A stretch of 64,000 nucleotides of DNA from Pararoseomonas sp. SCSIO 73927. Its GTDB lineage: Bacteria; Pseudomonadota; Alphaproteobacteria; Acetobacterales; Acetobacteraceae. The stretch is taken from NCBI RefSeq assembly GCF_037040815.1, contig NZ_CP146232.1, forward strand, positions 1,482,501 to 1,546,500. Reading direction: 5' to 3'. The translations under genes were made by a program, and so were the position numbers. Under the pieces are notes generated by a model. It was not told the origin of the DNA. It worked only from the letters and a program-made list of their open reading frames with translations, and ran no database searches. This document shows positions 1 to 64,000 of this stretch, piece after piece (the stretch's first letter is position 1; each line of letters starts with the position of its first letter).

Positions 1-1979
1 GCGGCGATGGCCAGCGGGGTGGAGAGGTCGCCGAGGCGGTAATTCGGGTCGTCCCGCCGCAGCACCGCGCGCTCGATTCGCCGGAGCGTGCCGAACAGGC
101 TCTCCGTCCCCATCTCGGCCGCCACCGCCGCCACGATCTCGGCGTCGGGCGCCACGGGCGGGCGCAGGTCCTCCGGCGGCTCCGGGGCCGCCTTCAGGGC
201 GCGGCCGATCGCCCGGGGGTCGTCGGACCCCGCGAGCACGGCCACGATCCCCTCCGCGTGCGCCCCGCCGAAGCGGCCGGCGCGGCCCCCGATCTGCTTG
301 ATCTCCTGCGCGGTGAGGGGGCGGTCCTCCTTCCCGTCGTACTTCGTCAGCGCGGAGAACACGACGCGCCGCAGCGGGCCGATGTTCAGCCCCATCCCGA
401 TCGCGTCGGTCGCGACCAGCACCTCCGCCTCGCCGTCCCGGAAGCGCCTGGCCTCGGCGCGCCGCACCGTCGGCCCCAGCGCCCCGTAGATCACGGCCAC
501 ACTCCGCCCGCGCCGCATCAGCTCGGCCCGCAGCGCGAAGACCTCGCGGCGCGAGAAGGCGATCACGGCGTCGCCGCGGCCCACCTCGCTCAGCGGGACA
601 GGGGTCGGCGCCGCCGCCAGCGGACCCATCCGCTCCAGCCGCACCTCCTCGATCGGGTCGCCGCAGAGGGCGGCGATGCGCCGGAGCATGGGCGCCGCGT
701 CGGGTGCGCCGAGGAGGATCACCTGCCGCGCCGGCACGCCCATGATGGCGGCGGTCCAGGCGGCCCCGCGCTCGGGATCGGCGAGCATCTGCACCTCGTC
801 GATCACCGCCACGTCCACCGGGTTCCCGAACGGGCACATCTCCACGGTCGCCGCCGTGTGGCGGCTGCCCGGCACGGGAATCCGCTCCTCCCCAGTGTAG
901 AGGGCGGTCGGGACGCCCCGGGCCTCCAGCGCCTCGCGGTACTCGTGCGCGAGGAGCCGCAGCGGGCCGAGCGCGATCCCGCTCTCCGCCTCGGCCAGCC
1001 GGCTCAGGCCGAAATAGGTCTTCCCGGAATTCGTCGGGCCGAGGCAGGCGATCAGCCGGCGGTCCAGCGCGCGGGCGGTGGCGAAATGGGCGGCGTAGCG
1101 GTCCAGCCCGGCGATCCGCGCCACGGCGGCGTTGCTGATCCGCCGCCCCGGCTCCGAGCCCCGCTCCGATCCCCGCTCCGGCGCCCCCTCCCCGCGCTCG
1201 CTTCCGCCCCTTCCCTCACCGGGCTTCCGCCCCGCTTCCGCATCGCGCCAAGCCTGGACCTCGCCACGCAGCGCCTCCAGCGCCGCGGGGTCGAACTCCT
1301 GCTCCTGGGTCGTCCGCCCGCCGCGCCGCACGGTAACCCGCCGCGCCGCCGGCACGATCCCCGCCCGGATCCAGCGCTCCGCCTCGTGCCGCGTGCAGCC
1401 GAGCAGGGCGGGCACCGCCTCGGCGCCGACGAGCGAGCTCTCCCACTCCTTGAGGCGCCGCTCCTCCGCCGCCTGGGTCTCGCGCGCCACCCTCGCCGCG
1501 GCGCGGCGCTCGCCCCGGCGGCGGCGCTCCGTGTCCATCGCCCGGAACACGAAGGTCTCCGTCACCGGCGCCGACATGGCGTAGGCCTCCGCGACGAGCG
1601 CCGCGCAATGCCCGACCGCCTCCAGCGTGGCCTCCCCGGAGGTCCCCTTCGGCAGGTCCCCAAGCGCCGCGGCCAGGGCGGTCTCGGGCGTGCCGTAGCC
1701 GGACAGCCGCGCCAGCACGGCCTCCCGCAGGGCGGCGAGAAGGGCGGCGTCGCCCGCCTCGGCACCGCCGAGGCTGTCGGCCGCCACGTCGATGTCGTCC
1801 TGGCGCGCGGGCAGCGCCGGGGCCTGCCGCGCCAGCGCGGCCAGCCTCTCGCGCCAGGTCTGCCGCCGGGTCTCGAGCGATGAGGCCTTGGCCGGCCCGC
1901 GCGACCGCGCCGAATCGGTCTCCGGGCCGCCCGCCGTATCCAACGAAGCGAGCTCGGCGGAGGGCTGGCGCGGCTTCAT
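1..1979 (-). CDS. SUV3-like helicase-related protein (3' end outside window)
   Basis: ATP-dependent nucleic-acid helicase of the SUV3 / mitochondrial-degradosome type. The reading frame is open from an ATG at 1979 to the window edge (659 codons seen), so the C-terminus is missing. The Walker A motif GPTNSGKT lies at residues 314-321 and the DEVQ motif II at 394-397. Further on there is a Q-x-x-GRAGR-like motif VI (KQIGGRAGRFG). The N-terminal ~300 residues are Arg/Ala-rich and carry no motif I recognise; alphaproteobacterial homologues also have such an extension. The motifs are seen directly; RNA as substrate is inferred from the SUV3 family. Confidence 0.85.
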   Translation of the reverse strand, partial: MKPRQPSAELASLDTAGGPETDSARSRGPAKASSLETRRQTWRERLAALARQAPALPARQDDIDVAADSLGGAEAGDAALLAALREAVLARLSGYGTPETALAAALGDLPKGTSGEATLEAVGHCAALVAEAYAMSAPVTETFVFRAMDTERRRRGERRAAARVARETQAAEERRLKEWESSLVGAEAVPALLGCTRHEAERWIRAGIVPAARRVTVRRGGRTTQEQEFDPAALEALRGEVQAWRDAEAGRKPGEGRGGSERGEGAPERGSERGSEPGRRISNAAVARIAGLDRYAAHFATARALDRRLIACLGPTNSGKTYFGLSRLAEAESGIALGPLRLLAHEYREALEARGVPTALYTGEERIPVPGSRHTAATVEMCPFGNPVDVAVIDEVQMLADPERGAAWTAAIMGVPARQVILLGAPDAAPMLRRIAALCGDPIEEVRLERMGPLAAAPTPVPLSEVGRGDAVIAFSRREVFALRAELMRRGRSVAVIYGALGPTVRRAEARRFRDGEAEVLVATDAIGMGLNIGPLRRVVFSALTKYDGKEDRPLTAQEIKQIGGRAGRFGGAHAEGIVAVLAGSDDPRAIGRALKAAPEPPEDLRPPVAPDAEIVAAVAAEMGTESLFGTLRRIERAVLRRDDPNYRLGDLSTPLAIA

Positions 1980-2077
1980 CTGTTCTCCCATCCCATCGCA
2001 CTGGCCGGACACGGCCGGGGCAGGGGGCTCAACGCCCGCCGCGGAGGTGTGGTTCTCCGGCAAACCTGCGCCACGGG

Positions 2078-2911
2078 TCAGCCCTCCTCGTCGAGGTAGT
2101 AGCGGTGCCCGGTCATGACATGCTTCCCGCCGTCGATCGGCAGGATCGCCCCGGTCGTGTAGGAGCCGCCCCGGCCGCAGAGGAAGAGCAGCGCGGCCGC
2201 GATATCCTCCGCCCGCCCGAGCCGGCCCATGGGAACCCCGGCCGCCGTGCGCGCCCGCGCCTCCGCGTCGGCGGTGGCGAAGGCCATCATGCGGCTCTCG
2301 AAGGGGCCGGGCGCGAAGGCGTTCACGGTGATGTGCCGCCCTGCCAGTTCCTGGGCCAGGATCCGCGTGAGGTGGTGCACGGCGGCCTTGGAGGCGGCGT
2401 AGGAGTAGGCGCGGTTCCCCATGGGCTGTGTGCCCATCACCGAGCCAAGGTTGACGACGCGCGCCGGGTGCTCCGCCGTCGCCGCCGCCTCCAGCATCGG
2501 CAGGAGGGCCTGGGTGAGGCTGAAGAGGCCGGCGACGTTGACGGACATCACCCCTTCCCAGCCCTTGAAGGGAAAGGAGCCCAGCGGCGCCCCCCAGCTC
2601 CGGCCCGCATTGTTCACCAGGATGTCCAGCCGCGCCGCGCGCTCCCCCACCCCCGCGGCCAGGGCCTGGACCCCCGCCTCGCCCCCCACATCCCCGGCCA
2701 TGCCCTCGGCGCGTCCCGCTGCCCCCAGGGCGTTCAGCTCCTCCGCGACGGCGGCGCAGGCCTCCCCCTTGCGGGAGGCGATCAGCACGCTCGCCCCGGC
2801 CCGGACCAGCGCCTCCGCGATGATGCGGCCGATGCCCGTGGCCCCGCCCGTCACCAGCGCCGTCCTGCCGGAGAGGGAGAAGAGGCTCTCGAAATAGGCC
2901 GCACCTGTCAT
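2078..2911 (-). CDS. SDR family NAD(P)-dependent oxidoreductase
   Basis: Short-chain dehydrogenase/reductase of 277 residues, the usual length for classical SDRs. The cofactor motif TGGATGIG is at 21-28, NNAG at 100-103, and the catalytic YAASK has Tyr171 and Lys175. The Rossmann fold covers almost the whole chain. The ATG at 2911 fits the family's N-terminus. Substrate cannot be deduced: the closest textbook relatives are 3-oxoacyl-ACP reductase-like and sugar-alcohol SDRs. It lies about 100 bp upstream of the helicase gene on the same strand, so the two could be cotranscribed. Confidence 0.9.
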   Translation of the reverse strand: MTGAAYFESLFSLSGRTALVTGGATGIGRIIAEALVRAGASVLIASRKGEACAAVAEELNALGAAGRAEGMAGDVGGEAGVQALAAGVGERAARLDILVNNAGRSWGAPLGSFPFKGWEGVMSVNVAGLFSLTQALLPMLEAAATAEHPARVVNLGSVMGTQPMGNRAYSYAASKAAVHHLTRILAQELAGRHITVNAFAPGPFESRMMAFATADAEARARTAAGVPMGRLGRAEDIAAALLFLCGRGGSYTTGAILPIDGGKHVMTGHRYYLDEEG

Positions 2912-3122
2912 GGCGGATGCTCCCGATCCCTGGGGCCGATCCCCGACACCGCGTCGGGGGAGGGCCGGAGGTGTCCTGTCCGTCGCGGCGTCATGCTAGG
3001 GGAAGGCGCGCGTCGCGGCACCTCTGCCCCCCGCCGGCAGGGGGATGGGCAGGGTGCTTCCCGGACCGTCGCCGCCCCGTCTCCGGTACCGGATGACGCC
3101 CATCACCACGAGAGGAGGATGC

Positions 3123-3851
3123 ATGCGCCTCGGGCTTGTAGCGTTCCTGTTGCTCACCGCGCTCACGGCCGCCTGCGACGACGCGGAGACGAAGAGGAAA
3201 CGCCTCCAGGCCGAGCAGGCGGCGGAGGCCGCGGCCGCGAGCCGGGTGGCCGAGGAGCGGCTGCGCTCCACGGCCCGCAACATCGCGCCGGCCGCCCGGC
3301 TCAGGGGCGTGGTCGCGCACCGGCAGGCCCAGGGGGGTTACGCGGTCTGCGGGCAGGTGAACCTCACCGGCGCGGTGGAGGATCCGTACCTGCCCTTCGT
3401 CTCCGTCGTCAGCCCGAACGGGGAGAGGGTGGAGCAGTTCGTCGCCACCGGCAGCGCGGAGGCCACCCGCACCTACGTGGAGACGAACACCCGCTGCTTC
3501 GACGGCGGCGGACCGACCTCCGCGCGCTCCGTCCCGCCCCTCCCGCCCGTGCCGGCCACCGCAACCCCGCCCCCAGCGGCCCCGGCCCCGGCTCCTGCGC
3601 AGGCCCCCGCGCAGGCCCCGCCGCCCGCCCCTCCGCCCGCCGGAAGCCCTTCCGCGCAGGGGTCGGTCACGACGACCTCGGCCCACCCGGTCAACCTCCG
3701 GAGCAGCCCGGCCGGCGGCGGCGCGGTCCTGCGCGTGGTGCCGAGGGGGACGCGGCTGCGGGTCTTCGCGGAGGCGCCCGGGGGGTGGTACCAGGTGGGA
3801 GAGGGGGAGCCGGCGGGGTGGATCCACGGCTCGATGCTCGAGCGTCCCTGA
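3123..3851 (+). CDS. Putative SH3-domain lipoprotein
   Basis: A 242-residue envelope protein. The N-terminus MRLGLVAFLLLTALTAAC is a hydrophobic signal ending in a lipobox-like Cys18; Thr at -3 makes the box imperfect. A charged helical stretch follows (about 20-55), then a globular middle, a Pro/Ala-rich linker (about 140-185) and a C-terminal bacterial SH3 domain (about 190-242) with the VNLRSSP and GWIHG landmarks. I chose the ATG at 3123 over an upstream in-frame ATG because AGGAGG lies just before it and because it exposes the signal peptide. SH3 domains often bind peptidoglycan, so a cell-wall role is inference. Confidence 0.75.
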   Translation: MRLGLVAFLLLTALTAACDDAETKRKRLQAEQAAEAAAASRVAEERLRSTARNIAPAARLRGVVAHRQAQGGYAVCGQVNLTGAVEDPYLPFVSVVSPNGERVEQFVATGSAEATRTYVETNTRCFDGGGPTSARSVPPLPPVPATATPPPAAPAPAPAQAPAQAPPPAPPPAGSPSAQGSVTTTSAHPVNLRSSPAGGGAVLRVVPRGTRLRVFAEAPGGWYQVGEGEPAGWIHGSMLERP

Positions 3852-4008
3852 GAAGCGTCTCATGAGGAGCGCACAAGGGAGCCACGGCTCCCTTGTCGCC
3901 CCGGCCATGGCGGCGGCCCTTCTCATGGCCGGCGCCGGCGCGCCGGCGGCATTTCCTGCCCGGCAGGATCGCATTATGGCTGGCGCCCATCCGGCCCAGG
4001 AGGTTCCG

Positions 4009-4422
4009 ATGCCCGAGCAACAAGCCGCGCAGTCCGGCCTCGACCTTCTTCCCGTGGGCCGCCTCGAGGAGGCGGCCGCCGCCGTCACGGCAAGGGTGGA
4101 CGCGCTGCGGGCCGCCGCCGCCGGGCAGGCGCTGCGGGCCGACGGGCTGGAGGGGCAGGTCGCGGCGCTCGAGCAGCAGCTCGCCGTGGCCGAGGCGAGG
4201 CTCGCGGTGGAGACGATGCATTCCGCCGGCCTCACGGCCCAGGCCTCCCATCTCCTGGCCGTCGCCGTCGAGGCCGGCCTGCCCGCCATGCAGGAGCTGG
4301 TCGGGGAGGACGGGGCCGGCGGGATGCCGAAGGGCCGCCTGGCACGAATCTACGACGAGGCCTTCGACGCCAGGGGCGCCGAGCTCGGCATCGAGGCGCC
4401 GGGCCGCTTCAGGGTGCCGTAG
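4009..4422 (+). CDS. Hypothetical coiled-coil protein
   Basis: A 137-residue protein I do not recognise. The ATG at 4009 has a perfect AGGAGG five bases upstream, which I prefer over in-frame starts further 5'. Residues about 20-80 are Ala/Glu/Leu-rich with heptad-like spacing, predicting a long helix or coiled coil; there is no signal peptide with this start. The C-terminal part is short and mixed. It follows the SH3 lipoprotein gene by 157 bp on the same strand and converges on putA. Confidence 0.55.
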   Translation: MPEQQAAQSGLDLLPVGRLEEAAAAVTARVDALRAAAAGQALRADGLEGQVAALEQQLAVAEARLAVETMHSAGLTAQASHLLAVAVEAGLPAMQELVGEDGAGGMPKGRLARIYDEAFDARGAELGIEAPGRFRVP

Positions 4423-4460
4423 GGAGGCCGGGGCGCCGATACCCCGCCGCCAGCCCGTCA

Positions 4461-4481
4461 CCCCGGGTCCGGGACCCGGGG
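4461..4481. terminator. Hairpin between convergent genes
   Basis: Perfect GC dyad with CCCCGGGT and ACCCGGGG arms and a four-base loop, lying in the 69-bp gap between the coiled-coil gene (+) and putA (-). There is no T-tract on either strand, so it is only a candidate bidirectional terminator. Confidence 0.4.
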
Positions 4482-4491
4482 CCCATCGGCG

Positions 4492-7400
4492 TCAGAGGCT
4501 CATCAGGCCGGCATTTCCCCCGGCCGCCGCGGTGTTCGTGCTGACGGAGCGCTCCGCCACCAGCATGTCCGGCGGGTAGAGGCCTTCCCGGGCCGTGACC
4601 ACCGGGCGGATCGGCCCGGGCGTCCCGGCCACCTCCCGCAGCAGGCCGGGCAGGGCCCCGTCCTCCCCGCCGAAGAGCACGGCATCGCTCCCCGCCACGT
4701 CGTCCCCGGCCCGGAGATGCGCGCGGACGGCCGGCGGCAGGCCGCCGAGCCGCGCGAGCGCCGCCGCCCCGACCCGCGCGGCATTGCCGGTGGCAAGGCA
4801 GACGGCGATCTGGACCAGCAGCCCGTCGCCCGTCGCGCCCCGGCACAGCACGGCGCCGCGGGGGTGCAGGGCGTAGAGATTCCGCTCCCCCACCGGGCCG
4901 GGCAGCTCCATCGTCACCCCCAGCCCCGCCGCCTGCCCCTGGCGCGCGCAGAGCCCGGCCAGCTCCGCCCTCCCCTCCTCCCGCAGCCAGGCCGTGAGGG
5001 CCTGCAGGGCCGGTCGCGGCCCGGCGGCGGGCAGGTCCGGCCGGAGCGGGGCCTCGGCGAGGAGGCGGCGCAGGAGGAGCGGCCCGCCCGCCTTCGGCCC
5101 GGTGCCGGAGAGGCCGTGGCCGCCGAAGGGCTGCACGCCCACCACCGCCCCGATGAGGTTGCGGTTGACGTAGACGTTGCCCGCGCGGGAGGCGGCGGTC
5201 AGGCGCTCGATCGTCTCGTCGATGCGGGAGTGCACGCCGAAGGTCAGGCCGTAGCCCATGGCGTTGATGTCGCGCATCAGCGCCTCCATCCCGTCGCGCC
5301 GGAAGCGCAGCACGTGCAGCACCGGGCCGAAGACCTCCCGCTCCAGCTCGGCCATGCCGCCGATCTCAACGATGGCGGGCGCGACGAAGCTGCCGTGGCG
5401 GCACCCATCCGGCAGCGACAGGGCGTGAACCGGGCGGCCCGCCGCGCGCATGGCGTCCACATGGCCCTGGATGCCGGCGCGGGCCTCCTCGGTGATGACA
5501 GGGCCGATATCGGTGGACAAGCGGTCCGGATTGTCGACGGAGAGCTCCGCCAGCGCGCCCTTCAGCATCGTCAGCACGCGCTCCGCCACCTCCTCCTGCA
5601 GGCAGAGCACGCGGAGCGCGGAGCAGCGCTGCCCCGCGCTGTCGAAGGCCGAGGCGAGGACGTCGGCCACCACCTGCTCGGCCAGTGCCGAGCTGTCCAC
5701 CACCAGCGCGTTCTGCCCGCCCGTCTCGGCAATCAGCGGGACGGGCGCGCCGGTGGCGCCGAGGCGCCCGGCCAGCCCGCGCCCGATCAGCCGCGCCACC
5801 TCGGTCGACCCGGTGAACATCACGCCCTGGACGCGCGCATCGGCCACCAGCCGCGCACCCACCCTGCCATCCCCGGGCAGGAGCTGCAGCGCGGCGGGCG
5901 GCACCCCGGCCTCCCGCAGCAGGCCCACGGCGAGGGAGGCGATCAGCGGCACCTCCTCCGCCGGCTTGGCCAGCACGGGGTTCCCCGCCGCCAGCGCGGC
6001 CGCGACCTGCCCCGTGAAGATCGCCAGCGGGAAGTTCCAGGGCGAGATGCAGGCCACGGGCCCGAGCGGGCGGTGCCCCGCCCCGAAGCCCCGGGCCGCG
6101 ACGGCGTAGTAGCGCAGGAAGTCCACGGCCTCCCGCACCTCGCCGACCGCGTTGGGCAGGGACTTGCCCGCCTCCCGCACGATGGGGCCGAGCAGCGCGC
6201 CCATGCGCACCTCCATCAGCCCGGCCGCGCGCTCCAGCACCGCGGCGCGCGCCGCCGGCGGCGTTGCGGCCCAGCCGGACGCGGCGGCCTCCGCTTGGCG
6301 AAGGGCGGCGTCCACCACGTCGTCCGTGGCCTCGACCACATGCCCCACCAGGTCGCGTCGGTCGGCAGGGTTGCGGACCTCCCGCGCTTCCCCTTCGCCG
6401 CTGCCGTCGCCCAGCAGCGGCACGGCCCGGAGGGGCACGACTCGGGGCGGCGCGGTGCCGTCCCGCAGCGCCGCGGCCAGCGCGGCCAGCCGGTCCTCAT
6501 CCGTCAGGTCCAGCCCGGCCGAGTTCTCGCGCGCCGCCCCGAACAGGTCGCGCGGCCGCGCGATGCCGTCATGCGGGCGGCCGACCGGCGAGAGGGCGCG
6601 CGCCTCCGCCACCGGATCGGCCGCCAGCGCCTCCACCGGCACCTCCGGGTCGTTGATGCGGTTCACGAAGGAGGAGTTGGCGCCGTTCTCCAGCAACCGG
6701 CGCACGAGATAGGCCAGCAGCGTCTCGTGCGTGCCCACCGGGGCGTAGATCCGGCAGGGCCGGTCGAGATGCCCGTGCCCCACCACCTCCTCGTAGAGCG
6801 GCTCGCCCATGCCGTGCAGGCACTGGAACTCGTACTGGCCGGGATGCCACGCGGCGAGGTCCGCCATCTCGTGGATCGCGGCCACGCTGCGCGCGTTGTG
6901 CGTGGCGAATTGCGGGAACACCGCGTCCGGCGCCGCCAGCAGCCGCCGCGCGCAGGCGAGGTAGGAGACGTCCGTGTGGACCTTGCGCGTGAAGACCGGA
7001 AAGCTCTCCAGCCCGTCGACCTGGGCGCGCTTGATCTCGCTGTCCCAGTAGGCGCCCTTGACCAGCCGCACCATCATGCGCCGCCCCGTCCGGCGCGCGA
7101 GATCGACCACGAAGTCGATCACGAAGGGCGCGCGGCGCTGGTAGGCCTGGACCACGAAGCCCACCCCGTTCCAGCCGGCCAGCCGCCTGTCGTGGCAGAG
7201 CGCCTCCAGCAGGTCGAGCGAGAGCTCCAGCCGGTCCGCCTCCTCCGCGTCGATGTTCAGCCCGATGTCGTAGCGGCGCGCGAGGGCGGCCAGCCCCGCC
7301 AGGCGCGGCAGCAGCTCCGCCATCACTCGCGCCCGCTGCGCGCGGGCGTAGCGTGGGTGCAGGGCGGAGAGCTTGATGGAGATGCCCGGCCCCCCGACGA

Positions 7401-8151
7401 TCCCGCGCCCCGCCGAGACCGCGCCGATGGCGTGGATCGCGCTCTCGTAGTCGCGCAGGTAGCGCGCCGCATCCTCCGCCGTCGTCGCCGCCTCGCCGAG
7501 CATGTCGTAGGAGTAGCGGAAGCCCTTCGCCTCCATGGCACGGCTGCGGGACAGGGCCTCCTCGATCGTCTGGCCGGTGACGAACCTCTCGCCCATCATC
7601 CGCATGGCCAGGTCCACGCCGCGGCGGATCACCGGCTCGCCCGCGCGCGCGATCAGCCGCGTTAGCGCCGCGCCCAGCCCCGCCTCGCTGTTGGTGGAGG
7701 AGAGGCGGCCCGTCACCACCAGCCCCCAGGTGGCGGCGTTGACGAAGAGGGAAGGGGAGTGGCCGAGATGCGCACGCCAGTCCCCGCCGCCGATCTTGTC
7801 GCGGATCAGGGCGTCGCGCGTGGCGGCGTCGGGGATGCGCAGCAGGGCCTCGGCGAGGCACATCAGCGCCACGCCCTCCCCGCTGGAGAGGGAGAACTCC
7901 TGCACCAGCGCCTCCACCCCGCCGCCGCGGCGCTTGCCGCGAAGCGCGGTCACGAGGCGGCGGGCGAGGGCGCCGGCCGCGTCGTCCTGCCCGGGCGAGA
8001 GGGACGCCGCCTCGATCAGCGGCGGCAGGCAATCCTCCTCCCGCCGGCGGTAGGCGGCCGTCACCGCGGCGCGCAGCGGGGAGGGGGAGGGCAGCTCCTC
8101 CGCGAAGGCCTGGAAAGGGCGCGGCGCGGTCTCGGTCGTGTCGGTTCTCAT
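4492..8151 (-). CDS. putA: Bifunctional proline dehydrogenase / L-glutamate gamma-semialdehyde dehydrogenase
   Basis: Oxidises proline to glutamate in two steps (FAD-dependent, then NAD-dependent) at the membrane face. It has 1219 residues. The proline dehydrogenase barrel spans roughly 60-500, with AYWDSEIKRAQ near 367-377. The aldehyde dehydrogenase domain covers about 570-1010, with Glu809 (AETGG) and catalytic Cys843 (GQRCSALR). A further ~200-residue C-terminal region resembles the extra domain of long PutA proteins. The N-terminal ribbon-helix-helix DNA-binding domain of E. coli PutA is absent, consistent with regulation by the divergent Lrp-type gene. Confidence 0.97.
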   Translation of the reverse strand: MRTDTTETAPRPFQAFAEELPSPSPLRAAVTAAYRRREEDCLPPLIEAASLSPGQDDAAGALARRLVTALRGKRRGGGVEALVQEFSLSSGEGVALMCLAEALLRIPDAATRDALIRDKIGGGDWRAHLGHSPSLFVNAATWGLVVTGRLSSTNSEAGLGAALTRLIARAGEPVIRRGVDLAMRMMGERFVTGQTIEEALSRSRAMEAKGFRYSYDMLGEAATTAEDAARYLRDYESAIHAIGAVSAGRGIVGGPGISIKLSALHPRYARAQRARVMAELLPRLAGLAALARRYDIGLNIDAEEADRLELSLDLLEALCHDRRLAGWNGVGFVVQAYQRRAPFVIDFVVDLARRTGRRMMVRLVKGAYWDSEIKRAQVDGLESFPVFTRKVHTDVSYLACARRLLAAPDAVFPQFATHNARSVAAIHEMADLAAWHPGQYEFQCLHGMGEPLYEEVVGHGHLDRPCRIYAPVGTHETLLAYLVRRLLENGANSSFVNRINDPEVPVEALAADPVAEARALSPVGRPHDGIARPRDLFGAARENSAGLDLTDEDRLAALAAALRDGTAPPRVVPLRAVPLLGDGSGEGEAREVRNPADRRDLVGHVVEATDDVVDAALRQAEAAASGWAATPPAARAAVLERAAGLMEVRMGALLGPIVREAGKSLPNAVGEVREAVDFLRYYAVAARGFGAGHRPLGPVACISPWNFPLAIFTGQVAAALAAGNPVLAKPAEEVPLIASLAVGLLREAGVPPAALQLLPGDGRVGARLVADARVQGVMFTGSTEVARLIGRGLAGRLGATGAPVPLIAETGGQNALVVDSSALAEQVVADVLASAFDSAGQRCSALRVLCLQEEVAERVLTMLKGALAELSVDNPDRLSTDIGPVITEEARAGIQGHVDAMRAAGRPVHALSLPDGCRHGSFVAPAIVEIGGMAELEREVFGPVLHVLRFRRDGMEALMRDINAMGYGLTFGVHSRIDETIERLTAASRAGNVYVNRNLIGAVVGVQPFGGHGLSGTGPKAGGPLLLRRLLAEAPLRPDLPAAGPRPALQALTAWLREEGRAELAGLCARQGQAAGLGVTMELPGPVGERNLYALHPRGAVLCRGATGDGLLVQIAVCLATGNAARVGAAALARLGGLPPAVRAHLRAGDDVAGSDAVLFGGEDGALPGLLREVAGTPGPIRPVVTAREGLYPPDMLVAERSVSTNTAAAGGNAGLMSL

Positions 8152-8269
8152 GGTCGCGGCGATCCCGGCTGGACGACCGGAGATTGTCCCCGCGCCCGGC
8201 GAATGAACATGGCGATCTCAGGCGGGGTGCCGTAGGATTCACCACGGATAAGTGGCAGCGGAGCGTTTC

Positions 8270-8731
8270 ATGCAGGAGATCGACCGGACCGACCGCATGA
8301 TCCTGTCCATCCTCCAGCGCGAGGGGCGGATCCCCAACCTCGAGCTCGCGGACCGCATCGGCCTCTCCCCCACCGCGACGAGCGAGCGGACGCGGCGGCT
8401 GCTGAAGGAGGGGCTGATCACCGGCTACGCCGCGCGGCTGGACCCGCATCGCCTCGGCTTCGGCCTGCTCGTTTTCGTGGAGGTGCTGCTGGACAAGACC
8501 ACCCCCGACGTCTTCGACCGCTTCGCCGCCGCCGTGAACCGCGCGCCGGAGGTGCTGGAGTGCCACATGGTCGCGGGCGGCTTCGACTACCTCGTCAAGA
8601 CGCGGGTGCGCGACATGGCCGCCTATCGCGACTTCCTGGGCAAGGTGCTCCTCGCCCTGCCCGGCGTGCGGGAGACGCGGACCTACGCCGTGATGGAGGA
8701 GGTGAAGTCGGACGCCCCGCTGCCGCTGTAG
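8270..8731 (+). CDS. putR: Lrp/AsnC family transcriptional regulator of putA
   Basis: A 153-residue Lrp/AsnC protein with an N-terminal winged HTH (about 1-60, with LELADRIGLSPTATSERTRRL) and a C-terminal RAM ligand-binding domain (about 70-145, with the HMVAGGFDYLVK core). I use the ATG at 8270, which has GGAG six bases upstream and matches Lrp N-termini; a GTG at 8252 is possible. It is divergent from putA across about 118 bp. That is the standard arrangement for the proline-responsive activator PutR, so the symbol rests on context as well as family. Confidence 0.88.
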   Translation: MQEIDRTDRMILSILQREGRIPNLELADRIGLSPTATSERTRRLLKEGLITGYAARLDPHRLGFGLLVFVEVLLDKTTPDVFDRFAAAVNRAPEVLECHMVAGGFDYLVKTRVRDMAAYRDFLGKVLLALPGVRETRTYAVMEEVKSDAPLPL

Positions 8732-8738
8732 GCCCGCG

Positions 8739-10520
8739 CTATCGCCCGATGGCGTAGGCCTGCATCAGCCGCGGCGTGGCGGCGGCGATGACGAAGCCGT
8801 CCTCCCGCCCCACCGCGCAGACGCGGCCGAGCGACCAGGAGTCCTCCACCTTCACCCGGTGCCCGCGCCGCTCCAGCGCGGCGATGGCGTCCGGGCCCAG
8901 CCGGTCCTCCACCAGCAGCCGCCCCGCCTCGAAGGTGCGGGGATAGAAGGATTGCGGGAAGTGCTTGCTGGTGAAGAGCGGCAGGTCGATCGAGGCCTGC
9001 AGGTCCAGCCCGTGGTGCAGGCGCCGCAGCAGCACCGCCAGCGTCCACTGGTCCTGCTGGTCGCCGCCCGGCGTGCCCATGGCGAGGATCGCCTCCCCGT
9101 CCCGCGTCACCAGCGTCGGGGTCAGCGTGGTGCGCGGGCGCGTGCCCGGCCGCAGGTCGCTCGGCAGGCCGGCGTTGAGCCAGCCCATCTGCCCGCGGGT
9201 GGAGATGGAGAAGCCGAGGCCGGGCACGGCGGGGGAGGATTGCAGCCAGCCGCCGGAGGGCGTGGCGGAGATCATGTTGCCCCAGCGGTCCACGACGTCG
9301 AGGTGGACCGTGTCGCCCCACTCCACCGGCAGGGGCGCGAAGGTGGGCTCGCCGTGGCCGATGCCCACGGGCGTCTCCGCGCCCGCCATGGCGAGGATGC
9401 GGCGCATCGCCTCCGCCGCGCCGGGCAGGTCGCCGGGGGTGAGGTCCATGGAGGCCGTCTCCCCCACTAGCGCGCGGCGGCGATCGGCGTAGTCGCGGGA
9501 GAGGAGGGTATCGAGCGGGATGTCGGAGGCGTCCGGGTCGCCGTAGAACACCTCGCGGTCGGCGTAGGCGAGCTTCATGCACTCCACCACCGTGTGCACG
9601 AATCTCTCCCCGGCCGGGTCCATCGCGGCGATGTCGTAGTCCTCCAGCAGCGCGAGGGTCTGCAGCAGCACGGGCCCCTGCCCCCAGGGGCCGGTCTTGT
9701 GCACCGTCACGCCCGCATGGTCGCGGGAGACGGTGCGCTCCACCCGCGCCTCGTAGCGCGCGAAGTCGTCCGCCCGCAGCAGGCCGCCGTGGCGGCGGCC
9801 GCTGGAATCCATCAGCTCCGCCGTGCGATAGAAGCGGTCCACCGCCTCCGCCACGAAGCCGCGATAGAAGGCATCCCGCGCGCCCTGGATCTGGCGTTCC
9901 CGGTCGGCGCCGGCGGCCTCCGCCTCCGCAAGGATGCGGCGGTAAGTGGCGGCGATGCCGGGCGTGCGGAAGCGGCTGCGCGGGCGCGGCACCTCGCCGC
10001 CGGGGATCCACACCTCGGCCGATGTGGGCCACTCGGCGGGGAAGAACTCGCGCGCCGGCAGGATGGAGGCGGAGACGCGGGGCAGCACGGGGAAGCCCTC
10101 CTCGGCGTAGCCGATGGCGGCCTCCAGCACGGTGCGCGGGGACCAGGTGCCGTGGTCGCGCAGCAGCAGCATCCAGGCGTCGAAGGCGCCGGGCACGACG
10201 GAGGGCAGCAGGCCGGTGCCGGGCACCTGGCGCAGCCCCAGTGCCGCGAAGCGCTCCGGCGTGGCGGCCATGGGGAAAGGGCCCTGGCCGCAGATCACCA
10301 CCGGCTCCGCCGCGTCGTGGCGCTTGAGGATCATCGGCACCTCGCCGCCCGGTCCGTTCAGGTGCGGCTCCACGATCTGCAGCACGAAGCCGGCGGCCGC
10401 GGCCGCGTCGAAGGCGTTCCCGCCCCGCTCCAGCACGGACATGCCAACGGCGCTGGCGAGCCAGTGGGTGGTGGCCACCGCGCCGAAGGTGCCGCGGATC
10501 TCCGGACGGGTGGTGAACAT
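8739..10520 (-). CDS. Gamma-glutamyltransferase family protein
   Basis: Ntn-hydrolase of the gamma-glutamyltranspeptidase family, 593 residues. The precursor-cleavage and nucleophile motif is WGDTVHLDVVD, with the candidate nucleophile Thr404, followed by ISATPSGG and the PGGDQQDQW substrate-site region. No signal peptide is visible, unlike periplasmic GGTs, so this looks like a cytoplasmic member (some act as acylases or amidohydrolases). It converges closely on putR (7 bp between stops) and is divergent from a GntR-type regulator, which may control it. Confidence 0.88.
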   Translation of the reverse strand: MFTTRPEIRGTFGAVATTHWLASAVGMSVLERGGNAFDAAAAAGFVLQIVEPHLNGPGGEVPMILKRHDAAEPVVICGQGPFPMAATPERFAALGLRQVPGTGLLPSVVPGAFDAWMLLLRDHGTWSPRTVLEAAIGYAEEGFPVLPRVSASILPAREFFPAEWPTSAEVWIPGGEVPRPRSRFRTPGIAATYRRILAEAEAAGADRERQIQGARDAFYRGFVAEAVDRFYRTAELMDSSGRRHGGLLRADDFARYEARVERTVSRDHAGVTVHKTGPWGQGPVLLQTLALLEDYDIAAMDPAGERFVHTVVECMKLAYADREVFYGDPDASDIPLDTLLSRDYADRRRALVGETASMDLTPGDLPGAAEAMRRILAMAGAETPVGIGHGEPTFAPLPVEWGDTVHLDVVDRWGNMISATPSGGWLQSSPAVPGLGFSISTRGQMGWLNAGLPSDLRPGTRPRTTLTPTLVTRDGEAILAMGTPGGDQQDQWTLAVLLRRLHHGLDLQASIDLPLFTSKHFPQSFYPRTFEAGRLLVEDRLGPDAIAALERRGHRVKVEDSWSLGRVCAVGREDGFVIAAATPRLMQAYAIGR

Positions 10521-10657
10521 GGACGGGCTCCCGGGCCGGAACCAATCAGGAATGGTTCCACATCGATCCGCCGTGTCCCGGCGTTGACTCTCTTTAGCTC
10601 AGGCACCCTGCCGCAGAAAGCTTGCCGGTCCGGCAAAACCAATCTAGCAAAGGTCCC

Positions 10658-11422
10658 ATGCCCGCCCACCCCGCCGCCCATCGGCTGGAGGCCCACCTGC
10701 GGGAGGTGGGCCTCGGGCCCGGCGACCGCCTGCTGCCCGAGCGCCAGCTCACCGCGCGCCTCGGCATCAGCCGGCGCGCCCTGCGGGAGCTGCTGGGCGA
10801 GATGGAGCTGCAGGGGCGGATCTGGCGCGGCGTGGGCCAGGGCACCTTCCTCGGCCCGAAGCCCGCCACGGCCCGGCGCACCGCCCCGGCGGCCCAGGCC
10901 AGCCACCCGCTCGCCGTCATGGAGGCGCGAATGACGCTGGAGCCCGCTATGGCGTCGCTCGCCGCGATCAAGGCGACGGCGGCCGACATCGCGGCGATCG
11001 CCCGCGCCGCCGGCCGCGGCGCCGAGACGAGCGACGAGAGAAGCTGGGGCCGCTGGGACGGCGCCTTCCACGGCGCCATCGCCCGCGCCTGCCACAACCC
11101 CCTTCTGCTCGCCGCCTTCGAGACGGTGGAGGCCGCCCGTGCCCTGACGGACTGGGGCCGGCTGCGCGCCGCCATCACCACGAAGCCCATGCGCCAGGCC
11201 TCCGCGCAGGAGCACGCGGCCATCGCCGCCGCTATCGCCGCGCGCGACGCGGCTGCGGCCGGCCGCGCCATGCGCGCCCACCTGCAGTCGGTCCACCTCG
11301 CCATCCAGAGCGAGGAGGCCGGCTGGAACGACACGCCGGAACCGCGGGAACACGCGGACGGACACGCCCACACGGCCGAACCCGCTGAGCGAGCGCCGTC
11401 TCGCAGGACCTCCCGCCCATGA
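10658..11422 (+). CDS. GntR family (FCD-type) transcriptional regulator
   Basis: A 254-residue regulator. The winged HTH is at about 5-65 (LLPERQLTARLGISRRALRELLGEMELQG). The helical C-terminal FCD ligand domain spans about 85-225, with FHGAIARACHNPLL and EHAAIAAAIAARDA. The ATG at 10658 was preferred over a TTG 36 bases upstream because AAAGG precedes it. The stop overlaps the start of the next gene (ATGA), so it is translationally coupled to the Bug receptor. It probably responds to the carboxylate taken up there, and may also act on the divergent GGT gene. Confidence 0.88.
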   Translation: MPAHPAAHRLEAHLREVGLGPGDRLLPERQLTARLGISRRALRELLGEMELQGRIWRGVGQGTFLGPKPATARRTAPAAQASHPLAVMEARMTLEPAMASLAAIKATAADIAAIARAAGRGAETSDERSWGRWDGAFHGAIARACHNPLLLAAFETVEAARALTDWGRLRAAITTKPMRQASAQEHAAIAAAIAARDAAAAGRAMRAHLQSVHLAIQSEEAGWNDTPEPREHADGHAHTAEPAERAPSRRTSRP

Positions 11423-12429
11423 CCCCACCCGACCTCTCGCGCCCTCTCTTCCACCGTCGGGCCGCCCTCTCGCTCCTCGCCGCGCAAGCGCTGATGGCGC
11501 TGCCGCGCGCGGCGCGCGCGCAGGAGGGCTATCCTAGCCGTCCCGTCAGCGTGATCGTGCCCTGGGCGCCCGGCGGTTCCACCGACATCCTCGGCCGTAT
11601 CCTGGCGGAGCCGCTGCGCGCCGCCTTCGGCCAGCCCTTCGTGGTGGAGAACCGCTCCGGCGCCTCCGGCAACATCGGCTCGGCCTATGTCGCGCGCTCC
11701 GCGCCGGACGGGCAGACGCTGCTCTTCGCGACAATGAGCACGCACGCGATGAACGACGCGCTGTTCCGCAACATGCCCTTCAACGGCGTGGAGGACTTCA
11801 CCCCCATCGCGCTGCTGGCCTACGTGCTGAACACGATGGTCGTGCACCCCTCCGTGCCGGCCCGCACGGTCCCGGAGTTCATCGCCTACGCCAAGGCCAA
11901 TCCCGGCAAGGTCGCCTACGCCTCCGCCGGTCCCGGCTCCACCAACCATCTCTGCGCCGCCATGTTCGCGCAGATGGCGGGGCTGGACATGGTGCACGTG
12001 CCCTACCGCGGCGGCGCGCCCGCCACGCTGGACACGGTGGCCGGCCAGACGCAGCTCTTCTTCTCCGCCGGCACGCAGACGCTGGACCATGTCCGCGCCG
12101 GCCGGCTGCGCCTGCTGGGCGTGACGGAGGGCCGCCGCTCCGCCCTGCTGCCGGAGGTGCCGACGGTGAATGAGAGCCTGCCGGGCTTCGAGATGGCGGT
12201 GTGGTACGGCGCGCTCGGCCCGAAGGGCATGCCGCCCGCGCTGGTGAGCCGGCTGAACGCCGAGATCAACCGCGCGCTGATGCTGCCCGAGGTGAAGGAC
12301 AAGATGGCCGCGATCGGCGTGGAGGTGGTGAACGAGACGCCCGCCGCCTTCGCCACCCAACTGCGCGCGGACGCGGTGAAGTGGCGCAAGCTGATCCAGG
12401 ACCTCGGCATCGACAAGTCCGATGCCTGA
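11419..12429 (+). CDS. Bug family tripartite tricarboxylate transporter substrate-binding protein
   Basis: Periplasmic binding protein of 336 residues, with a signal peptide ending about residue 35 (ALPRAARAQ) and the Bug landmarks SVIVPWAPGGSTDILGR, VVENRSGASGNIG and MVHVPYRGGAPA. Family members bind carboxylates or amides and deliver them to TctA/TctB permeases. No permease gene is nearby, as for most of the many orphan Bug genes in these bacteria. It overlaps the GntR gene 5' by 4 bp and the GAF gene 3' by 8 bp, which indicates one operon. Confidence 0.95.
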   Translation: MTPPDLSRPLFHRRAALSLLAAQALMALPRAARAQEGYPSRPVSVIVPWAPGGSTDILGRILAEPLRAAFGQPFVVENRSGASGNIGSAYVARSAPDGQTLLFATMSTHAMNDALFRNMPFNGVEDFTPIALLAYVLNTMVVHPSVPARTVPEFIAYAKANPGKVAYASAGPGSTNHLCAAMFAQMAGLDMVHVPYRGGAPATLDTVAGQTQLFFSAGTQTLDHVRAGRLRLLGVTEGRRSALLPEVPTVNESLPGFEMAVWYGALGPKGMPPALVSRLNAEINRALMLPEVKDKMAAIGVEVVNETPAAFATQLRADAVKWRKLIQDLGIDKSDA

Positions 12430-12898
12430 CCTCCTGCCCGGCCTGATTGAAGCTTTCGAGAGCGCGGCCCGCGACGAGGGGCCGCTGCCCCGGATCCGCG
12501 CCGCGGACCGGCTCGGCCGCGCGCTGGCCGGGCAGCAGCTCCTCACCGCCATGGTCTTCGACCGGGAAGCGATGACGGTGCAGCGCCTCTACAGCTCCCA
12601 CCCGGACAGCTACCCGGTCGGCGGCCGCAAGCCGAAGCGGGACACACCCTGGGGCCGGCAGGTGCTGCTGGAGGCGCGCCGCTTCGAGGGCGAGGGCGAG
12701 GCGGCGATCCGAGAGCACTTCGCGGATCATGATGTCATCCTCGGCCTCGGCCTGCGCAGCATCGTCAACGCGCCGGTCGTGCTGGGCGGCCGCTGCGTCG
12801 GCACGCTCAACCTGCTCTGGCCCGAACCGGCCCTGACGCCGGAGCGGATCGAGGTCGCGCGGCTGCTCGCCCTTCTCGCCGCGCCGGACTGGGCCTGA
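12422..12898 (+). CDS. GAF domain-containing protein
   Basis: A 158-residue cytoplasmic protein made almost entirely of one GAF-like fold. The segments DTPWGRQVLLEARRF, GLRSIVNAPVVLGGRCVGTLNLLW and the C-terminal helix are typical. No output domain is attached, so it may be a free ligand sensor or a GAF-type enzyme. The start codon lies inside the end of the Bug gene (8-bp overlap), placing it as third gene of the GntR-Bug-GAF operon. Confidence 0.8.
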   Translation: MPDLLPGLIEAFESAARDEGPLPRIRAADRLGRALAGQQLLTAMVFDREAMTVQRLYSSHPDSYPVGGRKPKRDTPWGRQVLLEARRFEGEGEAAIREHFADHDVILGLGLRSIVNAPVVLGGRCVGTLNLLWPEPALTPERIEVARLLALLAAPDWA

Positions 12899-12930
12899 TC
12901 CCGGCGGGGCCTTGTTCTGCACTTTCGGGA

Positions 12931-13181
12931 CCGGAGAGGGCGCCGCCCTCTCCGGACCTCTCCCGCCAAGGGCCTGAGGCCCTTGGATCCCCGTTTGGCT
13001 GCCGCGGAACCCACCTGAACCGATGCGCGGGAACCTGCCGCACCCCGTCCTGCCCGTGCAGTCGCCTCGGCTCGTGGAGCCGAGGCGCACCGTCAACCGG
13101 ACGACTCCAACTCGAAGAAAAAGATGATGGTGGGAGGTCCGGAGGGAGGAAGAATTCCTTCTTCCTCCCTCTGGCCACGGC
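12931..13181 (-). repeat. Composite intergenic repeat, copy A (modules 1-2-3)
   Basis: Fills most of the 363-bp gap between the GAF and GST genes. Module 1 has two GC hairpins (12931-12954 and 12968-12984). Module 2 is a stem at 13063-13087 with arms CGCCTCGGCTC and GAGCCGAGGCG. Module 3 is a hairpin at 13142-13171 with 13-bp arms GAGGGAGGAAGAA and TTCTTCCTCCCTC around TTCC (GGAA on the minus strand). Both neighbouring genes are on the plus strand, so this copy does not follow a stop codon in the usual orientation. Confidence 0.85.
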
Positions 13182-13261
13182 GGGCCAGCCATAAGGCCGA
13201 GACGAACCTTGCGGACCCGTCGCATCCGGGCGGAGAAGCAGGGACCGGGAAAGGAAATGCC

Positions 13262-13909
13262 ATGACGACGCTGCTGGTCTGGGGGCGTGCGAACTCCGTC
13301 AACGTCCAGAAGGTGCTCTGGTGCTGCGACGAGCTGGGCCTGGCTTTCGAGCGCCGGGACGCGGGCATGGCCTTCGGCGTCGTGGACACCCCGGAGTACC
13401 GGGCCATGAACCCGAACGGCCGGATCCCGACCCTGGTGGACGGCGACGTCGTGCTCTGGGAGTCCCACTCCATTCTCCGCTACCTCGCGCTCCGCGAGAT
13501 CGAGCAGGGGCTGGGCACGAAGGGCATCTACCCCGAGGGCGCCGCGCCGCGCGCCCGGGTGGACCGGTGGCTGGACTGGGTGCTCTCCACCTTGCAGCCC
13601 GCCGAGCGGGCGCTCTTCTGGGGCATGGTGCGCACCCGCCCGGCGGAGCGCGACATGGCGGCGATCCGCGCCGCGGCGAAGGCGTCCGGCGAGGCGTGGC
13701 GGGTGCTCGACGCCCATCTGGCGCACGGGCACCCCTACGTGGAGGGCGAGGCCCTCACGCTCGCGGACATCGCCCTCGGTTCCTATGCCCGGCGCTGGTT
13801 CGGCGTGGAGGTGGAGAACCGGCCCGCCCTGCCCCGGTTCGAGGCCTGGTACGGGCGCCTTGCCGAGCGGCCGTCCTTCCAGCGCCATGTTGCACCGCCC
13901 ATGACGTAG
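13262..13909 (+). CDS. Glutathione S-transferase family protein
   Basis: A 215-residue GST. The N-terminal thioredoxin-like domain (about 1-82) has NSVNVQKVLWCCDELG and NPNGRIPTLVDGDVVLWESHSILRYL, whose ESHSI is the glutathione gamma-Glu site. The helical domain (about 92-205) carries LTLADIALGSYARRW. The ATG at 13262 starts exactly at the family N-terminus (MTTLLVWGRANS). Substrate is unknown; the fold is certain, and conjugating or reductive activity is inferred from the family. Confidence 0.92.
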   Translation: MTTLLVWGRANSVNVQKVLWCCDELGLAFERRDAGMAFGVVDTPEYRAMNPNGRIPTLVDGDVVLWESHSILRYLALREIEQGLGTKGIYPEGAAPRARVDRWLDWVLSTLQPAERALFWGMVRTRPAERDMAAIRAAAKASGEAWRVLDAHLAHGHPYVEGEALTLADIALGSYARRWFGVEVENRPALPRFEAWYGRLAERPSFQRHVAPPMT

Positions 13910-13992
13910 CGGCGGCCGCCCCGACGGGCTCTAACGGCCGTCGCACGTCGTGCTCGATGGCGTCGGTCGTCTCCCTCAGGGGCAAGAGCCCG

Positions 13993-14511
13993 TCAGCCGG
14001 GGTCCGGGGCTCCGCGGGTCATGTCGGGATGCCGCCGGATGAGGTAGCGGTGCCGCCCGTCCAGCACGAGGACGCCGCCCTGGTTGTGGACGGTGCTGCG
14101 CAGCCCGACGACGCCGGTCGTGCGGTTCGGCGCCAGCTCGTCCACCTCCAGCGCCGCGTAGAGTGTATCGCCAACGTAAACCGGGTGCAGGAAGCGGCTG
14201 GACTGCTCCAGGAAGGCCCGCAGCGAGTCCTGCACGAGGTGCGGGAAAAGGCCCGCCCCCGCCACGGTCTGGATGGCCACCTGGTACCCATGGGCCAGCA
14301 TGTCCGGCAGCCCGTGGGCGCGGCAGTAGGCGCGGTCGTAGTGGATGGGGTGGTTGTCCCCGCTCGCGGCCTGGAAGGCGAGGAAGATCGCCTCCGTCAT
14401 GGTGCGGCTGGGCAGCGGGAAGCGCTCGCCGATCCGGAAGTCGTCGAACCAGCGCTGCTCCGCCACCATCCGGTGCGCGCGGGGATCGAAGCCCGCTTCT
14501 CCCTCCGTCAT
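13993..14511 (-). CDS. MaoC family dehydratase
   Basis: A 172-residue hot-dog fold protein of the MaoC / (R)-specific enoyl-CoA hydratase group. The hydratase motif is visible as ASGDNHPIHYD followed by the glycine-rich LPDMLAHGYQ. AAGGAG lies upstream of the ATG at 14511, which I chose over longer in-frame options. It converges on the GST gene. It is likely a fatty-acyl or dicarboxylic enoyl-CoA hydratase or a mesaconyl-CoA-type hydratase; the exact substrate is not readable. Confidence 0.88.
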   Translation of the reverse strand: MTEGEAGFDPRAHRMVAEQRWFDDFRIGERFPLPSRTMTEAIFLAFQAASGDNHPIHYDRAYCRAHGLPDMLAHGYQVAIQTVAGAGLFPHLVQDSLRAFLEQSSRFLHPVYVGDTLYAALEVDELAPNRTTGVVGLRSTVHNQGGVLVLDGRHRYLIRRHPDMTRGAPDPG

Positions 14512-14626
14512 CGCGGCTCCTTCCCCATCGTCACGCCCGGCGGCCGGGCATCCCGGGTGCCTTCCCCGCCGATGACGGCCCGGCGGTCCGCCCGGCGCCC
14601 GGCGCCCGGCCGCCCCGCCGGCGCGG

Positions 14627-15991
14627 TCAGCGACCCGGCGCATCCCGGACCAGCCGGACGAAGCCCGCGATGATCGCCGGCATGTCCACGGCCTTCGCCG
14701 GCATCCGCTCCGGCGGGAGGGTCAGGCTGTCGAGGAATTGTCCCCCCGCGGTGAAGAGCGACATCTCCAGCGCGTCACCGACGAACTCGAGGCGGCAGAC
14801 AACCTCCTCCTCCCCGGCCACCTGCCGGGCCCCGGCGATGAAGGCCACGATCTCCTCCAGGCCAGGGGTTCCCGCGCCCGCCTCGTCCAGGAACTCCGCG
14901 ATCTCCGCCTCCGTCTCGGGGAGCGGGACCAGGGCCAGCGGCACGCAGCCGCTCGCCTCGAAGACCGCGCCGCGCCAGCCGTCGAACAAGGCGGCAGCGC
15001 GGGACTCCTCCGGCGTCATTCTCTCCTCGTCCTCCCCGGCGGGGAGGGGCAGGCCGCCCTGCGCGGCGATCTCGTCCCAGACCGGGATGTCCCAGTCGAT
15101 CTCCAGCCCGACCAGCACGCCGAAGCCGCCCGCCAGCAGCCCCTCCGCGTCGCCCGGCGGCAGATCGCGGGGCTCCTCCCCCGCCACCATGTCGAGGAGC
15201 GCGCGCCGGAGGGCGCCGGGTGAGAGGCCGGCGAGGATCTTCGGCGCTCGCCATCCCGGCAGGAACCGGACCTCGAGCGCCTCCTCCAGCGCCCCGGAGG
15301 CGAGCAGCCCCTCCGCGATGGCGGCCGCGTCCGGCAGCCCCCCAGGGGGAAGGGCTACCGGCAGGGCAACCAGCTCCGCCCATCCCGAGGGGCCGAGCGC
15401 GCCGCCCGCCGCCACCGAGAGAAGGGTGGCGGCCAGCTCCTCCGCGTTCCCGTTCCCGTGGCGCTCGGCGGCCTTCCGGATCGCCAGGTCCAACACCTCG
15501 GCCCGTCCCGCCGACAGCAGGTCCTGGGCCAGGGCGTCGAGCTCGTCCTCATCGCCGGCGACGAAGGCAGCCAGCAGCCGGTCCGCGGCGGGACCGGGCT
15601 GCCCCCCGGGGCGAGGCTCCGGCGGGGGCGAGCCGGCCGGCCCGAGGCCGAGCAGTCCGAGGGCGGCATCGCCCCGGAGAAGGCGGTCCCGGTCGATCCA
15701 GGCGCGGCGGCTCTCCGGCGTGTCCACCCGCCCCTGCATCCAGCGCCGGAACGCCCCCCGGTCCGCCCGCTGCACGAACACCTCGACGCCGGCCGCGAGC
15801 ATCTCGGCCGCGACGGCCCGGTTCACCGCCCGGACGGTCTCGGGGTCCGTTTCGCCGGGCCGCAAGGTGTCCAGCGCATCGGCGTCCGCGAAATGGGTCA
15901 GGAGCACCGCGTCGAGGCCGTCGGCGACGTCCCGCGCCAGCTCCACGGCCGTCCTCACGGCTTCGTCCAGGCGGTCTTCTTGGTTCGGCAT
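14627..15991 (-). CDS. Hypothetical acidic protein, 454 residues
   Basis: I do not recognise a family. The start MPNQEDRLDEAVRTAVELARD at 15991 marks the switch to normal codon use; in-frame codons further 5' run antisense through the enoyl-CoA hydratase gene. The protein is strongly acidic, rich in Ala/Leu/Glu, with no signal peptide or membrane segment, and looks mainly helical. Near the N-terminus there is a short basic patch (RADRGAFRRWMQGRV). A MaoC gene follows 115 bp downstream on the same strand. It is certainly coding; function unknown. Confidence 0.75.
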   Translation of the reverse strand: MPNQEDRLDEAVRTAVELARDVADGLDAVLLTHFADADALDTLRPGETDPETVRAVNRAVAAEMLAAGVEVFVQRADRGAFRRWMQGRVDTPESRRAWIDRDRLLRGDAALGLLGLGPAGSPPPEPRPGGQPGPAADRLLAAFVAGDEDELDALAQDLLSAGRAEVLDLAIRKAAERHGNGNAEELAATLLSVAAGGALGPSGWAELVALPVALPPGGLPDAAAIAEGLLASGALEEALEVRFLPGWRAPKILAGLSPGALRRALLDMVAGEEPRDLPPGDAEGLLAGGFGVLVGLEIDWDIPVWDEIAAQGGLPLPAGEDEERMTPEESRAAALFDGWRGAVFEASGCVPLALVPLPETEAEIAEFLDEAGAGTPGLEEIVAFIAGARQVAGEEEVVCRLEFVGDALEMSLFTAGGQFLDSLTLPPERMPAKAVDMPAIIAGFVRLVRDAPGR

Positions 15992-16146
15992 GGCTGGTAT
16001 CTGAACTCTGGACGGGGTGCGCCTCCTGATGCCCCTAACAGCGCCCCCGGGGAAGGGCGCCGGGACCCTCTCCGGGCACAGTCCCGCGATCCGTCGGGAT
16101 TGCCGATCCAACCGTTCCGGCGCTCCCGCCGGAACGGGCCGGCTCC

Positions 16147-16944
16147 TCAGCTCCCCGTGAAGCGCGCCGGCCGCTTCTCCAGGAAGGCGGCCCGCCCCTC
16201 CTGATGGTCGGCGGAGAGGAAGAGGGTGGCCTGGAAGTGCCGCTCCGCCTCCAGCGCCGCCTCCAGCCCGGCGGCGAGCATGGACTTCGTCAGGGCCATG
16301 GGCGCGGGGGCCTGCTCCGCCAGGTAGCGGGCGCGCTCCAGCGCGCGGGGCAGGGCCTCGCCGCGGTGGACCACCTCCTCCACCAGGCCGATGCGCTCGG
16401 CCTCGGCCGCCGTCACCTGCTCGTGCAGCATCAGGATGCGGCGGGCGCGGCCGGCGCCCACGCGGGCGGGCAGGGTGAAGGGCAGGCCGAGATCGGCCAT
16501 CAGCCCCACCTTGCCGAAGCCCGCCATGAAGCGCGCATCCTCGGCGGCCACGATCAGGTCGCAGGCGCAGGCGAGGGACAGGCCGGCGCCGACGCACCAG
16601 CCCTCCACCGCCGCCACCACGGGCTTGGACCCGGTGGCGAGGAGGCGGATGGAGCGGTGGGCGCGGCGCAGCCTCTCCCGCCCGCCGAGGGCATTCTCCA
16701 CCTCCATACCGGAGAGGTCGCCACCGGAGCAGAAGGTGCCGGAGGCGCCGGTGACGACAACGGCGCGGATGGCGGGGTCGCCCTCCGCCGCCTCCAGCAC
16801 GTCCGCCATGCGGTCGCGCAGCGGCACGGCCAGCGCGTTGCGGCGCGCGGGGTAGTCCAGGGTCAGCACCAGCACGGCGCCGGCGCGCGCGGCGTGCAGC
16901 ACCATGCCGTCGGGCAGGGGGGTCTTGCTCGGAGTGTCGCTCAT
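16147..16944 (-). CDS. Enoyl-CoA hydratase/isomerase family protein
   Basis: Crotonase-fold protein, 265 residues. The oxyanion-hole segments are SGTFCSGGDLSGM and AVEGWCVGAGLSLACACDL. In the second catalytic region (FGKVGLMADLGL) an Asp stands where hydratases have Glu, as in PaaG-type isomerases, so ring-opening or isomerase activity is as likely as plain hydration. Its start lies 11 bp from the stop of the CoA-transferase B gene, so the three genes probably form one catabolic operon on the minus strand. Confidence 0.9.
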   Translation of the reverse strand: MSDTPSKTPLPDGMVLHAARAGAVLVLTLDYPARRNALAVPLRDRMADVLEAAEGDPAIRAVVVTGASGTFCSGGDLSGMEVENALGGRERLRRAHRSIRLLATGSKPVVAAVEGWCVGAGLSLACACDLIVAAEDARFMAGFGKVGLMADLGLPFTLPARVGAGRARRILMLHEQVTAAEAERIGLVEEVVHRGEALPRALERARYLAEQAPAPMALTKSMLAAGLEAALEAERHFQATLFLSADHQEGRAAFLEKRPARFTGS

Positions 16945-16954
16945 CCCGCGCGCC

Positions 16955-17611
16955 TCAGGCGCCGGCCGTCTCGCGCGCGTCCTGCAGCGGCGCGGCGGTC
17001 ACGGTGCGGAGGTGGTCCAGGGTCACGCCCGGGGCGAGGTCGCGCACGGCGAAGCCCGCCTCCGTCACGTCGAGCACGGCGAGGTTGGTGTAGACCCGCG
17101 ACACCGCCCGCATCGCCGTCAGCGGGTAGCCGCAGCGCTCCACCAGCTTCGGGCGCCCGTCCTTCGTGGTGTGCTCCATCATCACCCAGACGCGCTTCGC
17201 GCCGGCCGCGAGGTCCATGGCGCCGCCCACCGCCGGCGCGGTGTCGTTCTCGCTGGTGGCCCAGTTCGCGATATCGCCGTTCTCGGCCACCTCGAAGGCG
17301 CCGAGCACGCAGAGGTCGATGTGCCCGCCGCGGATCATCGCGAAGCTGTCCGCGTGGTGGAAGTAGCTGCCGCCGGGATGGAGCGTGACGGGCGCCTTGC
17401 CGGCGTTGATCAGCCAGGCGTCCTCACGCCCCTTCTCCGGCGCCGGGCCCATGCCGAGGATGCCATTCTCGGAGTGCAGCACCACCTCGCGCCCCTCGGG
17501 GATGTGGTCGGCGATGAGGGTCGGCATGCCGATGCCGAGGTTGCAGTACCAGCCGTCCGGGATGTCCTTCGCGGCGCGGGCGGCCATCTGGGTGCGGGAC
17601 CAGGGTTCCAT
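16955..17611 (-). CDS. pcaJ: 3-oxoacid / 3-oxoadipate CoA-transferase subunit B
   Basis: Beta subunit of a class I CoA-transferase, 218 residues. The catalytic glutamate is Glu48 in the SENGILGMG motif; NLGIGMPTLIADHIPEG and GGAMDLAAGAKRV are also typical. With subunit A it moves CoA from succinyl-CoA to a 3-oxoacid. The ATG at 17611 has GGAGG eight bases upstream; an ATG five codons earlier lies over that ribosome site. The symbol reflects similarity to PcaJ; ScoB/AtoA-like substrates are possible. Confidence 0.85.
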   Translation of the reverse strand: MEPWSRTQMAARAAKDIPDGWYCNLGIGMPTLIADHIPEGREVVLHSENGILGMGPAPEKGREDAWLINAGKAPVTLHPGGSYFHHADSFAMIRGGHIDLCVLGAFEVAENGDIANWATSENDTAPAVGGAMDLAAGAKRVWVMMEHTTKDGRPKLVERCGYPLTAMRAVSRVYTNLAVLDVTEAGFAVRDLAPGVTLDHLRTVTAAPLQDARETAGA

Positions 17612-17632
17612 GCTCGTTTCCTCCATCGCCTT

Positions 17633-17744
17633 CAGGGCGTCACGTACGGGGCATCGCGTTCAGGGCGTCATGTGCCGGATGTCGAGTGCGGGGCGTCGAG
17701 TGCAGGGCGTCACGCCAGGGGCGCCAAGCCGGCGGCGTCAGGCC
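17633..17744. repeat. 14-bp tandem repeat array between CoA-transferase subunit genes
   Basis: Units begin at 17633, 17647, 17661, 17675, 17689 and 17703, exactly 14 bp apart, with core CRGGGCGTCRNGTN; for example CAGGGCGTCACGTA and CAGGGCGTCATGTG. Two more degenerate units (17717, 17731) run into the end of the subunit A gene. It fills nearly all of the spacer between the pcaI and pcaJ reading frames. Fourteen is not a multiple of three and no frame is preserved. Confidence 0.8.
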
Positions 17745-18433
17745 GCCGCGGTCTCGCCCCAGGGGGCGCCGCGCTTCACGTTGAGGACGCGGCTCACGAA
17801 GATGCCGGGCGTCACCACCCGCTCCCCCTCGATCGCGCCCAGCTCCACGATCTTCTCCGCCTGCACGATCGTCAGCTTCGCCGCCATCGCCATCACCGGG
17901 TTGAAGTTCCGCCCGCTGCGCCGGAAGGTCAGGTTGCCCCAGCGGTCGGCCTCCCAGGCCTCCACCAGCGCCACGTCGCCGGGCAGGGCCAGCTCCATCA
18001 CGTGGGGGCGGCCGTTGAACTCCCGCTCCTCCTTGCCCTGGCCGAGCTTCGTGCCGGCGGCGGTGGGGGTGAAGAAAGCGGGCACGCCCGCGCCGGCCGC
18101 GCGCATCCGCTCCGCCAGCGTGCCCTGCGGCACGATCTCCAGCTCCAGCCGGCCGGCCTTGTACAGCTCCTCGAACACCACCGACCCGACGCTGCGCGGG
18201 AAGGAGCAGATGATCTTCCGCACCCGGCCCAGCTCCATCAGCCGCGCCAGCCCCGTGCGCCCCGTGCCCGCGTTGTTGGCCACGATCGTCAGGTCCTTCG
18301 CCCCCTGCTCGATCAGCCCCTCGATCAGGTCGTCGGGCTGGCCCGCGGCGCCGAAGCCGCCCACCAGCACCGTGCTGCCGTCCGCAACCCCCGCCATGGC
18401 CTCGGCCATGTCCCGGACGATCTTGTTGATCAT
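17738..18433 (-). CDS. pcaI: 3-oxoacid / 3-oxoadipate CoA-transferase subunit A
   Basis: Alpha subunit of a class I CoA-transferase, 231 residues. It begins MINKIVRDMAEAMAGV and has the CoA-binding glycine motif VGGFGAAGQPDDLI, then ICSFPRSVGSVVFEELY and IVPQGTLAERMRAAGAG, a pattern close to PcaI of the beta-ketoadipate pathway. It is the first gene of the A-B-hydratase series on the minus strand, separated from subunit B by an unusual 14-bp tandem array. Whether the physiological substrate is 3-oxoadipate or acetoacetate cannot be told from sequence. Confidence 0.88.
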   Translation of the reverse strand: MINKIVRDMAEAMAGVADGSTVLVGGFGAAGQPDDLIEGLIEQGAKDLTIVANNAGTGRTGLARLMELGRVRKIICSFPRSVGSVVFEELYKAGRLELEIVPQGTLAERMRAAGAGVPAFFTPTAAGTKLGQGKEEREFNGRPHVMELALPGDVALVEAWEADRWGNLTFRRSGRNFNPVMAMAAKLTIVQAEKIVELGAIEGERVVTPGIFVSRVLNVKRGAPWGETAAA

Positions 18434-18558
18434 GCGCCCGCGCTCCTCCAGTCACTGCGGTCCGCCCCAGGGAATGCTCAGCATCCCCGGTGATTGCGCC
18501 AACGGAACGGATCGCCCAAGCTCACCCGAAGGGACATGCCGCGCCGGGGAGGCAAGCG

Positions 18559-19641
18559 ATGCCACAAAGGATCGAGGTCGTCCACTTCGCGACCAACCGC
18601 AACCTCGTCGACGAGGCGAACGGGATTTTTGGCAACTACTACAACCCCTACGGCCCCTACGAGGTGCGCTACGGGGAGGCGCGGATCCGCGTTCCCGACA
18701 ACGTGCTGGACGAGGGCGGCTACGCGCTGGACGGCCCGCCGCTGGTGGCCGCCGAGGCCATCCCGGGCCGGAGCGCCCCGGTGGGCACCGTGCCGACCTT
18801 CGGCAGCACGAGGATCTTCGACGGGCTGCGCGCGCGCCTGATGGCCAACCGGTCCGACCTGCTGATCCTGATCCACGGCTTCGGCTGCTCCTTCGAGGTC
18901 GCGCTGCAGCGCGCGGCCATCCTGAAGGCGGTCTACGGCACCCCCGACAAGCCCCTCGAAGCGGCCGTGTTCTGCTGGCCCTCGGACGGGCGCACCTTCG
19001 CGCCGAGCTGGAACGCGGGCCTCGGCGCCGCCTACCGCAGCGACCGGCAGGACGCGGAGGCCTCGGCGGAGGCGATCGCGCGCAGCCTGCGGCGGCTCTA
19101 CGCCTTCCTCCACGAGCTGCGGCAGGAGGACCGGTGCGAGCGGCGCGTCCATCTCGTCGCGCACTCCATGGGCAACTACGTGCTGCGCTTCGCCCTGCAG
19201 AGCTTCGCGCGCGACTTCCCGCGGGAGAACATGCCGCGGATCTTCTCCAACATCCTCCTCGTCGCCAGCGACGAGGACGACGACGCCTTCGACACGCCGC
19301 TGAAGTTCGGCCGGCTGCACGAGATCACCACCCAGATGCACCTCTACTACGCGGTGACCGACTTCGCCCTCTGGATCAGCGACAACACGAAGGGCAACCC
19401 GGACCGGCTGGGCAATGCGGGGCCGCGCACCCTCACCAACCTGCCGCGCCGGCTGAACCTCATCGACTGCAGCGACGTCTCCGACATCGGCGGCATCTCC
19501 GACGCGGACCACCAGTTCTACCGGGCGCGCCCGGAGGTGATCGCCGACATCCAGGGTGTGCTCGCCGGCCGGCCGGCCCACCGCTTCGAAGGGCGCGAGT
19601 ACGTCAGCGCCCAGCGGGCCTACCGGCTGCGTCCTGCCTAA
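18559..19641 (+). CDS. DUF900 alpha/beta hydrolase
   Basis: A 360-residue cytoplasmic hydrolase of the DUF900 group. LILIHGFGCSFEVALQRA is the oxyanion-hole segment, and the nucleophile elbow is LVAHSMGNYVLR, whose Ser is the predicted catalytic residue. The start at 18559 has GGAGG about six bases upstream and begins MPQRIEVVHFATNRN, typical of the family; an earlier in-frame ATG lacks a ribosome site. Members are described as esterase-like, with no clear substrate. It is divergent from pcaI and convergent with the exonuclease gene. Confidence 0.88.
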   Translation: MPQRIEVVHFATNRNLVDEANGIFGNYYNPYGPYEVRYGEARIRVPDNVLDEGGYALDGPPLVAAEAIPGRSAPVGTVPTFGSTRIFDGLRARLMANRSDLLILIHGFGCSFEVALQRAAILKAVYGTPDKPLEAAVFCWPSDGRTFAPSWNAGLGAAYRSDRQDAEASAEAIARSLRRLYAFLHELRQEDRCERRVHLVAHSMGNYVLRFALQSFARDFPRENMPRIFSNILLVASDEDDDAFDTPLKFGRLHEITTQMHLYYAVTDFALWISDNTKGNPDRLGNAGPRTLTNLPRRLNLIDCSDVSDIGGISDADHQFYRARPEVIADIQGVLAGRPAHRFEGREYVSAQRAYRLRPA

Positions 19642-19674
19642 TCGGCGCCAGAGAGGACATGCGAACGCGGCGCC

Positions 19675-20244
19675 CTACGCCGCCATGTCCCCCACCTGCT
19701 CGTTGGTGAAGCCGTGCAGCCGCATCGGCGCCGGCGCCAGCCCGTGCAGCGCCCGCAGCAGGTTCGCCGCCAGCCAGGCATCCTCCAGCGCGCCGTGCAG
19801 GCTCCCCTCCCGGGACAGCCCGCAGGCCGCCGAGGCGTGGGCGAGCCCGGACCGCTCCCCCGGCCGCGCCCGGCGCCAGGCCAGCATGGTGCAGAGCTCG
19901 CCGCTCCAGGGCCGCGCCATCTCCAGCCGGTCGAACTCCCCGCCCAGCATCCGCCGGTCGAAGGCCATGTTGTGCGCGCAGCCCAGCGCGCCGCCGAAGA
20001 ACTCCGCGACCTCCCCCGCGTGCTCCGCGAAGCCGGGCTGCCCCGCCAGGTAGGCGTCCGACATCCCGTGCACCCGGTAAGCCCCAAAATGGCAGCGCAT
20101 CCCCGGCGCGAAGACGAGGTGCAGCGTCCCCTCCGGCTCCAGCGCCGCGTCCAGCCGCACGGCGCCGAGGGACACCACCCGGTCCTGGCCCGTACAGCCG
20201 GTGGTCTCGGTGTCGAAGACGATGACGGGGCGGCCGAGGGACAT
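19675..20244 (-). CDS. DEDDh-type 3'-5' exonuclease
   Basis: A 189-residue exonuclease of the DnaQ/RNase T fold. Exo I is VIVFDTETTG (Asp11, Glu13), Exo II is HNMAFDRRML, and Exo III is HGALEDAWLAANL, with the DEDDh His and Asp. It is too small and lacks the partner domains for the Pol III epsilon subunit proper, so it may act on DNA or RNA ends in repair. The start at 20244 sits immediately before the fold; sequence upstream is repeat copy B. Confidence 0.9.
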   Translation of the reverse strand: MSLGRPVIVFDTETTGCTGQDRVVSLGAVRLDAALEPEGTLHLVFAPGMRCHFGAYRVHGMSDAYLAGQPGFAEHAGEVAEFFGGALGCAHNMAFDRRMLGGEFDRLEMARPWSGELCTMLAWRRARPGERSGLAHASAACGLSREGSLHGALEDAWLAANLLRALHGLAPAPMRLHGFTNEQVGDMAA

Positions 20245-20292
20245 GGGCGGGGAAACTGCCACAGGCGGAAGGGAATGGGGAGGTTTGCACGG

Positions 20293-20553
20293 GTGGCCCC
20301 AGGGGGAGAGAAGGAATTCTCTCCCCCTGGACCCCCACTCATCTTTTTCTGCGGGGCTGCCGCGGAAGGCCGGGCCGGCCCGCGAGGTGACGGATCTTCC
20401 GCAGCGGCAGCGCGGAGGGACAGGCGCCGCGCCGAGCGGCCAAGCCGCTCGGCGCGGCGCAAGCCGGGCCTCGCGCGGCAGCCCCTTGAAAGAAGATGAG
20501 GGCGGGGGTTCCAGGGGGAGGGAGAATTCCTTCTCCCTCCCCCTGGCCACGGC
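20293..20553. repeat. Composite intergenic repeat, copy B (two inverted module-3 hairpins)
   Basis: Occupies the 313-bp gap before the transglutaminase stop. The left hairpin, 20299-20330, has perfect 14-bp arms around GGAA. The right hairpin, 20511-20546, has 16-bp arms CCAGGGGGAGGGAGAA and TTCTCCCTCCCCCTGG around TTCC. Between them a perfect 17-bp stem (20424-20440 with 20444-20460) has loop CAA. The right hairpin lies 11 bases from the transglutaminase stop codon and, read from that gene, has the GGAA loop. Confidence 0.85.
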
Positions 20554-20557
20554 GATG

Positions 20558-21625
20558 TCAGGCCCCGATCTCGCGCGCGGCGATGGCGTAGCGGAACGCC
20601 GCCGGGTCCAGGCAGTCCGGCTCGCCCTTCGCCGTCATGGCGCAGGGATACATCAGGAAGTTGGATTCCATCGCGCGCGGCGCGCCGGGCAGGGCGATGT
20701 TGGTGGCGCTGTTGTAGCCCACCCAGTTCATCTCCCAGTTCCCGAACAGGCGCTCCCGCTGGCGGCGGACGTGGTCGCTCTCCACCGGCAGGTTCTCCTC
20801 CAGCACGATCTTGCGGACGTCGGCGGGGTCCACCGGGACCCACCTCCCGCCGACATGCATCTCCGTGCGGCAGTGCTGGGCGCGGGTGATGTCGGGGCCT
20901 CCGGTGCCGAGGGAGCGGGAGTTCTCCGAGGCGGCGACGCGGATGCCGTAGACGTCGCGGGCGGGGATGCCGCAGGCCCGGGCGAGGCCGGTCATCAGCG
21001 CGTTGATGTCCGCGCACTTCCCGCCGAGCCAGCCGGTCTCCAGCATCACCTTGATGTCGCCGGTGCCGCAGCCGCGGGTGGCGCCGTTGCGGAAGGTGTT
21101 CTCCACCACCCAGTCATAGAGGGCGCGGAGCTTCGCTTCCTCCGTGCCGAGGCCGACGGTGATGCGCGCGGCGGTCTCGGCCACGATGCCGTCGGTGGGG
21201 ACGCTCTCGGTGGGGGCGGTCCAGAGGGCGCGCTCGGCCGCGCTCAGCGCCGCGGGCTCGGCGCCGCGGGGGCGGGTGGCCACGGCCTGGGTGACGACCA
21301 CCCGCTGCTCCCGGGGGGAGGACCAGGTGATACGGAGCATCTCCGCGCCGTAGCGGGCGTCCTGCACCCGCTCCGCGCGGCCGTTCGTCTCGACCGCGGG
21401 CTCGTCGGCGCGCTGGTAGGTGCCGACGGTCCCCGCCAGGGGCAGCCAGAGGATCGCGGGCTCGTCGCCGGTCTCGACCGTCACCTCGGTCCGCAGCTCG
21501 AAGCGGCGCCAGCCGGCGAGGTGCGGCTGCGCCCCGGCACGGGAGGGAAGGAGGGAGGGCAGGGAGAGGTCAGCGGCACCCGCCAGGAGGGTGCGGCGTG
21601 GGAATGGCTTCGGGGTCGGGCTCAT
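20558..21625 (-). CDS. Exported transglutaminase-like domain protein
   Basis: A 355-residue protein. The N-terminus has a twin-arginine-like signal (PFPRRTLLAGAADLSL, cleavage near residue 32). The transglutaminase core has Cys204 (GGKCADINALM), His251 (AQHCRTEMHV) and Asp266 (VPVDPAD), a complete papain-like triad. Bacterial members act as envelope peptidases or cross-linking enzymes; the precise reaction is unknown. Immediately downstream is repeat copy B, whose hairpin starts 11 bases after the stop and probably forms the 3' end of the message. Confidence 0.85.
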   Translation of the reverse strand: MSPTPKPFPRRTLLAGAADLSLPSLLPSRAGAQPHLAGWRRFELRTEVTVETGDEPAILWLPLAGTVGTYQRADEPAVETNGRAERVQDARYGAEMLRITWSSPREQRVVVTQAVATRPRGAEPAALSAAERALWTAPTESVPTDGIVAETAARITVGLGTEEAKLRALYDWVVENTFRNGATRGCGTGDIKVMLETGWLGGKCADINALMTGLARACGIPARDVYGIRVAASENSRSLGTGGPDITRAQHCRTEMHVGGRWVPVDPADVRKIVLEENLPVESDHVRRQRERLFGNWEMNWVGYNSATNIALPGAPRAMESNFLMYPCAMTAKGEPDCLDPAAFRYAIAAREIGA

Positions 21626-21852
21626 GGGGGCGTTGTCTCCACACGGGGAACGGATGACGCGCCGTTCTTGTGACCGCTCTGCGGAGCCAAGCCAAGCGGG
21701 AGAAAGTTCCATCCGCTGCGCGTATGGCGGGTATCCGCTTCTTCCTATGGTCCGGACGCGAGTGAAGAGACATATCTCACATAACGAGATGACACCCTCG
21801 AGCCACCGTTCGCGCAAGTGCCCACCCCGAATACCCGAACAGAGTACCCGCC

Positions 21853-22086
21853 ATGATCACCTCCGTCCGCATCCTTGGCCTCGCCGCCGCCCTGTCCGCC
21901 ACCCTTGCCGTGGTGGGCGCGGGGGCCGAGGCGAACTCGCGTCCCATGGCTGCCCCGGCCCCCGCCGCCGAGCGGAGCGCCGACGAGGCCATGTACGACG
22001 CCCGATACGGCATGGGTCCGCGCGGCGCCGGACAGAGCGTGCTGGACGGCAGCGGGGCGACCGGCGGCGGGGGCCAGCACAACTGA
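21853..22086 (+). CDS. Small secreted hypothetical protein
   Basis: A 77-residue protein with a clear Sec signal peptide (MITSVRILGLAAALSATLAVVGAGAEA) and a mature part of about 50 residues rich in Ala, Gly and Asp, ending GGGGQHN. There are no cysteines and no recognised domain. The ribosome site is weak. It is divergent from the transglutaminase gene and convergent with the family-5 binding-protein gene. Codon use matches its neighbours, supporting a real gene despite the size. Confidence 0.6.
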   Translation: MITSVRILGLAAALSATLAVVGAGAEANSRPMAAPAPAAERSADEAMYDARYGMGPRGAGQSVLDGSGATGGGGQHN

Positions 22087-22125
22087 GCCGCTCCTGCCAC
22101 CCCTCCTCGTGACCGGGGCCCGGTC

Positions 22126-23700
22126 CTAGGCCCGGCGCAGGTTCCACAGGTAGGGGTTGGGCCCCTGCAGCACGCCGGAGAGGTCCGCGCGGAACCCGGT
22201 CTTCAGCACGAAGAGGCCGGAGGGCGCGAAGCCCACATGCTCCCAGGCGCTGCGCTGCACCTCCGCGAAGGCCTGGGCCTGAGCCGCGGCGTCGGGGGCG
22301 TAGAGCCAGCGCTCGATGCTCGCCTCGGTCGCCGGATCGGTCGGCCAGCCGAACCAGGCCGTGGGGCCGTCGCCGCGGATGCCAGAATTCACCGCCGGGT
22401 TGGCGATGGAGGCGGCGGGGAAGTTGGTGGGGTAGATGCTCCAGCCCCCTCGGTTCGCATCCTCCCGCGAGTTGCGGCGGCTGAGCAGGGCGGCCCAGTC
22501 CATCTCCTGCAGATCCACCTGGAAGCCGAGCTGGCGGAGGACATCGGCGGCCAGCCGGCCCTGCGGGGCCACCGCGGCGAAGTCGGTCGGGTTGATCACC
22601 ACCACCTTCGCGCCCTCCGCCCCCGCCGCGCGGATGGCGGCGCGCGCCCTGGCGAAGTCGCGCGGCGCGGCGGGGAACTCGGTCACCCCCGCCAGGGTGC
22701 AGGGGAACAGGGCGTGGCATTCCCGCCAGTCGCCCGGCGCGGCCACCGCGGCCATGTGGTCGGGCTGGCTGATGCAGTCCCGCACGGCCCGCCGCACCTC
22801 GACGTTGTCGAAGGGCGGGTGCAGGTGATTGAAGCGGACCACGCCGAGGAAGCCGACGGGGTCGTAGACCTGCGTCCGCAGGTTCCGGTCCCGCTCCAGC
22901 ACGGGCAGCAGGTCCGGCAGCGGGTACTCCACCCAGTCCACCTCCCCGCGCTGCAGGGCGGCCCCGGCCGTCGCGCCGTCGGGGATGATGTGCCACTCGA
23001 GCCGGTCGAAATGCACGCGCTTCCCGCCGGAGGCCCCCTCGGCCGGCTCGTCCCGCGGCCGGTAGGCCTCGTTGCGGGCATAGGCCACGAAGCTGCCGGG
23101 GTTGAACTCCGACGCCACAAACTTCCAGGGGCCGCTGCCGATCATCTCCGGCACCGGCCTTGCCGGGTCCGTCCTCGCCAGCCGTTCCGGCATGATGAAG
23201 GGCGGGATGCCGGCGGGCTTGGCCAGGGCGTAGAGCAGGGCGGGGAAGGCGCGGGTGAGGCGGATGGTGAGCGTCCGGTCGTCCGGCGTCCCCCACTCCG
23301 CCACCACCCGGGCGAGCATCGCTCCGAAGAGGTCCCGCGCGCACCAGCGCTTCAGACTGTAAACACAATCGCGTGATAGGACAGGTGTGCCGTCGTGGAA
23401 ATGTAAACCCTCGCGCAAGCGGATGGTCCAGAGCATCCCGTCCGCACTGACTTCGTGCCCCGCCGCCATCTGCGGGCGCGGGATCAGCCGCGCATCGGTT
23501 GCGTAGAGCGTGTCGAACACGCAGAAGCCGTGGGTGGTGCTGATCGTGGCGTTCTGCACTATGGGGTCCAGCGCCGTCAGCGCGGCCTGCGGCACGAAGC
23601 GCAGCGTGCGCGAGCGGGCAGGTTGGGCCAGTGTGGGCGAGCCAGAAAAAGAGGTGCCCGCAACAAGGGCGGTGCCCTTCAGGAGGGAGCGGCGATGCAT
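22126..23700 (-). CDS. Family 5 ABC transporter substrate-binding protein under a TPP riboswitch
   Basis: A 524-residue periplasmic binding protein of the SBP_bac_5 (peptide/nickel/opine) family. The signal peptide begins MHRRSLLKGTALVAGTSFSG, with cleavage near residue 25. LHFHDGTPVLSRDCVYSLKRW, IPPFIMPERLA and IGSGPWKFVASEFNPGS are family landmarks. I use the ATG at 23700, with GAGTGGAGGA just upstream, not the longer frame that runs into the riboswitch. No permease or ATPase gene lies next to it. The TPP riboswitch upstream suggests thiamine or a thiamine-related compound as ligand; that is inference. Confidence 0.9.
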   Translation of the reverse strand: MHRRSLLKGTALVAGTSFSGSPTLAQPARSRTLRFVPQAALTALDPIVQNATISTTHGFCVFDTLYATDARLIPRPQMAAGHEVSADGMLWTIRLREGLHFHDGTPVLSRDCVYSLKRWCARDLFGAMLARVVAEWGTPDDRTLTIRLTRAFPALLYALAKPAGIPPFIMPERLARTDPARPVPEMIGSGPWKFVASEFNPGSFVAYARNEAYRPRDEPAEGASGGKRVHFDRLEWHIIPDGATAGAALQRGEVDWVEYPLPDLLPVLERDRNLRTQVYDPVGFLGVVRFNHLHPPFDNVEVRRAVRDCISQPDHMAAVAAPGDWRECHALFPCTLAGVTEFPAAPRDFARARAAIRAAGAEGAKVVVINPTDFAAVAPQGRLAADVLRQLGFQVDLQEMDWAALLSRRNSREDANRGGWSIYPTNFPAASIANPAVNSGIRGDGPTAWFGWPTDPATEASIERWLYAPDAAAQAQAFAEVQRSAWEHVGFAPSGLFVLKTGFRADLSGVLQGPNPYLWNLRRA

Positions 23701-23832
23701 GGGATATCCTCCACTCCGGGGGCGGGCGGAGGCGGCGGAAGAAGCCATGATGCGGGCGCCGTCCCGCGCCCCGGCCCCGAGGGGCCGGAGGCGGGGCACG
23801 CCGGATCCGGGCGCGCGCTCGTCCTCATGGTG

Positions 23833-23920
23833 CACCGTCCCTACGCCGGTCCGAACCGGATCAGGTTCCAGGGGTCGCAGGTCTCCCCGCCTCTCAGCCC
23901 GGAATGGGCTCCCCCCGGTG
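23833..23920 (-). promoter_or_regulatory. TPP riboswitch (THI element)
   Basis: Minus-strand sequence matches the thiamine-pyrophosphate aptamer. CTGAGA (23892-23897) and CCTGATC (23859-23865) are the two conserved pyrimidine- and pyrophosphate-pocket segments. GCGTAGGGA (23838-23846) closes the aptamer. A P1 stem pairs CACCG (23916-23920) with CGGTG (23833-23837). About 130 bases separate it from the ATG at 23700. In that leader a strong dyad (CCGGCCCC with GGGGCCGG, 23771-23788) could be part of the expression platform. Confidence 0.9.
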
Positions 23921-24063
23921 TCCAGCAGCCGTATGGAACGGCGCCGGGTCGGCCCGCAAGACGGATGTGGCCCCCGCGCCCCCGCCCTGATACCTCCACG
24001 CCCTTTCTTACCGGATCATGTCATGCCCTCCCGCCCCAACGCCCGGCCAGTACGCCCTGATTG

Positions 24064-25044
24064 ATGGGACAGGTCCTCGTCACCGGCGCGGCCGGCTTCA
24101 TCGGTGCCCATGTCTGCCAGGCCCTGCTCGCGCGCGGTGAGCAGGTTATCGGCGTCGACAACTTCAACCCGTACTACGACCCGGCGCTGAAGGAGGCGCG
24201 GCTGGCGGCGCTGACGGGCAACACCCGCCCCGGCGCCTTCACGCTGCACCGGCTGGACATCGCGGAGACGGACGACCTCCTCGCCCTGTTCGCGGCCAAT
24301 CCCGGCATCGACCGCGTGGCGCATCTCGGCGCCCAGGCCGGGGTGCGGTGGTCGCTAGAGGCGCCCTTCGCCTACACCTCCACCAACGTCACCGGCCATC
24401 TCGGCGTCCTCGAGGGAATCCGGCGCAGCGAGGGCCGCGTCGGCCACGCCGTCTACGCCTCCACCAGCTCCGTCTACGGCCGGCGCACGGACGGCGCCTT
24501 CCGCGAGACGGACCGCACGGACACCCCCGCCTCCCTCTACGCCGCCACCAAGAAGGCGGGGGAGGTGATGAGCAGCACCTATGCCGACCTCTACAACCTC
24601 CGGCTCACCGGCCTGCGCTTCTTCACGGTGTACGGCCCCTGGGGCCGCCCGGACATGGCCTACTGGCTCTTCACCGACGCCATCCTGAAGGGCCGCCCCA
24701 TCCGCCTGTTCAACGAGGGGCGGATGCAGCGCGACTTCACCTACATCGACGACATCGTGGCCGGCATCCTCGCCGCCCTCGACAACCCGTCGGTGGAGGC
24801 GGGCCACCGCCTCTACAACATCGGCAACAGCCAGCCGGAACCGCTGCTGGACATGGTCTCCATCCTGGAGGAGCTCATCGGCATGCCCGCCCGGCGCGAG
24901 CTGCTGCCGATGCAGCCCGGCGACGTGCCCACCACCTTCGCCGACATCTCCGCCATCCAGGACGATTTCGGCTGGGAACCGACGACGGACCTCCACACCG
25001 GCCTCAGCCACTTCGTGCGGTGGTGGAAGGCGTATTTCGGGTAG
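24064..25044 (+). CDS. NAD-dependent epimerase, probable UDP-glucuronate 4-epimerase
   Basis: A 326-residue extended SDR. The cofactor motif is TGAAGFIGAHV at the N-terminus. STSSVYG holds the catalytic Ser region and LYAATKKAGE the Tyr/Lys pair; FFTVYGPWGRPDMA and QRDFTYIDDIV are typical of UDP-glucuronate 4-epimerases, which make UDP-galacturonate for surface polysaccharide. The start is ATG at 24064, one codon after a TTG; the ribosome site is weak. It converges with a UDP-glucuronate decarboxylase, so both use the same substrate. Confidence 0.88.
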   Translation: MGQVLVTGAAGFIGAHVCQALLARGEQVIGVDNFNPYYDPALKEARLAALTGNTRPGAFTLHRLDIAETDDLLALFAANPGIDRVAHLGAQAGVRWSLEAPFAYTSTNVTGHLGVLEGIRRSEGRVGHAVYASTSSVYGRRTDGAFRETDRTDTPASLYAATKKAGEVMSSTYADLYNLRLTGLRFFTVYGPWGRPDMAYWLFTDAILKGRPIRLFNEGRMQRDFTYIDDIVAGILAALDNPSVEAGHRLYNIGNSQPEPLLDMVSILEELIGMPARRELLPMQPGDVPTTFADISAIQDDFGWEPTTDLHTGLSHFVRWWKAYFG

Positions 25045-25045
25045 C

Positions 25046-25085
25046 GCGGCGGGGGGGGGGGGGGGGGCCGCCCCCCCCCCCCCCG
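25046..25085. terminator. Homopolymeric G17/C14 hairpin between convergent genes
   Basis: Seventeen consecutive G (25051-25067), then CCG, then fourteen C (25071-25084), flanked by short GCG-rich arms. It occupies the 52-bp gap between two convergent UDP-sugar genes and could form an extreme GC hairpin on either transcript. Run lengths this long are prone to sequencing and replication slippage, so the exact count is uncertain. Confidence 0.55.
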
Positions 25086-25096
25086 CGCGGGCGCCC

Positions 25097-26068
25097 CTAG
25101 GCCAGGCTCCGCATCACCGCGTGCCGGCCCAGCTCCGCCTCGAAATAGGCGATCGTCGCGCGCAGCCCTTCCTTCAGCTGCACCCGCGGCTCCCAGCCCA
25201 GCAGGTCCTTCGCGCGGTCGATATCCGGGCGGCGCTGGCGGGGATCGTCGCTCGGCAGCGGCCGGAAGACGAGGCGGCTCGGCCCGCCCACCTCGGCCAG
25301 CACCATCTCCGCCAACTCGCGGATGCTGAACTCCTCGGGGTTGCCGAGATTGATAGGGCCGGTCACGTCCGGGCCGGACTCCATCAGGCGGATGAAGCCC
25401 TCGATCAGGTCCGAGACGTAGCAGAAGGAGCGGGTCTGCTGCCCCTCGCCATAAACGGTGATCGGCTCGCCCCGCAGCGCCTGCACAATGAAGTTGGAGA
25501 CGACGCGGCCATCGTTCGGGTGCATGCGCGGGCCGTAAGTGTTGAAGATCCGCGCCACCTTGATCTGCAGGTTGTGCTGGCGGTGGTAGTCGAAGAACAG
25601 CGTCTCCGCGCAGCGCTTCCCCTCATCGTAGCAGGAGCGGAGCCCGATCGGGTTCACGTTGCCCCAGTAGGCCTCCGGCTGCGGATGCACGGAAGGGTCG
25701 CCGTAGACCTCGCTGGTGGAGGCCTGGAACACCGGCACGTGCAGGCGCTTGGCGAGGCCGAGCACGTTGATCGCGCCGTGCACGCTCGTCTTCGTCGTCT
25801 GCACGGGGTCGTGCTGGTAGTGCACCGGGGAGGCCGGGCAGGCCAGGTTGAAGATCTGGTCCACCTCCACGTAGATCGGGAAGGTGATGTCGTGCCGGAT
25901 CACCTCGAAGTACGGGTTCTGCAGGAGGTGCGCGATGTTGTCCCGCGTGCCGGTGAAGTAGTTGTCCAGGCAGAGGACGTGGTCGCCGCGCTCCAGAAGC
26001 CTTTCGCAGAGATGAGACCCGAGGAATCCGGCGCCACCGGTGACCAGAACGCGCTTCCGTGTATGCAT
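25097..26068 (-). CDS. UDP-glucuronate decarboxylase (UDP-xylose synthase) family
   Basis: A 323-residue extended [22 protein letters not shown] binds [27 protein letters not shown], the catalytic [11 protein letters not shown] (Tyr/Lys) and [21 protein letters not shown] are the signature of UXS enzymes that turn UDP-glucuronate into UDP-xylose via a 4-keto intermediate. ATG at 26068 is preferred; a GTG two codons earlier is possible. It pairs functionally with the convergent epimerase. Product for capsule, LPS or exopolysaccharide is inference. Confidence 0.92.
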
Positions 26069-26198
26069 CGGCACCCCTCGCAGGCCGCGCCCGGCACCGC
26101 CCTCCCTCTTGGGAACAGGCCGGACTCGGCATCTTCTACAAAGCCTAGGGCCACGAATCCGTCACAAGAAATCACAAGAATGGGTGCGCGGCGGCCGT

Positions 26199-26448
26199 GG
26201 AGAGGGCGTTGCCCTCTCCACACCTCTCCCGCCAGGGGCCTGAGGCCCCTGGACCCCCTTTCGGCTGCCGCCGCGCTATCCTGACACGGAGTTTCGGCAT
26301 GACGGGCGTCATTCCGATCACGCCGTCGCCTCGGGTCGTGGACCCGAGGCGCACCGTCAGCAGAGTGCTTCCACCTACTAGAAAAAGATGATGGTGAGGG
26401 GTCCGGGGAGAGGAAGAATTCCTTCTTCCTCTCCCTGGCCACGGACCA
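26199..26448 (-). repeat. Composite intergenic repeat, copy C (modules 1-2-3)
   Basis: Fills most of the 391-bp gap between the UDP-xylose synthase start and the corA stop. Module 1 hairpins are at 26199-26220 and about 26234-26252. Module 2 (26326-26352) pairs CGCCTCGGGTC with GACCCGAGGCG. The module 3 hairpin, 26406-26435, has arms GGGAGAGGAAGAA and TTCTTCCTCTCCC around TTCC. It lies 24 bases from the corA stop codon, oriented so that corA mRNA reads the GGAA loop. Confidence 0.9.
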
Positions 26449-26459
26449 TCAGCGCAGGA

Positions 26460-27449
26460 TCACAGCCATCCCTTACGCTTGAAGTACACGATCGGCAGCA
26501 GCGCGCTGGCGATCATCAGCATCAGTGCCCAGGGATAGCCCAGCCCCCATTTCAGCTCGGGCATGAACTCGAAGTTCATGCCGTAGATGCTGGCCACCAG
26601 GGTGGGCGGCATCAGCGCGACGGAGGCGACGGTGAAGGTCTTGATGATGCCGTTCTGGTCCATGCTGATGATGCCCAGCACGGCGTCCAGCAGGAACTGC
26701 GCCTTGCCGTTCATCGTGTTCGCGTAGTCGATCAGGGACCGCACGTCGCGCACCAGGGTCTTGATCATCACCTGGTTCTCCTTGCGCACGGCGCTCGCCT
26801 TCTCGGCGCCGAGGAAGGTGAGGATGCGCGTGAGGCCGAGCAGCGTGTCGCTCGCGCGCGTCGTCACGTCGCCCACCTGGCCGAGGGTGAGGAGGGCCTG
26901 GCGCAGGTCCACGTCGCGCTTGTTCGCCTTCACCTGCATGTTGCGCGCGTTGCGGAAGGTGGTCTGGCTCGCGCGGTCCATCTCGCTCGCGGTGCGCTCG
27001 AGGATGTCGGCAAGGCGGTCCACGATCTGCTCGAACAGATGCAGCATCACCCCGTCCGGCGTGCGCAGGATGGGCAGGGCCTGGCGCTGGGCGCGCAGGG
27101 CGAAGACGGAGAAGGCCTTGGGCGTCGCGTAGCGCACGGTGATGAGCGCGGTGGGCGCGAGGACGAAGGTGATGGGGGTGGAGCCGTACTCCCCCTCCTC
27201 CGCTCCGTAGAGGAAGGAGGCGGTGAGGAAGAGGACCTCGCCTTCCTTGTAGAGGCGCGAGGAGCTCTCGATTTCCTGCATCTCCTCCCGGGTCGGCACC
27301 TCGACGTGCAGCGCGTCCTGCACGGCCCGCTCCTCGTCGGGCGTCGGGTTCAGCAGGTCGATCCAGGTCGCCGCGGCGATGGATTCGGCCGTGTCCATTC
27401 CGCCATGGACATCGCAGGTCCCGTTGCGGAGGGCGTAGGTGGTCATCAT
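26460..27449 (-). CDS. corA: CorA family magnesium transporter
   Basis: Divalent-cation channel of the inner membrane, about 329 residues. There is a large cytoplasmic N-terminal domain of alpha/beta and long helices, and two C-terminal transmembrane segments. The signature YGMNFEFMPE follows the first (TVASVALMPPTLVASI) and the second is WALMLMIASALLPIVYF. The basic tail KRKGWL is typical. Several closely spaced ATGs (27446, 27449, 27458) make the start uncertain by up to four codons. Repeat copy C follows the stop by 24 bases. Confidence 0.92.
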   Translation of the reverse strand: MMTTYALRNGTCDVHGGMDTAESIAAATWIDLLNPTPDEERAVQDALHVEVPTREEMQEIESSSRLYKEGEVLFLTASFLYGAEEGEYGSTPITFVLAPTALITVRYATPKAFSVFALRAQRQALPILRTPDGVMLHLFEQIVDRLADILERTASEMDRASQTTFRNARNMQVKANKRDVDLRQALLTLGQVGDVTTRASDTLLGLTRILTFLGAEKASAVRKENQVMIKTLVRDVRSLIDYANTMNGKAQFLLDAVLGIISMDQNGIIKTFTVASVALMPPTLVASIYGMNFEFMPELKWGLGYPWALMLMIASALLPIVYFKRKGWL

Positions 27450-27586
27450 GGGCGGCATCCCCGGCGGCCGGGCGGTGGTCGTGCAGCGGCGGTTCGCGCC
27501 GGCGGCCGATTCGGCCGGGGCGCCTCCGCTCTAGCGCCGCGCGCGGCACCCTGCCAGCGCGGCGGGATGACAGGTTGAGGCCTGCC

Positions 27587-28354
27587 TCAGCCCGCGGGCG
27601 GCTCGTCCGGTGCGGGCAGGCCGAAGCGGGCGGCCACCTCGGGGAAGGTGGCGCAGCTTGGGTGGCGGGTGCCGGCCACCGTGCCGTCCGCCGCGCGGAC
27701 GAGCTGGCAGGTCATCATCCCCGCCGCCTCCGCCGCGTCCAGCTCCTCCACCACGTCGGAGAGGAAGAGCACCTCCGCCGGGGGCAGCCCCGCCGTGCGG
27801 GCGATGGCGGCGTAGGAGGCCGCCTCGCGCTTCGGCCCCGTGCGCGTGTCGTCGAAGCCGGAGAGGAGGGGCGTGAGGTCCCCCGCCTCGGTGTGGCCGA
27901 AGAGGAGCCGCTGCGCCTCCACCGAGCCGGAGGAGTAGATGCGCAGCGCGATGCCGGCCGCGGCCCAGGCGCGCAGGCATCCCGCCACGTCGGGCCAGAG
28001 GTGCCCGCGCAGCGCCCCGGCCTCGAAGCCCTGGCGCCAGATCATCCCTTGCAACGCCTTGAGCGGCGTCACCTTCTCGTCCCGCGCCATCCAGCCGCGC
28101 AGCGCATCGGCCGGGTCCTGGCCGGGGGCCAGGGCACGGACCTCGTCGAGGATCGCGGCCACTGCCGGATCCCCGGCGTTCTTCGCCAGGAAGCCGTCCA
28201 GCGCCCGCTCCACGAAGGGGAACAGGGTCTCCTTCACGAAGGCGATGGCGCTGGTCGTGCCCTCGATGTCGGTGACGACACATCGGGGCACCCGATTCAG
28301 ACCTCCGCGCCCTGCGGCGCTGCGGTCATCGGGTGCCATGACGCGGACCGGCAT
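27587..28354 (-). CDS. mtnC: Acireductone synthase (enolase-phosphatase E1)
   Basis: HAD-fold enzyme of the methionine-salvage pathway that turns 2,3-diketo-5-methylthiopentyl-1-phosphate into acireductone. It has 255 residues. The nucleophile motif VVTDIEGTTSAIAFVKETLFP has Asp29; IYSSGSVEAQRLLFGHT and VLFLSDVVEELDAAEAAGM are the HAD motifs II and III/IV. The ATG at 28354 overlaps the mtnD stop (TGATG), so translation is coupled; a GTG nearer the fold is an alternative start. It is the last gene of mtnB-mtnD-mtnC. Confidence 0.95.
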   Translation of the reverse strand: MPVRVMAPDDRSAAGRGGLNRVPRCVVTDIEGTTSAIAFVKETLFPFVERALDGFLAKNAGDPAVAAILDEVRALAPGQDPADALRGWMARDEKVTPLKALQGMIWRQGFEAGALRGHLWPDVAGCLRAWAAAGIALRIYSSGSVEAQRLLFGHTEAGDLTPLLSGFDDTRTGPKREAASYAAIARTAGLPPAEVLFLSDVVEELDAAEAAGMMTCQLVRAADGTVAGTRHPSCATFPEVAARFGLPAPDEPPAG

Positions 28355-28893
28355 CAGCCGAAGGTGGCCGGGAAGCGCTCTGACATGTCGGTGCCGGTGT
28401 AGTGCGGCGTCCAGCCCGTGGTGTCCGTGAAGATGCGCAGCGCCGTCACGTTCGGGGTCGTGCCCGCGTCGAACCAGTGCTCCGTGTTGGCGGGCACGGA
28501 GATCAGGTCGCCCCGCGTGCAGTGGGCGTCGTAAACCTTCCCGCCCACGTGCAGGATGAAGTTGCCCGCGCCCTCGTGGAAGAAGCGGACCTCGTCCTCG
28601 GTGTGGCGGTGCTCGGCCAGGAACTTCTGGCGGATGGCGTCGATCTGCGGGTTGTCGGCCGTCAGCCGGATCACGTCGGCCGTGCCCGCGCCCGTCTCGC
28701 CCATGAAGGCGTCCAGGCGGGGGCGATAGGCGGCCAGCACCGTCTCGGGGTCCGCGCCCTCCGGCAGTTCGGCCACCGGCCAGCGCTCAAAGCGCACGCC
28801 GATGGCGGACAGGGCGGTGGCGATCTCCGCCGCGTCCTGCGTGTCCTGCAGCACGGCATTGGTGGTGGCGTCGTGGACGACAAGGCGGCTCAT
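28354..28893 (-). CDS. mtnD: Acireductone dioxygenase
   Basis: A 179-residue cupin that oxidises acireductone to 2-oxo-4-methylthiobutyrate and formate (Fe form), the penultimate methionine-salvage step. The metal ligands are all visible: His95 and His97 (EHRHTEDE), Glu101 and His139 (ANTEHWF). The start at 28893 gives a normal N-terminus. It lies 16 bp after mtnB and overlaps mtnC by one base, so the three form an operon. Confidence 0.96.
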   Translation of the reverse strand: MSRLVVHDATTNAVLQDTQDAAEIATALSAIGVRFERWPVAELPEGADPETVLAAYRPRLDAFMGETGAGTADVIRLTADNPQIDAIRQKFLAEHRHTEDEVRFFHEGAGNFILHVGGKVYDAHCTRGDLISVPANTEHWFDAGTTPNVTALRIFTDTTGWTPHYTGTDMSERFPATFG

Positions 28894-28909
28894 GGGCGGA
28901 ACCTCCCCG

Positions 28910-29560
28910 CTACGGGTTGATCGAACGGTTGGCCATCTCGCAGGCCAGCATGAATTCCAGCCCCTCCAGGCGGGCCAGGGCGGCCTCCATGTCGGGGCCC
29001 CATACATAGACACCGTGGCCGCGGATCAAATACCCGGGCGGGATCGGGGCGGCCATGCCGGCCCAGCGGGCCTCCACGGCGCGCTGCAGGCGGGGAATGT
29101 CCTGGTCGTTGTCCAGCACCGGCACCTCCACCGCGCCCTCATGGGTCGGCAGGCCCGGGAAGACCTTCAGCAGCTCGTACCCCTCCAGCCGGATGGAATC
29201 CCCGGCCCGGCGGGAGAGCACCGTGTTGGCAATGGAGTGCCCGTGCACCACCGCCCCCACATCCGGGAAGGCGCGGTAGGCGCCGCAGTGCAGCCCCGTC
29301 TCGGCGGAAGGGCGCAGCGTCGGGTTCTCCGGCGCGCCCGCCATGTCCACTGCCATCACGGCGCCGGCGTCCAGATGCGCCTTGTGGAAGCCGGAGCGGG
29401 TGATCGCCACCCGCCCACCCCCCTGATTCCCGGGTAGGCGGACGGAGATGTTGCCGGCGGTGGCCGGCACCCAGTTGCGCTCCGCCATCCGCCGCCCGGC
29501 GGAGACGATGGCCTCGATCGCGGCCGCCGGGATTGCAGCCTGGGGGATGGAATCGGGCAC
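28910..29560 (-). CDS. mtnB: Methylthioribulose-1-phosphate dehydratase
   Basis: Class II aldolase-fold Zn enzyme, 216 residues, removing water from 5-methylthioribulose-1-phosphate in methionine salvage. Landmarks are WVPATAGNISVRL at the N-terminus, SAETGLHCGAYR, the metal-binding VVHGHS and the later IRGHGVYVWG. I chose the GTG at 29560, which has GAGGAG seven bases upstream; the TTG at 29575 overlaps that ribosome site. It is the first gene of mtnB-mtnD-mtnC. The rest of the pathway (mtnA, mtnP) is not in the window. Confidence 0.93.
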   Translation of the reverse strand: MPDSIPQAAIPAAAIEAIVSAGRRMAERNWVPATAGNISVRLPGNQGGGRVAITRSGFHKAHLDAGAVMAVDMAGAPENPTLRPSAETGLHCGAYRAFPDVGAVVHGHSIANTVLSRRAGDSIRLEGYELLKVFPGLPTHEGAVEVPVLDNDQDIPRLQRAVEARWAGMAAPIPPGYLIRGHGVYVWGPDMEAALARLEGLEFMLACEMANRSINP

Positions 29561-29580
29561 CGGCCGGCTCCTCAACAGCA

Positions 29581-29620
29581 GCGCGCCGGCCGCCAGGCAC
29601 TACCCTGGGGACCGGCGCGC
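29581..29620. terminator. Strong hairpin between tatA and mtnB
   Basis: Arms GCGCGCCGG and CCGGCGCGC, with an inner CCAGG/CCTGG pairing, lie in the 81-bp space between the tatA stop and the mtnB start. There is no U-tract in the direction of tatA transcription. It may terminate tatA or insulate the mtn operon. Confidence 0.4.
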
Positions 29621-29641
29621 TTTCAGCACGAATTGGGACGA

Positions 29642-29902
29642 TCAGACCGTCGGCGGCTGGCGGACGGTGGTGCGGTTCGCGTCCGCGGCCGTGCCCACGG
29701 TCGGCGGGGGCAGGTTGCCGGCGGGCGGCACGGCGGTGGTGTCCGCCATGGAGGCGTCGGGCTCGTCCTCCTTGATGTTCTTCTTGAAGGACTTGATGCC
29801 GGTGGCCAGGTCGCCCATCAGCCCGCTGATCTTGCCGCTGCCGAAGAGCAGCAGCACGACGAGCAGCACGACGAGCCAGTGCCAGATGCTGAACGAACCC
29901 AT
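29642..29902 (-). CDS. tatA: Sec-independent protein translocase subunit TatA
   Basis: An 86-residue Tat component. One N-terminal transmembrane helix ([19 protein letters not shown]) is followed by the hinge and amphipathic helix [24 protein letters not shown] and a polar tail. The FGSGKI hinge is a close variant of the usual FG-x-KLP. It forms the export channel with TatB and TatC; neither is nearby, so the tat genes are split in this genome. It is short even for TatA/E, but complete. Confidence 0.93.
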
Positions 29903-30085
29903 GTGACGCCCCGTAGATCCTTATGTGCCGGGCCGGCGGCCCAGCCACGTTCCAGGTTGGAGACTAGGGCCGCGCATTCCCGGGGTAAACCGGACCGCCC
30001 CAGCCCTGCGGAAATCCGGTAGGGGACATGGGCCATGCGCTGGCCGGACGCAATGGGCGGATGACGGTTCCTTCATGCGGTACGC

Positions 30086-30356
30086 CGGCCGCCCCGGGGG
30101 AGAGGGAGAAGGAATTCTCCCTCTCCCCGGCCCCCTCACCCTCATCTTCTTCTGGGAGGCTGCCGCGGGATGCGGGGCTTGCGGCTCGCCTCGGGTCCAT
30201 GACCCGAGGCGCGGGCCATGTCCGCCGGTCCCGCATGACAATCCTGCTTCACGGGCCTGCTTCACGGGCCAGCCCCACATTCCGCGGCAGCCTCCCAGAA
30301 GAAGATGAGAGGGGGTCCAGGGGGAGAGAATTCCTTCTCTCCCCCTGGGGCCACCC
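30086..30356. repeat. Composite intergenic repeat, copy D (inverted module-3 pair with module 2)
   Basis: Most of the 457-bp space between tatA and the CHAP gene. The left hairpin, about 30094-30130, has loop GGAA and one bulge. Module 2 is GCCTCGGGTC paired with GACCCGAGGC (about 30187-30211). The right hairpin, 30317-30348, has perfect 14-bp arms CCAGGGGGAGAGAA and TTCTCTCCCCCTGG around TTCC. It sits 11 bases from the CHAP stop, the same spacing as copy B. I see nothing else in 29903-30085. Confidence 0.88.
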
Positions 30357-30359
30357 GCG

Positions 30360-30866
30360 CTACTCCGCCGAGGCCCAGCTCCGGTACGGCAGGATGAACC
30401 CGTAGGCGGGGAACACGGTATTCCCCACCACATTCGCCGGCGGATACCACACCCGCACCGCCGACCAGTCGTTGCGCTCGGACACGTCGATCACCGCCTG
30501 ATCCCGCGCCACGCGGCCCTTCAGCCCGCCGGAGGCCCAGTTGGCGTGGTCCACCCGGATCTCGCGCGGGCCCATCACGCGGGCCACCACGGCCACGTGC
30601 CCGTCCCGCAGGCGGGAGGTGCGCTGGAGAACGAGGACGGAGCCGGGGCGGGGGCGCTGGCTGCGGTCATACCGGCCGACCGCCGCGTCCCACCACTGCC
30701 AGCCATCGCCGCGCAGCTCGATGCCGGAGCGGGCCCGGGCGTAGGGCACGCAGGACTGGTAGCCGCCGCTCGCCTCGTAGCCGTGGCCGGCCGCGATCGG
30801 GCCGCTGCGGGTGCCCCCGCAGGCGGAGAGCGCGCCGCCCGCCAGCGCGAGCAGGAACAGCCGCAT
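30360..30866 (-). CDS. CHAP domain lipoprotein (putative peptidoglycan hydrolase)
   Basis: A 168-residue envelope protein. The signal peptide MRLFLLALAGGALSAC ends in a good lipobox (LSAC, lipid Cys16). The CHAP (cysteine-histidine amidohydrolase) core has catalytic Cys39 (YQSCVPYARARSG) and His90 (RDGHVAVV). Such enzymes cut peptide or amide bonds in the cell wall. The start at 30866 was chosen for the signal peptide over a long upstream extension. Repeat copy D begins 11 bases after the stop. Confidence 0.85.
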   Translation of the reverse strand: MRLFLLALAGGALSACGGTRSGPIAAGHGYEASGGYQSCVPYARARSGIELRGDGWQWWDAAVGRYDRSQRPRPGSVLVLQRTSRLRDGHVAVVARVMGPREIRVDHANWASGGLKGRVARDQAVIDVSERNDWSAVRVWYPPANVVGNTVFPAYGFILPYRSWASAE

Positions 30867-31059
30867 GAGAATGGCGGACACGATCGGAAAACCCCCTCGG
30901 GCCTCCCCCGAGGCCCGGGCGCAGCCTAGCGCGGCGGCGGTGGCGAAGTCAGCGCCGTCCTGCGGCGGGAATGCGGCGGGCGAGGAATCTTCGGCGGGCG
31001 TGTCACACCGGCCCGGCCTGCCTCGTCCTACCGGCGAACACCCACAAGGACAGAGCGCC

Positions 31060-31515
31060 ATGACGCCTCGCCTCGACTACTTTTCCACCGCCCCGAAGCT
31101 GCTGGGAGCCATGATGAACCTGGAGCGCGCCGTCGCCAGCAGCGGGCTGGAGCACAGCCTCATCGAGCTGGTGAAGACCCGCGCCTCCCAGATCAACGGC
31201 TGCGCCTTCTGCATCGACATGCACACGAAGGACGCCATGAAGGCCGGGGAGAGCCCGGCGCGCCTCTTCCTGCTGAACGCCTGGCGGGAGGCGCCGAACT
31301 TCACGGACCGGGAGCGCGCGGCCCTGGCCTGGACGGAGGCGCTGACCCTGGTCTCCCATACGCACGCGCCGGACGAGGACTACGAGGCGCTGAAGGCGCA
31401 GTTCACCGAGGAGGAAATCGTGGGCCTGACAATGCAGATCGCCACGATCAACGCCTGGAACCGGCTCGCCATCGGCTTCCGCAGCGTCCCCGGCGTGATG
31501 CCCAAGGCGGCCTGA
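31060..31515 (+). CDS. Carboxymuconolactone decarboxylase family (AhpD-like) protein
   Basis: A 151-residue all-helical protein of the CMD/AhpD type. The redox-active motif is GCAFCIDMH with Cys48, Cys51 and His55, as in peroxidase-like AhpD proteins. AAGGA precedes the ATG at 31060. The gene ends one base before an ECF41 sigma factor. CMD-type genes are a recognised neighbour of ECF41 sigma factors, so it is probably the target of the adjacent regulator and part of an oxidative or electrophile response; that role is inference. Confidence 0.92.
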   Translation: MTPRLDYFSTAPKLLGAMMNLERAVASSGLEHSLIELVKTRASQINGCAFCIDMHTKDAMKAGESPARLFLLNAWREAPNFTDRERAALAWTEALTLVSHTHAPDEDYEALKAQFTEEEIVGLTMQIATINAWNRLAIGFRSVPGVMPKAA

Positions 31516-31516
31516 C

Positions 31517-32407
31517 GTGGCGGGCGGGCCCGATCCGGTGCAGCACTTCGCCCCGCTGCGGCGGGAGCTGATCGGGCTCGCCTACCGCATGACCGGCTCC
31601 CTCGCCACCGCGGAGGACCTCGCGCAGGAAGCCTTCCTGCGCTGGAACGCCGCGGACCGAAGCGAGATCGAGCTGCCCCGCGCCTGGCTGCTGAAGGCCA
31701 CGGCGCGGCTGAGCCTGGACCACCTGAAATCCGCCCGCCACCGGCGGGAGAGCTATGTCGGCCCCTGGCTGCCCGAGCCGATGCTGGCAACAGAGGATGC
31801 CCCGCAGCAGGCGGCGCATGAGCGGGCGCAGGACATCTCGGTGGCCTTTCTCCTCACCCTCCAGCGCCTCTCCCCGGCGGAGCGCGCGGTCTTCATCCTG
31901 CACGACCTGTTCGAGACCTCCTTCGCCGAGATCGCCGCCCTCCTCCACCGCAGCGAGGCCGCCTGCCGCCAGTTGGCCAGCCGCGCCCGCGCCCATCTCG
32001 GGGAGGCCCAGCCCCGGCAATCCGTGACGGAGGAGGAGGCACAACGCATCGCCCGCGCCTTCATGGAAGCGGCGCGGGAGGGCCGGGAGGACGCGCTGCG
32101 GGCCCTGCTGGCAGCGGACGTGGTGCTGCACACCGATGGCGGCGGCATCCGCCCCGCCGCCCGCAAGCTGATCTTCGGCGCCGACAAGGTGAGCCGCTTC
32201 TTCGTCGGACTGTCCCGCAAGGTGCCGCCCCCCGAGGCCCTGCTATATCTGGGCCGCCTCAACGACCTGCCCGGCTATGTCACGCTGGAGGCGGACGGCC
32301 TGCCCCAGGCCACCACGCTGGAGATCGTGGAGGGCCGGATCGTCGCGGTCTACGTCATGCGGAACCCCGAGAAGCTCGGCGCGCTGCGCGATCGCCTGCC
32401 GGGCTGA
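31517..32407 (+). CDS. ECF41-group RNA polymerase sigma factor (SigJ-like)
   Basis: A 296-residue ECF sigma factor with sigma-2 (about 10-75), sigma-4 (about 105-160) and a C-terminal SnoaL-like extension (about 170-292). Three ECF41 markers are present: WLPEP in the linker (84-88), DGGG (207-210) and NPEKL (283-287). In this group the fused C-terminal domain replaces a separate anti-sigma factor. It starts with GTG at 31517, one base after the AhpD-like gene. Confidence 0.93.
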   Translation: MAGGPDPVQHFAPLRRELIGLAYRMTGSLATAEDLAQEAFLRWNAADRSEIELPRAWLLKATARLSLDHLKSARHRRESYVGPWLPEPMLATEDAPQQAAHERAQDISVAFLLTLQRLSPAERAVFILHDLFETSFAEIAALLHRSEAACRQLASRARAHLGEAQPRQSVTEEEAQRIARAFMEAAREGREDALRALLAADVVLHTDGGGIRPAARKLIFGADKVSRFFVGLSRKVPPPEALLYLGRLNDLPGYVTLEADGLPQATTLEIVEGRIVAVYVMRNPEKLGALRDRLPG

Positions 32408-32474
32408 AGGGGCTGGCGCACCTCCGAACCGGGGGCCATCTTCCGCCGCCTCACGCACAGGGGGCACCTCCATC

Positions 32475-33464
32475 TTGGCTTCCGAACATCCCGACACCGT
32501 CAAACTCGGCATTGTCGGCTTCGGCATCATGGGCGAGCGCCTGCTGCGCGCCGCGCTCGACCACCACGGCGCCCCACTGCGCCTGACCGGCGTCTGGGAC
32601 CCCTCTCCCGAGGCCGCCGCCCGCCTCGCCTCCATTGCCCCCGAACTGCCGATGCTGGAGAGCGCGGAGGCCGTGATCGCCGGCTGCGACGGACTCTACG
32701 TGGCCGCCCCGCCCGCCGCCCACCTGCCGCTCGCCGGCGCCGCGCTCGCCGCCGGCCGCTCCGTCCTGCTGGAGAAGCCCCTCTCCCACGACACGGCGGC
32801 CGCCCGCGCCTTCGTCGCCCACGCCGAAGCGGAGGGCGCCCGCGCCGGGGTGAACTTCCCCATGGCGTCCTCCCCCGCCGTGGCCGGGCTCCGCGCCTGG
32901 ATGGAATCCGGCGCCGTCGGCACCCCGCACTCCCTCTCCATCGAGGTCGCCTTCGCCACCTGGCCCCGCGCCTGGCAGCACGACGCCGCCTCCTGGCTCT
33001 CCCGCCGCGCCGAGGGCGGCTTCACGCGGGAGGTGGTCTCCCACTTCCTCTTCCTCACCCGCCGCCTGCTCGGCCCGCTGGCGCTGGAATCCGCCCGCGC
33101 CACCTACCCCGGCGAGGACCGCTCCGAGACCGCCGTGGAGGCTCGCCTCACCGCCGGCGGCATCCCCGTGACCCTTCGCGGCGGCGTCGGCACGACCGAC
33201 CGCGACGACACCAACGCCTGGACCCTGCGCGGCCCCGCCGGCGCCATCCGCCTGCGGGATTGGTCGATCGCCGAGCGCGAGGGCCCGGACGGCTGGGCCA
33301 CCGCCCCCGACGCCATCCCCAACGAGCGCATGCGCCCGATGGTCCTGCGCGGCCAGCTGGACAAGGTGATCGCCATGACCCGCGGCGAACCCCACACCCT
33401 GGCTACCTTGCGCGAGGCGCTGGAGGTGCAGGAGATCGTGGAGGCGGTGCTCGCGGCGGGGTAG
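32475..33464 (+). CDS. Gfo/Idh/MocA family oxidoreductase
   Basis: A 329-residue NAD(P)-dependent dehydrogenase. The Rossmann motif is LGIVGFGIMGERLL at the N-terminus, the catalytic-lysine motif LLEKPLSHD, and a C-terminal alpha/beta domain holds the sugar or cyclitol site. The best start is TTG at 32475 (AGGGG ten bases upstream), because no ATG or GTG sits suitably before the fold; longer frames run back over the sigma gene. It lies 67 bp after the sigma factor, so cotranscription is possible. Substrate unknown. Confidence 0.85.
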   Translation: MASEHPDTVKLGIVGFGIMGERLLRAALDHHGAPLRLTGVWDPSPEAAARLASIAPELPMLESAEAVIAGCDGLYVAAPPAAHLPLAGAALAAGRSVLLEKPLSHDTAAARAFVAHAEAEGARAGVNFPMASSPAVAGLRAWMESGAVGTPHSLSIEVAFATWPRAWQHDAASWLSRRAEGGFTREVVSHFLFLTRRLLGPLALESARATYPGEDRSETAVEARLTAGGIPVTLRGGVGTTDRDDTNAWTLRGPAGAIRLRDWSIAEREGPDGWATAPDAIPNERMRPMVLRGQLDKVIAMTRGEPHTLATLREALEVQEIVEAVLAAG

Positions 33465-33629
33465 CGGGACGCCGCGGGGCCCCGTTCCCGCCGGTCCTGG
33501 TCCTCGTTCGCGGGCCCGCTCAGCGTGACACGCGCCCGGCGCGATGCCACGGTCTGCAGACACCCGGCGGCTGCGGCCGGGCACGGAAGCGAAGGTCCGG
33601 GAAACGGACGGAATGGGAGAGGACGAGGG

Positions 33630-34709
33630 ATGAGAAGGACGTTCCTGCGCGGCGCGGCGCTGACCGCCGCGGCCGCCGCGCTACCGGACGCGGTCCGGGC
33701 CCAGGGCACCGCGCCGGCCCCCGGCCCTTCCGCCCCGGCACCGGCCTCGGGCAAGGCTCCCCTCACCCTCTCCGACTTCGGCTCCTTCCACGTCGGGGGG
33801 CGTGACTTCGTCATCTCCGGCCAGCCGACGCGGGAGGTGCTCTTCTCCCCCGGCGGGCAGCCGGCGCGCGTCGATCCGAACGGCACCTACCTCATCGGCG
33901 GCATGTATGCCGGCTACATGATTCCCGAGCCCCGGCGCGGCCGCTTCCCGCTGCTGATGTGGCACGGCGGCGGCCTGACCGGCGTGACCTGGGAGACGAC
34001 GCCGGACGGGCGCGAGGGCTGGCAGCACTTCTTCCTGCGCCGCGGCTGGCCCGTCTATGTCTCCGACGCCACGGAGCGCGGGCGCTCCGGCTGGACGATG
34101 ATCCCGGAGGCGACCGGCGGCCAGCCGGTCTTCCTAACCGAGAACAACCCCTGGGAGCGCTTCCGCATCGGCGACGGCCCCCGTGAGCGCGGCACCACCC
34201 TGCCGGGCAACCAGTTTCCGTCCGATCCCGCCAGCTACCGCAGCTTCATGCGCCAGAACGTGCCGCGCTTCACCACGACGGACGAGCTGACGCTTGAGGC
34301 CTACGGCGCCCTGCTCGACCGCGTGGGCCCGAGCGTGGTGATGGTGCACAGCCAGGGCGGCTTCTTCGGCTGGCGCGCGGCGCAGGAGCGGCCGGACAAG
34401 GTGCGGGCGCTGGTGCTGGTGGAGCCGGCCGCGACCGGCGACATCGCCAGGGCCGCCGCGCTGAAGGACGTGCCGATGCTCGTCCTCTACGGCGACTACA
34501 TCGAGGGCGACGCGCGCTGGCCGACGATCCGCGCCAACGGGATGCGCTTCGCCGAAGCGGTCCGCGCCGCCGGCGGCAGCGTGGACGTGGTGAACCTGCC
34601 GGAGCGCGGGATCCGCGGGAATAGCCACATGGTCATGATGGACCGCAACAGCGACGAGGTCGCGGCCCTGGTCCAGGACTGGCTCGTGGCGAAAGGGCTC
34701 TGGGCCTGA
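33630..34709 (+). CDS. Exported alpha/beta hydrolase (esterase-like)
   Basis: A 359-residue protein with a signal peptide (MRRTFLRGAALTAAAAALPDAVRAQ). The mature enzyme has MWHGGGLTG as oxyanion segment, the nucleophile elbow MVHSQGGFFG (Ser), an acid near LVLYGDYIEGD and a His near NSHMVMMD. GAGG precedes the ATG. Its stop overlaps the start of a Bug receptor (TGATG), so hydrolase and binding protein are translationally coupled. Together they suggest hydrolysis of an ester or lactone outside the cytoplasm and capture of the acid product (inference). Confidence 0.85.
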   Translation: MRRTFLRGAALTAAAAALPDAVRAQGTAPAPGPSAPAPASGKAPLTLSDFGSFHVGGRDFVISGQPTREVLFSPGGQPARVDPNGTYLIGGMYAGYMIPEPRRGRFPLLMWHGGGLTGVTWETTPDGREGWQHFFLRRGWPVYVSDATERGRSGWTMIPEATGGQPVFLTENNPWERFRIGDGPRERGTTLPGNQFPSDPASYRSFMRQNVPRFTTTDELTLEAYGALLDRVGPSVVMVHSQGGFFGWRAAQERPDKVRALVLVEPAATGDIARAAALKDVPMLVLYGDYIEGDARWPTIRANGMRFAEAVRAAGGSVDVVNLPERGIRGNSHMVMMDRNSDEVAALVQDWLVAKGLWA

Positions 34710-35707
34710 TGCGCGACCTGGCGCGGGGGGTGCCCCGGCGGGGGCTCCTCGCCGGCGCGGCCCTCGCGCCACTTGCCCCCTTCCGCCCGCGGGCGGCCCG
34801 CGCCGCGGAGGCCTGGCCGCGCGGCCTCACCACCTCCCTCGTCGTGCCCTATACCCCCGGCGGCCCGACGGACGTCATGGCCCGGCTCCTCGCCACCGGC
34901 CTCGCCGAGCGCCTGGGCGGAAGCTTCGTGGTCGAGAACCGGCCGGGCGCCTCCACCACCCTCGCCGCGCGCCAGGTCACGCGCGGCCGGCCGGATGGCA
35001 GCCTGCTCTTCCTCGGCACCATCGCCACCTTCGCCAACGCGCCGCACATGTTCCGCCAGCCCGGCTACGACCCGGTGGCGGGCTTCACCCACGTCACCCT
35101 GCTGGTGGACTCGCTCTACGTGCTGGTGGCGAACCCGAAATGGGGAAGCCTGGCGGAGGTGTTGGAGGCATCGCGGCGCGGGCCCGGGGCGGTCAGCTAC
35201 GCCAGCCAAGGCATTGGGACCACCGGGCATCTGCCGATGGTGGACCTGGCCGCGCGCGCCGGGGTGGAGTGGGTTCATGCCCCCTACACCGGGTCGCCCC
35301 AGGCCCTCACCGACCTCATCGCCGGGCGCACCGACCTCATGTTCGCCCTCCTCGGCGCCGCGAAGGCGAGCATCGACGAGGGCCGCGTGCGGCCGCTCGG
35401 CATCGCGCTGCCGGAGCGCTCCCCCACCCTGCCCGGCGTGCCCACCCTGGCGGAGGGAGGCTTCCCCGGCTTCGCGGCGGGCGGCTGGTTCAGCCTGCAA
35501 GCCCCGCCCGGCATGCCGGAGGCGCAGGGCGAGGCCCTGTCCGCGGCGACCGCCGCGACGATCGCAGGCCCGGCGATGCGCGACTTCCTCAACCGGAACG
35601 GGCTCATCCCCATGGAGCCCGGGCCCGGGCCGCTGCGGGCGCGGCTGGAGGCGGACCTTGCCTCGCAAGGGGAACTGATCCGGCGCGCAGGCATCCGGCC
35701 CGAGTAG
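34709..35707 (+). CDS. Bug family tripartite tricarboxylate transporter substrate-binding protein
   Basis: A 332-residue periplasmic receptor with signal peptide to about residue 33 (RPRAARAAE). Family landmarks are LVVPYTPGGPTDVMARLL, VVENRPGASTTLAARQV, SYASQGIGTTGHL and VHAPYTGSPQAL. The third landmark differs slightly from the usual PYRG. It overlaps the preceding exported hydrolase by one base. No TctA/TctB permease is present. Ligand unknown, possibly the acid released by the coupled hydrolase. Confidence 0.93.
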   Translation: MRDLARGVPRRGLLAGAALAPLAPFRPRAARAAEAWPRGLTTSLVVPYTPGGPTDVMARLLATGLAERLGGSFVVENRPGASTTLAARQVTRGRPDGSLLFLGTIATFANAPHMFRQPGYDPVAGFTHVTLLVDSLYVLVANPKWGSLAEVLEASRRGPGAVSYASQGIGTTGHLPMVDLAARAGVEWVHAPYTGSPQALTDLIAGRTDLMFALLGAAKASIDEGRVRPLGIALPERSPTLPGVPTLAEGGFPGFAAGGWFSLQAPPGMPEAQGEALSAATAATIAGPAMRDFLNRNGLIPMEPGPGPLRARLEADLASQGELIRRAGIRPE

Positions 35708-35872
35708 ACCTGCCCCGCATCTGCTTTCCCCCCGACCCGCGGGCCTTTCCGCCGGCACCCGTTCGGCGGACGGAACGTGCCGCGTTGCAGCAGAGCCATC
35801 CGGTGGCGCGTTGCCCATCCCTGGGCCGGGCAGTCGCTCCGGCGATCGTGGTGCGCCACATCAGGGGCAGTG

Positions 35873-36838
35873 ATGAACCTTCTTCGACAGCATTCCCGAG
35901 GGCCGTCCGCGGCCCGGGTCCTGGCCTGGACGGCCGGTGCCCTTGGCGCCCTCGCCCTCGTGAACCATGTCCTCGCGGGCAGGGCGGAGCGGCGGCACCC
36001 GCCGGAGGGCCGCTTCATCGAGGTGGACGGCGTGCGCCTGCACTACAGCGACCGGGGTACCGGGCGCCCTGTCGTCCTGATCCACGGCAACATGGTGACG
36101 GGGGACGACTACGACACCAGTGGCGTGGCCGACCTGCTGCGCGCCGGCCATCGCGTCATCATCTTCGACCGTCCGGGCTTTGGGCATAGCGAACGCCCCC
36201 GCGGGCGCATGTGGACGGCCGCTGAGCAGGCCGGGCTGCTCCACGAGGCCCTGCGCCAGCTCGGCATTGAGCGGCCGGTCGTGGTCGGGCACTCCTGGGG
36301 CGCCATCGTCGCCCTCGCCTTCGCGGACCGCTACCCGACCGACACCGCCGGGCTCGTGCTGCTGTCCGGCTACTACTTCCCGACGCTCCGGCCCGATGTC
36401 CTGCTGGTCGGGATCGCCGCGATCCCCGTCCTGGGGGATGTCCTGCGCTACACCCTCTCTCCCGTCTTCGGGTGGCTGACGATGCCCCTGGTGAAGCGGG
36501 CGCTGTTCTCGCCCGCCCGCATACCCGAACGGTTCACGGAGGAATTCTCCCCCGCCATGGCGCTCCGCCCCTCCCAGCTCCGCGCAACGGCCGGCGACGG
36601 CGCCCTGATGATCCCGGGCGTCCTGGCCCTGCAGCACCGCTACGGGATGCTTTCCATGCCCGTGACCATCATCGCCGGCGATGGCGACAAGGTGGTGTTC
36701 AAGCGTTCCGCCGAGCGGCTCCACCGCAGCATCCGCGGAAGTCGCCTGCGGATCGTGAGCGGGGCCGGGCACATGGTCCATCACCTCGAAGCACGGCTGG
36801 TGGCGAAATCCATCGCGGAGATCGCGGCCGCCACCTAG
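35873..36838 (+). CDS. Membrane-anchored alpha/beta hydrolase
   Basis: A 321-residue alpha/beta hydrolase. An N-terminal hydrophobic stretch (AARVLAWTAGALGALALVNHVLAG) looks like a signal anchor. VVLIHGNMVTGDDYD supplies the oxyanion hole, VVVGHSWGAIVAL the nucleophile Ser, IAGDGDKVV the acid and GAGHMVHH the His. The ATG at 35873 follows GGGG weakly. It resembles epoxide-hydrolase and lipase-like families; substrate unknown. Confidence 0.88.
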   Translation: MNLLRQHSRGPSAARVLAWTAGALGALALVNHVLAGRAERRHPPEGRFIEVDGVRLHYSDRGTGRPVVLIHGNMVTGDDYDTSGVADLLRAGHRVIIFDRPGFGHSERPRGRMWTAAEQAGLLHEALRQLGIERPVVVGHSWGAIVALAFADRYPTDTAGLVLLSGYYFPTLRPDVLLVGIAAIPVLGDVLRYTLSPVFGWLTMPLVKRALFSPARIPERFTEEFSPAMALRPSQLRATAGDGALMIPGVLALQHRYGMLSMPVTIIAGDGDKVVFKRSAERLHRSIRGSRLRIVSGAGHMVHHLEARLVAKSIAEIAAAT

Positions 36839-36959
36839 GCCACCCGCCCCCGGGGACACAGCCGGCAGGCGCTGCGGCTTGCCCTCCGGCCGGAAGCCGC
36901 CCTGCGGGAAAGGGCGGCACCGGCCTTCGCGGACAGGGCATGACATGCGGGCAGGAGGG

Positions 36960-37013
36960 ATGCGGAGGTGCCGGGGAGGGGAGAATCCCCTTCTCCTCCC
37001 CTCGGGGCATTCC
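36960..37013. repeat. Degenerate module-3 hairpin (copy K)
   Basis: An isolated, imperfect version of the module 3 hairpin: GAGGGGAGAA on the left, TTCTCCTCCCCTC on the right, with a small internal mismatch and a C-rich loop. It lies in the 284-bp gap before truB, without modules 1 or 2. Probably a decayed copy. Confidence 0.5.
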
Positions 37014-37122
37014 CGCCCGCCCTCGCGCGGTGCTAGACGGCCGCCCTCGCCGCCCGGATCGGACCGGGGCGGCATGGACTGACCGCGCGAGTGACGGTCC
37101 GAGCGAAGAGGGCAGGCCGCGA

Positions 37123-38085
37123 ATGGCAGGGCAGAACGGGCATCGGGGCCGGCAGAACCGCAAGCCTAAGGGGCGGCCGCTGGATGGCTGGCTGATCGTG
37201 GACAAGCCCACGGGCATGGGCTCCACGGACGTGGTCACGAAGCTCAAGCGCGCCTTCGATGCCCAGAAGGTCGGGCATGGCGGCACGCTGGACCCGCTCG
37301 CGACCGGCATCCTGCCCATTGCCTTCGGGGCTGCCACCAAGGCCGTGCCCTACGTGATGGACAGCACGAAGGTGTACCGCTTCACCCTGAAGATGGGCGA
37401 CGAGCGGGATTCCGACGACGCGGACGGCAAGACCATCGCCACCTCCGACCACCGCCCGACCAACGAGCAGATTGAGGCCGCCCTGCCCGCCTTCCGCGGC
37501 GACATCATGCAGGTGCCGCCCATCTTCTCCGCCATCAAGGTGAACGGGGAGCGGGCCTACGACCTGGCGCGCGAGGGCCAGGAGATCCAGCTTCAGCCCC
37601 GCCCCGCGCGCGTGGACCGCTTCGAGCTGGTGGAGCGGGTGGACGACGACACGGCGGTGTTCCACGTGCAGTCCGGCAAGGGCGTGTACATGCGCTCCCT
37701 TGCGCGGGACCTGGCGCGGGCGGCGGGCACGGTGGGGCACATCGCGGCCCTGCGCCGGCTGCGGGTCGGACCCTTCCTGGAGGAGGCGGCGATTCCGCTG
37801 GACAGCCTGATCGTCACGGGCGATACCCCGCCCCCTTCCCCGGCGCTTCTGCTGCCGGTGACGACCGCGCTGGACGACATCCCGGCCCTGGCCGTCACCG
37901 AAGCCGAGGCCGCCCGGCTCTCCTTCGGCCAGGAACTCTCCCTGGTCGAATTCATGGGCCGGGTTCCGCAGGCAGCCAACCCCGATGGGGGCCTGGTCCG
38001 CGTGCTGTCGGGGGAGCGCCTGATGGGTCTGTGCCGCCTGGGGGAAGGGCTTCTCCGCCCCGAACGCTGGCTCACCCGCGGGTGA
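37123..38085 (+). CDS. truB: tRNA pseudouridine(55) synthase
   Basis: Makes pseudouridine 55 in the T-loop of tRNAs. It has 320 residues. The catalytic motif GHGGTLDPLATG carries Asp57; GWLIVDKPTGMGSTDVV is the N-terminal motif, and PPIFSAIKVNGERAYDLAREG and GVYMRSLARDLA are conserved. A short basic N-terminal extension (QNGHRGRQNRKPKGRP) precedes the fold. The start at 37123 is internal to a longer open frame that runs back through the hydrolase gene. It lies 29 bp upstream of rpsO, the common truB-rpsO order. Confidence 0.96.
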   Translation: MAGQNGHRGRQNRKPKGRPLDGWLIVDKPTGMGSTDVVTKLKRAFDAQKVGHGGTLDPLATGILPIAFGAATKAVPYVMDSTKVYRFTLKMGDERDSDDADGKTIATSDHRPTNEQIEAALPAFRGDIMQVPPIFSAIKVNGERAYDLAREGQEIQLQPRPARVDRFELVERVDDDTAVFHVQSGKGVYMRSLARDLARAAGTVGHIAALRRLRVGPFLEEAAIPLDSLIVTGDTPPPSPALLLPVTTALDDIPALAVTEAEAARLSFGQELSLVEFMGRVPQAANPDGGLVRVLSGERLMGLCRLGEGLLRPERWLTRG

Positions 38086-38114
38086 CCCTGAAATCCCGAC
38101 CTTAGGATATCCCG

Positions 38115-38387
38115 ATGTCGATGATCACCCCTGAGCGCCGCGCCGCGCTCATCCAGGAATACGCCACCGCCCCGGGCGACACCGGCTCTCCGGAGGTCCA
38201 GGTGGCCCTGCTCACCGAGCGGATCACCTCGCTCACGGAGCACATGAAGGCCCACCCAAAGGACTTCCACTCCCGGCGCGGCCTGCTCGTGCTCGTCGGC
38301 CAGCGCCGCGGCCTTCTCGACTACACGAAGAAAAAGAGCCAGCAGCGCTACGAGACCCTGATCGGGCGCCTCGGCCTGCGCCGCTGA
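38115..38387 (+). CDS. rpsO: 30S ribosomal protein S15
   Basis: A 90-residue S15, standard length, binding the central domain of 16S rRNA. It has the conserved [40 protein letters not shown] and a basic C-terminus. It follows truB closely and is followed by a textbook intrinsic terminator at 38418-38449. Confidence 0.98.
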
Positions 38388-38417
38388 GGCCAGCCCGCCT
38401 TTTCTGAGGCCGATCAG

Positions 38418-38449
38418 GGCCGGGGGAAGCCACTTCCCCCGGCCTTTTT
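38418..38449 (+). terminator. Intrinsic terminator of truB-rpsO
   Basis: Perfect 12-bp stem (GGCCGGGGGAAG with CTTCCCCCGGCC, loop CCA) followed directly by TTTTT, 30 bases after the rpsO stop. This is a classical terminator and differs clearly from the repeat-family hairpins, which have no T-tract. Confidence 0.92.
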
Positions 38450-38452
38450 CGT

Positions 38453-38703
38453 GCGCGTGGCCCGCAGGGGCTCCGCCCCTGCACCCCGCTGGGGACCCCG
38501 GCGGGGGTCCCCAGACCCCAGCGGCTGGGCTGCCGCGGAACCCACGGGAGCCGTTGCTCCTCTCGATCGGCATTCATCCGGCCCTTGCAGTCGCCTCGGG
38601 TCATCGACCCAAGGCGCGCCGTCAGCCGGGAAAGACCAAAGCCTGGAAGAAGATGATGGTGAGGGGTCCGGGGAGAGGAAGAATTCCTTCTTCCTCTCCC
38701 CGG
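38453..38703 (-). repeat. Composite intergenic repeat, copy E (modules 1-2-3)
   Basis: Begins right after the rpsO terminator. Module 1 has AGGGGCTCCGCCCCT and a GGGGACCCC / GGGGTCCCC hairpin. Module 2 lies at about 38592-38616, with one arm base changed. The module 3 hairpin, 38670-38701, has 14-bp arms (GGGGAGAGGAAGAA and complement) around TTCC. Unlike most copies it is about 470 bp from the nearest minus-strand stop (dnaJ), which has its own terminator. Confidence 0.88.
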
Positions 38704-38765
38704 GACAGACCGCCCGCGCCGAGGGTGGACCCATGGCCGGTCCTTCCAGGGCTTCTGGCAGGGGC

Positions 38766-39015
38766 TGTGGACAAGTTGGTGGAATAGATGCGGGGCGGGG
38801 TTGGGACACCGGCGCAAGACACGGCAGCAAGGCCTTGTGGAGTCAGGGAAATGTTTGTTGCTGATGCGTATGTGGATATCGCAAAAAGCAGCTATTACAG
38901 TCACTTAGGAATCAACTTGGGTGAATCCTGGGAGTCCGGGGAACAAAGCGCGGACTCTCGGGCGAGTCCGGGGGGGTCAAGCCCTCATCCTGTGGATAAA
39001 TTCTGGGAAAACTAA
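38766..39015. other. Candidate replication-origin-like region (DnaA boxes, GANTC cluster, AT-rich)
   Basis: Gene-free sequence with locally low GC. One perfect DnaA box TGTGGATAA (38991-38999) and two one-mismatch boxes, TGTGGACAA (38766-38774) and TGTGGATAT (38871-38879), share orientation. Six GANTC sites fall in 129 bp, starting at 38840, 38909, 38923, 38932, 38953 and 38964, against about one per 360 bp expected by composition. Against it: rpsO and dnaJ both point toward the region, opposite to the usual origin layout. Confidence 0.4.
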
Positions 39016-39117
39016 ATCGCCCGGCGGTGTCGCCCTGCCGCCGCGGACCGTTCAGTCCGCCCTTGATCCGAAATCGGCAAGCGCCTGGAATCCTGAGGGG
39101 AAGTGTCGGGCGAGACG

Positions 39118-39146
39118 AAAAACCCCCGCCGGCGGACCGGCGGGGG
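39118..39146 (-). terminator. Intrinsic terminator of dnaJ
   Basis: On the minus strand a perfect 10-bp stem (CCCCCGCCGG with CCGGCGGGGG, loop TCCG) is followed by TTTTT, 27 bases after the dnaJ stop. Confidence 0.9.
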
Positions 39147-39172
39147 CTCATGATGGCCAGCCTGGAAGGCGC

Positions 39173-40321
39173 TCAGCGCCCCAGCCCGTCCCAGAACTCC
39201 TTCACGCGGGAGAAGAAGCCCTCGCTCTCCGGGCTGGTCCGATTGTTGGCCTCCGCCTCGGCCTCGAACTGCTCCAGTAGCTCGCGCTGCTTCGCGGTCA
39301 GGTTCTGCGGGGTCTCGACGGAGACCTGCACGTACATATCCCCCCGCGCGGCGGAGCGGAGGACGGAGAAGCCCTTGCCCCGCAGGCGGAACTGGTCGCC
39401 CGCCTGGGTGCCGGTGGGGATCTGCACGCGGGCGCGGCCGCCGTCGATGCTCGGCACCTCCACGTTCCCGCCCAACGCCGCCTGCGTCATCCGCAGGGGC
39501 ACGCGGATGAAGATGTTGTTCCCCTCCCGCTGGAAGATCGGGTGGGGCTTAATGCCGATATCCACATAGAGGTCGCCGGCAGGCGCCCCGCGCAGCCCGG
39601 CCTCGCCCTCTCCGGCCAGGCGGATGCGGGTGCCCTCCTCCACGCCGGCGGGGATGGTCACGTTGAGGTTGCGGTCCTTCTGGACGCGCCCGGCGCCCTG
39701 GCAGACCTTGCAGGGGTTCTTGATGGTGCGGCCCTGGCCGCCGCAGGTGGGGCAGGTGCGCTCCACCAGGAAGAAGCCGGACTGGGCGCGTACCTTGCCG
39801 GCGCCCTTGCAGGTCGGACAGCTCTCGGTCTGGGGCTTGCCGCCCTCCGCGCCCGTGCCCTGGCAGTTGTCGCAGGAAACGGAGGAGGGGACGCGGATGG
39901 TCTGCTTCGTGCCGGCGAAGGCGTCCTCGAGCGTGATCGTCACCTCGGTCCGCAGGTCGGCGCCGCGGCCGCTGTTCCCCCCGCCCCCACCGCCCCGGCG
40001 ACCGCCGAGGTTGCCGAACATCTGCTCGAAGATGTCCTCGAAGCCGCCGCCCGCGAAGCCGCCGCCGAAGGGATTGCCGCCCCCCCCGCCGCCATTCTCG
40101 AAGGCGGCGTGGCCGTAGCGGTCGTAGGCGGCCCGCTTCTCGGCGTCCTTCAGGACGTCGTAGGCCTCGTTGCACTCCTTGAACTTCGCTTCCGCCGCCT
40201 TGTCCCCGGGATTGCGGTCGGGGTGGTGCTGCATCGCGAGCTTGCGGAACGCCTTCTTCAGCGCGTCCTCGTTCGCGTCGCGGGCGACGCCCAGCACCTC
40301 GTAGTAGTCACGCTTGGCCAT
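39173..40321 (-). CDS. dnaJ: Molecular chaperone DnaJ
   Basis: Hsp40 co-chaperone, 382 residues, type I architecture. The J domain (1-70) has the HPD motif at 33-35. A Gly/Phe-rich linker (about 75-120, [17 protein letters not shown]) follows. Four CxxCxGxG zinc repeats ([32 protein letters not shown]) lie at about 150-215, then the client-binding C-terminal domains. It stimulates DnaK ATPase. It lies 140 bp after dnaK with a hairpin between, and is closed by its own terminator. Confidence 0.98.
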
Positions 40322-40393
40322 GATGGTTCCCGTGCGGGGCGTGCGCTCGCCCTGAGGGGTTGAATACTAAGGGGGTGAATACAGGACCGGCGC

Positions 40394-40436
40394 CGTAAAG
40401 AGAAAGCGCCCGGCCCGCTCTCGCGATGCCGGGCGC
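40394..40436 (-). terminator. Hairpin between dnaK and dnaJ
   Basis: On the minus strand, a 9-bp stem (GCGCCCGGC with GCCGGGCGC) is followed by the T-rich TTTCTCTTTAC, 25 bases after the dnaK stop. It is a likely attenuating terminator that lowers dnaJ expression relative to dnaK. Confidence 0.7.
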
Positions 40437-40461
40437 CCCTTTTACTTCACGGCGTGGCCGT

Positions 40462-42399
<1,938 letters not shown>

Positions 42400-42582
42400 C
42401 CGTCACTCCTTTTCGCGGCGGCCGGGGCACGGCCCGTCATCAGGCACCGTGCGCGGCCCCATTTTCAATCGGATGGGGGTTGGAAAACGGGCCTGAGCCC
42501 GTCGGACCACGATGTATTCAGGGGGGGGCGGCGGGACAAGACCCCGTGGCCGCGGATTCTCGGGGACTCCGCCCCCGGAACC

Positions 42583-42785
42583 CCCGCGAGGGGAAGAAGG
42601 AATTCTTCCCCCTCGACCCCCATCATCATCTTCTTCGAATTGGTGCCAGGGGAACCTCTCCCGCGCCGAAGGTCACCGCCCCTCGGCGAACCGCAAGCCG
42701 TGCATCCCGCGGCAGCCCCCCAGAAAAAGATGAGGGTGGGGGTCCAGGGGGAGGGAGAATCCCTTCTCCCTCCCCTTGGGGCCGC
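42583..42785. repeat. Composite intergenic repeat, copy F (inverted module-3 pair)
   Basis: In the 388-bp gap between dnaK and a Bug gene. The left hairpin, 42588-42614, has loop GGAA (11-bp arms, one bulge). The right hairpin, 42744-42779, has 16-bp arms with one G-T-type pair, loop TCCC, and ends 8 bases from the Bug stop codon. The module 2 position holds only a weak remnant. Between dnaK and the left hairpin there is a G-rich stretch (42521-42528) and no gene. Confidence 0.82.
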
Positions 42786-42787
42786 TC

Positions 42788-43762
42788 TCAGGCGTCCTCC
42801 GCCCTGATCCCCGCCGCCGGCACCACGGCGGCGAAGCGCTCCACCGTGCTCCGCAGCAGGGCGGCGAACTCCTCCGGCCCGGCACCGGCCGGCTCGAAGC
42901 CGAGGGAGGCCAGGCGCTCCCGCAGGGTGGCATCCTCCAGCGCCGTGCGGCCGGCGGCGTGCAGGCGGGCCAGGGCGGCGGGCGGCGTGGCGGCGGGGGC
43001 GAGGACGCCCATCCAGGTTGTCACGTCGAAGCCGGGCGCCACGGTTTCCGCGACCGTCGGCACCTCCGGCACGGCGGCCGCTCGGGTGGCGGAGGTGACG
43101 GCGAGGCCGATCAGCCGGCCCTCCCGGATGTGGGGCACCACCATGCCGAGGGTGACGAGGGAGGCGTCCACGGTGCCCGCCAGAAGGTCCGCGATGGCGG
43201 GGCCGCCGCCGCGGTAGGGCACGGGCTCGGCCCGGCCGCCCACGGCCCCGTCGAACAGGGCGCTGGCGAAGTGGTGGGCGGTGCCGAGGCCGGGCAGGGC
43301 GATGTTGGGGCGCCGCGCCGGGTCCCGCACCCGCGCCGCGTAGTCGGTGACCGTCCGGAAGCCGGACCTCGGGTGGGTGACGATGACGTGGGGGGAGCTG
43401 GCGGCCAGGAGCACGGGGGCGAGCTGCGGCAGGACGGGCGCGGCGCCCGGGGCGGGCAGGGCCTCCACCGCGGCCAGGGTGTCGTTGGTGACCAGCAGGG
43501 TCGCGCCGTCGCCCGCGGCCCGCGCGACCGTGCCGTTGCCGATGCGGGAGGAGGCGCCGCCGACGTTCTCGATCACCACGGGCTGGCCGAGCGCGGCGGC
43601 GAGGGCCACGGCGAAGGGCCGCGCGAAGACGTCCACCCCGCCGCCGGGCGGGAAGGGCACCACGGCCCGCACCGGGCGCCCTGGCGCCTGGGCGCGAAGG
43701 GCGGCCGGGGCGGCGAGGAGGGGCAGCGCGGCGATCAGCGCGCGACGTGTGGGGTGGGGCAT
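42788..43762 (-). CDS. Bug family tripartite tricarboxylate transporter substrate-binding protein
   Basis: A 324-residue periplasmic receptor. The signal peptide is MPHPTRRALIAALPLLAAPAALRA. Landmarks are RAVVPFPPGGGVDVFARPF, VVIENVGGASSRIGNGTVA, PVPYRGGGPAIADLLAGTVD and AVPEVPTVAETVAPGFDV. There is no permease gene nearby. Its 3' end is 8 bases from the right hairpin of repeat copy F. Ligand cannot be predicted. Confidence 0.94.
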   Translation of the reverse strand: MPHPTRRALIAALPLLAAPAALRAQAPGRPVRAVVPFPPGGGVDVFARPFAVALAAALGQPVVIENVGGASSRIGNGTVARAAGDGATLLVTNDTLAAVEALPAPGAAPVLPQLAPVLLAASSPHVIVTHPRSGFRTVTDYAARVRDPARRPNIALPGLGTAHHFASALFDGAVGGRAEPVPYRGGGPAIADLLAGTVDASLVTLGMVVPHIREGRLIGLAVTSATRAAAVPEVPTVAETVAPGFDVTTWMGVLAPAATPPAALARLHAAGRTALEDATLRERLASLGFEPAGAGPEEFAALLRSTVERFAAVVPAAGIRAEDA

Positions 43763-43940
43763 GGCGGCCTGCCTTCGTGTCCGGGTAGCGGGACGTCATC
43801 GCCAGCCCTGTGGTGAGAAGTGGATTACCTTATCCACGCATTCGTCAAGTTAATCCTCCCGATAAGCACTTTGGTTGATCGTTGATCATCTCTCCGAGGG
43901 GGTGGTTCCGCGGCGCCCGGATTTGCCGGACAATCCCGCC

Positions 43941-44783
43941 ATGCCCACCGACGACGACCCCGAGGCCCGGCTGAAGCGCCTGGCGAACTCCGCCACCCGC
44001 GCCGAGACAGCTTTCGCCGGGGGGCAGGATGGCGGCCGGATGGTCTGGCACGAATGGGGATCCGGGCGCCCGGCGGTGCTGCTGCACGGCGGCGCCGGAT
44101 CCTGGCGGCACTGGGCGCGCAACGTCGAGGCGCTCTCGGCCCGCCGCCGCCTGCATGTGCCGGACCTGCCGGGGTTGGGGGAATCCGACCTTCCGCCGCC
44201 GGGCACGGACCTGGCCGGCCTCGCCGACCTCGTCGCGGCGGGGATCGGGGCGCGGCTCGGCGGCGCGCCCTACGACCTCGTCGGCTTCTCCTTCGGGGCG
44301 ACGATCGCGGGGCATGTGGCCGCCCGGCACGGGGCGGGGGTGCTCTCCCTCACGGTCCTTGGCGCCGGGTCGCTCGGGCTGCCGCGCCGGCCCATTCCTC
44401 TCGTCTCCGTGCGCGAGCGCCAGGGGGAGGACCGGATGGCGGCGCATCGGGAGAACCTGGCCCGGCTGATGATCCACGACCCCGCCCGGATCGATGCCGA
44501 GGCCCTGGCGATCCAGGCCTGGAACAGCGATCACGCCCGCTACCGCAGCCGCAACGTGGTCCAGCCGGATTCCCTGCGGCAGGCGCTGGACGGGGTCCGG
44601 GCCCCGCTTTCCGTGATCTACGGCGAGCACGACGCGATCGTCGTGCCCGACCTGGCCGGGCGGATCGGCTTCTTCCGGGACCGGGGCGTGGAGCCCCTGG
44701 TCGTCCCGGGCGCCGGCCACTGGGTGGCCTTCGAGGCGCCGGGGCCCGTGAACGCGGCGCTGAGCGCGGCACTGCTGGCCTGA
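43941..44783 (+). CDS. Alpha/beta hydrolase
   Basis: A 280-residue cytoplasmic hydrolase. AVLLHGGAGSWRHWARNV is the oxyanion segment, DLVGFSFGATIAG the nucleophile elbow (Ser), GEHDAIV the acid and PGAGHWVAFEAP the His. This arrangement fits the proline-iminopeptidase / lactonase-like superfamily; the reaction is not readable. ATG at 43941 was preferred to a TTG 66 bases upstream. It is divergent from the Bug gene and followed by an MFS gene 81 bp downstream. Confidence 0.88.
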   Translation: MPTDDDPEARLKRLANSATRAETAFAGGQDGGRMVWHEWGSGRPAVLLHGGAGSWRHWARNVEALSARRRLHVPDLPGLGESDLPPPGTDLAGLADLVAAGIGARLGGAPYDLVGFSFGATIAGHVAARHGAGVLSLTVLGAGSLGLPRRPIPLVSVRERQGEDRMAAHRENLARLMIHDPARIDAEALAIQAWNSDHARYRSRNVVQPDSLRQALDGVRAPLSVIYGEHDAIVVPDLAGRIGFFRDRGVEPLVVPGAGHWVAFEAPGPVNAALSAALLA

Positions 44784-44864
44784 GGGGCGCGCCCCTCCCC
44801 CGCATCCCTGCCCCGCGCGCCCGTGACTGGCCTTCGCGGGGGCCGCGCCGCACCATGGCCCGCC

Positions 44865-46067
44865 ATGCCCGCCCCGCCCGACGAGACATCCCGCACCCGG
44901 CGGCTGATCACGCTCTACGGCCTGACGGCCTTCACCACCTCCCTCTCCGCCCGCAGCCTGGACCCGATCCTGCCGGAGATCGCGCGGGACTTCGCGGCGG
45001 CCACGGACTCGGTGGCGCTGCTCGCCTCCGCCTTCGCCCTGCCCTACGCGCTGGTGCAGCCCTTTCTCGGGCCGGTGGGGGACGCGCTGGGCAAGCGGCG
45101 GATCATCGCCCTGGCCACGCTGCTCACCGGCCTGGCCCTCGTCGCCTGCGCCCTCTCCCCCTCCCTCGGGCTGCTCTTCGCCTTCCGCGCCCTCGCGGGG
45201 GCGGCGGCGGGGGGCATCTACCCCCTGGTCATCGCCACCTTCGGGGACCGGGTGCCCCAGGAATCGCGCCAGGTGGCGCTCAGCCGGCTGCTGGCCTTCT
45301 CCACGGCCGGGCAGATCGCGGGCGGGGTGGTCTCCGGCCTCGTCCACGGCTTCGTGGACTGGCGCGGGATCATCGGCGGCGGGGCAGTGGCGGTGCTGGC
45401 CATGGGGCTGGTGCTGTGGCGGGACATCCGGCGGGAGCCGGACCCGGCCCCCGGCCACCTGGACGCCGGCTCGGCCGCCCGGCGCTATGGGGAGATCCTG
45501 CGGTTGGGCGCAGCCCGGCGCGTCTACGCCGCGGTGGCGACAGAAGGCCTCTTCGTCTTCGGCCTCTTCCCCTACCTCGCGGCGCTGATCGCGGGCTGGG
45601 GGCTGGGCGGGGCGGTGCAGGCGGGGCTGGCCATCGGGGCCTTCGGCGCCTCCGGCGTCGCCTACACCTTCCTGGCCGGGCCCATGCTGGCGCGGCTGGG
45701 CCTCTCGGCCATGCAGCGCGTGGCGGGGCTGGTGGTGGCCGCGGGCTTCCTGCTCGTCGCCTGTGGCGGCTGGTGGGCGGGGCTGGGCGTGCTGCCCGTG
45801 GTGCTGGGCATGTTCGCCATGGGGCTGGGCTACTTCACCATGCACAACTCCCTGCAGATGCGGGTGACGGAGATCGCGCCGCGCGCCCGCGGCTCCGCGG
45901 TGGCGCTGCACGCCTTCTCCTTCTTCGTGGGGCAGTCCCTCGGGCCGCTCCTCTTCGGCGCGCTGCTCGGCGGGTTTGGGGCCACGTGGGCGCTGGCGGT
46001 CAGCGGGGCGGCCATGCTGGCGCTCGGCCTTGGCCTCTCCCGCATCATGCCGGGGAAGGCGCGGTAA
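44865..46067 (+). CDS. MFS transporter
   Basis: A 400-residue, twelve-helix major facilitator. The first helices are RLITLYGLTAFTTSLSARSLDPILPEIARDF; the motif A-like GPVGDALGKRRIIALATLL lies between helices 2 and 3. The central loop is around 180-215. The start is taken as ATG at 44865; GTG at 44823 is also possible. It looks like a drug or metabolite exporter of the Bcr/AraJ type, substrate unknown. The stop codon lies inside a 25-bp tandem repeat. Confidence 0.9.
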   Translation: MPAPPDETSRTRRLITLYGLTAFTTSLSARSLDPILPEIARDFAAATDSVALLASAFALPYALVQPFLGPVGDALGKRRIIALATLLTGLALVACALSPSLGLLFAFRALAGAAAGGIYPLVIATFGDRVPQESRQVALSRLLAFSTAGQIAGGVVSGLVHGFVDWRGIIGGGAVAVLAMGLVLWRDIRREPDPAPGHLDAGSAARRYGEILRLGAARRVYAAVATEGLFVFGLFPYLAALIAGWGLGGAVQAGLAIGAFGASGVAYTFLAGPMLARLGLSAMQRVAGLVVAAGFLLVACGGWWAGLGVLPVVLGMFAMGLGYFTMHNSLQMRVTEIAPRARGSAVALHAFSFFVGQSLGPLLFGALLGGFGATWALAVSGAAMLALGLGLSRIMPGKAR

Positions 46068-46131
46068 CCGCCTGACACGATCGGCGTGGTAACCCCGCGA
46101 CACGATCGGCGCGGTAACCCCGCGACACGAT
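46061..46131. repeat. 25-bp tandem repeat, about 3 units
   Basis: The core GGTAACC recurs at 46063, 46088 and 46113 (period exactly 25), each followed by C-rich bases and GACACGATC. The first unit contains the MFS stop codon; the array ends about 45 bp before the DegT start. Confidence 0.8.
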
Positions 46132-46175
46132 CCTTGATTTCGACGCCCCCGCGGCTTTGGGCTAAGGGGGCGCCC

Positions 46176-47339
46176 ATGGCGCAAGACCCCTCTTCTCTCC
46201 CCCCCATCGGGCTGTTCGACGTGAAGGCCCAGCAGGCGCTGATCCGGCCGGAGATCGACCGCCGCATCGCCGCCGTGCTGGACTCCGGCCGCTTCGTGCA
46301 GGGGCCGGAGGTGGAGGAGGTGGAGCGCGCGCTGGCCGCCTTCGCCGGTGCCGGCCACTGTGTCGGCGTCTCCTCCGGCACGGACGCGCTGCAGATCGCG
46401 ATGATGGCGGAGGGGATCGGGCGCGGCGACGCCGTGTTCCTGCCCGCCTTCACCTACACCGCGACGGCCGAGGTGCCGCTGGTGCTCGGCGCCACGCCGG
46501 TCTTCGTGGACGTGGACCCCCAGACCTTCAACATCGACATCGCCGACCTGAAGCGCCGCGTCGCGCTGGTGAAGGCGGAAGGGAAGCTCCGCCCCCGCGC
46601 CGTGGTGGGCGTGGACCTCTTCGGCCTTCCCGCCGATTGGCCGGCGATCGAGGCGATCTGCGCCGAGGAGGGGATGTTCGCCCTCGACGACGCCGCGCAG
46701 GCCTTCGGCGGCGCGCTGAACGGAAAGCGGCTGGGGAACTGGGGCGGCGCCGCCGCCCTCTCCTTCTACCCGACCAAGACGCTGGGCTGTTACGGCGACG
46801 GCGGCGCGCTGCTGACGAACGACGCGGAGAAGGCGGAACTCTACCGGTCGCTGCGCACGCACGGTGAGGGCAAGACCCGCTACGAGGTGATGCGCACCGG
46901 CATGAACGGCCGCCTGGACACGATCCAGGCGGCCATCCTGCTGTGCAAGCTGCCGCTGCTGGAGAGCGAGCTGACGTCCCGCGCCCGCACCGCCGCCGCC
47001 TACGACGCCGCGCTGGGCGGAGTGGTGCAGACCCCCGCGAGGCCGGCGGGCACCGAGAGCGCCTACGGCCTCTACTCCATCTCCCTCGCCGACGAGGCGC
47101 AGCGCACCCGCGTGCAGGAGGCCTGCAAGGCCCGCGGCGTGCCGACGGCGGTGTACTACCCGCTGCCGCTGCACCATCAGCCCGCCTATCGCGAGGCCCA
47201 CGCCGCCGGAATTGCCGGGGTGCCGCCGCTGCCGGTCAGCGAGGCGCTGTGCAAGCGCATCCTGGCCCTGCCGATGCACCCCTACCTGGACGACGTGCAG
47301 GTGGCGCGGGTGACGGAAGCGGTGCTGGCGGGGGTCTGA
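46176..47339 (+). CDS. DegT/DnrJ/EryC1/StrS family aminotransferase
   Basis: A 387-residue PLP enzyme that usually transfers an amino group to a keto-sugar nucleotide. SSGTDALQIAM binds the phosphate, ALDDAAQAFGG contains the ring-pairing Asp, and the Schiff-base lysine is Lys201 (FYPTKTLGCYGDGG). The end of the fold has YYPLPLHHQPAY. TAAGGGGG precedes the ATG at 46176. Such enzymes serve surface-polysaccharide or amino-sugar synthesis; no other sugar genes adjoin it. Confidence 0.93.
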   Translation: MAQDPSSLPPIGLFDVKAQQALIRPEIDRRIAAVLDSGRFVQGPEVEEVERALAAFAGAGHCVGVSSGTDALQIAMMAEGIGRGDAVFLPAFTYTATAEVPLVLGATPVFVDVDPQTFNIDIADLKRRVALVKAEGKLRPRAVVGVDLFGLPADWPAIEAICAEEGMFALDDAAQAFGGALNGKRLGNWGGAAALSFYPTKTLGCYGDGGALLTNDAEKAELYRSLRTHGEGKTRYEVMRTGMNGRLDTIQAAILLCKLPLLESELTSRARTAAAYDAALGGVVQTPARPAGTESAYGLYSISLADEAQRTRVQEACKARGVPTAVYYPLPLHHQPAYREAHAAGIAGVPPLPVSEALCKRILALPMHPYLDDVQVARVTEAVLAGV

Positions 47340-47439
47340 CGCGCGGCAAGGGCCGCGCCGCGGCGGATGGCGTCATCCGCGATGGGCGAATGATCGGCGC
47401 GGACTGCGGATGGCCGAGCGCATCAAAGGCGCGGCGCGT

Positions 47440-47565
47440 GGTGGCCCCAAGGGAGGGGAGAAGGAATTCTCCCCTCCCTTGGAACCCACCCCTCATCTTC
47501 TTCTGAAGGGCTGCCGCGGGATGCGGGGGCTTGCGGTTCGCCGAGGGCCGATGACCCTCGGCGCG
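47440..47565 (+). repeat. Composite intergenic repeat, copy G (modules 3-2)
   Basis: In the 382-bp gap between convergent degT-like and gcrA genes. The module 3 hairpin, 47447-47482, has a perfect 16-bp stem (CCAAGGGAGGGGAGAA with complement) around GGAA on the plus strand. The outer CCAA/TTGG differ from CCAG/CTGG of other copies, a paired change. Module 2 (about 47539-47562) pairs CGCCGAGGG with CCCTCGGCG. It lies 107 bases after the DegT stop. Confidence 0.88.
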
Positions 47566-47657
47566 GGACAGGTCTCGCCGGCGCCAGCCTGAGGAATGGG
47601 ATGATGGGGTCCGGGTCCTTCTCCTGGCCCGGGCAGGCGCGAAGTCTCATGAAACAC

Positions 47658-47696
47658 ACCAAACAAGAAGGGCGCCGGTCCCCCTGACCGGCGCCC
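47658..47696 (-). terminator. Intrinsic terminator of gcrA
   Basis: On the minus strand a 10-bp stem (GGGCGCCGGT with ACCGGCGCCC) is followed by TTCTTGTTTGG, about 25 bases after the gcrA stop. Confidence 0.75.
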
Positions 47697-47721
47697 CTCC
47701 TGTCACGCGATGCCGCTGCCC

Positions 47722-48216
47722 TCAGGCAGCGTCCTCGCGGCGATCGCGCGCTTTCACGTAGGCGATGGAGGCGTGCTCCAGGCAGTAGGGCTTCCCGCCG
47801 AAGGACTCCGACGTGCAGAAGCGGAACTCCGGCGTGCCGGGCTCGCCGATCGGCCAGCAGCAGGTGCGGGCGCCGCTGCGCGGGAAGGGGCGCACCACGG
47901 CGGGCGGCGCGGCGCGCATCACGGGGGCGGCCGGCGGGCGGGGCGCGGCGGCGACGACGGGGCGCGGCGCGGGCGCGGCGACCGGCCCCGTGACGGGCCC
48001 CATGACCGGCGCGGCGGCTGCCACCGGACGGGGCGCGGCCGATGCGGCGGCCTGCTCGCGCTGGATGGGGCTGGGGCGCGCGGGCAGGTGCAGGCGATGC
48101 GCCTTGCCCACCACCGCGTTCTTCGAGATGCCCATGCGGCGCCCGATCTCGGCGGTGGAGTGTCCTTCCGCCCAGAGCGCCCGCAACTGCTCGATCGCTT
48201 CCGCTGACCAGTCCAT
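47722..48216 (-). CDS. gcrA: GcrA cell cycle regulator
   Basis: A 164-residue regulator conserved in alphaproteobacteria. The N-terminal HTH begins MDWSAEAIEQLRALWAEGHSTAEIGRRMGISKNAVVGKAHRLHLPARPSP at residues 1-50. A Pro/Ala-rich linker (about 55-110) follows, then a Cys-containing C-terminal sigma-interacting domain (RTCCWPIGEPG, CTSESFGGKPYCLEH). GcrA binds sigma-70 holoenzyme and activates promoters with methylated GANTC. Its own upstream region carries three closely spaced GANTC sites. Confidence 0.97.
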   Translation of the reverse strand: MDWSAEAIEQLRALWAEGHSTAEIGRRMGISKNAVVGKAHRLHLPARPSPIQREQAAASAAPRPVAAAAPVMGPVTGPVAAPAPRPVVAAAPRPPAAPVMRAAPPAVVRPFPRSGARTCCWPIGEPGTPEFRFCTSESFGGKPYCLEHASIAYVKARDRREDAA

Positions 48217-48296
48217 CGCGCAACCCCCGTCAACGACGATACAAGATACGGTAGGTCACAGGGTTACCCGCCCACAAGATGACGCCCACGAAAACT

Positions 48297-48346
48297 TGTG
48301 GACGGAAATGTGGGTGATTCTGTGGACAGGAATCAGTGTGTGAATC
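48297..48346 (-). promoter_or_regulatory. GANTC ladder and DnaA-box-like sites upstream of gcrA
   Basis: Three GANTC sites start at 48316, 48330 and 48342, 100-130 bp before the gcrA start. Two partial DnaA-box-like sequences, TGTGGACGG (48297) and TGTGGACAG (48321), are interleaved (2-3 mismatches each). In Caulobacter gcrA is activated by DnaA and its regulon uses GANTC methylation; by analogy this may be a cell-cycle-timed promoter. No -35/-10 pair was assigned. Confidence 0.4.
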
Positions 48347-48381
48347 GGATCAGCCGCTTCGTGCGCCGACTTCACACGCCG

Positions 48382-49344
48382 CTAGAGGATGACACCTTTC
48401 CTCAACATTCCGTGCACGCCCTTCTCGCCGTTCACGGTTTGAGTCACCCGGAAATCCACCGCGAGCGAGCAGAACTGGTAGGCGTCCGCGGGAGTGAGGT
48501 TGGTGCGCGCGGCGATGAAGCCGATCATCTCGCGCAGCGCCTGCTTCATCGCGAGGTCCAGATCCTCGTTCATGCCCATGGTGATGAAGTGCGTCGGCGT
48601 CTCCGCGCGCGGGAAGCGCAGGATCGGGTCGCGCGCGCCGCCTCCCTTCTCCACGTGCAGGCCGAAGGTGCCGGTCAGACTCGTCTCCAGCGCGTTGATG
48701 CAGACCTCGCCGTCGCCCTGCACGCCGTGGCCGTCGCCCGCCGAGAACATCGCGCCCGCCACGTGCACGGGCAGCCACAGCGTGGTGCCCTCCACCAGCT
48801 CCTTGTTGTCGAGGTTGCCGCCATGCGCGCGCGGCTCCTTCGTGGAGATGCGGCCCCACTCGGCCGGCGGCGCCACGCCCATCACGCCGAAGAAGGGCGC
48901 GAGGTCCAGCCGGATGCCGCCGCCCATCGGCAGGGTGCAGGTCTTCGCCGCCTGGTCCACGGGGATGTGCAGCATGCGGCGGAAGGGAAAGTCCTCCGGC
49001 AATGTGCCCATCAGCGGGCGGAAGCCGCAGAAGCCCCAGTCCGTGCCGAGCTCGATCCGCTCGATCTCCACCCGCAGCGCGTCGCCCGGCTCCGCGCCAC
49101 GCACCTCCACCGGCCCGGTGATGATGTGGCCCGAGAGGCCCGCCGTGTTAGCGGCGGCGATGTCGCGCAGCGCCTGCGGCACGGTCATCCCGCTGCCCTC
49201 GCCCGGCACGGCGTCGCCGAGGCCGGAGACGCATTGCAGCGTCACGCTCTCCCCGGCCGCGATGCTCGCCACCGGCGGGAAGCCGGCGTCGAACTGGCCG
49301 ATGCGCGTGGTCTGCGGCGTGGCGGGGACGAAATGCGGCATCAT
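48382..49344 (-). CDS. Acetamidase/formamidase family protein
   Basis: A 320-residue amidase of the FmdA/AmdA family, hydrolysing small amides to acid and ammonia. Landmarks are the GPVEVRGAEPGDALRVEI beta region, GFCGFRPLMGTLPED, DLAPFFGVMGVAPP and GAMFSAGDGHGVQGDGEVCINALE. It starts with tandem ATGs at 49344, with GGAGG five bases upstream. The gene reads toward gcrA with 165 bp between. Substrate among formamide, acetamide or longer amides is not decidable. Confidence 0.93.
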   Translation of the reverse strand: MMPHFVPATPQTTRIGQFDAGFPPVASIAAGESVTLQCVSGLGDAVPGEGSGMTVPQALRDIAAANTAGLSGHIITGPVEVRGAEPGDALRVEIERIELGTDWGFCGFRPLMGTLPEDFPFRRMLHIPVDQAAKTCTLPMGGGIRLDLAPFFGVMGVAPPAEWGRISTKEPRAHGGNLDNKELVEGTTLWLPVHVAGAMFSAGDGHGVQGDGEVCINALETSLTGTFGLHVEKGGGARDPILRFPRAETPTHFITMGMNEDLDLAMKQALREMIGFIAARTNLTPADAYQFCSLAVDFRVTQTVNGEKGVHGMLRKGVIL

Positions 49345-49436
49345 CGATTCCTCCGGTGCGCCATTCTCTCCCGCCCCGCCCGGCTTGGCGAGACGGCCTT
49401 GCGCGATCCGTCGCGCGGCGCCAAGGGAGGCCCACG

Positions 49437-50621
49437 ATGACCGAGACCTTCGACGCGATCATCCTCGGCGCCGGCGCCGCGGGCATGATGGCGGCCTTCA
49501 CCGCGGGGCGGCGCGGCCGGCGCGTGCTGCTGCTGGACCACGCGGAGGCGCCGGGGGCGAAGATCCTCATCTCCGGCGGCGGCCGCTGCAACTTCACCAA
49601 CCTCGAGGTGGAGCCCGCGCGCTTCTTCTCGGCCAACCCACACTTCGCCCGCTCCGCCCTCTCCCGCTACACGCAGCGGGACTTCATCGCGATGGTGGAG
49701 CGCCATCGCATCCCCTACCACGAGAAGACGCTCGGCCAGCTCTTCTGCGACGGCTCCGCCCGCGCGATCGTCGGGATGCTTCTGGCCGAGTGCGACGCCG
49801 CCGGCGTGGACCTGCGCCCGCGCCACCGCATTACCGGCGTCACCCGCGCGGACCGCTTCCAGGTGGAGACGAACCGCGGCAGCTTCGCCGCCCCCGCCCT
49901 CGTGCTCGCCACCGGCGGCCTCTCGATCCCCAAGATGGGCGCGACAGGCCTCTCGCTCGACATCGCCGGCCGCTTCGGCCTGCCCGTGGTCACGCCCCGC
50001 CCCGCCCTGGTGCCGCTGACCTTCGGGGAGTCCGACCTCGCCCTCATGCGCCCCATCTCCGGCGTCTCCCTCCCCGTGGAGGCGCGCGCGGGCCCCGCGC
50101 GCTTCGCGGAGGCGATGCTCTTCACCCATCGCGGCCTCTCCGGCCCCGCCATCCTGCAGGTCTCCACCCCCTGGCGCCCCGGTGAGCCGGTCACCGTGGA
50201 CCTGCTGCCCGGGCTCGACGCCACCGCCTGGCTGCTGGCCCGCAAGAATGAGCGCCCGCGCGCCGCCCTGCACACCGTGCTGGCGGAGCACATGCCCCAG
50301 CGCCTCGCCTCCGCCCTCGGCGCCACCCTGTTCCAGGAGCACGCGCGCCCCGTGGGCGAGCTCGGCAACAAGCCCCTCTCCGCCGTCGCCGCCCGCCTGA
50401 AGGCCCTCTCCCTCACCCCCACCGGCACGGAAGGCTACGCCAAGGCCGAGGTGATGGCCGGCGGCGTGGACACCGCCGCCCTCTCCTCCCAGACCATGGC
50501 CGCGAAGGACGTCCCCGGCCTGCACGTGGTGGGGGAAGCGGTGGACGTGACGGGATGGCTCGGCGGCTACAACTTCCAATGGGCCTGGTCGTCGGGGTGG
50601 TGCGCGGGGATGTCGGTCTAG
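49437..50621 (+). CDS. NAD(P)/FAD-dependent oxidoreductase, BaiN/HI0933 type
   Basis: A 394-residue flavoprotein. FAD is bound by the N-terminal AIILGAGAAGMMAAFTAGRRG and ISGGGRCNFTN, typical of the HI0933/BaiN group, and by the C-terminal GLHVVGEAVDVTGWLGGYNFQWAWSSG. It probably acts as a reductase of unsaturated or aromatic-like substrates, or in an as yet unnamed housekeeping role. The ATG at 49437 with GGGAGG upstream is preferred to the longer frame. It is divergent from the amidase gene. Confidence 0.92.
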   Translation: MTETFDAIILGAGAAGMMAAFTAGRRGRRVLLLDHAEAPGAKILISGGGRCNFTNLEVEPARFFSANPHFARSALSRYTQRDFIAMVERHRIPYHEKTLGQLFCDGSARAIVGMLLAECDAAGVDLRPRHRITGVTRADRFQVETNRGSFAAPALVLATGGLSIPKMGATGLSLDIAGRFGLPVVTPRPALVPLTFGESDLALMRPISGVSLPVEARAGPARFAEAMLFTHRGLSGPAILQVSTPWRPGEPVTVDLLPGLDATAWLLARKNERPRAALHTVLAEHMPQRLASALGATLFQEHARPVGELGNKPLSAVAARLKALSLTPTGTEGYAKAEVMAGGVDTAALSSQTMAAKDVPGLHVVGEAVDVTGWLGGYNFQWAWSSGWCAGMSV

Positions 50622-50638
50622 GTTTCCGACTGTCCGGC

Positions 50639-50888
50639 ACCAGGGGGCCTTGCCCCCTGGAACCCCCACCAGGAGGCTGAGCCTCCTGGACCTGCATCGG
50701 GCTGCCGCGGGACTGACGGGAGATGTCGGCCCTCTACGATCAGCACCCCATCCTGCCCCTGCAGTCGCCTCGGCTCCACGAGCCGAGGCGCACCGTCAGC
50801 GAAGATCAGACCAACTCGAAGAAGAAGATGATGGTGAGGGGTCCGGGGAGAGGAAGAATTCCTTCTTCCTCTCCCTGGCCACGGACCG
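50639..50888 (-). repeat. Composite intergenic repeat, copy H (modules 1-2-3)
   Basis: Nearly the whole 278-bp space between convergent baiN-like and hdeD genes. Module 1 has CCAGGGGG/CCCCCTGG (50640-50660) and AGGAGGCTGAGCCTCCT hairpins, then GCTGCCGCGG. Module 2 (50765-50789) is a CGCCTCGGCTC stem. The module 3 hairpin, 50846-50875, has 13-bp arms around TTCC. It lies 24 bases from the hdeD stop, exactly as copy C from the corA stop, and the flanking CGCAGGATCA is also shared. Confidence 0.9.
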
Positions 50889-50899
50889 GAGCCGCAGGA

Positions 50900-51502
50900 T
50901 CACCCCGGCGTCGGGTCGTGGTGGATGCGCCGCAGCCGGAACGCGAGGCTGAGGAGGAGGACCCCGCCCACCACGGCCTGGATGGCCACCACCCAGATCA
51001 GTGCCAATAGCCCCGCCCCCGGCGCCGCGGCCAGCCACAGCCCGATGAGGATGCCGATCGCCCCCCAGAGCCCGAGCAGCCAGCTGCCGCTGCGCCAGGC
51101 GAGGACGATGCGGAAGATCCCCGTCGCGATGGACCAGGCCGCCACGAGCAGCACGAGGATGATGGCGGAGGCGATCGGCATGGCCATCAGCACTACGGCC
51201 GCGACGAGGGAGAGGAGGCCGTCCACCCAGAGCCAGCCGGAGTGCGGGCGCGCGGGGCCGGGGAGGGGGGTGGCGCTCCGGCCCGTCGCGGCCTGCCAGA
51301 GAGTGAAAATCCCGTCCAGCGCCAGCCAGGCGGCGAGGACGCCGAGGATGACGGCCAGCCCCAGCCCCGGCGCGAGGAAGGCGAAGATGCCGAAGAGGAT
51401 GGAGGCCACCCCGCGGAGGAGCAGCAGCCACCAGCCGCTCGCCAGGGCGCGGACGACGCGGAAGCGCCCCTCGGCCGGGGTGGGAAGGGTGGTGGCGGAC
51501 AT
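50900..51502 (-). CDS. HdeD family acid-resistance membrane protein
   Basis: A 200-residue integral membrane protein with six predicted helices in three similar pairs (WWLLLLRGVASILFGIFAFLAPG, AVILGVLAAWLALDGIFTLWQA and so on). This arrangement matches HdeD, a membrane component of acid resistance in enterics; many alphaproteobacterial copies have no proven role. It reads away from the tonB cluster and is followed by repeat copy H 24 bases after its stop. Confidence 0.88.
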   Translation of the reverse strand: MSATTLPTPAEGRFRVVRALASGWWLLLLRGVASILFGIFAFLAPGLGLAVILGVLAAWLALDGIFTLWQAATGRSATPLPGPARPHSGWLWVDGLLSLVAAVVLMAMPIASAIILVLLVAAWSIATGIFRIVLAWRSGSWLLGLWGAIGILIGLWLAAAPGAGLLALIWVVAIQAVVGGVLLLSLAFRLRRIHHDPTPG

Positions 51503-51594
51503 GGCCGGCGGCTCCTGCGCGGGGATGCGGATGGATGCCGTTGCAGCGGGACGCGGCGCGGAAGGTTGCGCCGGCTGCCCGCCGCGGGTGGGCG

Positions 51595-51975
51595 TCAGGC
51601 CGCCAGCGCCTCCGCCCGGCTCGGCACCTCCGCCACGGGCGCGTCGATGCCGGGTGTCCAGTGCGGGCCGCCGCGCGGGCGCGGGGCGAAGTGGGCGCGC
51701 AGGGCGCGGCTGCCCTCAATGCGGGACACGTCGAAGAGGCGCCATCCCTCGCCGGGGTCGTCCGGGCCGCGCGCGAGGCCGGCGGTCTGCCAGGTCAGCA
51801 GGCCGATGCGGCCAGTGCCGGTGCGGCCGATGGCGTGGGGGTGCACCACGCGCCAGGCGCCGCCGTAGCGCAGCTCCAGCGCGCGCCGTTCCCGCACCGC
51901 GCGGGAGAGGCGGGCGATGCGGCGGCGGAGGCGTGGGGAGAGCGGCGGGAAGGGGATGGCGGGGTAGCTGGACAC
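51595..51975 (-). CDS. Small WYL-like domain protein
   Basis: A 126-residue soluble protein. After a basic helix (RLRRRIARLSRAVRERR) comes a WYL-like core: ALELRYGGAWRVVHPHAIGRTGTGRIGLLTWQTAG, then GWRLFDVSRIEGSRAL. WYL domains sense ligands, often in HTH regulators, but no HTH is present here. The GTG start at 51975 has no clear ribosome site and lies inside one arm of a perfect inverted repeat, so the true start is uncertain. It lies between hdeD and tonB on the same strand. Confidence 0.6.
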   Translation of the reverse strand: MSSYPAIPFPPLSPRLRRRIARLSRAVRERRALELRYGGAWRVVHPHAIGRTGTGRIGLLTWQTAGLARGPDDPGEGWRLFDVSRIEGSRALRAHFAPRPRGGPHWTPGIDAPVAEVPSRAEALAA

Positions 51976-51996
51976 CCGGTGGATATGGTGTCCAGC
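51967..51996. promoter_or_regulatory. Perfect 10-bp inverted repeat at the WYL-like gene start
   Basis: Arms GCTGGACACC (51967-51976) and GGTGTCCAGC (51987-51996) are separated by ten bases. It covers the predicted GTG start and lies 30 bp after the tonB stop. It could be an operator for an autoregulator or an RNA hairpin ending the tonB transcript; there is no U-tract. Confidence 0.5.
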
Positions 51997-52025
51997 CGTT
52001 TGTTTTTGAAGGCAGATGGCCCGCT

Positions 52026-53186
52026 TCAGCGGATGCTCAGGCTGAAGCGGATGGGCACCACCATGTCCACCGTGTTGCCGGCCATGTCGTCGGGCATCGG
52101 CGGCAGGCTCACGCGGCGGAGCATCGCCTCCGCCTCCTCGTCCAGGTCGGATTCGCCGGAGCTGCGGACGACGCGGGCGGAGATGACGGTCCCGTCCCGG
52201 CGCAGCACGAAGCCCACGTTCACCACGCCCTCGGCGCGCCGCGCGCGGGCGCCGGCGGGGTAGCGCTGCACACGCCGCAGCGCCGCCTGGATCTGGCCCA
52301 CGTAGTTGCTGGGCAGGCCGCCGGCGGCCCGGGCGGGCGCGGCCGGCGCCGCGGGGGCCGGGGCGGGCGAGGGCACGGCAGCCGGCGGCGCGGCCACGGG
52401 CGGCGTGTAGGGCTGGACGGGCGCCTGCTCCGCCACCTGCGGCCGCACGGGGCGGGGCGCCGGGGCGCGGGGGCGCGGGGGCTGCACCACCGGCACGGGC
52501 GGCGGCGGCGGGGCGGGGGGCGGGGGAAGCGGCGGGGGCTCCTCCGTGGCTTCAACCGGCGGCGGCTCCGGCGGCGGCGGCGCCTCTGGCGGGGGCGGCG
52601 GTACGGGGTCAGGCTCCACCATCGCCACCTCGTCCGGCGGCGGCGGGCGCGCGGCGTCGGGCGGCGGCGGCGGGGCCGTGTCCGGCGGGGGCGGCGTTAC
52701 GGCCTCCGGCGGCGGCGGGGGCGCGGCCTCGGGGGGTGGGGGCTGGGCGGCGTCCGGCGGCGGCGGGGCGGCGGTCTCGGGCGGCGGCGTGGCGGCCGCC
52801 GGCTCGGGCGGGGCAGCGGCCACGGAATCGGGCGGGGCGGCCGGGGGCGCGGCCTCGGTCACGGGGGCGGGATCGGGCGCCGGCGCGGGCTCCGGGGCCG
52901 GCATGGTCTCCACCTCCACGGCGGGGACGGGCGTCTCCGGCGGCGCGGCGGGGATCAGCAGCACGCCGATGGCGGCGGCGTGGAACAGGGCGGAGACGCC
53001 CCAGGCCAACGGCTTCGCCGCGCGGCGCAGGCCGGAGCGATGCGGGGCGGGGGCCGGGTGGCGGGCGGCGACGGCGAGCGCGGCCTCCAGCACCGCCGGC
53101 GGCGGCTCCGGCAGGGGCACCACCTTCGGCATGAACGGCAGGGCCGGCCGGGCGGCCTGGGGCTTCTCGGCGAGGAGGTGGTCCAT
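52026..53186 (-). CDS. tonB: Energy transducer TonB
   Basis: A 386-residue periplasm-spanning protein that carries proton-motive energy to outer-membrane receptors. A cytoplasmic N-terminus of about 58 residues (unusually long) precedes the anchor helix (about 60-79, [20 protein letters not shown]). A very long Pro/Ala/Glu-rich span (about 80-285, repeats of PPPPDA and PPPPEA type) follows. The C-terminal TonB domain (about 300-386) has [26 protein letters not shown]. It is the last gene of the exbB-exbD-tonB order. Confidence 0.95.
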
Positions 53187-53200
53187 CCCGGCCCCGCCCT

Positions 53201-53650
53201 TTAGCGCGCCTGCACCGCGGGCGCGGCGGCGTCGGCCTCGGCGATGAGGGAGACCTTCGTAATCCCGGCGCGGGAGACGCGGCCCATCACCCGCAGCACG
53301 TCGCCATAGGGCACGGCGCGGTCGCCGCGCACGTGCACGGGGGCCTCCGGGTCCTGCGCGTGCAGGGCCACCAACCGCTCCGTCAGCGCCGCCTCGGAGA
53401 TCTCCTCCTGCCGGATGAAGATCCTGCCGCCCGGCGCGACGGTGAGGACGACCGGCGGATTGGTGGAGGCGGCGCGGGCGGCCGCCGTGCGCGGCAGGTT
53501 CACCGGCACGCCCACCGTCATCATCGGCGCGGCCACCATGAAGATGATGAGCAGCACGAGCATCACGTCCACCAGCGGCGTGACATTCATCTCGGCCATC
53601 GGCGCGGCGTCGTCATCGTCGCCGCCACCGCCGCCCATGGACATGGCCAT
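53201..53650 (-). CDS. exbD: Biopolymer transporter ExbD
   Basis: A 149-residue inner-membrane protein with one transmembrane helix. The proton-pathway Asp28 lies in [19 protein letters not shown], the universal ExbD/TolR motif. The periplasmic domain (about 60-145) ends in [12 protein letters not shown] short Asp-rich N-terminus precedes the helix. It is spaced 14 bp from tonB and 6 bp from exbB. The tonB partner shows this is ExbD and not TolR. Confidence 0.96.
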
Positions 53651-53656
53651 CGCGGC

Positions 53657-54478
53657 CTACTCCGCCGCGCGGCCGCTATGGGCGCGGGAGGGGGCGGGGC
53701 GCCGCGCCATGCCGGCCGAGAGCTCATGGATGGAGGAGAAGGCGTTCTGCCGGATCCGCGCGAAGGTCACGGTGAAGCGGTTATAGGCCATGACGGAGGG
53801 GATGGCGGCCACCAGGCCGATGGCGGTGGCGAAGAGCGCCTCCGCGATGCCCGGCGCCACGACAGCGAGGCTGGTGTCGCCGCTCGCCGCGATGCCGGAG
53901 AAGGAATTCATGATGCCCCAGACCGTGCCGAACAGCCCGATGAAGGGGCCGACGGCGCCGATGGTGGCCAGCAGCGGCAGGCCGGGCTCCGCCGCGCGGA
54001 AGGCGGCGATGACGGGGGCGCGCATGGCGTGCTCCATCCGCTCGCGGTACTCGCCGCGGCTCTCTGCGGGGTCGCGGCCCTCGTGCCACTCCCGCGCGCC
54101 GGCGCGGATCACCTCGGCGGCCAGCCCGCCCTCGGGCGTCACGGCGCCCGTCGCGGCGCCGGCCAGCTTGCGCGCCTCCGCCCGGAGACGGCGGGCGGCG
54201 ATCAGCTTCTCGACCATGATCCCCCAGCAGGCGATGGAGGCGACGAGCAGCAGGATCATCACCCCTTTCACGATGGGGTCGGCCTGCAGGAACAGCGCGA
54301 GCGGGGAGAGGTCGTGCCCGACCGCCGCGTGGGCAAGGTCGGTGGCGGGCGCCCCGGGCACCGCGACCGGGCCAGTGGGGGGCACGGCGGGGGGTACGGC
54401 GGGGGGCACGGCGGGGGCTGCTGCAGACATGGCGGGCGGGACGGAGGGAGCGGCGGGCGCGGGGGCGGCGGGGTTCAT
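53657..54478 (-). CDS. exbB: TonB-system energizer ExbB
   Basis: A 273-residue inner-membrane protein, MotA/TolQ/ExbB family, with three transmembrane helices (about 70-90, 165-190 and 210-235). The conserved [27 protein letters not shown] and [20 protein letters not shown] carry the pore residues. An Ala/Pro-rich N-terminal extension of about 45 residues is periplasmic or a poor signal peptide. It follows a small exported protein gene by 3 bp and precedes exbD by 6 bp, all one operon. Confidence 0.96.
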
Positions 54479-54481
54479 GGC

Positions 54482-54952
54482 TTACTTCTCCAGCGCCACG
54501 CCCTGCACCCGCGAGCTGACGGCCAGGCGGCCGAGGCAGGCGGCGGGGGTGGCGTCCGGCCCACAGGCCAGCACGTCGTTCAGAAGGAGGTAGCCCACGC
54601 CGTCGCAGGACGTGCCGGCGAGGTCGAAGATGCGGGCCATGGTCTTCTCCGCGGGCAGCGGGCCGAGATCGAGTGCCAGGCGGCGCGCCACCACCTGGTC
54701 CTTGCCGAAGACCACGAGGTCGAGGCGCAGCGGGTCCACCGCCGCGCCGGGGTTGCGCGCCAGCATCCACACCCGGCAGCCCTCTGGCCGCGCCTCCAGC
54801 CGGTTCAGCTCCACGGCGACCTGACCACCGGAGGCAATCTGGGCCGGGGCCGTCTGGGCCGGGGTCGTCTGGGCCAGCGCCGGCGCGGCCGCCATCGGCA
54901 GCAGCGGGGCCAGCAGCACGGGCAGGAACCGTAAGGCGCGGGCGAGGGGCAT
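54482..54952 (-). CDS. Exported hypothetical protein, first gene of the exbBD-tonB operon
   Basis: A 156-residue protein with a signal peptide ([27 protein letters not shown]). The mature part has [25 protein letters not shown], then [35 protein letters not shown] and a Cys-containing end ([17 protein letters not shown]). I do not recognise a named family, although the pattern (conserved Cys residues, beta-rich) suggests a periplasmic domain. It precedes exbB by 3 bp, so it is probably a partner of the TonB system (inference). Confidence 0.78.
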
Positions 54953-55104
54953 GTCCCTGGAGCGTCCTTGATCTGTCGGGGCGCCCGGCCGGGGCGCCCA
55001 GGAACGGGCGGCACGCGCCGGGCCGGTGAAGGCCCGGCGCGGGCGGCACGGCGGGGGGCGCCGGGCCGCGATGCGTCCGTCGGAGGCCTGCCGTCTATCG
55101 CACC

Positions 55105-55142
55105 TGCAAAGCATATGCAACGCGGTTGCGAACGACTTGCAG
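55105..55142 (-). promoter_or_regulatory. Candidate Fur-like operator upstream of the exbB operon
   Basis: A 17-bp imperfect palindrome TTGCGAACGACTTGCAG (55126-55142) lies next to TGCAAAGCATATGCAA (55105-55120). It resembles the TGCGAAT/ATTCGCA-type Fur boxes described for Rhodospirillales-like bacteria. It is about 150 bp before the first gene and in the gap between divergent operons. Iron control of tonB genes is usual, but the match is only approximate. Confidence 0.35.
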
Positions 55143-55250
55143 ATAAAGATGGGCGGACCTGCCAACTCCGCGTGATGCCCGGCCCTTCCCGCATCCCTGC
55201 CGCATGTTAAGGCTTTGAACCCGCTGCACCGCGACACGAAAGGGGCCGGC

Positions 55251-55457
55251 ATGTCCGACCTGCCGAACATCGAAGTCCAGGGAGAGAGCGAGCCCGCCGT
55301 GGCCCTCGCCCTGCTGCGAATCATCATGGCCTCCTCGAAGGACGGCACGGAGCACGATCGGGACTGGATCCTCTCCACCTACGCCGACTGCCTGGCCGTG
55401 GTGGGCGGGGCGGAGGTCTCCTACGACGAGGAGGACGAGGGGAAGGAAGGGGGCTGA
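55251..55457 (+). CDS. Small hypothetical protein
   Basis: A 68-residue acidic protein, no signal peptide: MSDLPNIEVQGESEPAVALA, a helical middle and an acidic tail (SYDEEDEGKEGG). The ATG at 55251 has AAAGGGG about six bases upstream and is preferred to an ATG 36 bases earlier. Divergent from the exb/ton operon. No family recognised; codon bias fits a real gene. Confidence 0.5.
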   Translation: MSDLPNIEVQGESEPAVALALLRIIMASSKDGTEHDRDWILSTYADCLAVVGGAEVSYDEEDEGKEGG

Positions 55458-55641
55458 TCCGGCACCGGAGCGCGAACGGCGTTGGAAAGAGAGGGCGCTC
55501 CCCTCGGACCCCTCTCATCCCCCTCTCCCAGAGAGGCGCTCAGGGGAGGCGCCAAAAGGCCATGACCCTCGGCGGTGACGGCCCGGGCGGGGCCCGACGG
55601 GCCTCCATCGTCTCTGCCCGCGCGGCAGGGTAAGGGAGGGC

Positions 55642-56997
55642 ATGGACGAAGCCGCCGCCCTGCTGGACGCCGCCTGCGCGCATTTCGCCACCGGTGTCAC
55701 CCGCCCTCTGCCCGCCCGCATCGCCGCGCTGCGCGCGCTGCGGAACGGGATGGAGGCGATGGAGGGCGAGATCCTGGCCGCGCTGCGGTCCGATCTCGGC
55801 AAGTCGGACTTCGACTCCTGGACCTCCGAGATCCTGCTCGTGCGGCAGGAGATCGCCCTCGCCCTGAAGCGCCTGCCGCGCTGGGCGGGGGAGCGGCGCG
55901 CGGGCGGGCGCTGGTTCCACTTCCCCGGCCGCGCCGCTCTTCGGATGGAACCGCGCGGGGCCGTGCTGATCCTCGGGCCGTGGAACTACCCCGTGCAGCT
56001 CTGCCTCGTGCCGCTGGTGAGCGCGGTGGCGGCGGGGAATGCGGTGGTGCTGAAGCCTTCCGAGGTGGCGCCGGCCTCGGCGGAGGTGCTGGCGCGGCTC
56101 GTCGCGCGCTGCTTCGCGCCCGGCCACGTGGCGGTGGCGCAGGGCGGCCCGTCCCTCGCCGCCGCGCTGACGGCGCAGCCCTTCGACCACCTCTTCTTCA
56201 CCGGAAGCACGGAGACCGGGCGCAAGGTGGCCGAGGCGGCCGCCCGCAACCTCGCCACCACCACGCTGGAGCTGGGCGGCGCCAATCCCTGCGTCGTGGA
56301 CGCGGACGCCGACCCCGTCCCCACCGCGCGGCGCATCGCCTGGGCGAAGTTCCTCAACGCCGGCCAGACCTGCCTCGCCCCGAACCACGTTCTCGTCCAT
56401 GAATCGAAGGCGGAGGCCCTGCTGGACGCGCTGCGCGCCACGATCGCCCGCTTCTACGGCGAGGACGGGCGGGGGATGCAGCGCGTGGTGAACGCGCGAC
56501 ACCTGGCGCGGCTGGAGGCGGTGCTGCCCCGCGGCCGCGCCGCGATCGGCGGCGGGGTGGACCACAACGCGCTGCACATCCAGCCCACTGTCCTGCTGGA
56601 CCCCGACCCCGCGCTGCTGGAGGAGGAGATCTTCGGCCCGGTCCTGCCCGTGGCGACCTGGCGGGACCGGGACGCGCTGCTGGCCGGCCTCGCCCGCCGC
56701 CCCTCCCCCCTCGCCCTCTACGTCCACACGCGGGACGCGGGTTTCGCGGAGGCGGTGGCGGCCGCCCTGCCCTCCGGCGGGCTCTGCGTCAACGAGCACA
56801 TTGTCCACTGCACCGTCCCCGACCTGCCCTTCGGCGGCGTCGGGCCCAGCGGCTCCGGGCGCTACCACGGCGAGGCCGGCTTCGAAGCCTTCTCCAACCC
56901 CCGCGCCCTGTTCCGTCAGCCCGCCGGGATCGACCCGACCCTCCGCTACCCGCCCCCGAGGGCACCGCTCTCTATAATCCGCCGGCTGATGGGCTAG
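55642..56997 (+). CDS. Aldehyde dehydrogenase family protein (class 3-like)
   Basis: A 451-residue ALDH of the compact class 3 / coniferyl-type group. LILGPWNYPVQLCLVPLV is the class 3 N-terminal signature, FFTGSTETGRKV binds NAD, LELGGANP contains the general-base Glu, and the nucleophile Cys is in LNAGQTCLAPNHVLV. GGGAGGGC precedes the ATG. It has a shorter N-terminus than class 1/2 enzymes and ends RRLMG. Oxidation of medium or aromatic aldehydes is likely; substrate not known. Confidence 0.94.
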   Translation: MDEAAALLDAACAHFATGVTRPLPARIAALRALRNGMEAMEGEILAALRSDLGKSDFDSWTSEILLVRQEIALALKRLPRWAGERRAGGRWFHFPGRAALRMEPRGAVLILGPWNYPVQLCLVPLVSAVAAGNAVVLKPSEVAPASAEVLARLVARCFAPGHVAVAQGGPSLAAALTAQPFDHLFFTGSTETGRKVAEAAARNLATTTLELGGANPCVVDADADPVPTARRIAWAKFLNAGQTCLAPNHVLVHESKAEALLDALRATIARFYGEDGRGMQRVVNARHLARLEAVLPRGRAAIGGGVDHNALHIQPTVLLDPDPALLEEEIFGPVLPVATWRDRDALLAGLARRPSPLALYVHTRDAGFAEAVAAALPSGGLCVNEHIVHCTVPDLPFGGVGPSGSGRYHGEAGFEAFSNPRALFRQPAGIDPTLRYPPPRAPLSIIRRLMG

Positions 56998-57069
56998 CGG
57001 CCCGCGCCGCTGCAACCGCCCGATCCACCCCGCGCTCTCCTGGCTCGAACAGGCCGGGAGGAGCGCATC

Positions 57070-57276
57070 ATGGCCCAGGACAGCAACCGGCAGGACGGTG
57101 GTCCCGATCCCGGCGACGCGGTTCCGCCCGGCGTGGCCCCGGTAAACCCCGTGCCGCTGACGGACGAGGACCGGAAGGTGAAGCGGAAGCTGGAAGAACT
57201 CGGCGACGGCAAGCCGGCCGAAGGCGAGCCTCAGGGGCGGGCGGAGACCGATGGGCCGGAGCAGCGCGGCCGCTGA
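57070..57276 (+). CDS. Small hypothetical hydrophilic protein
   Basis: A 68-residue, Pro/Gly/Asp/Glu-rich protein (VPLTDEDRKVKRKLEELGDG in the middle), probably disordered with one short charged helix. GGAGGAG lies seven bases before the ATG, a strong ribosome site. No membrane segment and no family recognised. It follows the aldehyde dehydrogenase gene by 72 bp on the same strand. Confidence 0.5.
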   Translation: MAQDSNRQDGGPDPGDAVPPGVAPVNPVPLTDEDRKVKRKLEELGDGKPAEGEPQGRAETDGPEQRGR

Positions 57277-57300
57277 CAGCCGTGTTCTGGGCGGTCCGGA

Positions 57301-57544
57301 CCCAGGGGGCTTCGCCCCCTGGACCCCCACCAAGGGCCTGAGGCCCTCGGATCCCCTTCTGGCTGCCGCCACGCCGGCCTGACACGAGGTCTCGGCGTGA
57401 CGGGCCTCTTCCTGCCTTGCAGTCGCCTCGGGTCATCGACCCGAGGCGCACCGGCAGCCGAGCAAATTAAAAGCTTAGAAGAAGATGATGGTGAGGGATC
57501 CGGGGAGAGGAAGAATTCCTTCTTCCTCTCCCTGGCCACGGACC
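57301..57544 (-). repeat. Composite intergenic repeat, copy I (modules 1-2-3)
   Basis: In the 291-bp gap between convergent genes. Module 1 hairpins are CCAGGGGG/CCCCCTGG (57302-57322) and AGGGCCTGAGGCCCT. Module 2 (57424-57448) pairs CGCCTCGGGTC with GACCCGAGGCG. The module 3 hairpin, 57503-57532, has 13-bp arms around TTCC. It is 35 bases from the Bug stop codon in the GGAA-sense orientation. Confidence 0.9.
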
Positions 57545-57567
57545 GACAGCGAGAGGCGCGGAAAGCC

Positions 57568-58539
57568 TCACTCCACCCTGATGTTCTCCGCCCGCACCAC
57601 CTCCCGCATCGCCGCGCGCTGCGCGGTGACGAAGCGGGCGAGGTCCTCCCGGCTGCCGCCGGCGGGCAGCACGCCGATGCCGTTCAGCAGCCGGTCCCGC
57701 CACGCGGGGTCCGACAGCGCCTGATTCAGCGCGGCGTTCAGCCGGTCCAGCACGGGCGCCGGGGTGCCGGCGGGGGCCCACATCGCCACCCAGTCGTTCA
57801 CGTCGAAGCCGGGGAAGCCCCCCTCCGCCACCGTGGGCACCTCCGGCAGGAAGGGCAGGCGCTGCGCGGTGGTGACGGCGAGCGCGCGCAGCCGCCCCTC
57901 CCGGATCAGGGGCACGGCCTGGGGCGTGGTGGAGAAGGCCATGTCCACCGCACCCGCCAGCACGTCCTGCATCGCGGGCGCCGATCCGCGATAGGCGACG
58001 TGGGTAAGGCCGAGATCGGCCCGGCGCGACAGCACGGCGCCGGCCAGGTGCGGGCCGGAGGCGATGCCGGAGGAGGCGTAGGTCATGCCCCGCTTCTTCC
58101 GCGCGGCCTCCATCAGCGCGGGCAGGCTCGCCGGGCCGGAGGCAAGAACCACGAGGACCTGCGGCAGGATGCAGAGGTGGCCGATCGGGGCGAAGGCCGT
58201 CACGTAGTCGAAGGGCAGGTTCGTCAGCAGGGCGGGGTTGAGCGCCTGGCCGGAGGCGTCCGAGAGGATGGTGTAGCCGTCCGGCGCCGCCGCCGCGACG
58301 GCGGCCGCACCGATGGAGCCCGTCGCGCCCGCCCGGTTCTCCACCGCCATCGGCTGGCCAAGGATCGCCCCCATCGGCTCCGCGACGAGGCGGGTGGGCA
58401 CGTCCACCCCGCCGCCCGGCGCGTAGGAGGCGATCACCCGGATCGGCCGGGACGGCCAGGCCTGGGCGCGCGCGGCGGAGGGCAGGACGGGAAGGGCCGC
58501 CGCCGTGGAAAGCAGCCGGCGGCGCGTGGTTGCGGGCAT
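57568..58539 (-). CDS. Bug family tripartite tricarboxylate transporter substrate-binding protein
   Basis: A 323-residue periplasmic receptor. The signal peptide begins MPATTRRRLLSTAAALPVLP and ends near residue 26. Landmarks are RVIASYAPGGGVDVPTRLV, AVENRAGATGSIGAAAVA, THVAYRGSAPAMQDVLAGAVD and FLPEVPTVAEGGFPGFDV. The correct start is the ATG at 58539: the same frame stays open far upstream, but only as antisense to the M3 peptidase and MYG1-like genes. No permease nearby. Confidence 0.95.
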   Translation of the reverse strand: MPATTRRRLLSTAAALPVLPSAARAQAWPSRPIRVIASYAPGGGVDVPTRLVAEPMGAILGQPMAVENRAGATGSIGAAAVAAAAPDGYTILSDASGQALNPALLTNLPFDYVTAFAPIGHLCILPQVLVVLASGPASLPALMEAARKKRGMTYASSGIASGPHLAGAVLSRRADLGLTHVAYRGSAPAMQDVLAGAVDMAFSTTPQAVPLIREGRLRALAVTTAQRLPFLPEVPTVAEGGFPGFDVNDWVAMWAPAGTPAPVLDRLNAALNQALSDPAWRDRLLNGIGVLPAGGSREDLARFVTAQRAAMREVVRAENIRVE

Positions 58540-58650
58540 GGTTCTGCCTCGTGACGTTTCCTGCGCCCGAGGTTGCGAGGGGCACGCCGCGGGCGCAAGG
58601 GCGGCCGCCCCACCTTGACGGTCCCATCGCATCGGCCGCGTATGCGCGGC

Positions 58651-60672
58651 ATGACCGAGCCCAACCCCCTCCTGACCCCTTGGGACACCCCCTTCGGCCT
58701 GCCCCCCTTCGACCGCATCCGCCCCGAGCACTTCGTGCCGGCCTTCGAGGCCGCGATGGCGGAGCACCTGGAGGAGATCGCGGCCATTGGCGCCGACCCG
58801 GCGGAACCGGGCTTCGCCAACACAATCGAAGCGCTGGAGCGCAGCGGGCGGGCCCTGGCGCGGGTGGGCAACGTGTTCGGCAACCTCGTCGTCAGCCTCG
58901 GGGGCGAGGCGCTGGAGGCGGTGGACACGGAAATGTCGCCGCGCCTGGCCGAGCACGGGATGCGCGTCTCGCTCGACCCCGCGATCTTCGCGCGGGTGGA
59001 CGCGCTGCATCGCCAACGGACGCTGCTGGGGCTGGAGGAGGACCAGATGCGGCTGCTCGATCGCACGCATCTCGGCTTCATCCGCTCCGGCGCCGCGCTG
59101 GACGAGGCGGCGAAGGCGCGAATGACGGAGATCTCCTCCCGCCTTGCGGTGCTGCACACGGAATTCGGCCAGAACGTCGTCCATGACGAGAAGGTCTGGC
59201 ATCTCGCGCTGACGGAAGCCGACCTGGACGGCCTGCCGGATTTCCTGCGCGACGGCATGGCGAGCGCTGCGGCAGAGCGGAACCTGCCGGGCTACGCCGT
59301 CACCCTCTCCCGCTCCCTCATCGAGCCCTTCCTCACCTTCTCCGCCCGGCGGGACCTGCGCGAGGCCGCCTACCGTGCCTGGACCGCGCGCGGCACCCAC
59401 GCCGGCGAGCACGACAACCGCCCGCTGATCCCGGAAATCCTGGCGCTGCGCGCGGAGCGGGCGAAGCTGCTGGGCTACGCCACCTTCGCCGAGTTCCGGC
59501 TGGCCGATTCCATGGCCGGCACGGTGCAGGCGGTGCAGGGCCTGCTGGCCGAGGTGTGGGAGCCCGCCAAGCGCAAGGCGGCGAAGGAGCGCGACCGCCT
59601 CCTCGCGGTGGCCCGCAAGGAGGGCTTTGAGGGCGAGCTGGCCGCCTGGGACTGGCGCTACTACGCCGAGAAGGTGCGCCAGGCCGATTACGAGCTGAAC
59701 GAGGCGGAGCTGAAGCCCTACTTCCTCCTCGGCAACATCCAGCAAGCGGCCTTCGACACCGCCGGTCGCCTCTTCGGCCTTTCCTTCACGGAAGTGGAGG
59801 CGCCCGCCTACCATCCGGACGTCCGCACCTACGAGGTGCGCGACGCCGACGGCCATGTCGGCGTCTTTCTCGCCGATCCCTACGCGCGCGCCGACAAGCG
59901 CTCCGGCGCCTGGATGAGCAGCTACCGCGACCAGGAGAACCTGGACGCCCCCGTCTCCCCGGTGATCGTCAACAACAACAACTTCGCCAAGTCCGAGCCC
60001 ACGCTGCTGAGCTTCGACGACGCGGAAACCTTGTTCCACGAGTTCGGCCACGCCCTGCACGGGCTGCTGAGCAAGGTCCGCTACCCCGCCCAGTCCGGCA
60101 CCTCCGTCCGCCGCGACTTCGTGGAGCTGCCGAGCCAGATCTACGAGCACTGGATGGCGCTGCCGGAAACGCTGCGCCTCTACGCCCGCCACCACGAGAC
60201 GGGCGCGCCGATCCCGGACGCGCTGATCAGCCGCCTCCTCGCCGCCCGCGGCTTCAACCAGGGCTTCGCGACGGTGGAGTACACCTCGTCCGCCCTCATC
60301 GACATGGCGCTGCACAGCCACCCCGCGCCGGGCACAATCGACATCGAGAGCTTCGAGAAGGAGTTTCTCGGCTCCATCGGCATGCCCGCCGAGATCGGCA
60401 TCCGCCACCGCCCCGCGCACTTCCAGCACCTCTTCGCCGGCGGCGGCTACGCGGCGAGCTACTACGCCTACATGTGGGCGGAGGTGCTGGACGCGGACGG
60501 CTTCGACGCCTTCACCGAAGCGCAGAACCCTTTCGACCCCGCCACCGCCGCGCGCCTCCGCACGCTCTACTCGGCCGGCGACACGCGCGACCCGATGGCG
60601 CTCTACGTGGCGTTCCGCGGCCGCACGCCGAGCACGGCGGCGCTGCTGCGGACGCGGGAGCTGGTGGACTGA
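58651..60672 (+). CDS. M3 family oligopeptidase (Dcp/OpdA-like)
   Basis: A 673-residue zinc metallopeptidase of the thimet oligopeptidase family. The zinc motif HEFGH is at 463-467, the third ligand Glu about 25 residues later, and GYAASYYAYMWAEVLDADGFDAF near the C-terminus is the substrate-binding region of Dcp/OpdA. It has no signal peptide and probably clears peptides in the cytoplasm. An ATG three codons upstream (58642) is an alternative start. Repeat copy J begins right after its stop. Confidence 0.94.
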   Translation: MTEPNPLLTPWDTPFGLPPFDRIRPEHFVPAFEAAMAEHLEEIAAIGADPAEPGFANTIEALERSGRALARVGNVFGNLVVSLGGEALEAVDTEMSPRLAEHGMRVSLDPAIFARVDALHRQRTLLGLEEDQMRLLDRTHLGFIRSGAALDEAAKARMTEISSRLAVLHTEFGQNVVHDEKVWHLALTEADLDGLPDFLRDGMASAAAERNLPGYAVTLSRSLIEPFLTFSARRDLREAAYRAWTARGTHAGEHDNRPLIPEILALRAERAKLLGYATFAEFRLADSMAGTVQAVQGLLAEVWEPAKRKAAKERDRLLAVARKEGFEGELAAWDWRYYAEKVRQADYELNEAELKPYFLLGNIQQAAFDTAGRLFGLSFTEVEAPAYHPDVRTYEVRDADGHVGVFLADPYARADKRSGAWMSSYRDQENLDAPVSPVIVNNNNFAKSEPTLLSFDDAETLFHEFGHALHGLLSKVRYPAQSGTSVRRDFVELPSQIYEHWMALPETLRLYARHHETGAPIPDALISRLLAARGFNQGFATVEYTSSALIDMALHSHPAPGTIDIESFEKEFLGSIGMPAEIGIRHRPAHFQHLFAGGGYAASYYAYMWAEVLDADGFDAFTEAQNPFDPATAARLRTLYSAGDTRDPMALYVAFRGRTPSTAALLRTRELVD

Positions 60673-60686
60673 TCCGCCGGGTGGCG

Positions 60687-60940
60687 GTCCGTGGCCAGGG
60701 AGAGGAAGAAGGAATTCTTCCTCTCCCCCGGACCCCTCACCATCATCTTCTTCTAGGCTTGGGAATACCCTGCTGACGGTTCGCCTCGGGTCGATGACCC
60801 GAGGCGACTGCCAGGGCAGGAAGGGGCCTGTCCTGCAGAAATACCGTCTCAGGACGGCGCGGCGGCAGCCAGACGGGGGTCCAGGGGCCTCAGGCCCTTG
60901 GCGGGGGTTCCAGGGGGCGGCGCCCCCTGGCTCCGGACAG
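60687..60940 (+). repeat. Composite intergenic repeat, copy J (modules 3-2-1)
   Basis: The only complete copy in plus orientation, in the 289-bp gap after the M3 peptidase. The module 3 hairpin, 60698-60727, has 13-bp arms GGGAGAGGAAGAA and complement around GGAA, 25 bases after the stop. Module 2 (60782-60806) is a CGCCTCGGGTC stem. Module 1 (about 60883-60930) has AGGGGCCTCAGGCCCTT and CCAGGGGG/CCCCCTGG hairpins. Order is exactly the reverse of copies A, C, E, H and I. Confidence 0.9.
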
Positions 60941-60961
60941 ATCAGAACAAGACGGGACAGG

Positions 60962-61918
60962 ATGAGCATGGCGGAAGAGAGCGCGCGGCCGGTGCTGGCC
61001 ACGCACAGCGGCAAGTTCCACTGCGACGACGTCTTCGCCTACGCCGTGCTGCGCCTCGCGCTCGGCCTGCGCGCGGCGGAGGAGGACCACGTCCTGGTCC
61101 GCACCCGCAAGCCGGAGGCGATCCAGGCTGCGGACATCGTGTGGGACGTGGGCACGGTGTACGACGCGGCGGCCAAGCGCTTCGACCACCACCAGCGCGG
61201 CGCGCCGGAGCGGCCGGACGGCACGCCCTTCTCCTCCGCCGGGCTCGTCTGGCAGGAGTACGGGGTGGCGGCGGTGGCGGCGATGCTGCCGGAGGAGGCG
61301 CGCGGCTTCGCCGAGGGCATCGCGGCGGAGCTGGACGGGTCGCTGATCCTCCGGATCGACGAGGTAGACAACGGCGTCTCCGCCAGCGGCCCTGTGCGGG
61401 ACGACAATCTCGGCCTCGCGGCGCTCGCGGGCGACTTCAACCCGACCTGGGACAGCCCGGAGGCCGAGGGGCCGGATGCCGGGAATGCGGCCTTCGTCGC
61501 CGCCTCGGCCTTTGCCGAGGGCATCCTGCGCCGCCGGGTGGAGGGGATGCGCGCCCGCCGCGCGGCGGAGGCGATCGTGCTGGCCGCCCACCGGGCGGGG
61601 GCGGATCCGCAGATCCTCGTTCTGGACCGCGGCATGCCCTGGAAGAGCGCGGTCTTCGCGCACGAACTGCCCGTGCTGTTTTGCGTCAGCCCGGCCTCGA
61701 ACGGAAACTGGATGCTGGACACCATGCCGCCGGAGCCCGGCTCCTTCGCGCAGCGCATGCCTTTGCCGGCGGACTGGGCGGGGCTGCAGGGGGAGGAGCT
61801 GGCGGCGCGCTGCGGGGTGGCGGACGCGGTCTTCGTCCACCTCCGCCGCTTTGTCGGCGCCGCCCGCACGCGGGAGGGGGCGGTGGAGATGGCCCGGCGG
61901 GCGCTGGCGACGCCGTGA
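60962..61918 (+). CDS. MYG1 / UPF0160 family metal-dependent hydrolase
   Basis: A 318-residue protein. The DHH-like N-terminus has ATHSGKFHCDDVFAYAVLRL, and the family landmark RFDHHQRGAPE follows near residue 75. DEVDNG and the C-terminal SNGNWMLDTMP and ADWAGLQGEEL are also typical of MYG1. MYG1 homologues are 3'-5' RNA exonucleases of the DHH superfamily in eukaryotes; the bacterial role is not established. The GACAGG before the ATG at 60962 is a modest ribosome site. Confidence 0.9.
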   Translation: MSMAEESARPVLATHSGKFHCDDVFAYAVLRLALGLRAAEEDHVLVRTRKPEAIQAADIVWDVGTVYDAAAKRFDHHQRGAPERPDGTPFSSAGLVWQEYGVAAVAAMLPEEARGFAEGIAAELDGSLILRIDEVDNGVSASGPVRDDNLGLAALAGDFNPTWDSPEAEGPDAGNAAFVAASAFAEGILRRRVEGMRARRAAEAIVLAAHRAGADPQILVLDRGMPWKSAVFAHELPVLFCVSPASNGNWMLDTMPPEPGSFAQRMPLPADWAGLQGEELAARCGVADAVFVHLRRFVGAARTREGAVEMARRALATP

Positions 61919-61987
61919 TGTGGCGGTGCGGCACGGGACCGTTATGGTGCGTTCCGTGCTGCCATCCCCTCCGTTGAGCCTGCCTCC

Positions 61988-64000
61988 GTGCCACTGCTGT
62001 TCCGGCTGCTAATCCTCGTCGGGATCGCGCTGCTGCCGGCGCTGGTGGCCCTGTTCTGGGGCGCCCAGGAGGAGCGGCACGCGCGAGAGGCGGCGGCGCG
62101 GGAGGAGGTGCTGCGGACGGCCCGGCTGATGGCCGCCGACCACCAGCGCATCGCCGACGGCGCGCGCCAGCTCCTCACGACGCTGGGCAATCTCCGCGCC
62201 GTGCGGGCGCTGGACGCGGCCGAGTGCCAGTCCTTCTTCGCCGCGATCATGCGGGACTTCCCGCGCTACGTCGTTCTCGCCACCGCCACGCCGGACGGGC
62301 GGGTGGTCTGCTCCGCCGACTCCTCGGCGATTGGGAACGGGGTGGGGGACCGCGACTACTTCCGCCGCGCCCTGGCGGAGAACGGCTTCGTCACCGGCGG
62401 CTTCGTCGTCGGGCGCGCCTCCGGCCAGGGCAGCTTCCACTTCTCCCAGCCTTTCCGCGACACGGGGCCCGACATGGGGCCCGATACGGGGGGGCGGGTG
62501 GCCGGGGTGGTGCACGCCGGGATCGGGCTGGACTGGCTGGCCGGGGAACTGGGCCGCATGCCGCTCCCGCCCCACGCCGTCGCCAGCGTCGTGGACCGGG
62601 ACGGGGTGGTGCTGGCGTCCCGGCCCGGGCGCGGGCAGGTCGTGGGCGAGAAGGTTCGCGGCTCCATCGCCGCGCTCGTCGGGCTTGAGGGCGAGGGCGT
62701 GGTGGACCAGGTCGGGTCCGACGGGCGGCGCCGGTTCTACGCCCATGTCCCGGCCGGGACGACGGGCACGCACACGGTCGTCGTCGGGCTGGACCGCGCC
62801 GCCCTTCTCGCCCAGGCCTCGGCGGCGGAGAGGCGCGGGGCGATGATCCTCTCCGGCACCATCCTGCTCGCGCTCCTCCTCACCGTCATCGGGGCGCGGC
62901 GCCTGGTGCGGGAGCCGGTGGACCGGCTGCTCGCGGCCTCCGAACGCTGGCGCCGGGGCGACACGGCGGCGCGCATCGCCGTCGCGCCGCGGAAGGAGGG
63001 GGAAGGGTCCGAGTTCGACCGCCTCGCCATGGCCTTCAACGCCATGGCCGAGACGGCGGAGGCGCGGGAGAGGTCGCTGCGCGAGGGCGAGGAGGCGAAT
63101 GCCCGGCTGGCCGCCATCGTCACCTCCGCGGACGACGCCATCATCAGCCTCTCCCCCGCCGACGGCACGATCATGAGCTGGAACGGGGGCGCGGAAAGCC
63201 TGTTCGGCTACCCGCCGGAGGCGGTGCTGGGCCGGCGGATCGACCTGCTGCTGCCGTCCGATGACGTGGCGGGCCCGCTGTTCCGCCGCGCCCTCTCCGG
63301 CGAGACGATCCGCGACCACGAGGCGGTGCGGGTGGCGAAGGACGGCTCGCGCATCCCCGTCGCGATCACCCTTGCGGCCATGCGGGGCGGGGATGGGCGG
63401 GTGATCGGCATCTCCGTCATCCTGCGCGACCTGCGGGAGCGGCGGGCGGCCGACCAGCAGCAGCAGCTTCTGATGCGGGAGGTGGACCACCGCGCCCGCA
63501 ACGTGATGTCCGTCGTCCGCTCCCTCGTGCAGCTCTCGCCGAAGGACGACCCGAAGGCCTTCGCCCGCGCGATCGAGGGCCGCATCTCCGCCATGGCCCG
63601 CGCCCACGGCCTGCTGGCCCAGGACCGGTGGGAGGGCGGGTCCCTGCGCACGCTGGCAGAGGGTGAGCTGGGCGGCCCCGCCGACGGCCCGCCCCAGGCG
63701 GAGCTGGAGGGCCCCGCCGTGACGCTGCGGCCGGACGCCGTGCAGCCCCTCTCCATGGTGCTGCACGAGCTGGTCACAAATTCCCGGAAGTACGGCGCCC
63801 TCTCCCGCGAGGGGGGAATGGTCGGGCTGCGCTGGTGGGCGGAGCCGGCGGGCGGCGAGAGGGACCTGCTGATCCGCTGGACCGAGCGCGGCGGGCCGCC
63901 CGTGGAGGCTCCCCCGGCGCGCAAGGGGTTCGGCTCCCGCCTGATCGAGATCAGCGTGCGCCACCAGCTACGCGGCACCTTTGCCCAGGAGTGGCCGCGG
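61988..64000 (+). CDS. Sensor histidine kinase, HWE/HisKA_2 type (3' end outside window)
   Basis: A 671-codon open frame cut by the window end. Order: N-terminal membrane segment (VPLLFRLLILVGIALLPALVALFWG), periplasmic sensor of the PDC/Cache type (about 35-280), second membrane helix (about 285-305), HAMP (about 305-360), PAS (about 375-490), then the H-box MREVDHRARNVMSVVRSLV with phospho-acceptor His501 and the N-box HELVTNSRKYGAL. The start is GTG at 61988. The ATP lid and end of the kinase domain lie beyond 64000. Ligand unknown. Confidence 0.92.
   Translation, partial: MPLLFRLLILVGIALLPALVALFWGAQEERHAREAAAREEVLRTARLMAADHQRIADGARQLLTTLGNLRAVRALDAAECQSFFAAIMRDFPRYVVLATATPDGRVVCSADSSAIGNGVGDRDYFRRALAENGFVTGGFVVGRASGQGSFHFSQPFRDTGPDMGPDTGGRVAGVVHAGIGLDWLAGELGRMPLPPHAVASVVDRDGVVLASRPGRGQVVGEKVRGSIAALVGLEGEGVVDQVGSDGRRRFYAHVPAGTTGTHTVVVGLDRAALLAQASAAERRGAMILSGTILLALLLTVIGARRLVREPVDRLLAASERWRRGDTAARIAVAPRKEGEGSEFDRLAMAFNAMAETAEARERSLREGEEANARLAAIVTSADDAIISLSPADGTIMSWNGGAESLFGYPPEAVLGRRIDLLLPSDDVAGPLFRRALSGETIRDHEAVRVAKDGSRIPVAITLAAMRGGDGRVIGISVILRDLRERRAADQQQQLLMREVDHRARNVMSVVRSLVQLSPKDDPKAFARAIEGRISAMARAHGLLAQDRWEGGSLRTLAEGELGGPADGPPQAELEGPAVTLRPDAVQPLSMVLHELVTNSRKYGALSREGGMVGLRWWAEPAGGERDLLIRWTERGGPPVEAPPARKGFGSRLIEISVRHQLRGTFAQEWPR

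What the first reader, a model, noticed from the sequence alone, without database searches (positions are those of the whole stretch)
12931..60940. Family of about ten composite intergenic repeats built from three stem-loop modules
Seen in sequence: copies A-J (12931, 20293, 26199, 30086, 38453, 42583, 47440, 50639, 57301, 60687). Six have the same full order, module 1 (paired GC hairpins, CCAGGGGG-type and AGGGCCTGAGGCCCT), GCTGCCGCGG, module 2 (CGCCTCGGGTC stem), GAAGAAGATGATGG, module 3. One full copy (J) is an exact order inversion. Four others use a second form with module 3 alone or as an inverted pair. They occupy nearly every gap above 240 bp and no coding sequence. No associated transposase was seen. 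This looks like a REP/BIME-type or MITE-type family; whether it has been described for this group I cannot tell.
Basis: seen in the sequence. Interest (0 to 1): 0.82.

Follow-up and report, generated by a model that had tools for sequence, protein, structure and literature searches.

The report
Stem-loop repeats at gene ends
In this bacterium and some close relatives, a family of about 250-base DNA elements that fold into several hairpins occurs many times at the spots just after genes end, mostly in the part of the chromosome near where replication starts; it resembles known bacterial repeat families, but the enzyme thought to spread those was not found.

Summary
Observation confirmed. All ten copies exist. 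Six (A, C, E, H, I, J; J inverted) share one about 250-bp architecture; B, D, F are long inverted repeats with module 3 at both ends; G keeps one clear end. The genome holds 57 strict and 96-120 looser matches to the module-3 linker (controls 0-1); module order is fixed; stems show paired changes. Copies sit after stop codons: 60 of 62 lie in convergent or tandem gaps. Seven copies (one a collapsed palindrome) are missing from the matching gap in Pararoseomonas indoligenes; hisA carries copies in opposite orientations in different species; 5 of 5 synteny breaks counted touch a copy. So this is a dispersed, apparently insertable 3'-end element. It is not a RAYT-driven REP family: no Y1 transposase in 15 of 15 genus genomes. 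No target duplication was found, so MITE status is unproven.

Unexpected: copies centre on the origin (49 of 57 within 1 Mb of parS, p 2e-14) and were absent from a conserved far region (0 of 63 conserved gaps), though the compared stretches were not chosen blind. Best reading: a new REP/BIME-like, non-autonomous family whose RNA hairpins act at gene 3' ends. Mobiliser and function are unproven.

The parts
12931..13186 (+). Copy A, type 1, full order (subtype with CCGGAGAGGGCGCCGCCCTCTCCGG as hairpin 1a); tandem gap, 32 nt after the stop of 12422-12898
20292..20553 (.). Copy B, type 2: module 3 inverted at both ends, GGCTGCCGCGG inverted inside, central hairpin; 4 nt from the stop of 20558-21625 (-)
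26199..26450 (+). Copy C, type 1; abuts the stop of the corA-like gene 26460-27458 (-)
30086..30356 (.). Copy D, type 2; 4 nt from the stop of 30360-30881 (-)
38453..38714 (+). Copy E, type 1 with divergent hairpins 1a/1b; convergent gap between rpsO and dnaJ, behind a terminator-like hairpin at 38422-38439
42583..42785 (.). Copy F, type 2 (shortened interior); 2 nt from the stop of 42788-43762 (-)
47441..47573 (-). Copy G, read as type 2 with one clear module 3 and module 2, other end decayed (scored as a single module 3); convergent gap next to a gcrA-like gene
50636..50889 (+). Copy H, type 1; convergent gap, 14 nt and 10 nt from the two stops
57298..57547 (+). Copy I, type 1; convergent gap of 291 nt that is 4 nt in Pararoseomonas indoligenes
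60683..60934 (-). Copy J, type 1, reversed; abuts the stop of the dcp-like gene 58642-60672; shared with P. indoligenes, absent at this gap in R. pecuniae, SXEYE001, R. nepalensis and KE2513

Best explanation
The copies are one family of non-autonomous, dispersed, hairpin-rich elements (about 250 bp) that settle directly behind stop codons and lie in 3' regions. SHOWN: fixed architecture, paired changes in stems, near absence from divergent gaps, closeness to stop codons, matching gaps with and without the element in two species, opposite orientations at hisA, copies at synteny breaks, no Y1 transposase in the genus genomes searched, origin-centred distribution. INFERRED: the element was spread by an unidentified factor, now absent or not recognised; once in place its hairpins are kept because they act at the RNA level, ending or shielding transcripts from both sides (convergent genes above all) and protecting 3' ends; in some cases the element end supplies the TGA stop codon. 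The origin bias would come from where insertion happens or is tolerated.
For: Copy number with controls 0-1. Module order: 62 of 64 module groups in 464 kb of this genome contain module 3 and none mixes the orientation of modules 1, mid and 2 (one P. indoligenes group does). Covariation in 50 of 91 listed full-length copies, mainly the best-scoring, from this genome and P. indoligenes: 97.7% of cells paired, 14 of 45 pairs and 61 cells changed on both sides (shuffle mean 13.3 cells; slid controls at most 10). Context: gaps of at least 240 nt hold a copy in 27 of 30 convergent, 30 of 51 tandem and 2 of 24 divergent cases here; 23 of 24, 23 of 40 and 0 of 14 in P. indoligenes stretches. Tandem copies of both species: median 16 nt from the upstream stop, 104 nt from the next start, nearer the stop in 47 of 55. 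Matching gaps in P. indoligenes: 20 shared, 7 only here, 2 only there. hisA: copy in one orientation in two species and in the other in two, of 14 orthologues. Synteny breaks: 5 of 5 counted lie within 120 nt of a copy, a zone of 6.1% of the sequence. Two of three P. indoligenes sites without the standard copy fold into strong unrelated hairpins (z -3.9, -6.1; the third -0.3).
Against: No transcript data. No target-site duplication or known autonomous relative, so insertion is inferred from presence/absence at about 90% DNA identity; loss in P. indoligenes is not excluded case by case. No terminator-like site with a T run was reported within any of the ten copies in scans covering all ten, so classical intrinsic termination is not supported. 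Gene calls come from my own script. Stop-codon supply is clear only for copy J; at H the stop position equals that of R. pecuniae. Stretches near the origin and P. indoligenes contigs were fetched partly because they held matches, which raises the occupancy figures. Paired stem changes could also come from hairpin-templated repair.
Confidence: 0.6

Rival explanations
1. RAYT-mobilised REP/BIME (REPIN-like) family: a Y1 HUH transposase recognises the hairpins and spreads them.
For: Hairpins, 3'-end location and paired inverted units are like the REPs described in PMC3733652.
Against: No PF01797 match in own genome or in 15 of 15 genus genomes; units are far longer than 20-40 bp; no replication-strand bias (24 of 57, p 0.29).
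Confidence: 0.08
2. Classical MITE: deletion derivative of a DNA transposon with terminal inverted repeats, moved by a DDE transposase that left or lies elsewhere.
For: Type 2 copies are one long inverted repeat; by eye, type 1 ends share GGTCC...CCAGGG and often TGA...TCA; copies differ between species.
Against: No consistent direct repeat at the ends of 67 copies above shuffled pairings; copy I corresponds to TGAC^GCC with no duplication. Whether an autonomous relative exists was not searched by transposase family.
Confidence: 0.25
3. Chromosome-organising sites: the copies bind a nucleoid or topology protein (as BIMEs are reported to bind gyrase) at convergent gene ends around the origin.
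For: Origin-centred distribution, preference for convergent 3' ends, conserved GAAGAAGATGATGG block outside the helices of type 1.
Against: No binding data; 8 of 15 genus genomes have no match, so the role would be dispensable.
Confidence: 0.12
4. Origin clustering is only a by-product of conserved versus accessory DNA, as with the repeat deserts of P. fluorescens SBW25.
For: Such deserts, with strain-unique genes more common towards the terminus, are reported in PMC2718517 (passages). PMC3733652 notes that GTAG repeats of two species are restricted to core regions (passage).
Against: In a far region syntenic with P. indoligenes (88 of 135 genes matched reciprocally) 0 of 63 conserved convergent/tandem gaps hold a copy here, against 27 of 141 near the origin, Fisher p 2.6e-5. 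But the near stretches and P. indoligenes contigs were picked with matches in view and the far ones for few matches, the far sample is small, and it lies 1.1-1.45 Mb from parS, not at the terminus.
Confidence: 0.35

Closest known systems
GTAG-/CGTC-tagged REPs and BIMEs (PMC3733652; abstract listing, passages and section 15 read)
   Same: Palindromic, many copies, mostly between convergent or unidirectional genes, many within 20 bp of 3' ends; GTAG termini often supply a stop codon (TAG).
   Different: Those are 20-40 bp units; here about 250 bp with four hairpins in fixed order and no Y1 transposase found in the genus; the paper says CGTC repeats are missing in Acetobacteraceae.
Br-REP1 of Bradyrhizobium (PMC5082802; passages and section 15 read)
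   Same: Alphaproteobacterial intergenic repeat with three palindromes, first found in overlapping 3' UTRs of convergent genes; abundance differs strongly between relatives.
   Different: Different sequence; the central 20-mer occurs with or without its flanking palindromes, whereas here the composite order is the rule; no origin bias in the section read.
P. fluorescens intergenic repeat families R0/R2 and repeat deserts (PMC2718517; passages read)
   Same: Intergenic repeats, some MITE-like, strain-specific families, uneven along the chromosome with strain-specific DNA towards the terminus.
   Different: 60 deserts scattered over the genome there, 93.7% of their genes unique to the strain; here copies are also lacking from a conserved far region (small sample).
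REPs predicted by RepRanger in Lichenicola cladoniae (PMC12306157; passages read; that this genus is in Acetobacteraceae is recalled)
   Same: Hairpin repeats counted by a general tool (1,369) in what I recall as the same family.
   Different: Only a count was seen; sequences not compared.
RIME / ABC intergenic mosaic elements of Rhizobiaceae (recalled; titles only in the listing)
   Same: Mosaic, palindrome-rich intergenic elements of Alphaproteobacteria.
   Different: Sequences not compared here.

Membership tests
RAYT-associated REP/BIME | Y1 HUH (REP-associated tyrosine) transposase in the genome | tested here: not met
   PF01797 absent in 15 of 15 genus genomes; control genomes ring in 5 of 14
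RAYT-associated REP/BIME | 20-40 bp palindromic unit | tested here: not met
   Conserved unit about 250 bp with four hairpins; solitary module 3 is a minority (6 of 64 groups in this genome's stretches)
RAYT-associated REP/BIME | GTAG or CGTC tag at the foot of the stem | tested here: inconclusive
   By eye on the consensus: CGTC occurs between hairpins, not at a stem foot; no formal test
RAYT-associated REP/BIME | Extragenic, next to gene 3' ends | tested here: met
   60 of 62 copies here and 53 of 54 in P. indoligenes in convergent or tandem gaps (2 divergent here; 1 unplaced at a stretch end there)
MITE | Terminal inverted repeats | tested here: inconclusive
   Clear in type 2; short and imperfect, by eye, in type 1
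MITE | Target-site duplication | tested here: not met
   No signal in 67 copies and none at copy I
MITE | Related autonomous transposon | not tested
   Only Y1 transposases were searched; DDE families were not
Known structured RNA (Rfam) | Match to an Rfam family at the gathering score | tested here: not met
   Only a TPP riboswitch at 23821-23925 in the window
Intrinsic terminator | GC hairpin followed directly by a T run | tested here: not met
   No terminator-like site reported within any of the ten copies in scans of 12500-31000, 38000-48000 and 50000-61500

The most novel reading that the evidence does not exclude
A mobile hairpin element that inserts exactly behind stop codons (sometimes supplying the TGA) and whose spread or function is tied to the replication-origin part of the chromosome, moved by a so far unrecognised non-Y1 system.
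Probability: 0.17. Interest if true: 0.78.

Novelty: new variant of a known kind. Interest (0 to 1): 0.52.

Why it matters
REPs are thought to be non-autonomous elements moved by RAYT (TnpA-REP) transposases (abstract listing of PMC8266576); here a family with about a hundred matches differs between sister species in a genus where no Y1 enzyme was found. In the stretches studied it accounts for the size of most large convergent gaps (27 of 30 of at least 240 nt), lies at synteny breaks, and has an origin-centred distribution. Because 8 of 15 genus genomes lack it, the question 'insertion bias or positional function?' can be tested directly.

Tried and rejected
Target-site duplications: offset pairs of both flanks scanned in 67 copies; the best scores sit at conserved element-end letters and stay near the permuted values, with scattered z up to 4.5 among 1,600 offset pairs. 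Replication-strand bias: 24 of 57, p 0.29. Orientation relative to transcription in tandem gaps: 27 against 23. TGA use by adjacent genes is not raised: 47 of 64 against 274 of 362. Element-supplied stops as a general rule: supported for copy J (dcp one codon shorter than in the four outgroups; six of seven orthologues have one more residue, one none), not decisive for hisA, against it for H. R. pecuniae as outgroup gave only 3 usable flanking genes and 16 reciprocal matches.

VOID RESULT: (150 family genomes) used a pattern with one N too many; the positive controls G000 and G021 gave 1 and 0, so its negatives say nothing. Spread outside the genus rests (10 named genomes, some of the same genus) and on one 125-bp, 80.8% match on a Roseomonas mucosa plasmid between two convergent genes.

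Corrections: one search entered 20 of 51 for the KE2513 parS contig; a recount of the list gives 18 of 51. The pattern had one A too few. The P. indoligenes-only gap at G0b 71449 looks like a false or decayed match. Selection: near-origin stretches beyond 1.81 Mb and the P. indoligenes contigs C7, C11, C59, C60, C61 were fetched because earlier searches showed matches there, C1 and C12 because they showed few; only the 20 evenly spread stretches are free of this.
Full report
What is in the window. The ten copies are real. A, C, E, H, I and J align end to end over about 250 bp. The consensus of 67 single-module-3 copies from this genome shows sharp edges: left GG..CCAGGGGGCGCCGCCCCCTGG, then a second hairpin CCAAGGGCCTGAGGCCCCTGG, GGCTGCCGCC, a variable stretch, the CGCCTCGGGTC...GACCCGAGGCG hairpin, AGAAGAAGATGATGGTGAGGGGTCC, the module-3 palindrome and TGGCCACGGACCG. 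B, D and F are a second form with module 3 at both ends; B folds into one long hairpin (z -11.8). Outside the window the order is kept: of 64 module groups in 464 kb of this genome 62 contain module 3, and apart from inverted module-3 pairs only shortened versions of the same order occur; in P. indoligenes one group has its module-1 hit in the other orientation.

How many and where. The strict linker pattern occurs 57 times (reversed control 0); a shorter one 96 times at up to one mismatch (control 0). In the genus, 7 of 15 genomes including the window's own have 28 to 96 matches and 8 have none. Among ten named genomes, P. indoligenes SG15 has 74 and Roseomonas sp. KE2513 51 at up to two mismatches, two others have one, six none; reversed controls 0 or 1. 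G001 and G016, and G005 and G023, show the same places and are taken as the same genomes. The nearest named genome is P. indoligenes (dcp protein 97% identical).

Gene ends. With genes called by a codon-usage script (not an outside annotation), gaps of at least 240 nt hold a copy in 27 of 30 convergent, 30 of 51 tandem and 2 of 24 divergent cases in 464 kb; 3 more copies lie in gaps of 100-240 nt, and none in 234 gaps under 100 nt. P. indoligenes stretches give 23 of 24, 23 of 40 and 0 of 14, with 7 more in shorter convergent gaps and one copy unplaced at a stretch end. In tandem gaps of both species 47 of 55 copies are nearer the upstream stop than the downstream start; median 16 nt. Some copies touch the stop at a constant distance: exactly 7 nt before the module-1 match in 10 of 61 left ends, 9-12 nt after the module-3 match in 16 of 88 right ends (my count, not tested against chance). 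At several left ends where no gene stops, TTCTGA..GGTCC is still present, so there the TGA belongs to the element end. For copy J the dcp gene ends ELVD* here; six of seven orthologues without the copy have one more residue.

Insertion and recombination. Copy I is absent from P. indoligenes, where the two stop codons are 4 nt apart. Among neighbouring genes conserved in both species, convergent gaps: 9 with a copy in both, 5 only here, 0 only there, 9 in neither; tandem: 11, 2, 2, 103; divergent: 0, 0, 0, 31. One of the seven 'only here' cases (315122) is a type 2 copy opposite a single shortened palindrome, a collapse rather than a clean empty site. Of three other such sites folded, two form strong unrelated hairpins in P. 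indoligenes and one does not. At hisA, 4 of 14 genus orthologues have a copy: same orientation here and in P. indoligenes, opposite in G012 and G021, which means separate insertions or in-place inversion. Five synteny breaks (inversions, translocations or multi-kb insertions) were counted among blocks of at least 700 bp less than 45 kb apart; all five lie within 120 nt of a copy, a zone covering 6.1% of the sequence. Ends of alignable blocks tend to fall at repeats, so the count may be inflated.

Structure. In 50 aligned copies (of 91 listed, mainly the best-scoring, from both species), the four helices pair in 97.7% of cells; 14 of 45 pairs show changes on both sides, 61 cells against 13.3 in shuffles and at most 10 in slid controls. 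Copies are related and the structure came from their consensus. This fits selection on the folded strand; hairpin-templated repair could also produce paired changes.

Origin. Two parS-like sites lie at 1,656,636 and 1,660,241, beside mnmE, mnmG, rsmG, a parA-like and a parB gene, the usual alphaproteobacterial origin neighbourhood (recalled). Of the 57 strict matches 49 lie within 1 Mb (expected 37%, p 2e-14) and their circular mean is 1,639,641. Evenly spread 20-kb stretches: 5 module-3 hits in the 5 nearer ones, none in the 15 farther ones, which contain 35 convergent and 151 tandem gaps. In relatives the parS contig carries 18 of 51 (expected 2.4) in KE2513, at least 9 of 47 (1.1) in G020 from an incomplete listing, 6 of 39 (1.6) in G011, 7 of 40 (2.0) in G012, 3 of 42 (1.0, p 0.07) in P. 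indoligenes and 5 of 77 (3.0, p 0.17) in G021; genome lengths there are rounded. In a far region conserved with P. indoligenes, no copy sits in 7 convergent or 56 tandem conserved gaps here, while P. indoligenes has 2 in those 7; near the origin it is 14 of 23 and 13 of 118 here. The regions of this last comparison were chosen with the matches in view, so it is weaker than its p value (2.6e-5).

Mobiliser. No PF01797 protein in any of 15 genus genomes. Other transposase families were not searched.

Function. A 3'-end role is the best-supported inference: near absence from divergent gaps, closeness to stops, maintained stems, unrelated hairpins at two of three folded sites without the standard copy. 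No terminator-like site with a T run was reported within any of the ten copies. REPs fewer than 16 nt from a stop are reported to lower translation (PMC12306157, passages), and REP transcripts to affect termination and mRNA lifetime (PMC5082802, passages and section 15). Nothing here shows expression.

Prior art. Searches for Roseomonas with intergenic repeat (0 papers) and with palindromic, intergenic and repeat (0 papers), and for Acetobacteraceae with repetitive extragenic palindromic (4 papers, of which only PMC3733652 is about such repeats), found no description of this family in the held library; subscription journals and preprints are not covered. RepRanger reports REPs in Lichenicola cladoniae (passage); those were not compared.

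Noticed in passing
window 23821-23925 (-): TPP riboswitch (RF00059, 70.4 bits) in a 363-nt gap without a repeat copy.
   Followed up: no
window 38422-38449: Behind rpsO a terminator-like hairpin with a T run stands directly in front of copy E, so that gene end has both.
   Followed up: no
window 47662-47704 (-): A long terminator-like hairpin (19 pairs) lies in the same convergent gap as copy G, next to the gcrA-like gene.
   Followed up: no
window 52477-52848: GC-rich repeats of 24 nt spacing inside the predicted gene 52026-53186 (-).
   Followed up: no
window 46904-46996 (-): ARAGORN tRNA-Trp call lies inside the predicted gene 46176-47339; possibly a false call.
   Followed up: no
L231, L232, L233, L236 (hisA loci): The same hisA 3' end carries copies in opposite orientation in different species.
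   Followed up: partly
G000 C1 about 1.0-1.42 Mb: Within the origin-proximal zone there is a 0.4-Mb stretch with almost no copies (none of 57 strict matches; one at 1,219,238 in the listed part).
   Followed up: no
G000 C1 1797622-1797821 against P. indoligenes C61 194310-194395: A type 2 copy here corresponds to one short palindrome there, suggesting collapse of the inverted pair.
   Followed up: partly
L286 (Roseomonas mucosa plasmid p1-AD2, 148499-148623): A diverged half-length relative (80.8% over 125 bp) between two convergent genes on a plasmid.
   Followed up: partly
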